A stretch of 46,599 bases of DNA from Nitrosomonas sp. (lineage in GTDB: Bacteria; Pseudomonadota; Gammaproteobacteria; Burkholderiales; Nitrosomonadaceae), in assembly GCA_017984435.1 (NCBI GenBank), contig JAGNZK010000022.1:1-46599 (forward strand), in the 5' to 3' direction. The notes under the pieces were generated by a model, which did not search any database, was not told the DNA's origin, and worked only from the letters and a program-made list of their open reading frames with translations. The translations under genes were made by a program, and so were the position numbers. Shown piece after piece: positions 1-46,599 of the stretch; position 1 is the first letter of the stretch, and each line of letters starts with the position of its first letter.

Positions 1-649
1 GACAGAATAGTGTGGAATCTGCTAAAAATTACAGCTATTAACCTCACAATAATGCCAATATTAGCTACTTTGTCGATAGCTTTGTTACCAAAACTGAAAT
101 AAATGACTTAATCAGAGCTTCCTTAAGAAATGCAAAAAACTGTCCAATCAAGTGAGGCCACTTCTGTCTGAGAATTGTCACTATCAGTGAGTTTTGGATG
201 AGTGGAAATGCGAGTAGTTGCTTAATTGAGCTGATAAATAGAGTGCTTTTATTAATGTATTAGAAAACTGTTTCTGGAAAAGTAGAGACAGGAGTTTCCC
301 GATTCTAAGGCTCCGGTTGGGAATGATTAAATGACAATACCATTTTATAAGCAGGGTAATATTGCTATAAGAATCATGAATTTTCCTTGTTTGAGCAACA
401 GCGACATGCTAAAATTTCCACTTGATTAATTAGCGTGTAGAAGATATTTACAACTAAGAAAATCTAAGTTGCGGATAATAAGGAAATTCGGTCAAGGAAA
501 TGTAATTGTCGTCAATCATGGTGTGGTTTTAACAAAACAGGATTCTGGTGTATGGCTTTCGTAAGTTAGTAGAACATATAAAGTTAGGTTCTGTAATGTT
601 CTTGGTCGTATTTGGAATCCGTAAAATTAGTAATCATGTGGGGGAAAAT
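1..649. other. Leader region upstream of coxB, no supported gene
   Basis: No convincing gene is seen here. A hydrophobic open frame enters from the left edge and stops at 102, but it has no visible start or recognisable family. Another frame (42-152) reads protein-like after an in-frame stop, so this may be the decayed end of a gene lying outside the window. A GTG at 548 is in frame with coxB and would add 34 residues, but the better start is the ATG at 650. A GATAAT at 474-479 could serve as a -10 element, without a good -35 partner. The coxB promoter is therefore probably in this stretch but cannot be placed. Confidence 0.4.
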
Positions 650-1471
650 ATGAGAAGTAAATCAGTAGCAACCCTGGCGGGGGTCTCCGCTCTCGCTTTA
701 TACTCAAGCATGGCAGTAGGGTCTAAATACAATTTGCCCGAGCCGCAGAGTGTCATAGCGAAAGATATTTATGATCAGCATATTGCGCTGTTATGGATTT
801 GTTTGGTTATATTTGTTGGTGTATTTGGTGTCATGTTTTATTCAATACTCAAGCACCGTAAGTCTCTTGGCTATAAGGCGGCAAATTTCCATCATAGCAC
901 CGCGGTCGAAGTGGTCTGGACGGTAATACCTTGTCTTATATTGATTGTAATGGCATATCCAGCAACAAAAACAGTTATTGCGATGAAGGATACTTCAAGT
1001 CCTGATATGACTATAAAGGCAACTGGTTATCAGTGGATGTGGGGTTATGATTATCTGCAAGGCGAGGGTGAGGGAATTAGTTTCTTTAGTAAACTATCGA
1101 CGCCACGAGTTCAAATTGAGAATAAAGCACCTAAAGGTGAAAATTATTTGTTAGAGGTTGATAACCGTGTGGTCGTGCCTGTCGGAAAGAAAGTGCGTGT
1201 TATCATAACTGCAAATGATGTGCTGCATGCTTGGTGGGTTCCGGCATTGGGTATAAAGCAAGATGCAGTTCCAGGTTTTATTCGTGATACATGGTTCACA
1301 GCTGATAAGCCAGGAATTTATCGTGGTCAATGCGCAGAGTTATGTGGCAAAGATCATGGATATATGCCGATTGTAGTAGAGGTGATGGAAGCAGGTGAAT
1401 ATACTAAATGGGTTGCTGCTCAGCAAGGCACATCCGCAGTTAAAACATCAATGCATGTGGAAAATAAGTAA
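650..1471 (+). CDS. coxB: Cytochrome c oxidase subunit II
   Basis: CoxB takes electrons from cytochrome c through its binuclear CuA centre and passes them to subunit I of the aa3-type oxidase in the inner membrane. With the ATG at 650 the protein has 273 residues: a signal-peptide-like N-terminus, two membrane helices, then a periplasmic cupredoxin domain. The CuA ligands are all visible: His193 (HAWW), Cys228, Glu230, Cys232, His236 and Met239 in the CAELCGKDHGYM block. No cytochrome c domain is fused at the C-terminus. An upstream in-frame GTG (548) would give a 307-residue form, but its extra 34 residues do not look like a family N-terminus, and GGGGGA precedes the ATG at 650. It is the first gene of the cox operon, 15 bases before coxA. 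Confidence 0.95.
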   Translation: MRSKSVATLAGVSALALYSSMAVGSKYNLPEPQSVIAKDIYDQHIALLWICLVIFVGVFGVMFYSILKHRKSLGYKAANFHHSTAVEVVWTVIPCLILIVMAYPATKTVIAMKDTSSPDMTIKATGYQWMWGYDYLQGEGEGISFFSKLSTPRVQIENKAPKGENYLLEVDNRVVVPVGKKVRVIITANDVLHAWWVPALGIKQDAVPGFIRDTWFTADKPGIYRGQCAELCGKDHGYMPIVVEVMEAGEYTKWVAAQQGTSAVKTSMHVENK

Positions 1472-1486
1472 AAGGAGATAATAATT

Positions 1487-3073
1487 ATGGCAGCAGTACA
1501 CGGTGACGCACACGGTCACGGACATGATGACCATCATCCCAGTGGGATAATGCGCTGGATTACAACGACCAATCATAAAGACATTGGTACGATGTACTTA
1601 TGGTTTAGTTTTGCAATGTTTTTGGTGGGTGGAACATTGGCAATGGGAATTCGTGCTGAGTTATATCAGCCGGGTATTCAGATATTACAGCCTGAATTAT
1701 TTAATCAATTTACAACATTGCATGGTCTAATAATGGTTTTTGGTGCCATTATGCCGGCTTTTGTTGGGTTTGCTAACTGGCAAGTGCCAATGATGATCGG
1801 TGCGCCAGATATGGCTTTTGCTCGAATGAACAACTGGAGTTTTTGGTTGTTGCCAGTAGCAGCTACGCTTTTGATTAGCTCATTTTTTGTGCCTGGCGGT
1901 GCGGCAGCAGGTGGTTGGACTTTCTATCCACCACTTTCTACTCAAGGGGGTCTTGGTGTAGATTTGATGATTTTTTCAGTTCATATTTTAGGTGCTTCCT
2001 CAATTATGGGCTCAATTAATATCATTACGACTATTTTGAATATGCGCGCGCCGGGTATGACGCTGATGAAAATGCCGATGTTCGTATGGACATGGTTGAT
2101 TACGGCGTATTTGTTGGTTTTGGTCATGCCTGTACTGGCTGGTGTAGTAACTATGTTGCTGACAGATCGCCATTTTGGCACGAGCTTCTTTAATGCAGCC
2201 GGTGGTGGTGATCCAGTAATGTTTCAGCATATTTTCTGGTTCTTTGGTCATCCGGAAGTTTATATTATGATTTTGCCATCATTTGGCATTGTGTCTGAAG
2301 TAATTCCAACATTCTCACGTAAACCGCTGTTTGGTTATTCATCAATGGTCTATGCAACCGCATCAATTGCGATTTTGTCTTGTGTTGTATGGGCGCATCA
2401 CATGTTTACAGCAGGGATGCCAACAGTTGGTCAATTGTTTTTCATGTATGCGACCATGCTGATTGCTGTTCCAACAGCGGTTAAAGTTTTTAACTGGACA
2501 GCTACTATGTGGCGTGGTTCAATGACATTTGAAACACCAATGTTATTCTCAATCGGTTTTATTTTTCTGTTTGTGATTGGTGGATTTAGCGGTGTGATCT
2601 GTGCAATTGTTCCAATTGATATACAAGTTCAAGATACCTATTATGTAATTGCACATTTCCATTATGTTCTGGTTTCTGGTTCACTGTTCGCGTTATTTGC
2701 TGGTGCATACTATTGGATACCGAAATGGACTGGACATATGTATAACGAAACGTTGGGTAAATGGCATTTTTGGTTGTCAATGTTCTTTTTTAACTTGACA
2801 TTCTTTGTGCAACATTTCCTGGGCTTAGCAGGGATGCCACGTAGAATTCCAGATTATAATTTGCAGTTTGCAGATTTCAACATGATTTCTAGCATCGGTG
2901 CATTCGGATTTGGACTGACACAGCTTCTTTTCTTATACATCATGATTAATTGTATTCGGAGTGGAGAAAAAGCACCTCAAAAACCATGGGATGGCGCTAC
3001 AACACTGGAGTGGACACATTTGCCATGTCCGGCTCCATATCATAGTTTTGAGAAACCACCTATTGTTAAGTAA
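1487..3073 (+). CDS. coxA: Cytochrome c oxidase subunit I (aa3 type)
   Basis: CoxA is the catalytic, proton-pumping subunit that reduces oxygen at the heme a3-CuB site. The 528-residue protein has the usual twelve-helix pattern. Visible ligands include His79 (helix II, heme a), His255 of the GHPEVY motif (CuB) with the cross-linking Tyr259, His304/His305 (HHMF, CuB), and His390/His392 of HFHYV (heme a3 and heme a). Asp108 in GAPDMAF marks the D-channel entry and Glu257 its inner end, which makes this an A1-type enzyme. The first 17 residues carry six histidines, a feature also known in other betaproteobacterial CoxA proteins. A strong ribosome site (AAAGGAGAT) precedes the start. Confidence 0.98.
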   Translation: MAAVHGDAHGHGHDDHHPSGIMRWITTTNHKDIGTMYLWFSFAMFLVGGTLAMGIRAELYQPGIQILQPELFNQFTTLHGLIMVFGAIMPAFVGFANWQVPMMIGAPDMAFARMNNWSFWLLPVAATLLISSFFVPGGAAAGGWTFYPPLSTQGGLGVDLMIFSVHILGASSIMGSINIITTILNMRAPGMTLMKMPMFVWTWLITAYLLVLVMPVLAGVVTMLLTDRHFGTSFFNAAGGGDPVMFQHIFWFFGHPEVYIMILPSFGIVSEVIPTFSRKPLFGYSSMVYATASIAILSCVVWAHHMFTAGMPTVGQLFFMYATMLIAVPTAVKVFNWTATMWRGSMTFETPMLFSIGFIFLFVIGGFSGVICAIVPIDIQVQDTYYVIAHFHYVLVSGSLFALFAGAYYWIPKWTGHMYNETLGKWHFWLSMFFFNLTFFVQHFLGLAGMPRRIPDYNLQFADFNMISSIGAFGFGLTQLLFLYIMINCIRSGEKAPQKPWDGATTLEWTHLPCPAPYHSFEKPPIVK

Positions 3074-3093
3074 AAACAGTAAGAGAAAAACGT

Positions 3094-3198
3094 ATGTCAC
3101 AAGAAACAGATGTTAAACGTAAAAAATTTAGAACAGCAATGTTTCTATTGATCACGGTTCTAGCACTTTATGTAACGGCCATAGTAAAACAATGGTAA
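3094..3198 (+). CDS. Small cytochrome oxidase assembly protein
   Basis: This 34-residue open frame begins MSQETDVKRKKFRTAM and continues as one hydrophobic helix ending in VKQW. A lysine/arginine-rich N-terminus before a single membrane segment, and the position between coxA and ctaG, match the very short 'cytochrome oxidase small assembly protein' often annotated in betaproteobacterial cox operons. Its last codons overlap the ctaG start by seven bases (ATGGTAA), so translation of the two is probably coupled. AAGAGAAAA before the ATG is a modest ribosome site. The assembly role is inferred from position and general appearance. Confidence 0.75.
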   Translation: MSQETDVKRKKFRTAMFLLITVLALYVTAIVKQW

Positions 3199-3737
3199 AA
3201 AATAGCTTGAGTGCGAATGTGTTGATGATGAGAAAGCTATTAGTTTTCACATTGATAATGTTCGTTTTTGGTTTTGCTCTCGTGCCATTTTATGAAAAGT
3301 TTTGCGAGGTAACCGGGATTAATAATCTACTAAAACCGGATGCACTGGTTAAAGACAATTGGGTAGATGAGGGACGTTGGGTAGTCGTTGAGTTTGATGC
3401 CAATACAAGGGGACTGCCTTGGAGTTTCAAACCATTGCAAACCAGTGCTCGCATCCACCCAGGTGAATCAGTAGATGTGATGTACGAAATTACAAATAAT
3501 TCAGACCGTGAAATTAGTGGACAAGCTATACCGAGTTATAGTCCGCGTTTCTTGGATAAGCATCTGAAAAAATTTGAGTGTTTTTGCTTTACTAAACAGG
3601 TACTTAAGCCGAATGAAACTAGACAAATGCCAGTGCAATTTGTTATTGAGCCAGGGCTGCCTATCGATATACAAACTGTGACTATTTCATATACTTTTTT
3701 TGAATTACCTGTGGGTACAAGTGCAATTAAGAAGTAA
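3192..3737 (+). CDS. ctaG: Cytochrome c oxidase assembly protein CtaG/Cox11
   Basis: CtaG (Cox11) is a membrane-anchored periplasmic copper chaperone that delivers copper to the CuB site of subunit I. The protein is 181 residues long, with one N-terminal membrane helix (about 13-33) followed by an immunoglobulin-like domain. The copper-binding CFCF motif is present, with Cys130 and Cys132. The start at 3192 overlaps the end of the preceding 34-residue gene and has no separate strong ribosome site, which suggests translational coupling. An internal ATG a few codons later (MMRKLL) is an alternative start. Confidence 0.95.
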   Translation: MVKNSLSANVLMMRKLLVFTLIMFVFGFALVPFYEKFCEVTGINNLLKPDALVKDNWVDEGRWVVVEFDANTRGLPWSFKPLQTSARIHPGESVDVMYEITNNSDREISGQAIPSYSPRFLDKHLKKFECFCFTKQVLKPNETRQMPVQFVIEPGLPIDIQTVTISYTFFELPVGTSAIKK

Positions 3738-3748
3738 GGAATAAAGAG

Positions 3749-3958
3749 TTGAACAAAATTAGCAAAGAGCGAGGAAGCGTAAGTATCTGGCAAATTGCAA
3801 AAGCAGTAATGTTCGCTTTTATGGGGATTCGAAAAAAAAGTGATCTTGAACACGATGCCGCGATTTTAAAACCAGTGCATGTAATCATAGGTGGAATTAT
3901 TGGGGCAATACTCTTTGTAATTGGCGTGATGCTGCTAGTTAGATTGGTTGTTAGTTAG
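3749..3958 (+). CDS. DUF2970 family membrane protein
   Basis: This 69-residue protein has a short soluble N-terminus, a conserved-looking block (AFMGIRKKSDLEHD) and one C-terminal membrane helix. These fit the DUF2970 family, which in betaproteobacteria typically lies between ctaG and coxC. Its function is unknown; an accessory role in oxidase assembly is inferred only from location. The start appears to be TTG at 3749, preceded by AAGGAATAAAGAG; no suitable ATG or GTG lies nearby. Confidence 0.8.
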   Translation: MNKISKERGSVSIWQIAKAVMFAFMGIRKKSDLEHDAAILKPVHVIIGGIIGAILFVIGVMLLVRLVVS

Positions 3959-3989
3959 AAATTAAAATCATAAGTAGGAGGAGATAAGA

Positions 3990-4847
3990 ATGAGTCAAGA
4001 ATCAGGGCACTACTATGTTCCAGCTCCATCGTCGTATCCAATTATTGGATCAACGGCAATTTTGTTTATGGGATCAGGCGCGGCCTTGACCATGAATAAG
4101 ATGGAGCTAGGTTATGGTCTTTTAGCAATAGGTTTTGCGATTTTGATTTACATGTTGTTTGGATGGTTTGGTACAGTTGCTAGGGAAAGCGAAGGTGGCA
4201 AATATGGTGAGCAGGTTGATTTGTCATTTCGATGGGGAATGAGTTGGTTTATTTTTACTGAAGTTATGTTTTTTTGTGCTTTCTTTGGAGCGTTGTTTTA
4301 CATGCGCAATTTGTCCATTCCATGGCTGATAGAAGAAAGTACCGTACTAGGAAATGAATTTTGGTCTTCGTATGATGGTACGTGGCCAACGGCGGGACCG
4401 GGTGTGCATGAGCAATTTACTTCGATGGGGGCTTGGGGACTGCCGGCATTTAATACGTTATTACTTTTAACATCGGGTGTTACATGTACATTGGCCCACT
4501 GGGCATTAAAAGAGAATAGACGTAGTGGTCTAAAGAATTGGTTGCTGGCCACCATATTTTTAGGTACTTTGTTCATAGGCTGTCAAGCTTACGAGTATAT
4601 ACATGCCTATAATGACTTAAACTTAAAATTAACAACGGGTGCATATGGTTCAACCTTTTTTATGTTGACAGGTTTTCATGGCTTTCACGTGACAATTGGT
4701 ACAATTATGTTGATTGTCATCTATTTCCGTAGTGTGGCAGGTCATTTTACACCAGAACATCATTTTGGGTTTGAAGGTGTGGCTTGGTACTGGCATTTTG
4801 TGGACGTCGTGTGGTTAGGATTGTTCATTTTCGTATATCTAATGTAG
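3990..4847 (+). CDS. coxC: Cytochrome c oxidase subunit III
   Basis: CoxC is the third core subunit of the aa3 oxidase, a seven-helix membrane protein that stabilises subunit I and its proton uptake. The 285-residue sequence begins with the typical HYYVPAPSSYPIIGS block and contains the family motifs FTEVMFFCAFFGALFY and GFHGFHVTIGT, ending with the HFVDVVWLGLFIFVYL helix. A strong ribosome site (AGGAGGAGAT) precedes the ATG. It is the last structural subunit of the operon; SURF1 follows after a 212-base gap. Confidence 0.97.
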   Translation: MSQESGHYYVPAPSSYPIIGSTAILFMGSGAALTMNKMELGYGLLAIGFAILIYMLFGWFGTVARESEGGKYGEQVDLSFRWGMSWFIFTEVMFFCAFFGALFYMRNLSIPWLIEESTVLGNEFWSSYDGTWPTAGPGVHEQFTSMGAWGLPAFNTLLLLTSGVTCTLAHWALKENRRSGLKNWLLATIFLGTLFIGCQAYEYIHAYNDLNLKLTTGAYGSTFFMLTGFHGFHVTIGTIMLIVIYFRSVAGHFTPEHHFGFEGVAWYWHFVDVVWLGLFIFVYLM

Positions 4848-4876
4848 CAAGAAGTTATTAATAATAAGAAACTCCG

Positions 4877-4932
4877 GTTTTTACACATGTGGTGAAAAAT
4901 GAAAATCTTAAATTCATCGCAAGTGTAAAAAC
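4877..4932 (+). other. Inverted repeat after coxC
   Basis: Ten-base perfect arms GTTTTTACAC (4877-4886) and GTGTAAAAAC (4923-4932) are separated by 36 bases, about 30 bases after the coxC stop. The loop is long and there is no T tract directly after the second arm, so it is not a clear intrinsic terminator. It could instead be an RNA-processing or stabilising structure separating the subunit genes from the assembly genes. Confidence 0.35.
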
Positions 4933-5059
4933 AGGAAATAAATAGTTAAGCTGAAGTAATAGTCGATTTATTTCAAACTGATACGCTAGGACTGAGATAG
5001 ATTATCTAAGTTAAATTCAAACAGCATCCTATAGTAGCCAACTTTCAAGCAAACCAAGA

Positions 5060-5782
5060 ATGATTGTATTAGGATATCGTTTTGAACCAAAGCCTTGGGC
5101 GATTATTATAACCATAGCAGCAACACTAATTTTTATTGAATTAGGAAAATGGCAACTGTCCCGCGCAGATGAGAAAACTGTACGTCATGAGCAATTAGAG
5201 GAGTATGCAAAGCAGCCCGCCATCAAACTACCAGCTTTTTTGATAAAATTCAAAGATTTTCAATATCGTGAAGTAGAAGTGGAAGGAGAGTATTTGTCCG
5301 AATATACGATATTTCTAGACAACAAAACTCATAAAGGACGTGCGGGTTATCACATTATTACGCCACTTAAAATTGCAAATAGCTCGGTGTGTGTGGCAAT
5401 CAATAGAGGATGGATTGCAACTGGACTTGATCGAGCAGTACTTCCAGAAGTTGCGAATGTGAGTGGACAGGTTAAAGTAACTGGTGTCGTCGTTTCACCA
5501 GAACTAAGGACTCTAGAATTATCAAGTACATTGTCGACTGGCAAGGTGTGGGGTAATTTTGATCTGAATCGATATCAGGAAGTAGTGAATTTAAAAATGC
5601 AACCTATAATGGTCTTGCAAAAAGACAAAATAGAAGATGGTCTAATAAGGGATTGGGATAAACCCGACTCTGGGGCATCCAAAAATATAGGTTATGCAAT
5701 TCAATGGTTTTTATTAGCTGCTACAGCGATAATTATATTCTTAGTATTGAATGTCAAACGAAAAAATTCAAAAAGCGAATAG
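5060..5782 (+). CDS. SURF1 family oxidase assembly protein
   Basis: SURF1/Shy1 proteins assist insertion of heme a during biogenesis of cytochrome oxidase subunit I. This 240-residue protein has the family architecture: one membrane helix at each end (about 13-30 and 213-232) enclosing a periplasmic domain. Recognisable motifs include GKWQLSRADEK near the first helix, the NKTHKGRAGYHIITPL block, AINRGWIA, and the closing GYAIQWFLLA. The gene ends 32 bases inside the following SCO-like gene, so the two are probably co-translated. Confidence 0.93.
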   Translation: MIVLGYRFEPKPWAIIITIAATLIFIELGKWQLSRADEKTVRHEQLEEYAKQPAIKLPAFLIKFKDFQYREVEVEGEYLSEYTIFLDNKTHKGRAGYHIITPLKIANSSVCVAINRGWIATGLDRAVLPEVANVSGQVKVTGVVVSPELRTLELSSTLSTGKVWGNFDLNRYQEVVNLKMQPIMVLQKDKIEDGLIRDWDKPDSGASKNIGYAIQWFLLAATAIIIFLVLNVKRKNSKSE

Positions 5783-6332
5783 ACGCAAATTCTTATTACT
5801 ATTGGCGTTAATGTGTGCACCGGTTGTAATTTCATATTCTTTGTATTTTTCAGAATACAGACCGGAAAGTAGACACTATGGTGATTTAATTCCTGTCGTA
5901 AAGGTCATGGGAAAAGGTACAAATCAAGTTGATAATACGATCCTGCGAATGAAGGATCTGCATGGCAAATGGATTCTAGTAACTGTAGATTCGGGTCATT
6001 GTGATGAGGCTTGTCAGGAAAAATTGTATTTTATGCGCCAAGTTCGATTAGTGCAGGGAAAAGAAAAGCATCGAATTGAGCGACTATGGCTTATCAATGA
6101 TGATGTTGTTCCAGATACTGAGCTGACCAAGCAGTATGAAGGCACATTCTTTGTTAGTACAAAGGATAGCGAGATTCTCAGTTTTATTGAGACTGAAGAG
6201 ATACAGACAAAACATATCTATTTAATTGATCCGATAGGTAATTTGATGATGCGTTTCCCGGAAAACGTAGATGGTACTAAAATGGGACATGATATCAAAC
6301 GATTATTACATGTCTCACAGCTGGAACATTAA
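5751..6332 (+). CDS. SCO-like thioredoxin-fold oxidase assembly protein
   Basis: The 193-residue protein has an N-terminal membrane anchor (about 14-30) and a periplasmic domain resembling the thioredoxin fold of SCO1/SenC. A CxxxC pair (Cys84, Cys88 in CDEAC) corresponds to the copper site that SCO proteins use when loading CuA. The usual distal histidine is not in its standard spacing: His155 directly precedes the IYLIDP strand, several residues later than expected. The protein may therefore be a divergent copper or thiol-disulfide factor rather than a canonical SCO. It overlaps SURF1 by 32 bases and lies just before ctaB. Confidence 0.75.
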   Translation: MSNEKIQKANRRKFLLLLALMCAPVVISYSLYFSEYRPESRHYGDLIPVVKVMGKGTNQVDNTILRMKDLHGKWILVTVDSGHCDEACQEKLYFMRQVRLVQGKEKHRIERLWLINDDVVPDTELTKQYEGTFFVSTKDSEILSFIETEEIQTKHIYLIDPIGNLMMRFPENVDGTKMGHDIKRLLHVSQLEH

Positions 6333-6419
6333 GAGAGATTGCGTTCATGTGAATAAATTTGCATGAATAAAAAGATAGAATAAGAAACTCGATGTATATG
6401 AATAGAGGAGATCGATAGT

Positions 6420-7313
6420 ATGGCTACCAGTATGGTTTGGCATGAAACAGCATCGCGTATTAATCAATTTTACCGATTGACAAAACCGCGTGTTGTATCC
6501 CTAATTGTTTTCACGGCAGTTATCGGAATGTTTATGGCAGTACCTGGCGCGGTTCCGTTAGATACCTTGATCTTAGGAACAATAGGTATTGCATTAGTAG
6601 CTGGAGCGGCTGCAGCATTAAATTGTTTGGTAGAACAAAAGATGGATGCTGTTATGGCGAGAACAAAGGGTAGGCCGCTACCACAAGGCAAAGTAAGTGT
6701 TCCAGAAACTACATTCTTTCTGATGATTGTTGGTGGATTGGGATTGTTCATTCTATATGAATGGGTAAATGAGCTGACTATGTGGTTGACACTAGCTACT
6801 TTTGTTGGGTATGCCATTATTTATACCGTTATTCTGAAACCGCTTACACCGCAGAATATCGTGATTGGTGGTGCGTCGGGTGCCATGCCGCCAGTTTTAG
6901 GATGGACAGCAGTGACAGGGGAAATTGCAAGCGATGCGTTATTGCTATTTCTTATTATCTTTGCCTGGACACCGCCTCATTTTTGGGCTCTTGCGTTGTA
7001 CAGAAAGAACGAATATGCTTCGATTGGCATGCCGATGTTACCAGTGACACATGGCGATCAATTTACACGCTTGCATGTTTTGCTGTATACAGTGATTCTA
7101 TGCGTAATAACTACATTGCCATATATCACGCAAATGAGCGGATTAATTTATTTGGCGAGTTCAGTCGTGTTAAATGGTATCTTTATGTACTATGCGATAG
7201 AAATTTACCGTAATTATAGTGACCAACTGGCAAGGGATGCATTTCGCTATTCGATACTCTACTTAGCGTTGCTATTTGTCGCATTATTAGTTGATCATTA
7301 TTTCTTTTTCTAA
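6420..7313 (+). CDS. ctaB: Protoheme IX farnesyltransferase (heme O synthase)
   Basis: This UbiA-family prenyltransferase adds a farnesyl group to heme b to make heme O, the precursor of heme A needed by the aa3 oxidase. It is 297 residues long and has the family's multi-helix pattern. The first catalytic motif is visible as Asn68-Glu72-Asp76 followed by [10 protein letters not shown], and the [10 protein letters not shown] motif lies further on. A strong ribosome site (AGAGGAGAT) precedes the start. It closes the cox operon. Heme A synthase (ctaA), often just upstream of ctaB, is not present here. Confidence 0.96.
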
Positions 7314-7332
7314 ATCAGTATTCGTAGAAATA

Positions 7333-7387
7333 TTGCGCTTGCGATATATGACATCTGTAGGTTAATTGTTGAATATTGTAAGCGCAA
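7333..7387. terminator. Inverted repeat between convergent ctaB and glcD-like genes
   Basis: Perfect eight-base arms TTGCGCTT (7333-7340) and AAGCGCAA (7380-7387) enclose a 39-base loop in the short space between two convergent genes. A run of A follows the second arm. The position suits a two-way transcription stop, but the long loop makes this weak. Confidence 0.3.
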
Positions 7388-7397
7388 AAATTGATCG

Positions 7398-8774
7398 TCA
7401 CTTAGCAATAGGAAATAGCTTTCCAGGATTAAGAATATTGTGAGGGTCAAATAATCGTTTAATATCTATCATCAGATCAAGCGTTACAAGATCGATCTCT
7501 TTTGTGACAAAAGCACGCTTCTCACTTCCAACACCATGCTCACCTGATAACGTCCCGCGAAGCCTGATAACCAAATCAAATATTTCATCCAAGCAGTGTT
7601 CGGCTCGTGCGATTTCTTGTGTATCTTCAGGATTTATTAAAAGATTGACATGGATGTTGCCATTACCGGCATGGCCAAAATTAACATTATGCAATTGATA
7701 GTGTGCGCTGAGCTGTGTTACTCCATGTAAAAATTGAGGCAGCGTATTTACAGGTACTACGACGTCTTCATTAATCTTCTTAGGTGCAATTTCACGCAAT
7801 AAAGGCGATAATGCCTTACGCGCTCTCCATAATACTGCGGTATCGTTTACTTGATCGGCATGAATGAGTCCATCGGCCTGACATGCATCAAGAATGGCAG
7901 ATGTTGCAGTAGAAATGTCATTACTGAAACCATCGACTTCAATCATCAGCATGGCATTCGTATCCATTGGCAACATATCAGGATAACGGCCACGGATCAG
8001 GTTTAACGAACCGGAATCCAAAAATTCAAGCGCGCTTGGCAATTGCGGTAGCGCCATAATTTTTACGATAGCTTCTGCACAACTCGACAGATCATGGAAA
8101 TGTGCAGTAATACCCGCAACTGCATTGGGCAATGCAGTAAGCTTAAGTGTCGCTTCAGTAATAACTGCGAGTGTACCCTCCGAGCCGATCAAAAGCCGGG
8201 TAAGATCATAGCCGACGACACCTTTAGTGGTGTAGCACCCGGTTGTGATGAAGTCGCCCGCGCCGGTCACAGCTTTCAAGCCTAGAACATGCTCACGTGT
8301 GGTGCCATATTTGACTGCATGAGGTCCGCCTGCACTGGTGGCAATATTTCCACCGATACTCGAAAACATGGCGCTGGAAGGGTCAGGTGGCCAGAAGAAG
8401 CCATAAGGTTTAGCGGCATCTTGTATCGATTGATTCAGAACGCCGGGTTCAGCCACGATAACGCGATTTGGGGGGTCTACCGAAATGATGCTCAGCATAC
8501 GTTCCATCGACAAAGCGATACCGCCGAGTTCTGGTAAACTACCGCCGGCTGTGCCGGTACCACGTCCTCGAGGAATGAGTGGTACCTGATACTGATTGCA
8601 CAACAAAACGATGTGTTGCACCTCTTCAGTTGTCAGGGGAAACAGGACAGCATCCGGTGGGAAAATTTTACGGCTGTTGTCATAGGCATAGGCATAACAA
8701 TCAACCGGATCGGTATAAAAGCGTTCGGGCGGAAATATATCCTGTAATGTCGCTGTCAGATCAGCCGGTAACAT
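7398..8774 (-). CDS. FAD-linked oxidase, GlcD / D-lactate dehydrogenase type
   Basis: A 458-residue flavoprotein of the vanillyl-alcohol oxidase superfamily that oxidises a 2-hydroxy acid such as glycolate or D-lactate. The N-terminal half is the FAD-binding domain with the motifs PLIPRGRGTGTAGG, PPDPSS and GGNIATSAGGP. The C-terminal half is the FAD-oxidase substrate domain, with NFGHAGNGNIH near residues 363-373 and SGEHGVGSEKR near 410-420. No iron-sulfur partner (glcE or glcF) lies beside it, so it may work alone or with a partner elsewhere. The substrate cannot be told from sequence. It starts 22 bases after the BON lipoprotein gene on the same strand, so the two may be co-transcribed. 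Confidence 0.9.
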   Translation of the reverse strand: MLPADLTATLQDIFPPERFYTDPVDCYAYAYDNSRKIFPPDAVLFPLTTEEVQHIVLLCNQYQVPLIPRGRGTGTAGGSLPELGGIALSMERMLSIISVDPPNRVIVAEPGVLNQSIQDAAKPYGFFWPPDPSSAMFSSIGGNIATSAGGPHAVKYGTTREHVLGLKAVTGAGDFITTGCYTTKGVVGYDLTRLLIGSEGTLAVITEATLKLTALPNAVAGITAHFHDLSSCAEAIVKIMALPQLPSALEFLDSGSLNLIRGRYPDMLPMDTNAMLMIEVDGFSNDISTATSAILDACQADGLIHADQVNDTAVLWRARKALSPLLREIAPKKINEDVVVPVNTLPQFLHGVTQLSAHYQLHNVNFGHAGNGNIHVNLLINPEDTQEIARAEHCLDEIFDLVIRLRGTLSGEHGVGSEKRAFVTKEIDLVTLDLMIDIKRLFDPHNILNPGKLFPIAK

Positions 8775-8796
8775 ACTTAAAAATAGTTAAAGTAAT

Positions 8797-9372
8797 TCAA
8801 AAATATTCAAATACCTTGACAACTTTCCTAACACCCGCCGTTGAGCTGGCAATCTGTGCGGCATTATCTGCTTCTTGACGAGTGACCATTCCAAGTAAAT
8901 AAACCACTCCGTTTTCAGTCACAATTTTTACATGATTAATCTGAAACTTGCGTTCAGCGAGAAAGCGTGTTTTTACTTTGGACGTAAGTAGTGTGTCATT
9001 ACTGCGGGAGGATAGTGAAGTGTTTCCAGCAACAGCAATTTCATTATAGATCTTGCGTACGTTATCAACACCCATAGCCAGCTTTTCAATATCCGATTTC
9101 ATGGCTTCGGTGGGTGCTTCTCCTGTTAACAGAACCAAGCGGTTATAGCTGGTAACATTGATGTGCACAGTATCACCAAATTGCTGATGAATACGTCGTG
9201 AACTCTTCAACTCGATTCCCTCATCTTCAATGAACATGCCACTGGTTCTACGATCCTCGGAGATATAAGCACCAGTACCTGCTGCCGTACCAATTGCAAA
9301 CATGGGGACACAGCCAGTTATAAAAGGAAGGAATAAAATAAGTGACAGCCAGTACTGATTGCGATATTTCAT
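8797..9372 (-). CDS. BON-domain lipoprotein (DolP/OsmY-like)
   Basis: This 191-residue protein starts with a lipoprotein signal whose lipobox FITGC places the acylated cysteine at residue 21. Two BON domains follow (about 45-112 and 120-188), with the typical VDNVRKIYNEI and VYLLGMVTRQEADNA stretches. Dual-BON lipoproteins such as DolP bind phospholipid and help maintain the outer membrane. The protein is probably attached to the inner face of the outer membrane, since no Asp follows the cysteine. It is the first gene of a likely two-gene unit with the GlcD-type oxidase. Confidence 0.88.
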   Translation of the reverse strand: MKYRNQYWLSLILFLPFITGCVPMFAIGTAAGTGAYISEDRRTSGMFIEDEGIELKSSRRIHQQFGDTVHINVTSYNRLVLLTGEAPTEAMKSDIEKLAMGVDNVRKIYNEIAVAGNTSLSSRSNDTLLTSKVKTRFLAERKFQINHVKIVTENGVVYLLGMVTRQEADNAAQIASSTAGVRKVVKVFEYF

Positions 9373-9403
9373 TTAATTGACCCCACAGAATTCAAAATTT
9401 CAT

Positions 9404-9433
9404 GCCTGATAATACAGTAAAATAGCCTGATAA
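9404..9433. promoter_or_regulatory. Direct repeat in a divergent intergenic region
   Basis: The nine bases GCCTGATAA occur at 9404-9412 and again at 9425-9433, exactly 21 bases (two helical turns) apart. They lie between the divergent BON-lipoprotein and CheW genes. Each copy also contains a GATAA that could contribute to a -10 element. A protein binding both sites on one DNA face is possible, but nothing else supports it. Confidence 0.3.
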
Positions 9434-9488
9434 CGAATAACCAATTGCCTATGCGTGGTAAAACAAAGTTTGATTGAATACAAACATC

Positions 9489-9995
9489 ATGAGTACAAAA
9501 GAATACCAACGTGCACTTAATGGATCAACAGAAGGTACGGATAAGGGTGAGGCCTCAGTTGCAGTGCTCGGTGCAGCGGTGGGAGAAAATCGCTATCTGA
9601 TACCGATGATAGAAGTCAGTGAAGTGCTACCCATACCTAAATTAGCACGCGTGCCACTCACACAGCCTTGGTTTTTGGGATTGGCCAATGTGCGAGGAAG
9701 TCTCTACGGAATTAACGACTTAAATGTTTATCTGGGAGGGAATCCAATGCCCTTCAATTTGAAGTCACGAATACTGTTGGTTTCACTCAGTAATAAGGTT
9801 TATGGTGCCTTCGTAGTGAACAGTATGTTGGGTATCAGAGATTTATCGGAATTTACATCCGTCAAGTCGGCCAAAAGGAAACTATCCAAGGGGATTGCAC
9901 TGCAATATAAAGATACGGAAGGACGGTTATGGCGAGAATTGAGTTTGTTTGAATTGATACGTGATGAGAAATTTCTACAGATTGAGATGAAATGA
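9489..9995 (+). CDS. CheW-domain protein (PilI-like)
   Basis: A single CheW domain of about 140 residues forms nearly all of this 168-residue protein. CheW proteins couple chemoreceptors to a CheA kinase; PilI is the equivalent in the Chp system that controls type IV pili. Recognisable family features are RYLIPMIEVSEVLPIP near the N-terminus, FLGLANVRGSLYGINDL in the middle and DTEGRLWRELSLFELI near the end. A TTG at 9474 would extend the protein by five residues, but the ATG at 9489 is preferred. No cheA, receptor or pilG/pilH/pilJ gene is adjacent; argB follows after 72-87 bases. Confidence 0.88.
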   Translation: MSTKEYQRALNGSTEGTDKGEASVAVLGAAVGENRYLIPMIEVSEVLPIPKLARVPLTQPWFLGLANVRGSLYGINDLNVYLGGNPMPFNLKSRILLVSLSNKVYGAFVVNSMLGIRDLSEFTSVKSAKRKLSKGIALQYKDTEGRLWRELSLFELIRDEKFLQIEMK

Positions 9996-10067
9996 ATCAA
10001 ATAAGTAAACGAGCAGATTAGCATTGATCATGTTTGACTACGTAATTTTCTAAAAATAATTTGATAA

Positions 10068-10970
<903 letters not shown>

Positions 10971-10988
10971 CATCCACAACCACAGAGA

Positions 10989-11012
10989 TCAAATGCGCAA
11001 AAAAGCATTTGA
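10989..11012. terminator. Stem-loop between convergent argB and trmJ
   Basis: Perfect eight-base arms TCAAATGC and GCATTTGA flank an eight-base loop (GCAAAAAA), filling most of the 43 bases between two convergent genes. Neither side has a clear T tract, so it is at best a weak bidirectional terminator. Confidence 0.45.
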
Positions 11013-11013
11013 C

Positions 11014-11739
11014 CTACCAGCGTTTGCCTAAGGCCGTCAGAATACCTCGCAATATCTGCACTTCCTCTTTTTCCAGACGTGCTCGTGCAAACAAGCGGCG
11101 GATACGCTGCATCAACAGTTTGGGTTTTTGTGGATCCAGAAAATCACAGGCAATCATCGTTTGCTCAAGATGCGCATAAAATAATTCCAGATCATTAAAA
11201 CTGGCCGGCAATTCAATTGCGGTCTGTGGTTGTTCATTTTCGATCAGCGCCATGTGCAACTCGTAAGCCATGACCTGCACAGCGCTTGCCAGATTCAACG
11301 AAGTGAAATCCGGGTTAGTGGGAATATGAATGATGATCTGGCACTTATTCACCTCCGCCGTGGTCAGGCCGGAAGTTTCCGCACCAAATAGCAAGGCCAC
11401 TGGTTGTTGCCGTGCGTAGTGCAATAATTCCCGTGCACCTTGTCGCGCATCGAAAACATCATGTGAAAGCATGCGTGCTCGTGCTGTGATCGCGGCGACC
11501 AGTACAGTGTTTTCCAGCGCCTCATCCAATTCGGTACAAACCTTAATTTTCTCCAGAATATCGCGTGCACTGACAGCCCGTGCATTCGCTTCTTTATCCG
11601 GAAAAAGCCTGGGATTAATCAGATACAGTGAGCTTAGCCCCATGGTTTTCATTGCCCGTGCAGCCGCCCCGATATTGCCGGGATGACTGGTGTGGCTGAG
11701 AATAATGCGAACGTTGTTGAGCGGGTAAGGGGCACTCAT
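11014..11739 (-). CDS. trmJ: tRNA (cytidine/uridine-2'-O-)-methyltransferase TrmJ
   Basis: TrmJ methylates the ribose of nucleotide 32 in several tRNAs. The SpoU/TrmH SPOUT fold is recognisable from HTSHPGNIGAAARAMKTMGL near the N-terminus, LLFGAETSGLTTAEVNKC in the middle and NPDFTSLNLASAVQVMAYEL forming the cofactor knot. A C-terminal helical extension with RIRRLFARARLEKEEV is typical of TrmJ rather than other SpoU proteins. An ATG at 11781 would add 14 residues, but family alignment favours the ATG at 11739 (241 residues). Confidence 0.9.
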   Translation of the reverse strand: MSAPYPLNNVRIILSHTSHPGNIGAAARAMKTMGLSSLYLINPRLFPDKEANARAVSARDILEKIKVCTELDEALENTVLVAAITARARMLSHDVFDARQGARELLHYARQQPVALLFGAETSGLTTAEVNKCQIIIHIPTNPDFTSLNLASAVQVMAYELHMALIENEQPQTAIELPASFNDLELFYAHLEQTMIACDFLDPQKPKLLMQRIRRLFARARLEKEEVQILRGILTALGKRW

Positions 11740-11945
11740 AGCAAATGGAATTATACGAAAGGGAAGTATAGAGCAATACATCAGATGCTCAATTCTAACA
11801 GAACAAAGAAATTAACTCATAAACTTGTTGTTTGTCAGGTAGTAAGTAACAATTCGGTGAGGTAATAGTTTATTGAATTATATTTTCTAGTGATTGATTT
11901 ACATCTTATGAGGCAATTAGTGAGTCCCCCCTGAAAATTCTATTT
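11740..11945. other. Non-coding stretch between trmJ and the transposase remnant
   Basis: No gene was found in these bases. The minus strand has TATAAT at 11747-11752, a few bases before the favoured trmJ start; it is too close to drive that start unless the mRNA is almost leaderless, so it could support the upstream ATG poorly and the 11739 start only as a leaderless one. The remainder is AT-rich with no motif I recognise. Confidence 0.3.
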
Positions 11946-12495
11946 TTAGGCATATGCGCCAGCAAGAGGATGATCAATTCTGTCATCATAGATTGGTAGC
12001 CAATCCAAGCGTAGGAAAATCAAGACAAGAAGAAGCCGCAGCTTCCTCAGAATCATCCGCAGGTTATGTCTGCAACCGCAGAGGATGGCATGAAAGGCAT
12101 CGCCTTCAGTGCCTTGCAGCCAGTTTCTGCGAAGGCGGCCGTCGTTTCTCATATGCCCGATTACCGGTTCGATGGCGCTGCGTCACCGAATATCGTGTTT
12201 CAGCCGCGTGGTAATGCCGCGTCTGAGTTTGTGGTGATAGACCTTGACCCCAGCCGGGACAGTTGCACCAGTTGTTGCCGTCCCCGATTCAGTAGTTTGC
12301 TGTCGGTCGGATAAGCAATGGCCTTCTCCTGGCCGGTGCTGTCCACAATGACTTTATCCCACGCTATGCTGCTTGATTACCTTGGCCGACGCGACCGCTT
12401 TGATAGTCTCAGCCAATAACCATTCCATGCCTTCTGCACCAATCCGTTGTCGCCATCGCGTCAGTGAGCTGGGATCTATCGAGATCTATGAAAAG
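11946..12495 (-). pseudogene. Decayed IS5-family transposase
   Basis: Reading the minus strand gives three transposase pieces in the right order but different frames. From about 12480 comes SSLTRWRQRIGAEGMEW; from about 12360 comes VIVDSTGQEKAIAYPTDSK, ending in a stop near 12210; from about 12190 to 11946 comes AIEPVIGHMRNDGRLRRN followed by the GDAFHAILCG and NLRMILRKLRL blocks. These match the DDE catalytic core and C-terminus of IS5-family enzymes. The N-terminus, part of the middle and clear terminal inverted repeats are missing, so the element is inactive. It lies between trmJ and mnmE. Confidence 0.85.
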
Positions 12496-12554
12496 TGATA
12501 ATAATCTTTGGGTAGCAAGAGGATCAGGCACCCCAATCGAGAGAATTAAAGTAG

Positions 12555-13910
12555 TTATTTTCCAATACAAAAATGAGAGAAAATTTCTCCTAGTAAATCA
12601 TCCGCTGTAAATTGCCCGGTTATTGAAGATAAGGCGGATTGTGACAGTCTGAGTTCTTCCGCGAGGAGTTCCAGTTGGTATTCATTTTCAGTGAATCTTT
12701 GCGCATTTTCCAGATGTGTTCTGGCTTGTGTCAGTGCTTCCAGGTGGCGTTGTCTGGCCATAAATAGCCCTTCACCGGCAGGATTGAATTGCCAGCCAGC
12801 GATTTCTAATATTTTTCTGCGTAATAACTCAATGCCTGCACCGGTTTTAGCGGATAGATGAATTTTGATGTTATTTTCTTCATTTGTAATTCTGGGATTC
12901 TCATTCAGCAGATCAATTTTATTGAACACAGTGAGCTGAGGTTTATCAGCAGGAATGTATTGGTTTGCTTGGTTTTTTATGTCAGTTTGTTGTTGACTGC
13001 TATCAACCAGCCAGATAATCATGTTGGCATTTTGAATGGCGGCATGAGTGCGTTCAATGCCTTTTTGTTCGACAACGTCACTGGTTTCTCTCAAGCCGGC
13101 TGTGTCGATAATATGTATGGGTATGCCTTCGATAGTGATGGTGCGTTGAATGGTGTCACGTGTGGTTCCCGGGATTTCCGTTACGATGGCTGCATCATCT
13201 TCAACCAGTTGATTTAATAAACTGGATTTGCCCACGTTGGGTGCGCCCACTAAAACAATTTTGATGCCTTCCTGTAGTAAGTTTCCTTGCCTTGCTGCGA
13301 GGAATATCTGTTCAAGTTGTGCGTGAATATGACTCAGTCTGTCTTTAATTTGTAACGTCTGTAAGTTATCAATTTCATCGTCGGGGAAATCAAGTGTGGC
13401 TTCTATGAGCATGCGTAGCGTGATCAACAAGTTGACCAATTCTTCAATTTTTGCGGAAAAATGACCCTGCAGAGATTGGATAGCACAGCGAGCAGCCTCA
13501 CTGGTACTGGCTTCGATGATGTCAGCGACACTCTCGGCCTGAATTAAGTCAATTTTATTATTGAGATAGGCGCGTAGTGTGAATTCTCCCGGTTGCGCTA
13601 AGCGAGCGCCTGCAGAAAGACATTGGCTAAGTAATAAATTCATGACAGCCGGACCACCGTGTCCTTGTAATTCAAGCACATCTTCGCCGGTATATGAGTT
13701 GGGTGCGGGAAAATAGAGGGCAATACCTTGGTCAATGATTTGACCGTTGGTATCCAGGAATTGACTGAAGTGGGCATAACGTGGCTTGGGGAGTTTGCCA
13801 AGTATGGTTTCTGCTAATTTGGCTAAGTTCTTGCCAGAAATGCGAATAACGCCAATTCCACCTCGGCCTGGTGGCGTTGCAATTGCAGTAATGATATCAG
13901 GCGTTACCAT
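12555..13910 (-). CDS. mnmE: tRNA modification GTPase MnmE (TrmE)
   Basis: MnmE with MnmG installs the carboxymethylaminomethyl group at wobble uridine 34 of certain tRNAs. The 451-residue protein begins with ITAIATPPGRGGIGVIRISG, the folate-binding domain. Its inserted G domain shows the P loop GAPNVGKSS (about 220), TRDTIQ, DTAGLRETSD and NKIDL. It ends in the catalytic CIGK motif with Cys448. A GTG at 13931 would add seven residues; the ATG at 13910 is the usual family start. It is the last gene of the rpmH-rnpA-yidD-yidC-mnmE block. Confidence 0.97.
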   Translation of the reverse strand: MVTPDIITAIATPPGRGGIGVIRISGKNLAKLAETILGKLPKPRYAHFSQFLDTNGQIIDQGIALYFPAPNSYTGEDVLELQGHGGPAVMNLLLSQCLSAGARLAQPGEFTLRAYLNNKIDLIQAESVADIIEASTSEAARCAIQSLQGHFSAKIEELVNLLITLRMLIEATLDFPDDEIDNLQTLQIKDRLSHIHAQLEQIFLAARQGNLLQEGIKIVLVGAPNVGKSSLLNQLVEDDAAIVTEIPGTTRDTIQRTITIEGIPIHIIDTAGLRETSDVVEQKGIERTHAAIQNANMIIWLVDSSQQQTDIKNQANQYIPADKPQLTVFNKIDLLNENPRITNEENNIKIHLSAKTGAGIELLRRKILEIAGWQFNPAGEGLFMARQRHLEALTQARTHLENAQRFTENEYQLELLAEELRLSQSALSSITGQFTADDLLGEIFSHFCIGK

Positions 13911-13939
13911 AAATACGTGCCATGGTTGCACCTTGAAAT

Positions 13940-13971
13940 TACCGGTTATTCATGATGAGCAATAACCGGTA
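13940..13971. other. Stem-loop between yidC and mnmE
   Basis: Eleven-base perfect arms TACCGGTTATT (13940-13950) and AATAACCGGTA (13961-13971) enclose a ten-base loop, eight bases after the yidC stop in transcription order. There is no T tract in the direction of transcription, so a full terminator is unlikely. It could attenuate or process the transcript between the two genes. Confidence 0.5.
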
Positions 13972-13979
13972 GTGATTCT

Positions 13980-15908
13980 TTATTTCTTCCTTGGTTTTTT
14001 ACTGGTTACATTACTTCTTGTTCTTACGGGTGCTTTATTCTTATCTGTCGAAGTTGTTGTTGCCGCAGGTGATTGCGATTTTTCACTATGCTCAGCGCTG
14101 GTGCTTGCAACAGCTGTTAATCCTGCTTCCGTTGTTTCCTCATTAGCAGGCGCAGGTAACTGGAGCTCTTCTCTAACTGGCTCGGTTTTATTCTTTCTAT
14201 TTTTCTTATTTTTATCCTTATTGGCTTCCTCTTCAGCTTTATTCTCGAACATTCGCGTGATTTGCCATTGTTGAGCTATAGAAAGGATGTTGTTGCAGAG
14301 TGAATAGAGTACCAACCCCGATGGGAAAAAGAAAAAGAAAATGCTGAATGCAATGGGCATAATTTGCATTACTTTTGCTTGAATCGGATCTGCTGGTGTA
14401 GGACTGAGTTTGGATTGAACCCACATCGATATGCCCATGATTAACGGCAGTACATAATAAGGATCCGGCACAGACATGTCGGTGATCCATAATGCAAAGG
14501 GCGCATAGCGCAATTCAACTGCTGCCATTAAAGTCCAAAATAACGCAATAAATACGGGAATCTGGACTAGGATTGGTAAACAACCCCCCATCGGATTGAT
14601 TTTTTCTTCTTTGTAAAACTCCATCATGACTTGGTGCATTCGTTGACGATCGCTGGCATATTGTTCGCGTATCCGTTGCAATTTTGGCGTGACTACCCTG
14701 AGTTTTGCCATGGAGCGATAGCCTGCGGCTGACAATGGGAAGAAAAGGAGTTTAACGGTTAATGTCAGTAGAATAATTGCCACGCCCCAGTTATCTACCC
14801 ATGAATGATAGAAGGAGAGTAACCAGAACAGAGGTACAGCAAGCACGGTTAGCCATCCATAATCAACCGTTAATTCAAGTCCTGGTGCCAATTCGGCTAA
14901 TTTATTCTGCTCTTGTGGACCTGCATAAAAAGGCATGGCGATATTTTTGGTTTGTCCCGACTCAATTGCGCCAACAGGTGCAATCACGCCAGCGGTATAT
15001 TGATTATGCGCTAAACGTTTGGCGTAATATTCACGAGGGGTTTGCTGTGTAGGTAGCCAAGCAGTCAAGAAGTAATGTTCCAGCATGGCTATCCAGCCAT
15101 TGTCTGCATTTGCCGGATATTCGGCTTTATTTTTATCCAGATCAGAAAATTTTATTTTTAAAAATTTATCTGCTTCAGTGTACATGGCGGGACCCGTATA
15201 GGAATGAACCATTGCGCCGGCGCCTGTGGGCTCATTGGAATCCCGTAACATCTGAAAATATGAGAATGGAATAATTGTGGCATCGCTCTGATTTACGATC
15301 TCAAACTCGACATCAATGACATAACTGCCTCGATGAAATGTAAAAATCTTAGCAACTTGTATGCCATCGACTTCCGGCGCTAGAAGGCGCACTACGACCT
15401 TGTTCTGACCGGATTCCAGTTCATAATTATAATTATTCGAATCTATGGTGTATTTTGTTTTGTGACTGGGTAATCCATCACCGATCAGACCTGCTTGCGC
15501 TACCTGGAATCGCGCAGTTTTATCCAACAACAGTTCATAAGGCTTATTTTTATCTTCCCTGGATGGATGTTTTAGCAAGCCAAGCTGTCGTATATCACCG
15601 CCCGCTGTGTCAATTTCAGCCACTACCATATCGGTTGTGATCTTGACTTTCTCACCCGTGGTAAACAGATTAGGTGTTACAGATGGATTAATGCCTTCTA
15701 TTGCGGAAGCAATCCCAGACTCTTCCACTGATGCAGTAAGGCCATCTCCAGGTACTGGCAGTGGATCATGACGTTGATTGGAAGAGTCTGAGGTTGCTCC
15801 GGACATCACTTGTGAGGCGGGTGGATAGAGTTCTTTTTGCCATGCTTCCCAAAGAAAGAGTAGAGAAGTGGAGAAAATGATAATAAGTACAAGTTTTTTT
15901 GTTTCCAT
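13980..15908 (-). CDS. yidC: Membrane protein insertase YidC
   Basis: YidC inserts and folds inner-membrane proteins, alone or with the Sec translocon. The 642-residue protein has the Gram-negative layout: an N-terminal signal-anchor helix (about 6-22), a large periplasmic beta domain (about 70-340) and the five-helix 60KD/Oxa1 core (about 345-555), including GGCLPILVQIPVFIALFW. It is longer than the usual 540-560 residues because of a highly charged, Lys/Glu- and Ser/Thr-rich C-terminal tail of about 85 residues. Basic tails on YidC homologues are known to aid ribosome binding, and that is a plausible role here. Its partner genes yidD and rnpA lie upstream on the same strand. Confidence 0.97.
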   Translation of the reverse strand: METKKLVLIIIFSTSLLFLWEAWQKELYPPASQVMSGATSDSSNQRHDPLPVPGDGLTASVEESGIASAIEGINPSVTPNLFTTGEKVKITTDMVVAEIDTAGGDIRQLGLLKHPSREDKNKPYELLLDKTARFQVAQAGLIGDGLPSHKTKYTIDSNNYNYELESGQNKVVVRLLAPEVDGIQVAKIFTFHRGSYVIDVEFEIVNQSDATIIPFSYFQMLRDSNEPTGAGAMVHSYTGPAMYTEADKFLKIKFSDLDKNKAEYPANADNGWIAMLEHYFLTAWLPTQQTPREYYAKRLAHNQYTAGVIAPVGAIESGQTKNIAMPFYAGPQEQNKLAELAPGLELTVDYGWLTVLAVPLFWLLSFYHSWVDNWGVAIILLTLTVKLLFFPLSAAGYRSMAKLRVVTPKLQRIREQYASDRQRMHQVMMEFYKEEKINPMGGCLPILVQIPVFIALFWTLMAAVELRYAPFALWITDMSVPDPYYVLPLIMGISMWVQSKLSPTPADPIQAKVMQIMPIAFSIFFFFFPSGLVLYSLCNNILSIAQQWQITRMFENKAEEEANKDKNKKNRKNKTEPVREELQLPAPANEETTEAGLTAVASTSAEHSEKSQSPAATTTSTDKNKAPVRTRSNVTSKKPRKK

Positions 15909-16087
15909 TGTTTATCTGATCAGGTTGGGTTTTTTCGACAAAACTGCTCATACATTACGAGTACATCCGCTGATAATATGGTTCAGTGTTTTTCTATATT
16001 TTCATTTGATAGCAGCTTCTGATCAATAACTTCGAATTAGTACTAGTAAGTTAGTTGTTGCAGTCGCTGAAGTTAAATTTTCATATA

Positions 16088-16297
16088 CTAAGGTACTGGT
16101 TCGTAACCGCCTTTACTCCAAGGATTGCAGCGTAGTATGCGCCAAATACTCAATCGCGTTCCATGAAATAATCCATACTTTGCATAGGCTTCGCAGGCAT
16201 ATTGTGAGCAAGTTGGACTGAAGCGACATGAAGGTGCCAAAAAAGGGCTTATACAGTATTGATAGAATTTTATAAAGGCAATAATTAACCGTGACAT
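16088..16297 (-). CDS. yidD: Membrane protein insertion efficiency factor YidD
   Basis: YidD is a small membrane-associated protein that assists YidC. The 69-residue sequence holds the family motif with three cysteines, [19 protein letters not shown], followed by [17 protein letters not shown]. Its start lies 13 bases inside the end of rnpA, typical of this cluster and suggestive of translational coupling. Confidence 0.95.
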
Positions 16298-16635
16298 TGC
16301 TGTAATTGAAACATCAATAATTTTGTTTCGGTGGCCAATTGTATCGATTCATTTTTGGAAACAGGACGCCGCAAACGTACTACCCAATCCATTTTTCTTA
16401 AATGTTCATATTCATCATGCCGGTTTTTACGAAATGCTTCTCGGAGTATACGTTTAATTCGATTTCGTTTGACGGCGTGTCGTTCGATTTTTTTTGCAAC
16501 AATTAATCCTACTCGTGCATATGCAAGCCCATTTGGCCTCGCATAAATTTGAATTAAATCACCACTGGCCTGATATTTTAAATTAATGACCGCAGCAAAT
16601 TCGCCTGCTTTATGCAGTTTGCAATTTCTTGGCAA
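16285..16635 (-). CDS. rnpA: Ribonuclease P protein component
   Basis: RnpA is the protein subunit of RNase P, which trims the 5' end of precursor tRNAs. The 116-residue basic protein contains the RNR signature in the helix [18 protein letters not shown] (about 53-70) and the preceding [11 protein letters not shown] strand. It lies between rpmH and yidD in the canonical order. Confidence 0.95.
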
Positions 16636-16679
16636 TGAATTTCAACAAATTTTAAAATAAAAAAAGTTTATCCAGTAGA

Positions 16680-16814
16680 TTAAACACTTAATCGAGCACG
16701 GCCTTTTGCACGACGGGCACGAATTACGGCTGCACCGCCCCGTGTTCTCATACGTACAAGAAATCCATGCGTGCGTTTTCTTCTAGTAACTGAAGGTTGA
16801 TAAGTTCGTTTCAT
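16680..16814 (-). CDS. rpmH: 50S ribosomal protein L34
   Basis: The 44-residue basic protein begins [20 protein letters not shown] and continues with [19 protein letters not shown], an unmistakable L34 sequence. L34 is a component of the large ribosomal subunit. An AGAGAGAGAAA stretch before the ATG serves as ribosome site. It is the first gene of the rpmH-rnpA-yidD-yidC-mnmE block, and a candidate promoter lies 40-70 bases upstream. Confidence 0.97.
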
Positions 16815-16851
16815 TTTCTCTCTCTAATTTCTTTTGTCAATAGAACCGCAT

Positions 16852-16881
16852 ATTACAACTTGTTATGGGGGTTAATGTCAA
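16852..16881 (-). promoter_or_regulatory. Candidate sigma-70 promoter for rpmH
   Basis: On the minus strand TTGACA (16881-16876) and TGTAAT (16857-16852) are separated by 18 bases and precede the rpmH start by about 38 bases. A perfect -35 hexamer and a 5/6 match at -10 make this a credible promoter for the whole rpmH-mnmE block. Confidence 0.55.
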
Positions 16882-17225
16882 TATTATTTTTAGATGAGTG
16901 ATTACTTTCTCTCGGACGGAGTAAGTCGGTAAGAATCAGTCTTTATGATAAGTATTTGAACGGAATATTTATTGTATTGTGCAATAGGCTTAGAATTTGA
17001 CAATTAATTTGTATGCTAATATTCGTATGCGTGTTTTGTGATGGCAAAGTGCAAAAAGTGGTTTTTTACTTTAATTGCAATTTCTAAGAGGTGGATTTAA
17101 ACTTGGTCGCTGAAAAGGCGGGTTCTCAGAAAATAGAAATAATTATTTCTTATGATTGTAAAGAGCTGTACGTTATTCATCAGGTCAGCATGGTATGAAT
17201 AATTTACTTTTCAGTCGTCGAATAG
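16882..17225. other. Intergenic region beyond rpmH, no dnaA or clear origin
   Basis: No established gene is seen. A 35-codon open frame (GTG 17091 to stop 17198), preceded by AAGAG, encodes a peptide containing KIEIIISYDCKELYVI; I cannot say whether it is real. TTGACA at 16997 on the plus strand is a possible -35 element for the following gene. I found no cluster of TTATCCACA-type DnaA boxes, although in many bacteria dnaA and oriC lie next to rpmH. Confidence 0.4.
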
Positions 17226-17249
17226 ATGGTAGCCAAAAGGGACGTAGCT

Positions 17250-17720
17250 ATGATTCATGCAGTCGCAATTTCTAACAATCGGTACCAGGATCGTCGTCAA
17301 GATATGCCATTCTTTTGTGCTTTTCATTTGGGGATTAAAACGGGAAGGAGAATAGGCGATCGTCGGGCAGGCCGAGGAAAGCCTGGGTATGTTGATTATT
17401 ATGCCGGTCACTTGATGTTGTGTACGATCGCTATTTTATTTTTAAGTGCATTAGATGCTTTTCTTACTTTAAATATCTTGGCCAATGGTGGTGAAGAACT
17501 TAATTGGTTTATGGCGGTACTGATTGAAGATAGTGTGGAAAAATTTGTTGGTTTCAAGCTGGCTCTGACAGCGATGGCGCTTATGATGCTGGTTATTCAC
17601 CATAATGTTCAGTTAATGGGAAGAGTGCGTGTAAGGCATATTAAGTATATGATTCTGTGCAGCTATAGCGTGTTAATTGGCTATGAATTGTATCTGCTTG
17701 AATCGGCAGCTACTTATTAA
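17250..17720 (+). CDS. DUF5658-like membrane protein
   Basis: This protein of about 156 residues has a positively charged soluble N-terminus (about 50 residues, rich in Arg/Gly) and three or four predicted membrane helices. The first helix region, LDAFLTLNILANGGEELNWF, resembles the LD-x-LT...GxxExNP pattern of DUF5658 proteins. Function is unknown. The ATG at 17250 is preceded by AAAAGGGA at good spacing; an in-frame ATG at 17226 adds eight residues but has no ribosome site. The gene after it has its own strong ribosome site and may form an operon with it. Confidence 0.65.
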   Translation: MIHAVAISNNRYQDRRQDMPFFCAFHLGIKTGRRIGDRRAGRGKPGYVDYYAGHLMLCTIAILFLSALDAFLTLNILANGGEELNWFMAVLIEDSVEKFVGFKLALTAMALMMLVIHHNVQLMGRVRVRHIKYMILCSYSVLIGYELYLLESAATY

Positions 17721-17747
17721 TGCTGCAAAAACAATCAAAGGATAGAG

Positions 17748-17954
17748 ATGACCGATAGTGAAAAAAAGATAAAAATTGATGGTACTGAGTACTTACTGTC
17801 GTCACTCAGTGATGAAGCAAAGATGCAAATTACTAATCTCAGGTTTGTCGAAAACGAGATAATGCAGTTAAAAGCCAGATTAGCAATTGCCAATACCGCA
17901 AAGCTTGCCTATCAGGTAGCACTAAGAAACGCAATAACAATCGATAAGCACTGA
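17748..17954 (+). CDS. DUF6447-like small coiled-coil protein
   Basis: The 68-residue soluble protein begins with a short beta stretch (KIKIDGTEYLLSSLSDEA) and continues as one amphipathic helix with TNLRFVENEIMQLKARLAI. That pattern resembles the DUF6447 family of unknown function. AAAGGATAGAG before the ATG is a good ribosome site. It ends 21 bases before the convergent TolC-like gene. A role linked to secretion or the ribosomal block cannot be inferred. Confidence 0.7.
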   Translation: MTDSEKKIKIDGTEYLLSSLSDEAKMQITNLRFVENEIMQLKARLAIANTAKLAYQVALRNAITIDKH

Positions 17955-17975
17955 TCAATGCACATTGACCGACTA

Positions 17976-19322
17976 TTATTTCTGGGGTGCAGGGTGAAAA
18001 TAGCTGGTTACATTTCTTAAATCATCTAATACCAGCGTGCCAGCAGCTAATTGTAAGCGAAGATAAGCCAGCAGGTAGTTATATCGTGCCTGAGCAAGAT
18101 CGCGTCGAGCCGTATGTAATTGTTGTTGAGCATCCAAGAGATTCAGATTAATGCGTATACCTCCCCGGATACTTTTTTGCGTGGCATCAACAAGTAGTTC
18201 GGCGGATTTAACAGCCATTTGCAGTGATTCAATTCTTTTAACACCACTGAGTAAAAGATTATATTGTTTGCGTAATTCAACAAGTACTTTATCAGTGATG
18301 ACATCCAGATCAGCTTCTGCACGCGCATGGTTAGCCTTTGCCTGAGCGGTGATTGCATTGACGCGGCCACCGGCATATAAAGGAAAATTAACCTCGACAC
18401 CCACTGTGGCCAGACTCACATCACGATCTTGGGTGATGAATGACCCCGCTTTATTGCGCGTTAAGCTGGCAACGAGATCTACACGAGGAGCATGCCCGGC
18501 ATGGCTTTTTCTGATTTCTTCCTTTCCGGATGCTACAGCATGGCGTTGTGTTGCCAGCTCAGCATTGCGTTCAAGCGCTAATGCGTGCCAGTTATCATAA
18601 TCTTGTAACCGAATGGCATGGGAGCTGAACATATCGGATAAGCGGTCCAACTGGGTTATTTTTTGTCCCACTATGGCTTCGAGTTTAAGTCGTGCAACTT
18701 CCAGTTCATCATTCGCTTCAATAACGCGTGCTTGTGCAATTGCGTACTTTGACTGTGTTTCAAGTACATCCGTAGTGGTTCCTTCGCCTTTTTGTAACAT
18801 GCGTTCATTGATACGTTTGAGCTCTTCGAGCGAGTTGCGTTGTGTTTCAGCAAGCTTGACATGATCTTGTGCAAGCAATGTTTCTACATAGGCTTCTACT
18901 AACCGTACTACGAGTTGCTGGCTGCGGCCGGTAAATTTGGCACGACTGGAGTCAGCCTGCGCTTTTCCTATACGATAGCTGGCAACAGCCTCCATATTGA
19001 TCAAGGGTTGGCGCAAAGATAAGGTACTTACTTGGCTGTCGAAATCAAGTGGTCTGGTACCAGCAACGCCAGTTTGCGTGATTGTCCCAGTACTTGTGCT
19101 TTGCGCATGCGTGATAGATAAATTAGGCAGTAAACTTGCAAGACCGATGGCTTCTGCTTGTTCTCCCGCTTCATTTTCATGCAGAGCAGAGCGATAGGTT
19201 GGGTCATGCCGTAATGCTGCCTCATAAGCATCTAATAGACTCATTGCATGAACATGGCTAACCTGGCTAAGCAGGATAGCGCAAACTAGTGCCGGGATCT
19301 TATGGCGAACGAATATCATCAC
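17976..19322 (-). CDS. TolC family outer membrane protein (type I secretion)
   Basis: The 448-residue protein has a cleavable signal peptide ending near VHA (about residue 26) and two long heptad-rich repeats characteristic of the TolC/OEP fold. Typical blocks are LLDAYEAALRHDPTYRSA at the start of the first repeat and NFPLYAGGRVNAITAQAKA at the start of the second. TolC-like trimers form the outer-membrane pore and periplasmic tunnel of type I secretion systems. It is the last gene of a tight three-gene unit: two bases separate it from the HlyD-type adaptor. The likely cargo is the RTX-type surface protein at 33307-36879. Confidence 0.93.
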   Translation of the reverse strand: MMIFVRHKIPALVCAILLSQVSHVHAMSLLDAYEAALRHDPTYRSALHENEAGEQAEAIGLASLLPNLSITHAQSTSTGTITQTGVAGTRPLDFDSQVSTLSLRQPLINMEAVASYRIGKAQADSSRAKFTGRSQQLVVRLVEAYVETLLAQDHVKLAETQRNSLEELKRINERMLQKGEGTTTDVLETQSKYAIAQARVIEANDELEVARLKLEAIVGQKITQLDRLSDMFSSHAIRLQDYDNWHALALERNAELATQRHAVASGKEEIRKSHAGHAPRVDLVASLTRNKAGSFITQDRDVSLATVGVEVNFPLYAGGRVNAITAQAKANHARAEADLDVITDKVLVELRKQYNLLLSGVKRIESLQMAVKSAELLVDATQKSIRGGIRINLNLLDAQQQLHTARRDLAQARYNYLLAYLRLQLAAGTLVLDDLRNVTSYFHPAPQK

Positions 19323-19324
19323 AA

Positions 19325-20677
19325 CTATTCTTCGCTCATGGATGAATGAACACGATCCAGGATTGGTTTGAATAAATAGCTCATTAATGACCGTTCCCCT
19401 GTTTTAATAAATATTTCTACCGGCATACCTGCGCGTATCTGCTGATCGGATAATTGCTTCATGCCTTCCGGAGTCACCGTAGCTTTTATGGTATAAAACG
19501 GAAGTCCACTTCTTTCATCAGTTAGGCGATCTGCAGATACCTGAGTGACGATGCCTGGAATATTAGGTGTTTTCTTTTGGTTGAGGGCAGGAAAAATGAG
19601 ATCGACAGGAAGGTCAACATGCACCCGGTCAATTAAGTGAACAGGCACTTGTCCCGTAATGACCAGCATATCATCGCTGGGAACAATATCCATCAACTTA
19701 AACCCCGATCCGATCACTCCGCCTTCCGTAAACACATTCATGCCTACTACAATACCTCCTACAGGGGCCTTCACCAATACGTTGGCCAGCTCAAAATCCT
19801 GTCCACTCAAACGGCTATTGAGTGCATCCGCTTCTCGTTGTATATCCGATAATTTTTCCCGTACTTCTTTTTGGTGTTCTTGCTGTCGCTGGATACGACG
19901 CTGTTCCAATTCCGTTATTTGGCGTTGGATGCGACCGATATTGCCGATATCCGAAGAAATTTCTCCTGTTAACTGCGTGTAAGTGCGTTCAACATCCAGG
20001 AGGCGATTGCGAGGTACAAAACCATCTTTTGCCAAGTCGCGCAGATTGACAAGTTGTTCTTCTAAGAATTTTAATTGCTGATTTTTACTTGCCTTTGATG
20101 CTTCAAGTCCACGCAACTGTACTTTCAAGCCGGCACTATTTTCATCAAGTGCGGCGATCTCATGATGCAAGGCTAATTTACGCGAGGTGAATAGTTGATT
20201 TTGTATAACGATGCCATTGGCAACACGTGTATCACTCTGTAGCGATAGTAATTCCGCAGGAAAGGTAATTTCATTTTTGCCGTCGCGTTCTGCCAGTAAG
20301 CGTGCTTCCACAGCGCGTGCTGTGTAAAGTTGAACGCGAGTTATTTCGGCTTGTGCTTTGATTTGAATATCATTCATGCGCACCAGTATTTGGCCTACCT
20401 TGACGTGCTCCCCTTCCTTAACCAAGATGCTGTCTATAATCCCTCCGGTTTGATGCTGAACTGCTTGCAGATGGCTGGCGACTGTAACTGTGCCTGAAAT
20501 CGGAACACCTTTGTCGAGTGGTGCGAAGGATGCCCATAGAATAAATCCGCCGAAACCTGCTAAAACTATCCACCAGCCCAGCCGGGTATGTATGGTTTCA
20601 TCAGTTTCAACCCAGCTTGAACTATCGACCGGAATGCTCTCAATAATTTTCTCTTTTTGTTCAGCGACAAGCTTCAT
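19325..20677 (-). CDS. HlyD family type I secretion adaptor (PrtE-like)
   Basis: This 450-residue membrane-fusion protein has a short cytoplasmic N-terminus, one membrane helix (about 34-52), a lipoyl half-motif GTVTVASHLQAVQHQTGGII, a long coiled coil (about 120-290) and the second lipoyl half followed by a beta barrel (VKAPVGGIVVGMNVFTEGG). It would bridge the inner-membrane ABC transporter to the TolC-like pore. AGGAAT precedes the start. The closest characterised types are PrtE and RsaE, which serve RTX proteases and the Caulobacter S-layer protein. Confidence 0.94.
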   Translation of the reverse strand: MKLVAEQKEKIIESIPVDSSSWVETDETIHTRLGWWIVLAGFGGFILWASFAPLDKGVPISGTVTVASHLQAVQHQTGGIIDSILVKEGEHVKVGQILVRMNDIQIKAQAEITRVQLYTARAVEARLLAERDGKNEITFPAELLSLQSDTRVANGIVIQNQLFTSRKLALHHEIAALDENSAGLKVQLRGLEASKASKNQQLKFLEEQLVNLRDLAKDGFVPRNRLLDVERTYTQLTGEISSDIGNIGRIQRQITELEQRRIQRQQEHQKEVREKLSDIQREADALNSRLSGQDFELANVLVKAPVGGIVVGMNVFTEGGVIGSGFKLMDIVPSDDMLVITGQVPVHLIDRVHVDLPVDLIFPALNQKKTPNIPGIVTQVSADRLTDERSGLPFYTIKATVTPEGMKQLSDQQIRAGMPVEIFIKTGERSLMSYLFKPILDRVHSSMSEE

Positions 20678-20735
20678 TATTATTCCTGTTCAAGGATCAG
20701 TACTTTCTCAATCGGTAATTATAGCGTGTGATGAT

Positions 20736-22529
20736 TTATTTGGTCTCTGGGTCAGCTACATTAACAACAGTCTGGGTTGTTTCACTCTGGGCAGTTTGCT
20801 TCTTGGTCTCTTGCTGCGATTGAAGAGCTTTTTGTGCTTGCTGCTGTTGTTGGGTTAACTTTTCTATGACCTGATTGGTCGGGCCGAACAATTTTGCTGA
20901 ACCATCCTGTAGCAATAACAATTTTGTGGTGACACTGATAATACTAGTGCGATGTGTGATTAGAACGATGGTTTTTCCACGTTTTTTTAGATCAACTAAT
21001 GCGGCTAACAGTGCCTGTTCGCCGACATCGTCTAAGTTTGAATTGGGTTCATCGAGAACAATTAATGATGGATCGTCATACATGGTGCGCGCTAGACCAA
21101 GACGTTGCTTTTGTCCCCCTGAAAGACCCGCGCCGCCATCACCTAATGGCGTGTCATAGCCTTCCGTCATGTTCAGAATCATTTCATGAACTCCCGCGCG
21201 TTTGGCAGCCAGAATGACCTTGTCGGCATTGATTTCCCCGAAGCGGGCGATGTTTTCGGAGACAGTACCGGCAAATAATTCGATATCCTGCGGTAAATAG
21301 CCAATATGCGGTCCCAACTCATCTTTGTTCCAAAGATAAACATCCGCACCATCCAGACGCACTTTACCGGCAGCGGCTGGCCATACACCAACCAGCAAAC
21401 GTGCCAACGTGGATTTTCCTGATCCACTGGGGCCAATAATACCCAGTACCTCGCCCGCGGCCAAGGAGAAAGTTAATCCTTTGATAACAGGGACCTTGCC
21501 ACCAGGTGGAATGGCCGTGACATTCTCAACAGCAATAGTACCTTGAGGTTTGGGTAATGCCATGCCGGCTTCACGAGCTGGATTTTGTTCGAGTAATTGG
21601 GTCAAGCGCTCATATGCGCTACGTGTGCTGCCAATTTGCTTCCACACACTGATCAGTAGCTGAACAGGGGCAATGGCTCTGCCTAATAAAATTGAACCGG
21701 CGATCATCATGCCGGGCGTGATGCTGTTATCCAGAACCAGTAAAGCGCCCAATCCTAGCATGAGTGACTGCAATGCGACGGTAAACGATTTGGATAGCGC
21801 AGCAACAACCCCCGCCTTCTCACTGGCTTCTGCCTGTAGATTAAGAAAACGGCTATGTAATTTGTACCAGCGTGATTGTATATTGGGCAACATACCCATG
21901 GCTTCGATGACTTCGGCATTGCGTAAATTATTGGATGCTACATTGCCGGAGGCGATTGCCATGGAATTGGCTTCAGCCAATGGTTTATGTGAGATTTTTT
22001 CGTTGATGTAGGCCAGCGTGATTAATATGACCGTACCACATAAAGCAAAGACACCCAAAATGGGATGAAACATGAATATCACGAATAAATAAATCGGGAA
22101 CCACGGTGCATCAAAAAAAGCGAAAAGCGCGTTGCCTGTCAGGAATTGCCGGAGGTTGGTCAGATCTTTTAAAGCTTGCCCGGCATTACCGTCGCCTTGT
22201 TTTAGACTTTGCTCGAATGCAGCGGTATAAACACGTTTATTCAATTTCATGTCAAGTTGAGCGCCGACGCGAATGAGTACGAAGCTACGCACATATTCCA
22301 GTGAACCCATAAAAATATAAGCACCCAGCATGATCAATGTCAACATGAGCAGAGTCATTTCGTTGCGGCTGGTCAATACACTGTCATAAAGTTGCAGCAT
22401 ATAAATAGCCGGCATCAGCATGAGCATATTGATGACCGCACTGAAAACGCCAATATTGCGGAAGGTTTGTTTAAAGCTGGCGAGTACTTGCGCAACTTCA
22501 TTCTGTGGAGCTTTAAATTTGAATTTCAT
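20736..22529 (-). CDS. Type I secretion ABC permease/ATPase (PrtD-like)
   Basis: A 597-residue fused transporter: membrane domain at about 20-310 and an ATP-binding domain at about 330-550. The Walker A loop GPSGSGKS is near 366-373, the signature LSGGQKQR near 468-475 and Walker B LIVLDEPNS near 488-496. There is no N-terminal C39 peptidase or peptidase-like domain, so it belongs with PrtD/RsaD-type exporters of proteins with an uncleaved C-terminal signal. A tail of about 45 residues after the ATPase is glutamine-rich. It starts the three-gene secretion unit, 135 bases after the glycan genes on the same strand. Confidence 0.95.
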   Translation of the reverse strand: MKFKFKAPQNEVAQVLASFKQTFRNIGVFSAVINMLMLMPAIYMLQLYDSVLTSRNEMTLLMLTLIMLGAYIFMGSLEYVRSFVLIRVGAQLDMKLNKRVYTAAFEQSLKQGDGNAGQALKDLTNLRQFLTGNALFAFFDAPWFPIYLFVIFMFHPILGVFALCGTVILITLAYINEKISHKPLAEANSMAIASGNVASNNLRNAEVIEAMGMLPNIQSRWYKLHSRFLNLQAEASEKAGVVAALSKSFTVALQSLMLGLGALLVLDNSITPGMMIAGSILLGRAIAPVQLLISVWKQIGSTRSAYERLTQLLEQNPAREAGMALPKPQGTIAVENVTAIPPGGKVPVIKGLTFSLAAGEVLGIIGPSGSGKSTLARLLVGVWPAAAGKVRLDGADVYLWNKDELGPHIGYLPQDIELFAGTVSENIARFGEINADKVILAAKRAGVHEMILNMTEGYDTPLGDGGAGLSGGQKQRLGLARTMYDDPSLIVLDEPNSNLDDVGEQALLAALVDLKKRGKTIVLITHRTSIISVTTKLLLLQDGSAKLFGPTNQVIEKLTQQQQQAQKALQSQQETKKQTAQSETTQTVVNVADPETK

Positions 22530-22664
22530 CGATAAGTGTTATGGCGGAGAAATTGTATGTTACTCATTGCAGAAGTTAACCACAGTCAGAGTTTGAATAG
22601 AGTAAATAATATGATTTGCCAGGAATATGCAGTATATTGAATCGGTTGTAATTATAATTGCCGA

Positions 22665-23549
22665 TCAGCAGTTTTGACTAGGTAAATCTGCTGTCGTCAA
22701 CTTAAATGATCTGGGAGAGAAATTTAAATCTCGTTTTGTATCTGAGCTATCAAATATCAAATCTTGATTCATTCTTTCCGCCATTGCTGCTGTCCAGTGT
22801 TGATAGCGTGGTAACCATCGTAATCCCCATGTTGTCATCCGAAAAAACCAAAGCGGTACCGTTAATAGTCGCGATTTGCGATCAAGTGCTTCAAAGACCC
22901 GTTTAACCATTTCACGATATGGCAGTGTTTCTCCACCGGTTAGGTTATAAGGACGATCTGTTAAATTTAAAGTGCTGAGTGCATAAAAACATGCTGAAGC
23001 GACATCTTCAACATGGATGGGTTGCCGCAGCCCATGCGCTGACCCGAATACCGGGAAGAATCCGAATCGACGGATAAATTGTGCTATTTCAGTGATATTT
23101 TTATCTCGTCCATAGCCATAGATCAGTGTCGAACGCAAAATAATCCATTCTATTCCGTGAGAGGTCGCCCATGTTTGCACAAGTTCCTCGCCTTTTATTA
23201 ATTGAGATGCAATTTTTCTTTCGTTGCAATCAAACGAAGCGTTTTTAGTGAATCGGCTGGTGGAAGATAATACAACAATCCGCCGCACGCCATAAGCTAA
23301 TAAGAGATCAAAATACTCAGATACTACCCAGATGGGAGCAACGCATAACCAAAAAGGGATTTTTTTTTCTGTGTCTATTTTTGTCGGATTGATCGTATCG
23401 AGCTGCTGCCAAGTGATTTGTGGATGGATTTGTGTAAACGGGCGGCGAGAAAAAGCAGTGACATGCCAATGATTTTGTATGAATTGCTTGAGTAAACATT
23501 CACCTACCAGACTAGTAGCCCCCAACAATCCAGCATGTTTCTCATTCAT
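22665..23549 (-). CDS. NAD(P)-dependent epimerase/dehydratase (SDR family)
   Basis: The 294-residue protein has an N-terminal Rossmann fold with the nucleotide loop GATSLVGECLL (about 9-19), a serine-rich strand RIVVLSSTS (about 90) and the RSTLIYGYGRD block typical of extended SDR proteins. Later comes PYNLTGGETLPYREMVKRV, also common in the family. A clear YxxxK catalytic pair is not visible, so it may be an atypical SDR. Its product is likely a modified nucleotide sugar for the surrounding glycan pathway, but the substrate is unknown. It overlaps the upstream glycosyltransferase gene by eight bases. Confidence 0.82.
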   Translation of the reverse strand: MNEKHAGLLGATSLVGECLLKQFIQNHWHVTAFSRRPFTQIHPQITWQQLDTINPTKIDTEKKIPFWLCVAPIWVVSEYFDLLLAYGVRRIVVLSSTSRFTKNASFDCNERKIASQLIKGEELVQTWATSHGIEWIILRSTLIYGYGRDKNITEIAQFIRRFGFFPVFGSAHGLRQPIHVEDVASACFYALSTLNLTDRPYNLTGGETLPYREMVKRVFEALDRKSRLLTVPLWFFRMTTWGLRWLPRYQHWTAAMAERMNQDLIFDSSDTKRDLNFSPRSFKLTTADLPSQNC

Positions 23550-24438
23550 GTTTGGGTTTCATCAGTTTGTAACAGTTTTGCACAGTATAAAACATGACTG
23601 TAGCGCCGAAACGAAGCCATATACCTAATGTGACTAATGTCATCAGCGTACTTGGATACTGGTGGCGGAAAAATTTTCGATAAAAGCGTAACATACTTTT
23701 ATGCTTATGCCAGGCGACAAAGAATGGGCGGGAACGACTACAAGTTCCTTGAAAATGCGTAACTGGCGCATCGGGCACAAAAATAATTTTCCAATTCTTT
23801 TGCTTGAATCGCATGCACCAATCCAGATCTTCACAATGCAAGAAATAGCCTTCATCCCAGGTTCCCACATCCTCGATAGCTTGTCGCCGCACCAGCATGA
23901 GTGCTCCTGAAATGGCTTCAACTTCAATAGGTGTTTGTGGTAATGGTTGCTTATGCAAATGAAAGTCAAAAAACAATTGCGGCCAGTATTTCGCCAGGCG
24001 ATATAAACCAAAAGCACGCACAAAAGCGCGCCAGGGTGTAGGAATAGCGCGCCGCCCACCGCCTTGCTCAGAACCATCTGGGTTAGTCACATAGCCACCA
24101 ACCATACCGATATGGGGATCTGATGCTAATACTTGTACTAAACGTTGTAACGAGTTTTTCTCGAGAATGCAGTCTGGGTTGAGGAAAAGAATATAGGGCT
24201 GTGTTGATGCATTAAGGCCAATATTGCAGCCCGTAGCAAAGCCAGCGTTACGGCCAGTAGGTATTAATTTTAGAGGTGCTTCTGCGGTGAGAGAATTCAT
24301 TAAATTCACCAAACTAGAGTCTGTTGATGCATTATCTACGACAATGATTTCTCTCGCTTGTTTAAGAGCGGCGTGAACGCACCCGGTTAGCAGGGAACCT
24401 GCGTTATGATTGACAATAATTACTGCTACAGGTAGCAA
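23542..24438 (-). CDS. Family 2 glycosyltransferase (rhamnosyltransferase-like)
   Basis: A 298-residue GT-A fold enzyme. Visible are the opening strand VAVIIVNHNAGSLL, the nucleotide-sugar segment IIVVDNASTDSS, AGFATGCNIGL, and LFLNPDC, where NPD takes the place of the metal-binding DxD as in WbbL-type rhamnosyltransferases. GYFLHCEDLDWCMR follows in the acceptor region. A hydrophobic C-terminal segment (about 262-285) could dock it to the inner membrane. Eight bases separate it from the preceding WbsX-like gene, so the two belong to one operon. Confidence 0.9.
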   Translation of the reverse strand: MLPVAVIIVNHNAGSLLTGCVHAALKQAREIIVVDNASTDSSLVNLMNSLTAEAPLKLIPTGRNAGFATGCNIGLNASTQPYILFLNPDCILEKNSLQRLVQVLASDPHIGMVGGYVTNPDGSEQGGGRRAIPTPWRAFVRAFGLYRLAKYWPQLFFDFHLHKQPLPQTPIEVEAISGALMLVRRQAIEDVGTWDEGYFLHCEDLDWCMRFKQKNWKIIFVPDAPVTHFQGTCSRSRPFFVAWHKHKSMLRFYRKFFRHQYPSTLMTLVTLGIWLRFGATVMFYTVQNCYKLMKPKHE

Positions 24439-24446
24439 TCTAATAT

Positions 24447-25763
24447 TTAGTTGGTTTTCTCAGTTGATGTCGATGTTTTATTTCTTGCGCGATAGATACG
24501 CAGGAGTTTAACGATTGGTAATAATACATATCGTAACCTTGGTCGATGATTGATGGCTAGCTTTAATTGTCCAACCCTGAGCGAAGCATGGTAGTAAATC
24601 GTGTCTCTAATATCTGTCCATAATGTTCGAGGATGTACTTCTTCAGTGCGAGGTGAATCGGTATGCGGGAATGCCGAAAACCTGCGTAAATTACTCTTGG
24701 CACTTAATGTAGCCCGAAGAAAGCCATGGCCGAATAAGCGATCGGGTTCAAGATGGCAACCTTCCGCCCACTCATTCCATGCATTGATGAATACCAATTG
24801 ATCGCCATTATTAGAGCGTTGAGCAATGTCAATGGTAGATGATAACCAGTATTCGTAATTTTCGGGTGTTCCATTCAACACCACAAGTGCTCGACTGTGA
24901 GTGCGTGCTGTATTATCCCATGAGGGGAAGACCGTTTTGAAAACGCGCGTAGTAGAAGTGCCATAAATACGATCGATATAAGATTGTGCGATCGTGGCAT
25001 ATTGCATGACATTTCCTTGGAAGGCTTCAAAAAAATTAACTGCATTATTGACGTTGCCGTGTTTTAGATTGTGTGGTGGAAATTCGATACCACTATCAAA
25101 CCCGAATTGAGCGTAATCCTCGTTGCCATGTGTCAATGCCGCACAAAGATGAATTTCGCCCAATCCAATCGACTGGCAATATTCACGCCATACATTTAAT
25201 GTTTTGCGGGCATTCGGGAGATGTTGAGGTCGATATACGATGAGAAATGGTTTGTCGTCTACACGGATATAGCGTTTATCATTAAAAAAAGGTATTAGTG
25301 ATTGGATAAAATTTAAATCATCTTCGGGTAAGTATTTTTGTGCAATCAATACTTCGTGATCAGCGGCATCCCAGCGACGCGTCCAGTTTTCATTAGCCCA
25401 GCACAGGCAGAATGGCATATTACTTTCCGGATCAGCAAGCATGTCATCCAGGGGTAAATTAAGTATTCGTTTGCCTGAGAACCAGTAATAGTGATAACAG
25501 AATCCGTCAATACCATAGTGTTTAGCCATTGAGATTTGATCACGCCGTGTCTCACGAACACGCAGATCGTAGAAGCCAAAATCACTCGGCAAGTGCGGTT
25601 GATAATGACTTTCAAATAGCGGTTTCGCTTTGGTGACGTTAGTCCATTCGGTAAAACCTTTCCCCCACCATGCATCATTCTCTGGTGTTGGATGAAATTG
25701 CGTCAGATAAAAAGCGATTAATCTAGGTGCAGGTTTGTTTTCTAGTACAGGTTGGGGTGTCAT
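24447..25763 (-). CDS. WbsX / GH99-like polysaccharide biosynthesis protein
   Basis: This 438-residue protein shows the signature of the WbsX family, related to glycoside hydrolase family 99: RLIAFYLTQFHPTPEND, WWGKGFTEWTNV, YGIDGFCYHYYWFSG, CWANENWTRRWD and FINAWNEWAEGCHLEPD. These proteins occur in O-antigen and capsule clusters; whether they transfer, trim or modify sugars is uncertain. It sits between a methyltransferase and a glycosyltransferase on the same strand, consistent with glycan assembly. Confidence 0.88.
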   Translation of the reverse strand: MTPQPVLENKPAPRLIAFYLTQFHPTPENDAWWGKGFTEWTNVTKAKPLFESHYQPHLPSDFGFYDLRVRETRRDQISMAKHYGIDGFCYHYYWFSGKRILNLPLDDMLADPESNMPFCLCWANENWTRRWDAADHEVLIAQKYLPEDDLNFIQSLIPFFNDKRYIRVDDKPFLIVYRPQHLPNARKTLNVWREYCQSIGLGEIHLCAALTHGNEDYAQFGFDSGIEFPPHNLKHGNVNNAVNFFEAFQGNVMQYATIAQSYIDRIYGTSTTRVFKTVFPSWDNTARTHSRALVVLNGTPENYEYWLSSTIDIAQRSNNGDQLVFINAWNEWAEGCHLEPDRLFGHGFLRATLSAKSNLRRFSAFPHTDSPRTEEVHPRTLWTDIRDTIYYHASLRVGQLKLAINHRPRLRYVLLPIVKLLRIYRARNKTSTSTEKTN

Positions 25764-25822
25764 ATCGATGTAATGGTTTCTGCTTTCTCTTGAATCAGCT
25801 TTATGGAAAGTAATCTAAGTGA

Positions 25823-26668
25823 TTATATTCGGATTTTAAGCCATCCAAGACCTGTACGGATACGTTGTTTGGTTTTATGACTTAAATGCTTTGCAATACG
25901 TGCTTTCCAGCTGGTCATTGGGTTGATTGCAGCTTGCGGAGGCACTCCTGTTAATGATATTGGTGCACCAGGGTAACTAAGTGGCACGGCTTTAACCACT
26001 ACTTGATAAATCTTTGCATGGTTATTGCTTTTTAGTGCTTCTTGAACAGTCGTGGAAAGTTTTGACCAGCTTGTGGCAAATTCAGTTTCATCAGGAGGTT
26101 TAATGACATACTTGACCTCAATGATCTTGAGATCAGCTTGTGCAAATAGTTTCTCCATATTTCTTAGGCCAAAAAAACGGATATGCGTGCGATCCAGCAA
26201 ACCCCAATCACGGTATTCAAAGTCACTGTTGATAAGGCACGAGGCCACTGCTGCATGACCTACATGGGGTAGTGAGATTACGAGATAACCAGTTGGCCCA
26301 ATCAGTGCAGCCATCCGTTTCAGTGTTGACCAAGGATCATACAGGTGCTCCAGCACGTCTGCGGCAATCACGACATCGAACGGTGGTAAATCATCAAGCA
26401 AATTCGGCCATTCCGGGGAATTTAGATCGGCTTGCATAATGGTTTCACAGTAGGGCGCTGCTTTTGTGATTGCGGAGCTATCTAATTCGATTGCTGTTAC
26501 CTGACATCGTCCCTGTTGCGCCAGCATTTTGGTTATTGATCCTGGACCACAACCAATTTCCAGTACGCGTTTGGACAAACCGACTAGTTCGACTACAAAT
26601 GCAGGTGCGGTTTGTGAATTGAGGTTGACAGTATATTCGTATACATGTTTAGGACTAGTTTCTTCCAT
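25823..26668 (-). CDS. Class I SAM-dependent methyltransferase
   Basis: The 281-residue protein has the SAM-binding glycine motif VLEIGCGPGS (about 35-44), an acidic end of strand 2 (AIELDSS) and DVVIAADVLEHLYDPW as motif II. The substrate is unknown, but its placement between glycan genes points to sugar methylation, perhaps capping of a polysaccharide chain. A basic C-terminus (KTKQRIRTGLGWLKIRI) could associate with the membrane. The start lies 16 bases after the PIG-L fusion gene. Confidence 0.88.
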   Translation of the reverse strand: MEETSPKHVYEYTVNLNSQTAPAFVVELVGLSKRVLEIGCGPGSITKMLAQQGRCQVTAIELDSSAITKAAPYCETIMQADLNSPEWPNLLDDLPPFDVVIAADVLEHLYDPWSTLKRMAALIGPTGYLVISLPHVGHAAVASCLINSDFEYRDWGLLDRTHIRFFGLRNMEKLFAQADLKIIEVKYVIKPPDETEFATSWSKLSTTVQEALKSNNHAKIYQVVVKAVPLSYPGAPISLTGVPPQAAINPMTSWKARIAKHLSHKTKQRIRTGLGWLKIRI

Positions 26669-26684
26669 TGCGGTTTTTTATATT

Positions 26685-28544
26685 TCAGTCTTTATGGTCG
26701 TCAGGCGCGGTTAGGTATTTCTGGAAAAAGGTTTTTATTATACGCAGAGGCTTGGTTATTTGCCAACTGGTAGAGGATAAGAATTCGGTGACTTGTCTGT
26801 CTAGTTCTATGATTTGCTGATCAAGCTCAGCAATATGCGTATTGCGTTCAATCATGGCGTGTTCGAACTCGGCAATACGCGTATTGCGTTCAATCATGGC
26901 GTGTTCGAACTCGGCAATACGCGTATTGCGTTCAACCATGGCGTGTTCAAGCTCGGCAATACGTGCATTGCGTTCAGCCATGGAATGTTCAAGTTCAACC
27001 ATGGAATGCTCAATCTCGGCAATACGCGTATTGCGCTCAGCCATGGAGTGGTTGAGTTCGATAAATAATCGTTTGTAGCGCGCATATTCATAAATAGACC
27101 ATAGTGTTTTGTCTTCATATCGCGGAAACCATTTTCTGTAAATGGTAGTCATTACCTGCCGCGTGCGTTCTGCGTCATACCATACGCCTGATCTCATTTC
27201 GGCTTGCATTCGATAGATGGCACCTACTTTTGCAACAAAACGGAATTCTCCATGCTCGAGTACCTGAAGCCAAAAATCCCAATCCTCACATATGTCTAAA
27301 GCTTCATCAAAGCGCACTCCTTTGTTAATAACGCAGCGTCGGAAAAGGACTGCATGGATAGGAATGAAATTGTCGATACGCAGCTGTATCGGATCAAAAT
27401 CTTCTTCAAATCGTCTGATTTCGTCGCCGGATTGATTAATACACTGAATGGCAGAATAGGCCGCAATGGCGGATTCAGAGCGATCCAGTTCGATGGCAAG
27501 CTGAGTAACATGATGCGGTAGAAACCAATCATCGTCGTCCAGAAAAATCAGATAGCTGCCTTTGGCTGCTTCCAGTCCTCTATTTGCAGCTTTACTTCTT
27601 TGGAGTGGCTCATCGTTTGATATCATGTGTAAAGGGAAATGGCCGCACCACTCGCCCATTTTACGATGATCTGCGCCTTTAGCATTAACGACCACTACTT
27701 CAATATTGGGATAAGTTTGCAAAGCGATGGAATCCAGTGTGTCGGACAAAGTGGAGCGATCCATGCTGCGTATGATGACGCTGACCAACGGCAAGTCGCT
27801 GCTATCCATAACCAGCCCCAAGGCTTTCTGACGAGTGTGCTCCGATTGATAAAGCTTGATCGGATCATTGATCAGCTCCTCGGCTGAGACCAGAATATAG
27901 GCTTCTGCTGCTGTTACGCTGGCTGGTAGGGTATAAGTACGATAACAATTAAGTGCGGTGATATGCAGGTCGTAACGCTGTTTTGCATTTTGAGACACAA
28001 AGCATTCCATAGCAGCCATTTTACGTGTAGCCAGATCACTGATATCGAGCAATTGATTGGGACGTAGCGGCATACCCACTTCATACAGTGCTACACGTAC
28101 TGATTTGCCTATTCTCCGAATTGCTTCAATAACGACCATTCCCAGTACTCGATGATCCGGGTGCATCTCAAAAACCGATGGCGCGTAAATCAAGTCAGCA
28201 CCCGCTTCACGAATGGCTATTAAAATTTCCTGTATTAGTTTTTCGCTATAACAGACTTGTCGGTCCTGGTATTGCCAGAAAATGGGCGTGCCATAGCCAA
28301 GGATATGAGCAGCCGCGATACTTTCATTCTGACGTTGCAGGGTGTATTCAGCTATATTCTCTTCGCTTACACCATGTGCACCATCGGATATCACGATGAC
28401 ACGAACAGGAACACCCTGCTCAACGTGACGCATAATGGCTCCACCGCAACCGAATACCTCATCATCTGGATGAGGGGCAAATACGAGGACAGATGTGCTG
28501 GGGATGTTTGCAATGGCTTGATAAGGAACGAGAGTGTTTTCCAA
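26685..28544 (-). CDS. PIG-L deacetylase-glycosyltransferase 2 fusion with coiled-coil repeats
   Basis: A 619-residue three-part protein. The N-terminal domain (about 15-235) is a PIG-L/LmbE-type zinc deacetylase with the HPDDE motif at 25-29. From about 250 to 480 there is a family 2 glycosyltransferase, with LVSVIIRSMDRSTL and the acidic FLDDDDWF near 333. Residues about 495-572 form a coiled coil of repeated 14-residue units (ERN-R-AE-EHAM type), encoded by 42-base tandem repeats. The closing segment STSWQITKPLR is a C-terminal motif I know from multi-domain glycosyltransferases. Such a fusion could deacetylate an N-acetylated sugar and add another. Confidence 0.88.
   Translation of the reverse strand: MENTLVPYQAIANIPSTSVLVFAPHPDDEVFGCGGAIMRHVEQGVPVRVIVISDGAHGVSEENIAEYTLQRQNESIAAAHILGYGTPIFWQYQDRQVCYSEKLIQEILIAIREAGADLIYAPSVFEMHPDHRVLGMVVIEAIRRIGKSVRVALYEVGMPLRPNQLLDISDLATRKMAAMECFVSQNAKQRYDLHITALNCYRTYTLPASVTAAEAYILVSAEELINDPIKLYQSEHTRQKALGLVMDSSDLPLVSVIIRSMDRSTLSDTLDSIALQTYPNIEVVVVNAKGADHRKMGEWCGHFPLHMISNDEPLQRSKAANRGLEAAKGSYLIFLDDDDWFLPHHVTQLAIELDRSESAIAAYSAIQCINQSGDEIRRFEEDFDPIQLRIDNFIPIHAVLFRRCVINKGVRFDEALDICEDWDFWLQVLEHGEFRFVAKVGAIYRMQAEMRSGVWYDAERTRQVMTTIYRKWFPRYEDKTLWSIYEYARYKRLFIELNHSMAERNTRIAEIEHSMVELEHSMAERNARIAELEHAMVERNTRIAEFEHAMIERNTRIAEFEHAMIERNTHIAELDQQIIELDRQVTEFLSSTSWQITKPLRIIKTFFQKYLTAPDDHKD
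26829..27060. repeat. 42-base tandem repeats containing a 16-base palindrome
   Basis: About five and a half imperfect 42-base units encode the 14-residue coiled-coil repeat of the PIG-L/glycosyltransferase fusion. A perfect 16-base palindrome GCAATACGCGTATTGC is found at 26872-26887, 26914-26929 and 27019-27034; other units carry diverged versions. Two central units are almost identical, a sign of recent duplication. Because 42 is a multiple of three, gain or loss of a unit would change coiled-coil length without breaking the frame. Confidence 0.9.
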
Positions 28545-28668
28545 AAGAACCTCAATTATGGGTGGTTTTGTATGCCATGATATTTGTGAAACAAAGGCCG
28601 ATTATTTTAACCTGAATATTTTATGAATTTCTATCAAGCTATAAGCAGTCTGGCTTGTGTAATAAAGT

Positions 28669-30492
28669 TTAACGAAAATCCTTATCGCCACTCATTAGCC
28701 ACCAGTGATTTTTGAGTGTTTCGGGAGTTGGCCCATCACTCCAGGCATTTGCCGGTATATGAATATTCACTGCTTGTTGAGTACCGCCGGTGGCTGCAAA
28801 ATGGGTTGCAAAATTTTCGGTGATGTGGCAAAACACACGTGTGGCGCCATGAATTCGAGCCAATCGCCGGGCGTGTGTAATCAACAGGGGAATGTCGGCT
28901 AACGGTGTGACAAGATCCACGATTTCACAACCCTCAGGATCATACCGCAGTACCAAAATCCCACGTGCACGTCCATTGAAACGATTTTTCACCAATATAA
29001 CCTGGTATTGCTGATGGGGGTGATTGAGGTAACGGTATTGCAGATACTGCCAATCGCGCACACCAATGATTGATTCTTTCAGATCCGTAGCCATACGTTG
29101 CCAGCATTGATTGGCGGCAATGGCTGCAAAGTCTGTCTGTTCGCGATCAATCAGCTGCAGACGTGTTTCCCGCAGCGGTAATCGCGATCTGGTATTCCAT
29201 GAGAACTCAACCAGGCATCCGACTTCAGCATATAACCCATGCCGTTCAGCAATTTTCATGTGTCGTTCACTGGGAAAACCAAAGCCCACTAGATAAGGTT
29301 TGCCATAACCAATATAACGTTCCAAGAAAGTTGCCGTCATAAGGAAAAAAGGCCCTTTTCTGAGAAGTACGCCGCGCTCGCTTGCATCGACCATGACATC
29401 TCCGATCTGCACGGCGGTTTGAGGTTGACCAAAGAACAGAATCTTCCGGCTAAGGCCGCCGTAATGCGCGATCAGTCTATTTTCTCGCCATACACCTATT
29501 TCACGACTTGGGTTTGAACCGTATTTCCACTGCCAAGTGGCCGGGGTCATCTCGTGATTAAATGTTTTCTTAAACAAGTTGAGCATTTCAGGAGTTTGAT
29601 TTTTTTGCAGAATCTGCAAACGCCATTTGGGTGATTTCGTTTTTCTGAAATGCAACAGGGCATAGCCATAATGTCCGCTGGCGTATTTTTTTTGCGATAC
29701 CCGTTTCGATTCATCCAGTTGGTCCAGATGTTCATCACTCAAGTGGAGGTCTTTGATCAGGCTCTGCCGATACTTTGCAGTCATATTGAGCAGATGATTT
29801 AATGCAGGTGCTGCCATGGCGGATAAATCCATGTGTTCAACCAGTTCAAATCCAAATCGCTCGGCGAGTGTCATCATATTCTTGAGCAAATAGCGCCTTG
29901 ATATTCCTGTTTCATCGTACTTCAATGCAAATTCATCGATAATGAGCAAATCACCCGATAAAGGCAGCAGATCCAATGCCTTGTTAAAAATGACCATTGG
30001 TTCAATGTGTTGCGCTGATTCCTGAAATAAAACAACATCAAAGCTTTCGGGTTGAGCGTTAAAATCTTCCAGGGATTGGCACGTCACAGAAGCATCCGCT
30101 CCCATGGATTTCTGAATATAGGCGACTTGCTGCGCATCCGGGGTAATGCCATGGACAGTATAGCCGCGCTGGTTTAATAGGGAAAAAGTGGTGCCCAGAC
30201 CAATACCCACTTCCAAAATGCGACACGGGGACGGAGGTAATCTTGCCAGTAGCAGGTCCGTAGAAAATTGCTGTGCTGCCTGTACACTGGTGTTGTCACC
30301 TTGGAATAATCCATAATGTAGATAAGTGGCTTTACCTTCCTGTAACAATAAGGCGTGGGCATAAACATTCAACGGAAAAGTCAGATTCTTGAACGGGGAA
30401 GGTGGTACTGTAGTAACTGGAAAGATATGGTCGGCTTGACGGTAAAGTTGCGTGTTGGATTGCATCAGATTGGGATTAACAGTCTTGGTCAT
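28669..30492 (-). CDS. Methyltransferase-acyltransferase fusion
   Basis: With the ATG at 30492 the protein has 607 residues. Its N-terminal half (about 80-290) is a class I methyltransferase with RILEVGIGLGTTFSLL near residue 89. Its C-terminal half (about 310-590) resembles GNAT-type acyltransferases seen in glycan clusters, including the TWQWKYGSNPSREIGVWREN stretch where a residue pair usually begins this domain. It could methylate and acylate the same sugar. The start overlaps the wzt stop by one base (TAATG), so it is translationally coupled to the exporter. An upstream start at 30525 would overlap wzt further and is less likely. Confidence 0.8.
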   Translation of the reverse strand: MTKTVNPNLMQSNTQLYRQADHIFPVTTVPPSPFKNLTFPLNVYAHALLLQEGKATYLHYGLFQGDNTSVQAAQQFSTDLLLARLPPSPCRILEVGIGLGTTFSLLNQRGYTVHGITPDAQQVAYIQKSMGADASVTCQSLEDFNAQPESFDVVLFQESAQHIEPMVIFNKALDLLPLSGDLLIIDEFALKYDETGISRRYLLKNMMTLAERFGFELVEHMDLSAMAAPALNHLLNMTAKYRQSLIKDLHLSDEHLDQLDESKRVSQKKYASGHYGYALLHFRKTKSPKWRLQILQKNQTPEMLNLFKKTFNHEMTPATWQWKYGSNPSREIGVWRENRLIAHYGGLSRKILFFGQPQTAVQIGDVMVDASERGVLLRKGPFFLMTATFLERYIGYGKPYLVGFGFPSERHMKIAERHGLYAEVGCLVEFSWNTRSRLPLRETRLQLIDREQTDFAAIAANQCWQRMATDLKESIIGVRDWQYLQYRYLNHPHQQYQVILVKNRFNGRARGILVLRYDPEGCEIVDLVTPLADIPLLITHARRLARIHGATRVFCHITENFATHFAATGGTQQAVNIHIPANAWSDGPTPETLKNHWWLMSGDKDFR

Positions 30493-31766
30493 TATAGATT
30501 GTCTGTCATATTGTTGTTTTCCCACTGATGGGGAATTGAAAAATAACCCTGCAAACGGCCTGTTTGATTTACTTGTAAGGTTGCTATGCCTTCTGCTGAG
30601 TCATAGATATGCAAACCGCGTTCACATAGCAGATATACGCTAATAAGATATTCTCCCTTAAGCAGTGGCAATTGATCCAACCTGATGCAAAGCTGACCTG
30701 AGCCATCGGAGGCACGTTGCAAAGTAAAATTATCTTCCCAGGTTGCCGCACTGGTAATGATGCGACCATCCTGAGTTTGTAGGGCTATTGCCACATTGGG
30801 GCAGGGTAGTATGGGATCGGAAGCAAAGGCGATCAATATTCTGATACTGGATTGTTGGCTGATGATGATAGCATGCTGCGTGCTGATGTCATCCACCTGT
30901 AGTTTTACTTTCTCAAGATGAGCATTACCCAGCACATGTTTCTTGTCATGTTCTTCATTATCATGTTTGGTTATTAATGTTGTGGGTTCTGAATTGGGTG
31001 TGCTTTTATCCAGAAATGCCTGATAAGCGGATACCACCTGAGCCGATTCTCCATCCATAACAATTCTGCCCTGATTAATCCAGATAGTACGATTACACAA
31101 GGATTCAACCTGAAACAGGGAATGTGAACAAAACAGAATCGTTTTTCCCGCATCGCGCATTTGCATAATGCGGGAGAATGATTTACGGGCAAAGGCACCA
31201 TCGCCGACCGATAAGGCTTCATCAATGACCAGAATATCCGGATCTACATTGACCGCGACCGAAAATGCCAAACGGACATACATGCCGCTGGAATAGGTTT
31301 TGACCGGCTGGTCAATGAAATCGCGAACACCGGAGAAATCAATAATACCTTCAATACGATCAGCAATTTCTGATGGATTTAATCCCATGATTGCCGCACT
31401 CATTAAAACATTCTCGCGTCCAGTAAATTCAGGATTAAATCCGGCACCCAGCTCCAGTAAGGCAGCGATGCGGCCATTTATCGTCACTGCACCATGGGTG
31501 GGTGTTAAAGTGCCGCAAACTAATTGCAATAGTGTTGATTTTCCTGAACCGTTTTGACCCACGATCCCAACAACTTCTCCCGATCTCACAGTCAAGTCGA
31601 TGTCGCGCAACGCCCATAATTCCCGGTAATATTGGCGTGAACCCCACCAGCGATGTGGCCACAAGAATTGTTTTAAGCGATCTTTCGGATGCTGGTACAA
31701 CTGATAACATTTGGATAGCTTCGAAGCTTTAATAGCTGCTTCAGAGTTTGCAAAATTAAAGGACAT
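30492..31766 (-). CDS. wzt: O-polysaccharide ABC transporter ATP-binding protein (Wzt)
   Basis: Wzt powers export of an undecaprenyl-linked polysaccharide through Wzm. The 424-residue protein has an ABC domain with Walker A GQNGSGKST (about 69-78), signature YSSGMYVRLAF and Walker B DILVIDEAL (about 178-186). After about residue 265 comes a beta-rich C-terminal domain like the carbohydrate-binding domain of Wzt from O8/O9a systems, which recognises a capped chain end. This fits with methyltransferases in the same operon. The start overlaps wzm by 11 bases; an ATG at 31793 would overlap more. Confidence 0.93.
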   Translation of the reverse strand: MSFNFANSEAAIKASKLSKCYQLYQHPKDRLKQFLWPHRWWGSRQYYRELWALRDIDLTVRSGEVVGIVGQNGSGKSTLLQLVCGTLTPTHGAVTINGRIAALLELGAGFNPEFTGRENVLMSAAIMGLNPSEIADRIEGIIDFSGVRDFIDQPVKTYSSGMYVRLAFSVAVNVDPDILVIDEALSVGDGAFARKSFSRIMQMRDAGKTILFCSHSLFQVESLCNRTIWINQGRIVMDGESAQVVSAYQAFLDKSTPNSEPTTLITKHDNEEHDKKHVLGNAHLEKVKLQVDDISTQHAIIISQQSSIRILIAFASDPILPCPNVAIALQTQDGRIITSAATWEDNFTLQRASDGSGQLCIRLDQLPLLKGEYLISVYLLCERGLHIYDSAEGIATLQVNQTGRLQGYFSIPHQWENNNMTDNL

Positions 31767-32586
31767 CAGCAAATCCCTTGCGTGTTTTCTCAAACCAAAT
31801 CAGACCAGCCCAGGCAATAAGTAAAGCGATCAGATAATAAACAGTGAGCCCAAGCCAATTCGGGGCCTGGCCGTATAAGATCACCGCCCGAACCTGTTCA
31901 ATGATGAAGGTTAGCGGATTGAGAAACAGATAGTCACGAACAGATTCCGGTAATGCCGATGCAGGGTAAAAAATAGGACTCATAAACATCAACATCGTCA
32001 GAATCAAGCCAATGAGTTGACCGATATCGCGAACAAATACGCCAATTGAAGCTATAAACCAAGACAAACCCATAATGAGAAATAGGAGCGGAAGCACAAC
32101 GATTGGTAAGTATATGAATGTCCATGGAATCGGATGATTAATCACCAATAAAAAACCAAATAAAACGAGAAGACTGATTCCTGCATGAAAAAGCGCAGAA
32201 CCTAAAGTCACCCAAGGTAGGATTTCCAGAGGAAATATGATTTTTTTAACATAGTTGACATTGGCAAGGATGAGTCCCGGGGCACGTGAAAGACATTCGG
32301 AAAGTAGATTAAATATAATCAACCCAGCAAATAATGATAAAGCAAAGGCAAATTTATCATTGTAAATGGAGCTATCCGTTTGATCCAAACGCACCTTGAA
32401 TACCACACTGAAAACAAAAGTATAGATTGCTAACATTAGAATGGGATTAATAAAAGACCACAATAATCCCAGAAACGAACCTCTGTATCGTCCAATCACT
32501 TCTCGCTTGATCAATTGCAAGATGAGCGGACGATGTCGTTTCAGACTGAGAAAGATGTCAAAAATGGAAGTATTAAACAGATGCAA
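31756..32586 (-). CDS. wzm: O-polysaccharide ABC transporter permease (Wzm)
   Basis: A 276-residue ABC-2 type permease with about six membrane helices. The N-terminal block LKREVIGRYRGSFLGLLW-type sequence (here starting LIKREVIGRYRGS) is the conserved amphipathic entry of Wzm/TagG proteins. With Wzt it would move a finished, lipid-linked polysaccharide across the inner membrane. It is the first gene of the minus-strand operon and lies divergent from the surface-protein gene at 33307. TATAAT at 32622-32617 on the minus strand could be its -10 element, though no good -35 was found. Confidence 0.93.
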   Translation of the reverse strand: MHLFNTSIFDIFLSLKRHRPLILQLIKREVIGRYRGSFLGLLWSFINPILMLAIYTFVFSVVFKVRLDQTDSSIYNDKFAFALSLFAGLIIFNLLSECLSRAPGLILANVNYVKKIIFPLEILPWVTLGSALFHAGISLLVLFGFLLVINHPIPWTFIYLPIVVLPLLFLIMGLSWFIASIGVFVRDIGQLIGLILTMLMFMSPIFYPASALPESVRDYLFLNPLTFIIEQVRAVILYGQAPNWLGLTVYYLIALLIAWAGLIWFEKTRKGFADVL

Positions 32587-33091
32587 GAAAATGAAACCGG
32601 ATACGTTAGATACAATATTATATTATCGCAGATATCAAGGGAAAATAATCATGGAAAATACGTTATACATGTGGCACGCTTGATTTTGCGCTTTCTCAGG
32701 AGCCGCTGATCGATGTTGCTGGCTGATTCTTTATCGGCATACACCCGATTCGCCTCAATGTGCGCACTGATGTGGTCAGTACCAGGAAAAAAGTTTTTGG
32801 CAAAGATTGGGCAAGCAGAGCCGCTTATTGGAATAGCTAATGTCGCTACTGAAAACTTGGTGGAGAACTATCAGTATAGATTGGAAGATTTGACTGTGAC
32901 ACCTTTTCAAAGAGCGGCAGAAAGTAAATCTCAGTAAAATCATTGGTTTGTTGAATAGAATATTGACAAAATCGGTGTTAACGGTGATTTTTGAGTATCT
33001 CATAATTAACCAGGTTGCATGAATTATCGATAGATATATGAAATTGAGCTAAAGTGATTATATCTAATGAGCATCGACATAATGTAGTAGG

Positions 33092-33111
33092 ATGTTGCAA
33101 ATAAGCAACAT
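33092..33111 (+). other. Hairpin in the surface-protein leader
   Basis: ATGTTGC and GCAACAT form a perfect seven-base stem around AAATAA, about 200 bases before the surface-protein start. As DNA it could be an operator; as RNA a small hairpin in the leader. No T tract follows. Confidence 0.4.
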
Positions 33112-33296
33112 GCTGAATGGAAACTTCGATTGCATACTTGCAAAGCGTATTGGTTTTGGGCAGAATGCACCTGACTTGGCTTTTGTGGTATTTTCTGCTA
33201 GGCAAAATGCTGGTTATGCAGAAGTTGCATAGAAACAAAGTGAAAAACTTGCAAGTAATTTACTTTTTTGTAATAAACTTTTTTAACTTTAATCAA

Positions 33297-33306
33297 GGGA
33301 GCTCCC
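33297..33306 (+). promoter_or_regulatory. Ribosome site inside a palindrome before the surface-protein gene
   Basis: The Shine-Dalgarno bases (AAGGGAG) are part of the ten-base perfect palindrome GGGAGCTCCC, which ends directly at the ATG at 33307. The palindrome has no loop, so it would not fold well by itself, but it could pair with another copy or favour dimerisation. The ribosome site itself is strong, as expected for a highly expressed protein. Confidence 0.6.
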
Positions 33307-36300
33307 ATGGCTATTTCCAGTGAACAAAATATACTACAGATTGTTATAGGTCTGTTTAACGCAACACCGGGTAAAAACAATCTGAATGATCTGACAACGG
33401 CTGTTAATAATGGCATGACCATTCCACAGTTAGCAGATTTTCTAGATAGTCTCCCGATATTTACTAATGATGTTATGGGAGATAAAACCACAACGGCTGA
33501 TAAAGTAGGCGAATTGTTGAGTCACTTTGGCTTAGTGGCAGGCGGTGCGGCAGGTAGTGCTGATAAATTGGCTGAAGATTTCTTTACCGCTCAAATTGAT
33601 GCGGGTGTTAGTTTTGGATCGATTATTAATCAAGCTGTTGATTTTTTAAATCAAACCACTGACCCGGCATTCTCTGCAGTAGTTACTTTGCTGAATAATA
33701 AGGTGATGGTTGCGCAAGCTTTTTCGGAAAGTTATTCCAATAACAATTTAGGTGTTTTGCAAGGCGTATTGGGTGATGTAACTGGAACTGCTGCATATAC
33801 AGATACAGATGTTGATGCTGTTTTGTTAGCTGCAGGTTATCCTCGCGGTGGATCGGAGGGAACATTTATACTGACAAATGGTACGGATATCGAATCAGCA
33901 AGTGTTTTCACGTCAGGCTTGGTATATACCCCAGGAGGCAATGATCGGATTAATTCGCTTCAGGATGAAGATGTATTAACAGGTATTGGAACGGATGCGA
34001 AACTTAACGTTACGGTAGGTAATGCTGAAGATAATGGCTCAGACATTATTACACCGACGTTGAATAACATTGCGACACTGGATGCGGCTTTTACTGGTTC
34101 TGGTTTTGGAGTAGAAGCTTTAGACATGCAAGATGCGACCGGTCTTCGTTCAATAAATATTACGCGTGTTACTCAAGCTGAGGACCGGGCTGAGATTGGC
34201 AACATACAAGATGCCACAGTCAATGATCTTTCGGTAAGCAATACCAACGCCAATCAAGACGGCACTGTTGAGTTCTCATATGGTGAGAACGTTCTCTTAG
34301 ATGAAAACACTGTTGCATTAGAAGTCAGTGATGTTCAGTTAGGCTTCTTGAACATTGGGCAAAATACTTCCGGTATTATTTTTAATGGTGTAGGAGAGCA
34401 AGGTTATGAAATAATGACTTTGAATAGCGCTGGCGGTGGATCCAATACGATTGGTACGCTGAATATGCCGATGGATACAGGCACAGCCGGCAGTTTGACC
34501 ATTACAGGTAATACCGATTTGCGTCTAGGTGATGTGCAAAATGCGGTGAATGTTGACAATAATACACTGGTCGAAGTGAAGGATCTTTATGTAGTAGGCT
34601 CAGGTATTGCCCAGGCAGGTAGTCGGATTGCCACAATTAATGCGGAGCAATTCACTGGGAATCTCACACTGGTGCTTGATAATATTCTGGATGTTGGTAA
34701 GGCCGACACTTCTGGTGTTGATCAGGACGTGACAGTCACTGGGGGTTCGGGTGGTGATACTTTTGTGCTGTACGATGAAGTACAGTCAGGAGATAGCATC
34801 AATGGTGGGGAAGGTGATGATACATTGCTATTTTATTCTGGATCTTCGCTGGATAGTGCTGCAGTTGGAATTGAGAATGCTAATTTGTATGCAGATGGTT
34901 CAATCGGTGAAATTGTAGTGGATTTTGACAATCTAGCCGATGTGACTGATGTTACGTTACGTAACATCAGTTCTGATGTGGATCAAGGCGGTTTCGGTGG
35001 GGATGGCGTGTTGGAAAATGCAGCGGATAATCCTGTCTTTTTTGAGTTAGCTAACTTGACCGATGCGCAGGCAACTGGTATTACTCTTCTGCACGCGACA
35101 ACGGGTAATAATCAGATAGAAAATACTAACATTTTGGCATCTGTTAAAGCCGATACAGCAAACAACACATTGGGTATAACGCTGGAAGATGGCAATAATA
35201 CCGATCCGCGTTCCAACTTTACATTGGTAACGGCTATCACAGATGTTACTTCTACCATTGAAAATGTAACGTTGACAGACTCTGATACCGAATCTAATTC
35301 CGTTGAACTGAACAATTTTGCAGATCATACCGGTACGATTACCCTAGTCGGAGGAGAGGCTGGCGATTTCATTAATCTCGATGTGAATACGGATACAGCG
35401 AATGCAGATATTTCAGCAGTGCTTAATGGCGGAAACTCAACATTAGGATTTACTGCAGATGATGGTGAAGTTCAACAGGGTCTGTATGGCTTGGATACCG
35501 ATGGTGGAGAAGGTGATAGAACTGCCGGTCACATTTTTGATGTTGCTGATCTGGAAACACAGGTTCGCTTGGGTGCAGCAACGATTGATGCCAGTGCCGA
35601 AGCTGCTAATGTTATTCTACGTGTCAGTACCAATGCTGCTTCTGCAGCCGGTGCGCAAACCATTCTTATGGGATCTGGCGATGATACGGTGATTTTTGAT
35701 CGTATCAATGACAGTCGCGCCGGTTTGACGATATCCGATACGGTAACGGGTGGAGAAGGAAGTGACACATTGGCGATTGACGGTCATGGATCTCGCATTT
35801 CACTAGGTGCATCTGAATGGACCAACGTTAGTCAGTTTGAAACACTGCGTCTCGTGGGCACCAATATAGCTGAAGTTGATTCTGATGTCTTATTGGGGCA
35901 AAATTCTTACAATCTTGCGCTGACTAATGATCTGATTAGTTCAAATGGCTCAGGTTTGCTGCATATCATCAATGATAATGACGCCAATAATGACCGATCC
36001 GGAACCGCTACATTGAATTATCTGGATACAGACGATACCGGTGAAGAATCAGGTGTGACGATTGATGCTCGTACGCTCAATGCGCAAAACCATTTTACCT
36101 ATAACGGTGAAGAAGGCCTTTCAAACACTATTGATCGCTTTATGTTCAGCGATGCGAATGTTAATGGTGGAAACACGATTGATGGTGGTGCGGTAGATAA
36201 CTTATCTGATACTAACGGCGTTAATACTGACATTATGGAAATTCGTAACATTGCGACGGTTACTGTTGGTGACTTGGCAGGTGTTTCCAATATCGGTACT

Positions 36301-36879
36301 ATCGCTGGCGTTAACGATCAAGCTGTTGAGCAAATACTTGACTTGGAATTGAATGATACTGTGATCGATGCCTTGTCTGACAGCTATCATGCAGCATCGA
36401 CGATTGAAGTCGAAACTATCACAGTGCGTTTGAATGCCCTAGATGATATCGCAGCGCCAGTAGCTGGTATGGGATTGAAGTTAGATGCAGGTGCGATGAC
36501 AGCAAAATCAGCCGCGGTGGTTGATCTAGATGCCGCATTTGTAGTAGCGGACATACTAAAAATTGGCCAAGGTCTATTAACCGTTAATAATTTCTTAATT
36601 GCGGATGATCAGCTTCAATTATCGGTAAGTCGGTTTGGTTTGACACTGGATGACGATGATATTGGTACTATCGCTCTAACAGATACCGATGGTGATCTCT
36701 CAAATATCATTTTTGGTGTGGCAGCGGTGGCAGCGACTGATTTTATCATCGTTGATAATACCGGTGCTGACACTAATGTGTACTTTGATTCCGATGGAAA
36801 TGGTGCTGGTACGCAAGTGTTGATCGCTACTATCGTAGGTTCTGTGCTAGTGGCAGCAGATGTTGACATCATTGCTTGA
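33307..36879 (+). CDS. Large RTX-type surface protein, candidate S-layer protein
   Basis: This 1190-residue protein is acidic, rich in Asn, Asp, Thr, Gly and Ala, and contains no cysteine, as is usual for type I secreted and S-layer proteins. There is no Sec signal peptide. Residues 1-180 form a helical domain (LADFLDSLPIFTNDVMGDK and similar), the rest being predicted beta-rich. Calcium-binding RTX motifs are few: GGSGGDTFVL near 479, GGEGDDTLLF near 500, GSGDDTVIF near 788 and GGEGSDTLAI near 814. The C-terminal segment NVYFDSDGNGAGTQVLIATI followed by a short hydrophobic end resembles type I secretion signals of surface proteins. A strong ribosome site, terminator and adjacent secretion and glycan genes fit an abundant surface-layer protein, though an adhesin is possible. 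Confidence 0.82.
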   Translation: MAISSEQNILQIVIGLFNATPGKNNLNDLTTAVNNGMTIPQLADFLDSLPIFTNDVMGDKTTTADKVGELLSHFGLVAGGAAGSADKLAEDFFTAQIDAGVSFGSIINQAVDFLNQTTDPAFSAVVTLLNNKVMVAQAFSESYSNNNLGVLQGVLGDVTGTAAYTDTDVDAVLLAAGYPRGGSEGTFILTNGTDIESASVFTSGLVYTPGGNDRINSLQDEDVLTGIGTDAKLNVTVGNAEDNGSDIITPTLNNIATLDAAFTGSGFGVEALDMQDATGLRSINITRVTQAEDRAEIGNIQDATVNDLSVSNTNANQDGTVEFSYGENVLLDENTVALEVSDVQLGFLNIGQNTSGIIFNGVGEQGYEIMTLNSAGGGSNTIGTLNMPMDTGTAGSLTITGNTDLRLGDVQNAVNVDNNTLVEVKDLYVVGSGIAQAGSRIATINAEQFTGNLTLVLDNILDVGKADTSGVDQDVTVTGGSGGDTFVLYDEVQSGDSINGGEGDDTLLFYSGSSLDSAAVGIENANLYADGSIGEIVVDFDNLADVTDVTLRNISSDVDQGGFGGDGVLENAADNPVFFELANLTDAQATGITLLHATTGNNQIENTNILASVKADTANNTLGITLEDGNNTDPRSNFTLVTAITDVTSTIENVTLTDSDTESNSVELNNFADHTGTITLVGGEAGDFINLDVNTDTANADISAVLNGGNSTLGFTADDGEVQQGLYGLDTDGGEGDRTAGHIFDVADLETQVRLGAATIDASAEAANVILRVSTNAASAAGAQTILMGSGDDTVIFDRINDSRAGLTISDTVTGGEGSDTLAIDGHGSRISLGASEWTNVSQFETLRLVGTNIAEVDSDVLLGQNSYNLALTNDLISSNGSGLLHIINDNDANNDRSGTATLNYLDTDDTGEESGVTIDARTLNAQNHFTYNGEEGLSNTIDRFMFSDANVNGGNTIDGGAVDNLSDTNGVNTDIMEIRNIATVTVGDLAGVSNIGTIAGVNDQAVEQILDLELNDTVIDALSDSYHAASTIEVETITVRLNALDDIAAPVAGMGLKLDAGAMTAKSAAVVDLDAAFVVADILKIGQGLLTVNNFLIADDQLQLSVSRFGLTLDDDDIGTIALTDTDGDLSNIIFGVAAVAATDFIIVDNTGADTNVYFDSDGNGAGTQVLIATIVGSVLVAADVDIIA

Positions 36880-36900
36880 TATTAGATGTCGATGAGAAGA

Positions 36901-36951
36901 AGATGATCTCTTAGATATAAAAGATCATCTCTTAGATATAAAAGATCATCT
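36901..36951 (+). repeat. 21-base direct repeats after the surface-protein gene
   Basis: A 21-base unit ending CTCTTAGATATAAAA occurs at 36902-36922 and 36923-36943, followed by a partial third copy (36944-36951). The first copy has GATGATCT and the next GATCATCT, so AGATGATCT (36901-36909) and AGATCATCT (36922-36930) can also pair as a nine-base stem. It lies between the stop codon and the terminator and may stabilise the 3' end of the mRNA. Confidence 0.8.
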
Positions 36952-36971
36952 ATCGTATCTCTAAGTAGCAT

Positions 36972-37005
36972 AAAAACCCGATCTGTATTATGGATCGGGT
37001 TTTTT
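36972..37005 (+). terminator. Strong intrinsic terminator of the surface-protein gene
   Basis: AAAAACCCGATC (36972-36983) pairs perfectly with GATCGGGTTTTT (36993-37004) around a nine-base loop, and is followed by a T-rich stretch. It lies about 95 bases after the stop codon. The symmetric A and T runs would let it work in both directions, but its position suits the surface-protein transcript. Confidence 0.92.
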
Positions 37006-37499
37006 ATTTTTTGTTTTTGTTTTTTTATAAGAAATCCTTCTATTAACTGAATAGAGGCTTACGGTTGTATTCAAACAAAAGAATTATGAGCGATTAAATT
37101 TGAAATAATTGGCTATAACTTTATGTTACGCATAATTCAAAAGTAAAGTATTCCCGCTTAAAACAGCGAAGTATTAAAATTTCTGGTTTTCAACCAATGA
37201 TCATCCTTGATGCGAAAGTTACGATTGAAAACTGATTGAGACTGATTTCTTCTCTTGGATTAATTCCTGATTCCTTGAAGGGGGTATCCTGCTAGAAAGC
37301 CGGTTGATATTGAAGCGAGGCGGTGGGGGGCCGTACTCACAGTTTTCGCTGAGTGCAGCAAACATTATTATAAGACTGCTGAATAACTGTGTTTTTGAGT
37401 CTTTCTATTCGTTTGCAAAATATTGAAATCAGTTTTCCACAGTAGGGGAAACCGATTATGCAGAGATCTCGATTGGTTGCATATAGATAACTTCTTTAT
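37006..37499. other. Non-coding region between the surface-protein gene and pyrF
   Basis: No gene is supported. An inverted repeat GTTTTCAA (37186-37193) / TTGAAAAC (37225-37232) is present, and a single TTTTCCACA near 37432 resembles a DnaA box by chance. The composition shifts from AT-rich to a G-rich patch near 37318-37335. It may contain remnants of a lost insertion, but I recognise none. Confidence 0.35.
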
Positions 37500-38183
37500 C
37501 TATATTTCCTGCAATAATTGGTGCACTGTAAGCAGTGGGTCTTTGGCTTGTGTAATAGGTCTACCTATGACAAGAAAATGAGAACCGTTTTCAATGGCGC
37601 ATCGTGGTGTGGTAATTCTTTTTTGATCATCAGCCTGCCCAACGGATGGGCGGATGCCGGGAGTTACCAGGCAAAAGCTATTACCCATTAATTGGCGCAG
37701 ACGTGTTGCTTCCAGCGCCGAACAAACCACGCCATCCAGTGCACAGTCACCGGCTAATTGCGCCAAGCGCTCCACAATTTTATCGGGTGTACCTTGTAAA
37801 CCAATATCTGCAAGATCATCCTGATCCATACTGGTCAGTAAAGTGACTGCAATAAGTTTGGTTGATCCTTGTGGTATCGCATCGCGTGCCGCCATTAACA
37901 TCTTCCGCCCGCCTAGCGCATGTACATTAAGCATCCATACGCCTAAATTACTGGCGGCTTTGCAAGCATTTGCGACGGTATTAGGGATATCATGGAATTT
38001 CAGGTCCAAAAAAATATCGAAGCCTTTCGACATTAATTTTTCAACCAATTGCGGGCCTGTAGCAGTAAAGAGTTCTTTGCCTACCTTCAGGCGACATAAG
38101 CGGGGATCCAGCTTATTTGCCAGGCTCAAGGCATCTGTCGCACTGCTGAAGTCCAATGCAACAATGATGCGGGGGGCATTCAT
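37500..38183 (-). CDS. pyrF: Orotidine 5'-phosphate decarboxylase
   Basis: PyrF converts OMP to UMP, the last step of pyrimidine synthesis. The 227-residue TIM-barrel protein has Lys33 in [10 protein letters not shown] and the catalytic [11 protein letters not shown] motif (Asp60, Lys62, Asp65), plus the phosphate-binding LVTPGIRP and VIGRPIT segments. The length fits the subgroup common in proteobacteria. It follows lapA by 12 bases; in many relatives lapB lies between them. Confidence 0.97.
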
Positions 38184-38195
38184 GCGCAGAGTTGA

Positions 38196-38405
38196 TTACT
38201 TGTTTGAACGATGGCTGCGACGAGCAAATAATAATGTGATTAAGATGCCCAGTGTAAAGAATATCAAAAGAGCAACACTGAGAGGCAGTTCGATTGATTG
38301 ATCCAGATAATATTGCAGCATGATAGGCTGTGAGTTTTTGGAAGCAAAAATAGCAAGGATCACAAAAACTACAATACGCAAAAACCATGCAATTAGATTC
38401 ATCAT
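38196..38405 (-). CDS. lapA: LapA-domain membrane protein
   Basis: A 69-residue protein with two membrane helices (about 5-22 and 43-61) and a basic C-terminus (FARRSHRSNK), matching the LapA/DUF1049 family. In enterobacteria LapA is encoded with LapB, a regulator of lipopolysaccharide synthesis. Here pyrF, not lapB, follows. The first two codons are both ATG, so the start may be one codon later. It lies 136 bases after ihfB. Confidence 0.88.
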   Translation of the reverse strand: MMNLIAWFLRIVVFVILAIFASKNSQPIMLQYYLDQSIELPLSVALLIFFTLGILITLLFARRSHRSNK

Positions 38406-38479
38406 AATGAGTTTGGCCCGTACAAGTGATAGATAATGATAATGAATTTTAATTTTTGAAACGATCCAATTAAGTCCGA

Positions 38480-38512
38480 GTAGCCAGCAAAGATTAGATT
38501 AACGCTGACTAC
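38480..38512 (-). other. Stem-loop between ihfB and lapA
   Basis: On the minus strand GTAGTCAGC (38512-38504) and GCTGGCTAC (38488-38480) pair over nine bases with one U-G pair around a 15-base loop. No T tract follows, so it may be a processing or attenuation structure rather than a terminator. Confidence 0.4.
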
Positions 38513-38541
38513 CCAGATTAAAAGTGAGTAAATCTGCTCAG

Positions 38542-38841
38542 TTATTTACTTTTTTTGTCTTCTCTATAGTCGACACGTTCGCGCATTTCCTTGCCTGCTT
38601 TGAAGTGCGGAACATATTTTTCAGGTACTTTGACTTTATCACCTGATTTGGGATTACGCCCAATGCGCGGAGGGCGGTAGTTTAGATCAAAACTACCAAA
38701 ACCCCGTATCTCAATACGCTGACCTTTAGATAAACTTTTTGCCATCGCATCAATAATTGTTTTGACAGAGAGCTCAGCATCTTTGGTAACCAATTGCGGG
38801 AAACGAGCTGCCAGTCGCGTAATTAATTCAGATTTCGTCAT
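38542..38841 (-). CDS. ihfB: Integration host factor subunit beta
   Basis: IHF-beta forms a heterodimer with IHF-alpha that bends DNA in transcription, replication and recombination. The 99-residue protein begins [17 protein letters not shown] and contains [11 protein letters not shown] and [10 protein letters not shown], the DNA-intercalating arm signature. Its tail includes [11 protein letters not shown]. It starts nine bases after rpsA, a widely conserved pairing. Confidence 0.97.
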
Positions 38842-38850
38842 GAATTTTCC

Positions 38851-40563
38851 TTATTGCTCTGTGTTTTTACTATCCATTTTAGCTTTCAGTAAAGCACCCA
38901 GACTGGTTGTGCCAGCATTTGTAGGTGTTTTAATTTTTTGCATGGCGCTTGTTTCATCAGATTTGTCTTTCGCTTTAATCGAGAGGTTGATAGTACGATT
39001 CTTACGATCCACATTGATGATCATAGTTTCAACTTTGTCACCTTCTTTTAGGTGTGTGCGAATGTCTTCAACGCGATCACGTGAAACTTCGGATGCGCGC
39101 AAATAACCTTCTATGTCATTGGTCAGCGCAATAACAGCGCCTTTAGCATCGATGGATTTTACGGTACCTTCGATAATGCTGTTTTTGTCGTGTTCAGCAA
39201 CAAAACTGGTGAAAGGATCGCCTTCCATTTGTTTGATGCCGAGTGAGATACGCTCGCGTTCAACGTCGATGGATAAAATCAATGCCTCGACTTCATCGCC
39301 TTTTTTATAGTTAGGAACTGCTTCTTCTCCGGGTTGATTCCAAGATAGATCAGACAAATGTACAAGACCATCAATATTGCCGGGTAATCCGATAAATACA
39401 CCAAAATCTGTGATCGACTTGATTTGTCCACTGACTTTATCGCCTTTCTCGTGATTCGCGGCAAATTCTTCCCATGGATTGGTTTGGCATTGCTTCATAC
39501 CGAGTGAGATACGGCGGCGTTCTTCATCAATCTCAAGGATCATTACTTCGACTTCGTCGCCCAGCTGTACAATCTTGGATGGATAGACATTCTTATTAGT
39601 CCAATCCATTTCAGAGATATGTACCAGTCCTTCAATACCTTGTTCAATCTCGATAAATGCACCGTAATCGGTCAAGTTGGTGACTTTACCAAACAAGCGA
39701 GTACGCGCTGGATAACGTCGTGACAAACCTACCCATGGATCTTCACTAAGCTGCTTCATGCCCAAAGAAACGCGATTCTTTTCTTGATCGAACTTGAGTA
39801 TCTTGGCAGTGACTTCATCACCAATATTAACCACTTCAGATGGGTGTTTAACACGACGCCATGCCAGGTCGGTAATATGTAACAATCCGTCAATTCCACC
39901 CAGATCGACAAAGGCACCGTAATCAGTAATATTTTTAACCACACCTTGAACAACCGCGCCTTCTTGTAAGCTAGACAATAAAGTTTCACGATCAGCGCCT
40001 TGCGTTGCTTCCAGTACTGCTCGACGCGAAACCACTACATTATTACGCTTGCGATCAAGCTTGATGACTTTGAAGTCCATTTCCTTATTTTCATAAGGTG
40101 TTGTGTCTTTAACTGGGCGGATGTCCACCAATGAGCCGGGTAGAAATGCGCGAATGCCATTGATCATGGCAGTCAAACCACCTTTTACCTTACCATTGAC
40201 CATACCGGTAACAATTTTGCCGCTTTCCATCGCTTCTTCCAGATCATGCCAGGCGGTGAGACGCTTGGCCTTGTCGCGGGAAAGGCGTGTTTCTCCATAG
40301 CCATCTTCAAGAGATTCAATGGCGACACTGATAAAATCACCGGGCTTAACTTCAATTTCGCCACGATCATTTTTAAATTCTTCGACAGGAATGAAACTTT
40401 CAGATTTGAGGCCGGCATTAACGACAACAATGTTATAGTCAACACGAACAACTTCGGCAGTAATTACTTCGCCGATGCGCATTTCCTGACGAGAGAGACT
40501 TTCTTCAAAGAGTGCGGCAAAACTTTCTGGGGAATTTATGGTTGCAGTGGAAGCTTTAGTCAT
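38851..40563 (-). CDS. rpsA: 30S ribosomal protein S1
   Basis: S1 binds mRNA and brings it to the 30S subunit. The 570-residue protein consists of six S1 repeats of about 70-75 residues with repeated signatures such as [41 protein letters not shown] and [21 protein letters not shown]. Repeats 3-6 are most regular, while the first two bind the ribosome. It lies between cmk and ihfB, the usual order in proteobacteria. Confidence 0.98.
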
Positions 40564-40647
40564 TATAAAAAATACCTGATTTAATGCCCTGTCATGGTTT
40601 GCACCTAACAGGCTGGGTTAGTTAATAAAATGTTTGAAGTATGAATC

Positions 40648-40674
40648 TTATCTTCCTGATGTACAGGAAGATAA
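40648..40674 (-). other. Stem-loop between cmk and rpsA
   Basis: Perfect 11-base arms (TTATCTTCCTG and CAGGAAGATAA) enclose a five-base loop, starting six bases after the cmk stop in transcription order. It is the most stable-looking short hairpin in this part of the window. No T run follows, so it is probably not a full terminator. It may separate low cmk from high rpsA expression by RNA processing or attenuation. Confidence 0.6.
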
Positions 40675-40680
40675 AGGATG

Positions 40681-41373
40681 CTATTTCACATTCAAACTTG
40701 AGTTTTTTGCACAGATTTCATTATACCAGGAGAGAACAGCGTCTTGTGCCTGGGATATGGTGAGTGAAGTTGTATCGAGCAATTTTGCATCAGCACCTTG
40801 TTGCAAAGGGGCGATGCTGCGATTGCTGTCGCGTTCATCACGTTTTTGGATATCCTGCAATAAGTCGGCGATGTTAGCATTCATTCCTTTCTCTATCAAC
40901 TGCTTATATCGTCTTTGTGCGCGAATCTCAGCACTGGCGGTAAGAAATATTTTCAGTATGGCATTGGGAAAAATAACGGATCCCATATCACGCCCATCCG
41001 TCACTAATCCCGGTAATTGGCGGAATCCACGCTGTCGCTCAGTAAGTGCCTCTCGAATCTGAGGGTAAGCCGCTAATTGAGAAGCTAAAATGCCGCATTC
41101 TTCGGTTCGAATATCGTCAGTAACGATTTTGTCATCAAGATAAATGGTTTCATCTTTAAATAGCACACTCAGGTTTCTGGCAATATTTGCGAGCAAGTCC
41201 TTGTCTTGAATATCCGCGTGGGATTGTGTCGCTTTTAATGCAACTAACCGGTAAAGTGCGCCGCTGTCCAGATAATGAAATCCAAGCTTTTTTGCAACCA
41301 ATTGCGCGATAGTGCCTTTGCCGGATGCCGATGGACCATCAATGGCGATGACAGGAATTTTATGATGTTGCAT
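40681..41373 (-). CDS. cmk: Cytidylate kinase
   Basis: Cmk phosphorylates CMP and dCMP. The 230-residue protein has the P loop GPSASGKGT (13-21), the CMP-binding LDSGALYR segment, VTDGRDMGSVIFPNA in the middle and the lid-type RDERDSNRSIAPL stretch. It lies between aroA and rpsA as in many proteobacteria. Confidence 0.97.
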   Translation of the reverse strand: MQHHKIPVIAIDGPSASGKGTIAQLVAKKLGFHYLDSGALYRLVALKATQSHADIQDKDLLANIARNLSVLFKDETIYLDDKIVTDDIRTEECGILASQLAAYPQIREALTERQRGFRQLPGLVTDGRDMGSVIFPNAILKIFLTASAEIRAQRRYKQLIEKGMNANIADLLQDIQKRDERDSNRSIAPLQQGADAKLLDTTSLTISQAQDAVLSWYNEICAKNSSLNVK

Positions 41374-41418
41374 TCAGTGATCTCGTTATCTGGATGGGAT
41401 GATTAGGTAGAATTTATT

Positions 41419-42735
41419 TTATGCTGGATGAATTATTTGTGAAAATTTTTCAAAATAATCAGGAAACGTTTTTGCGACACAATCAGGATCATTGATGCGC
41501 ACAGGTGCTCCCAGGGATACAAGAGAAAAGCACATCGCCATGCGATGATCGTCATAAGTATCTATTGCCGCGTGTGGAATCAAACCATTGACGGGTGGCG
41601 TGATGCGTAAATAATCCGCGCCTTCTTCAATACTCGCTCCTAATTTGCGCAATTCATTGGACATAGCGCTAAGGCGATCCGTTTCTTTTAAGCGCCAGCT
41701 AGCGATGTTGCGCAATGTGGTAATACCTTCCGCAAATAATGCGGCAACCGCGAGCGTCATCGCAGCATCGGGAATATGATTGCAATCCAGATCAATGGCA
41801 TGCAGAAATTTTCCGCTGTGATTTGCTTCTGCTCCGCTTGCCTCGATCCAGTCTTCCCCCATGGATATTTTTGCTCCCATCTTTTCCAGTGCTGTGGCAA
41901 AACGCACATCACCTTGTGCGCTATCACGGCCGACTCCCTGAACACGCACCGGACCATGCCCGATAGCACCTGCTGCGAGAAAATAGGAGGCTGAAGAGGC
42001 GTCCCCTTCGACAATGACATGACCTGGACTGCGATAACTTTGCTGCGCGGGTATTACGAATTGCTGCCAGTCGGTATGTTCGATTTGTACACCAAAACGT
42101 TGTATTTGTGCGAGTGTTAGCTCGATATAAGGCTGTGAAATTAAAGTACCGGATACCTTGATGATAGATTTTTTCCCGCTCAATGGTAGTGCCATGAGCA
42201 GTCCAGTTAGAAATTGACTGGAAACGTCACCTTTCACGGTAATAGGGTGGACCCCGCTTTTGATAGATGAGTCAATCGGCTTGATTTCCAAAGGGGGAAA
42301 ACCGGGATTGCCCAAGTAAGTAATGTTTGCGCCTAATTGACGTAATGCATCCACCAGATCCGCTATGGGCCGTTCATGCATGCGTGGTACGCCCGATAAC
42401 CGGTAATGCCCATGCATTAAAGACAATACCGCAACCAAGGGCCGAAAAGCGGTACCGGCATTGCCGAGAAATAAATCAGCTTGTGTGACTGGAAACTTCC
42501 CTTTTCCTCCGATGATGCTGTAATCGTTTTTATCTGTTTGTGTGACTGAAATACCCAATTTGGCAAGTGCATCCAGCATACGTGCCGTGTCGTCGGAAGC
42601 CAATAAATCATGAATGTGTGTGGTGCCTTCCGCTAATGCAGCCAGTAAGAGAATACGGTTGGAGATACTCTTTGATCCGGGCAATTGCACAATACCGCTG
42701 GCAATTCTGGCGGATGGAAGATCAAGCCATGTCAT
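41419..42735 (-). CDS. aroA: 3-phosphoshikimate 1-carboxyvinyltransferase (EPSP synthase)
   Basis: AroA joins PEP to shikimate 3-phosphate, the sixth step of the shikimate pathway. The 438-residue protein contains [10 protein letters not shown] near the N-terminus (with Lys22), the [10 protein letters not shown] segment near residue 95, [14 protein letters not shown] and, near the C-terminus, [12 protein letters not shown]. The GNAGTA motif marks a class I type enzyme. It precedes cmk by 45 bases. Confidence 0.97.
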
Positions 42736-43014
42736 GATATTTAAAGTATAAAAATTGACAGATGATATCGCATAAAAACATTCAACGAATATAAATTTCG
42801 TTAATCATTTGAGCATCGATATTACTTGGACTGATCCACTAAATTTGGAAAAATCTTTATCAAACCTTCTTGTTTAAGGTAATCTATCGCGTAGATTTTT
42901 AGTGGAGAGCACACCTTTTGCTTGAAGTGCTTTTAGAAGATGTTGTTTCTGATGTTGGATTGTGTTGATACCAGTCAGAATTATTGTACTATTTTACTGA
43001 AAAGAGGTTGATAA

Positions 43015-43260
43015 ATGGAAGATGCAGAAATTGCTTTGATGTTTTCTTTACTGGCTATTCCTGTCGCCATCTGGTTGCAGTTATGGGTAAAAAATCGCAG
43101 AGAGAATCGTAAAAATGTTCTAGGTGAAGAGGAATTTGAAAACACAGCACGGGCATTTGTTTCTATCATTTTAGAGGGCACTGCCATTGTGGGAGGACTG
43201 ATCATGATTATTATGGGTTCCGGAGGAGTGATTAAGTACATCATCAATTTCTATACGTGA
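43015..43260 (+). CDS. Unrecognised small membrane protein
   Basis: An 81-residue protein with two hydrophobic segments (about 7-25 and 48-75) joined by a charged stretch (KNRRENRKNVLGEEEFEN). The second segment is long and glycine-rich (AIVGGLIMIIMGSGG). I do not recognise the family. AAAAGAGG precedes the ATG at good spacing and a terminator follows, so the gene is probably real and transcribed alone. Confidence 0.65.
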   Translation: MEDAEIALMFSLLAIPVAIWLQLWVKNRRENRKNVLGEEEFENTARAFVSIILEGTAIVGGLIMIIMGSGGVIKYIINFYT

Positions 43261-43286
43261 TGTTCTTAGTCTATTGGGAGAATAGG

Positions 43287-43325
43287 ATACTCGGGGCATC
43301 AAATGAATACCCTGAGTATTTTTTG
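43287..43325 (+). terminator. Intrinsic terminator after the 81-residue protein gene
   Basis: ATACTCGGGG (43287-43296) pairs with CCCTGAGTAT (43310-43319) over ten positions, with one G-U pair, and is followed by six T. It lies 27 bases after the stop codon and ends the plus-strand transcript before the convergent topB. Confidence 0.85.
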
Positions 43326-43380
43326 TAATTTGCTACTGAATGGATCAGGGGAAAGTACAAGAAGGCTTCGCTGTATTCGC

Positions 43381-45897
43381 TTACGAAGCTGCTTTACTGG
43401 TTGATTTTGTTTTTAATTGCTTGGTTTTGGATTTTTCTTCGGCTGCTTTCTTGGGGGCTTTCTGCTCAAACTCAAAACTTATTTTTCCATCTGCATTTCT
43501 GATCAGATAGGCTGAAAAGGGTCTGCCTTTCTTGGAAATGAATTTTGTGAGTAAATCTGTTTTTCCGGCTTCCAATAATTTGGTTACTTGCTCGCGTTCT
43601 ATCGGACGCCCAAGGATAATTTTGCCTGTTTTGAAATTACACGTGCGGGTTGCTCCGACAGATTTCTCGCAGACGTAATACAGGCCATGCTCATACACTG
43701 CATGATTGCATTTGGGACATTTGCCTAAAGGGGTTTGATCGCTGAAATCGACTTCTTCATGTTCCTCATCGTTATTGCCGAAATCAAATTTCATTTCAAA
43801 AGTATCAGTGAGCTTGATAATGGCGTTAAATGATAGTCCCATTTTACTGCGGAAGCCTTGCAGGGGGCCCACTTCGCGCTGGGTGATCAGGGTTTCCATT
43901 TCTGCAATCTCAAATTGACGTCCTGCTAGAATTTTCCACAGGGCAAAATCACATTTTTGGCATTGGAATTTTTTATAGGTTTCGTGCACAACCCCACCAC
44001 ATTTTGGGCAAGGGGATTTGAGTACCGAAAAGTCACCCGAGATGGTTTCTCCGCGATGAGTTTTGGCTTGTTCCACAATATGGCGCGTCATTTCGGCAAT
44101 TTTTTCCATAAACGCGCTGCGTTTTAAATGACCTTGCTCAATCTGACGTAACTGAAACTCCCAATTACCTGTTAATTCGGGGGAAATAAGCTCAGGCACT
44201 TTAAGGCCACGCAATAACGTGACCAATGAAAAGGCCTTGGCAGTTGGATGAAGTTCGCGTCCCACTCGCTGTAGATAATTTTCAAATACCAAACCTTCAA
44301 TGATGGCTGCACGTGTTGCCGGTGTCCCTAATCCTTTGGTACTCATGGCCGCGCGTAATTCTTCATCTTCAACCAATTTACCCGCACCTTCCATGGCTGA
44401 AAGTAATGTAGCTTCGTTAAATCTTGCAGGAGGACGGGTTTGATTGGCGATAATGTTGATTTCTTCGGTGATAACAGATTCACCGGGTGTAATTGCGATC
44501 AATACGGTGTCGTCATCCACATCATCAGCCTTGGCTGATTTACCGTAAACGGCTTGCCATCCCGGATTGAGCATGACTTTGCCTTCAGTTTTAAAAGGCT
44601 CATTTTCAACCCGGGTGATACGGGTGGTAATCAGAAATTCGGCGGCAGGAAAGAAAATTGCCAAAAAGCGTTTCGTAACCAGATCATAGAGCTTTGCTTC
44701 CGCTTCGTTCAACTTTGTTGGCGTTAATAAGGTCGGAATAATGGCAAAGTGGTCTGAGATCTTAGTATTGTTGAAAATACGTTTATTCGGGGTAACCCAA
44801 TTGGATGTCAGAATTTGTTGGGCAAATTTTCCATAGTCTGTATTTCCCAGACTTTGCAGAGTATCTTTAACGGTGGCGATATAATCTTCTGGGAGTGCAC
44901 GTGAATCCGTTCTCGGATAAGTCAGTACTTTATGTTTCTCATATAAGGCTTGTGCCAGGCCAAGTGTTGTCTTGGCGGAAAAACCAAAGCGGCTGTTGGC
45001 TTCTCGTTGTAAGCTGGTCAAATCATACAGCAATGGGCAGGTTTCTTTGCTGGGCTTGCTTTCTTCGTTAACATGGCCAAGCTTCCCCTGACATTTATCG
45101 CGAATGGCGTCAGCTTTTTTTTGTTCCCAGAGCCGCTCAGGTTTTGATTCCTGATTGACTTTATCCTTGCTGAATTTTTCATCAAACCACTTGCCGGTAT
45201 AGATACCGTTAGCGGCCGAAAATGTGGCATGAATTTCCCAATAATCCTGAGGGCGGAATTTTTTGATTTTTTCTTCGCGCTCAACAAGAATTGCCAACGT
45301 AGGCGTCTGTACCCGTCCAACCGTGGTTTTATGAAATCCGCCTTCCTGGGAATTAAAAGCGGTCATGGCGCGCGTGCCATTAATTCCGACCAACCAATCT
45401 GATTCTGAACGGCTGACGGCGGCTTCGGCTAGCGACTGTACTTCTGAATTATCCAGTAACTTGGTGAACCCCTCCCGAATCGCATCGGGTGTCATGGATT
45501 GCAACCAAAGGCGTTTGACAGGTTTGTTGGTGCTGACATGGCGCACAATATAATAGAAAATCAGTTCACCTTCACGTCCTGCATCACAGGCGTTGATCAG
45601 CGCATCCACATCTTTGCGTTTGATAAGCTTGCTGAGAAGTTTTAAGCGTGCAGCAGTTTTCTCGATCGGATTCAAAGCAAAATGCGGTGGGATTACAGGC
45701 AGATTGGTGAAGCTCCATTTGCCGCGTTTTACTTCGTATTCTTCCGGAATGACGAGCTCGAGCAAATGTCCTACCGCTGAAGATATGACATATTGATCGT
45801 TTTCAAAGTAATCGGTGTGTTTGGTGAAGCCACCCAATGCGCGCGCGATGTCTGCTGCAACAGAAGGCTTTTCTGCGATAATCAAAGACTTACTCAT
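43381..45897 (-). CDS. topB: DNA topoisomerase III
   Basis: TopB is a type IA enzyme that decatenates DNA. The 838-residue protein begins with the Toprim domain (LIIAEKPSVAADIARAL and the NACDAGREGELIF acidic motif). The active-site tyrosine lies near residue 323 in TYPRTDSRALP. The C-terminal third contains two four-cysteine zinc motifs (CPKCGG...CQKC near 628, and CPKCNH...C near 726) with topo C-type repeats, then a Lys-rich, Ala/Ser-ended tail. At 838 residues it is longer than the E. coli enzyme, as in other betaproteobacteria. It follows smg by 169 bases. Confidence 0.95.
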   Translation of the reverse strand: MSKSLIIAEKPSVAADIARALGGFTKHTDYFENDQYVISSAVGHLLELVIPEEYEVKRGKWSFTNLPVIPPHFALNPIEKTAARLKLLSKLIKRKDVDALINACDAGREGELIFYYIVRHVSTNKPVKRLWLQSMTPDAIREGFTKLLDNSEVQSLAEAAVSRSESDWLVGINGTRAMTAFNSQEGGFHKTTVGRVQTPTLAILVEREEKIKKFRPQDYWEIHATFSAANGIYTGKWFDEKFSKDKVNQESKPERLWEQKKADAIRDKCQGKLGHVNEESKPSKETCPLLYDLTSLQREANSRFGFSAKTTLGLAQALYEKHKVLTYPRTDSRALPEDYIATVKDTLQSLGNTDYGKFAQQILTSNWVTPNKRIFNNTKISDHFAIIPTLLTPTKLNEAEAKLYDLVTKRFLAIFFPAAEFLITTRITRVENEPFKTEGKVMLNPGWQAVYGKSAKADDVDDDTVLIAITPGESVITEEINIIANQTRPPARFNEATLLSAMEGAGKLVEDEELRAAMSTKGLGTPATRAAIIEGLVFENYLQRVGRELHPTAKAFSLVTLLRGLKVPELISPELTGNWEFQLRQIEQGHLKRSAFMEKIAEMTRHIVEQAKTHRGETISGDFSVLKSPCPKCGGVVHETYKKFQCQKCDFALWKILAGRQFEIAEMETLITQREVGPLQGFRSKMGLSFNAIIKLTDTFEMKFDFGNNDEEHEEVDFSDQTPLGKCPKCNHAVYEHGLYYVCEKSVGATRTCNFKTGKIILGRPIEREQVTKLLEAGKTDLLTKFISKKGRPFSAYLIRNADGKISFEFEQKAPKKAAEEKSKTKQLKTKSTSKAAS

Positions 45898-46066
45898 GGG
45901 TATCCGGAGATGTCGCGTATTGTTAGTGCGTTGCCAGGCATGTTGGTTACTGTTGAGTGGATGTTATGAATAAAGGTTGCAAGCATATTTGATTTGATGA
46001 GTGTATTGAATGCATTCACGCCATCGATTCATTCGAAATATTACTAGTAAAGAATACGCTTCGGTC

Positions 46067-46525
46067 TTAATGCCGATAATGAGAATCGCTGACGATCAAC
46101 AATTTTTCAAGTACGGCATCGTCAGTGAGCTGGTTTTGAATCCACAGTTCTGTCAACACAATTAATTTGATCTTCTCAAGACTGGATGAGTTTTCATCCA
46201 TCATCAGCACGCGATCGATCAATAGTTCTCGTTGTAATGGGTTAATGATACCGGCTTGTTCCAGGAAAATAATAAATCCCCGTCCTTCGGTATCGATTTT
46301 TTCCATTTCATAATCGGTGTAGCAGCGAAAAGAATCGTTTTCAGCAAAACTGGCTGGATAATTACCGATATCGTGCCGTGCAAGTTCTGAGAGCCAGTCA
46401 AGCGTCTCGGTAATATCTTCATCGGCGAATCCGGCCAGCGTGAGTTTGCGAGTCAGCGTGGCGGAATCCGGATAACTGCCCGAATCAAAGTAATTTTCAA
46501 ATAAATAAACGAGTATGTCGAACAT
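46067..46525 (-). CDS. smg: Smg family protein (DUF494)
   Basis: The 152-residue acidic helical protein opens MFDILVYLFENYFDSG, a strong family signature, and ends with the LTELWIQNQLTDDAVLEKLL type segment. Smg is of unknown function and commonly lies between dprA and topB in proteobacteria, as topB does here. Confidence 0.9.
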   Translation of the reverse strand: MFDILVYLFENYFDSGSYPDSATLTRKLTLAGFADEDITETLDWLSELARHDIGNYPASFAENDSFRCYTDYEMEKIDTEGRGFIIFLEQAGIINPLQRELLIDRVLMMDENSSSLEKIKLIVLTELWIQNQLTDDAVLEKLLIVSDSHYRH

Positions 46526-46553
46526 AATTGTATTGAGTAAGTTGCCAGTATAT

Positions 46554-46599
46554 TTACGGAATTAGCGATCCTTGGCCCATTTTTAATAGGATGCTATTG
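46554..46599 (-). CDS. Possible 3' end of an upstream gene (partial)
   Basis: On the minus strand an open frame enters from the right edge and ends SILLKMGQGSLIP at a TAA (46556-46554), 28 bases before smg. Synteny in relatives would make this dprA, but these few residues do not identify it and the end does not look like the common DprA terminus. Confidence 0.3.
   Translation of the reverse strand, partial: NSILLKMGQGSLIP

Follow-up and report, generated by a model that had tools for sequence, protein, structure and literature searches.

A candidate S-layer locus in Nitrosomonas: type I secretion genes, a glycan exporter and a divergent acidic protein gene side by side

Gene content and layout of the locus

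The window, the whole 46,599-nucleotide stretch of Nitrosomonas DNA that was analysed, carries on its minus strand tolC, hlyD and prtD (17976-22529), followed by eight glycan genes (22665-32586) ending in wzt and wzm, and then a protein gene that diverges from them on the plus strand. The flanking genes are ordinary: those for the RNase P protein, yidC and mnmE on one side, and pyrF, HU and rpsA on the other, with yidC, mnmE and rpsA identified from reading of the translations. The features are as follows.

17976..19322, minus: TolC-like outer-membrane channel of a type I secretion system (PF02321, 6e-53; TIGR01844, 7e-93, above cut-off)
19325..20677, minus: HlyD-type periplasmic adaptor (TIGR01843, 1e-114, above cut-off)
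20736..22529, minus: PrtD-type permease/ATPase (TIGR01842, 3e-232, above cut-off)
22665..23549, minus: NAD-dependent epimerase/dehydratase-like sugar enzyme (PF01370, 8e-13)
23542..24438, minus: GT2 glycosyltransferase (PF00535, 6e-22)
24447..25763, minus: WbsX-type glycosyltransferase (PF14307, 1e-133)
25823..26668, minus: methyltransferase (PF13489, 1e-21)
26685..28544, minus: PIG-L deacetylase and GT2 fusion with a repeated C-terminal stretch (PF02585, 1e-25; PF00535, 1e-15; tandem repeats)
28669..30525, minus: methyltransferase and GNAT fusion (PF08241, 3e-9; PF13527, 5e-9)
30492..31793, minus: Wzt, glycan-exporter ATPase with a C-terminal Wzt_C domain (PF00005, 3e-22; PF14524, 4e-10)
31756..32586, minus: Wzm, glycan-exporter permease (PF01061, 6e-29)
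33307..36879, plus: candidate S-layer protein gene, 1190 residues (open reading frame call; 48 of the 61 genus genomes, its own among them, have a match)
33307..33891, plus: conserved domain at the N-terminus, approximately residues 1-195, proposed to anchor the protein to the glycan
33892..36879, plus: beta-rich body along which RTX motifs are scattered, proposed to form the lattice, with a putative C-terminal secretion signal
36972..37004, plus: intrinsic-terminator-like hairpin of 15 pairs, 3' of the protein gene

The components of a PrtD-type type I secretion system, PrtD, HlyD and TolC, each score above the curated cut-off. The eight genes for glycan synthesis and export are supported by open reading frames and profiles, and include the ABC-2 permease and the ATPase with a Wzt_C domain of an ABC-exported, O9a-like glycan. 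The divergent 1190-residue frame contains no cysteine. In these three respects the original prediction was correct. In its own genome, PrtD is the sole match at E<=1e-100 and Wzm the sole match at E<=1e-10, and a WaaL-like Wzy_C protein is encoded elsewhere (contig C17). The epimerase gene adjoins prtD in relatives whose mapped DNA is long enough to include both.

Several smaller features accompany these genes. The 3' part of the PIG-L and GT2 gene contains 42- and 63-base tandem repeats (26821-27059) that encode a repeated coiled-coil-like stretch, and a 21-base tandem repeat (2.5 copies, 96% matches; 36900-36951) lies between the stop codon of the protein gene and the terminator-like hairpin. 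A DUF5658 gene (17226-17720) flanks tolC; in two relatives with an unlinked surface protein, G053 and G049 (L177 and L183), DUF5658 instead adjoins wzm. The 68-residue frame between DUF5658 and tolC (17748-17954) was considered as a DUF6447 protein, and gave no Pfam match up to E 0.1.

The original prediction also allowed that the exported glycan might be attached covalently to the protein, a suggestion whose one support is the adjacency of the genes. None of the eight glycan genes matches a protein oligosaccharyltransferase; furthermore, Wzm/Wzt exporters with a Wzt_C domain are of the O-antigen type, and type I secretion substrates bypass the periplasm. A secreted glycoprotein of this kind is therefore very improbable.

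The candidate S-layer protein has a mass of 122.6 kDa, 1.0% lysine and a pI of 3.65. Four GGxGxD motifs are scattered along it, with one GxGxD, and it has no Pfam or NCBIfam match, two stretches that resemble the RTX repeat PF00353 both lying below the cut-off. Among nine relatives scanned for PF00353, five reach the cut-off, two fall below it and two have none. The description 'RTX-type' is weak for the copy in the window. Among the 32 window genes, the protein gene ranks third in codon bias by codon adaptation index and fifth by log-odds, against a small reference set of rpsA and HU; ribosomal protein L2, sought in the genome as a reference, was not found. This mild elevation speaks weakly for the very high copy number typical of S-layer proteins.

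Linkage with the transporter and the glycan genes

Among 61 Nitrosomonas genomes, PrtD scores above the cut-off in all 48 that have a match to the protein and in three of the 13 that do not (Fisher p 3e-9, uncorrected for kinship), which bears out the predicted co-occurrence of protein and transporter. In G026, one of these three, a divergent copy of the protein occupies the expected place; the wzm genes of the other two, G023 and G043, are situated on a short contig or at the end of a contig. Eight of the ten genomes without PrtD were examined for RTX proteins, and five of the eight have no RTX match at 1e-7; the co-occurrence with PrtD thus in part mirrors the presence of RTX proteins generally. 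The combination that had been named as speaking against a functional link, the protein with neither transporter nor glycan exporter, occurs in none of the 61 genomes, because all 48 have PrtD.

Co-occurrence with the exporter is less complete. Of the 48 protein-bearing genomes, 34 encode a Wzm of the linked kind, with identity of 69% or more, as do three of the 13 others (G023, G026 and G043; p 0.003), leaving 14 of the 48 without one. In six of these 14, the wzm next to the protein gene is cut short or gone. Distant Wzm proteins only are found in G009 (two copies), G011, G018 and G051, those of the latter three at 56-57% identity, and no Wzm was found in G003, G004 and G032, the first two of which are about 75% complete. 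The protein matches of G003 (E 2e-4) and G032 (E 9e-5) are themselves weak. In G049 (L183), wzm and wzt are each matched in two separate pieces, which represent either broken genes or sequencing errors.

We mapped 45 copies of the protein gene from 44 genomes, five of which are cut by a contig end at most 530 bases upstream (L033, L034, L040, L074 and L076). Of the 40 copies with enough flanking sequence, 33 are divergent from wzt/wzm. The remaining seven (G006, G010, G011, G018, G049, G051 and G053) are unlinked. Most of wzm is retained beside 27 of the 33 linked copies; it is truncated beside four (G007, G030, G033 and G060), and only wzt is present beside two (G025 and G058). In the six genomes with wzm truncated (L036, L039, L050 and L057) or gone (L056 and L067), wzt aligns over nearly its full length, the frame of the protein gene is open, and another Wzm, of 56-57% identity, is encoded elsewhere. 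Loss of wzm with the protein kept implies that either another Wzm substitutes or the anchor is a different glycan.

Where the mapped DNA includes it, the order tolC-hlyD-prtD-epimerase-GT2-variable part-PIG-L+GT2-methyltransferase/GNAT-wzt-wzm is broadly conserved. Some relatives have PIG-L and GT2 as separate genes or lack the methyltransferase half of the GNAT fusion. The part between GT2 and the PIG-L and GT2 gene varies, and no counterpart of WbsX was found in the mapped DNA of relatives at E 1e-8.

Outside the genus, the N-terminal domain of the protein recurs with much of the same set. It was found in 13 of 399 genomes of the order, nine of them of the genus and four (G152, G250, G288 and G324) of four other families; PrtD is above the cut-off in three of these four, and G250 is 86% complete. 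In G324 a domain protein, 2611 residues long, and the rest of the set are found within about 37 kb (identities: PrtD 57%, Wzm 35%, Wzt 45%, PIG-L+GT2 34%, GNAT 26%), and in G288 the domain and the same set span about 63 kb, with identities of 38-46% for PrtD, Wzm, Wzt and PIG-L+GT2 and of 27% for GNAT. At E 1e-20, 46 of the 399 genomes have a match to the PIG-L+GT2 protein, mostly to one half only. The full fusion, matched across both halves, is restricted to 12 genomes, namely nine of the 13 with the domain and three of the 386 without it (p 2e-13). Outside the genus the corresponding figures are two of four and three of 384 (p 8e-4), a comparison that is not independent because it was made after the G324 and G288 loci had been seen. 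The three genomes with the full fusion and without the domain have no PrtD above the cut-off. In both G288 and G324 (L171 and L173), a gene for a FecR-domain protein is located close to those for the domain protein and GNAT.

These neighbours could be functionally unlinked: a type I system of general use for many RTX proteins might happen to share a hot spot for surface genes with an O-antigen cluster and one such protein. The many RTX frames of the genome, the unlinked copies, the loss of wzm without loss of the protein and the variable stretch of the cluster would all suit such an arrangement. Against it stand the 33 syntenic copies among the 40 mapped and the fact that the same glycan genes accompany the domain in two further families, and we consider it improbable. 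The arrangement of the locus is more than chance, as the synteny within the genus and the recurrences in other families show.

The protein family and comparison with RsaA

By single-sequence search the 1190-residue protein is the sole match in its own genome. A profile of the N-terminus detected three further, weaker frames, on contigs C65, C28 and C14; in the C65 paralogue (L180:12141-14474) the domain is matched in two pieces and FG-GAP repeats are present. Of the 36 loci that a scan of the genome collection yielded, 33 are titled Nitrosomonas; two of the other three are titled Proteobacteria bacterium and the third Aquaspirillum serpens DSM 68. The family combines a conserved N-terminus with exchanged bodies: among 42 proteins (250 random pairs) the median identity is 46.8% over residues 1-195, whereas the bodies, at 33.1%, are near the shuffled baseline of 29.4%. 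Lengths range from 741 to 1407 residues, 41 of the 42 proteins are cysteine-free, and pI values lie between 3.19 and 4.28.

Caulobacter crescentus RsaA was the precedent behind the original prediction. It is a cysteine-free acidic protein, as is the Nitrosomonas protein, and O-antigen genes are located near rsaA. At both loci the protein gene has type I secretion genes next to it (PMC10765051 for rsaA). Residues 1-249 of RsaA, solved with O-antigen, bind that glycan, residues 250-1026 form the lattice, and RsaDEF secretes the protein (as described in PMC11026435 and PMC8828063).

Judged by its model, the Nitrosomonas protein may also resemble RsaA in combining a helical N-terminal domain with a beta-rich, RTX-like body. 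Our model of the Nitrosomonas N-terminus is helical over residues 5-175 (pLDDT 93), and Caulobacter RsaA ranks first by structure among 489 chains compared with it, a rank without statistical significance. With the full model, whose beta-rich body is poorly modelled, RsaA again ranks first (top 3 of 201 with VIA and top 6 of 31 with Foldseek), likewise without significance. Foldseek with the N-terminus model alone gave nothing at E<=0.001, and RsaA was absent from the best 50 of its 57 matches.

In sequence the two N-terminal domains differ. The profile RsaA_NTD (PF19198) gave no match at the N-terminus of the protein up to E 10 and none in the whole genome at E<=0.001, and hhalign against nine RsaA_NTD sequences gave probabilities of 0.1-0.3 percent. 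Sequence homology to RsaA was thus rejected, since neither Pfam nor hhalign nor searches of the PDB with hmmsearch and phmmer gave anything, and the Nitrosomonas domain matches no other profile either. Further differences are the few, scattered RTX motifs, the betaproteobacterial host, and WbsX and PIG-L+GT2 as glycan enzymes, the last a comparison known here from the Nitrosomonas side.

The 2.8-Mb genome of the present organism contains about 31 other open frames with RTX repeats above the Pfam cut-off, many of them on contigs C79, C13, C14 and C84. The transporter therefore need not be dedicated to the neighbouring protein, and PrtD may handle many substrates in the way that the PrsDE system of Rhizobium does (PMC9298526). 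In Rhizobium leguminosarum, PrsDE exports proteins that depend on calcium and bind polysaccharide of the same cell; RapD, for example, has a calcium-dependent structure and binds exopolysaccharide. Unlike the present protein, the Rap proteins have cadherin-like domains and are encoded by genes dispersed over the genome, and the account of them in PMC9298526 describes no lattice.

By analogy, the Nitrosomonas protein could be a calcium-dependent polysaccharide binder that forms no lattice, such as a protein of the surface or biofilm matrix, a lectin or an adhesin. The abundance of RTX frames, the three further domain frames, one with FG-GAP repeats, and the wide range of lengths in the family speak for such a protein. 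In contrast, the protein is a single conserved copy, whose position by the exporter is fixed in 33 of the 40 cases mapped, it is acidic and its family nearly always cysteine-free, and RsaA ranked first in architecture. We regard a binder without a lattice as unlikely, though worth keeping in view.

Proposed function and relation to known S-layers

Our preferred reading, held with moderate confidence, is that the 1190-residue protein is an S-layer or closely similar coat protein that is secreted by the type I system and anchored to a glycan, working in the manner of RsaA with an anchor domain of another family. It is very probably a type I substrate and is likely to be held at the cell surface. 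That it forms a regular lattice seems somewhat favoured, and about as much can be said for its anchoring on the glycan of this particular cluster. The Caulobacter logic of the original prediction, an S-layer on an exported O-antigen, is consistent with PrtD in all 48 protein-bearing genomes, with the linked-kind Wzm in 34 of them and, weakly, with the structural ranking; it fits poorly with the 14 genomes that have no such Wzm and with the other RTX frames.

In the mechanism that we propose, PrtD/HlyD/TolC would export the unfolded protein by means of a C-terminal signal, and the protein would fold with calcium once outside. The eight-gene cluster would make a surface glycan, exported by Wzm/Wzt and probably ligated to lipid A as lipopolysaccharide O-antigen. 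The C-terminal domain of Wzt would select the finished glycan, the end of which may be set by the methyltransferase/GNAT protein, as in the O9a type. The helical N-terminal domain would then hold the protein on this glycan, while the acidic, beta-rich body would build the outer sheet.

An S-layer family of Betaproteobacteria and Gammaproteobacteria, NpdA, is already known and is linked to a type II secretion cluster; the organisms that have it include Nitrosococcus (PMC10765051). NpdA resembles the present case in that a gene for an S-layer protein is linked to a secretion system in Betaproteobacteria. It differs in that type I genes, not a type II cluster, adjoin the Nitrosomonas gene, a distinction made by description, not by sequence, and no glycan exporter is named for NpdA where PMC10765051 describes the family. 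The word 'Nitrosomonas' is absent from the main text of that paper. What is probably new here is the RsaA way of working with another family of anchor domain, in ammonia-oxidising Betaproteobacteria and beyond.

The A. serpens DSM 68 relative (L122:9742-12024) is a cysteine-free RTX protein of 761 residues with the same N-terminal domain (25% identity). The genome has PrtD, and the other genes of the set were not found on the 12-kb contig that carries the protein gene. The name A. serpens is tied to classical S-layers, the published proteins of which are larger than 761 residues would give; the relative is therefore a lead only. It is of interest as such, since the S-layer protein of the serpens group is described as not identified (PMC10765051).

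More broadly, and tentatively, the Betaproteobacteria, here most sampled Nitrosomonas and A. serpens, could possess a second, sequence-unrelated class of O-antigen-anchored S-layers, in which a helical glycan-binding module of another family, built like that of RsaA, is fused to changing bodies and travels in three families of the order with the PrtD, Wzm/Wzt and PIG-L+GT2/GNAT set. Ammonia-oxidising bacteria would then bear an acidic S-layer, as ammonia-oxidising archaea bear an S-layer.

If the preferred reading is correct, the locus provides a protein and a genetic handle for the coat of Nitrosomonas, which are important ammonia oxidisers, and the N-terminal domain becomes a candidate glycan-anchoring domain. 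Older accounts may describe extra wall layers in Nitrosomonas; none was recovered by our literature search. No paper joining Nitrosomonas, S-layer and type I secretion was found, and none of the matches listed for Nitrosomonas and S-layer mentions, in its title or the opening of its abstract, an S-layer in this genus. A 2026 study compares S-layered archaeal with bacterial ammonia oxidisers, including Nitrosomonas oligotropha, and its account ascribes no S-layer to the bacteria (PMC13037477). According to PMC11153153, archaeal ammonia oxidisers have a surface that traps and channels ammonium; with a strongly acidic coat on the bacterial ones, a parallel between the two becomes testable.

The locus is present in two strains of N. 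oligotropha, and N. ureae and N. supralitoralis are further named relatives that have the protein gene. The frame of the surface protein stops early, after 96 residues in L093 (Nitrosomonas MAG Bin_15_1) and after 381 in L094 (N. oligotropha Nm75), each representing either a broken gene or a sequencing error.
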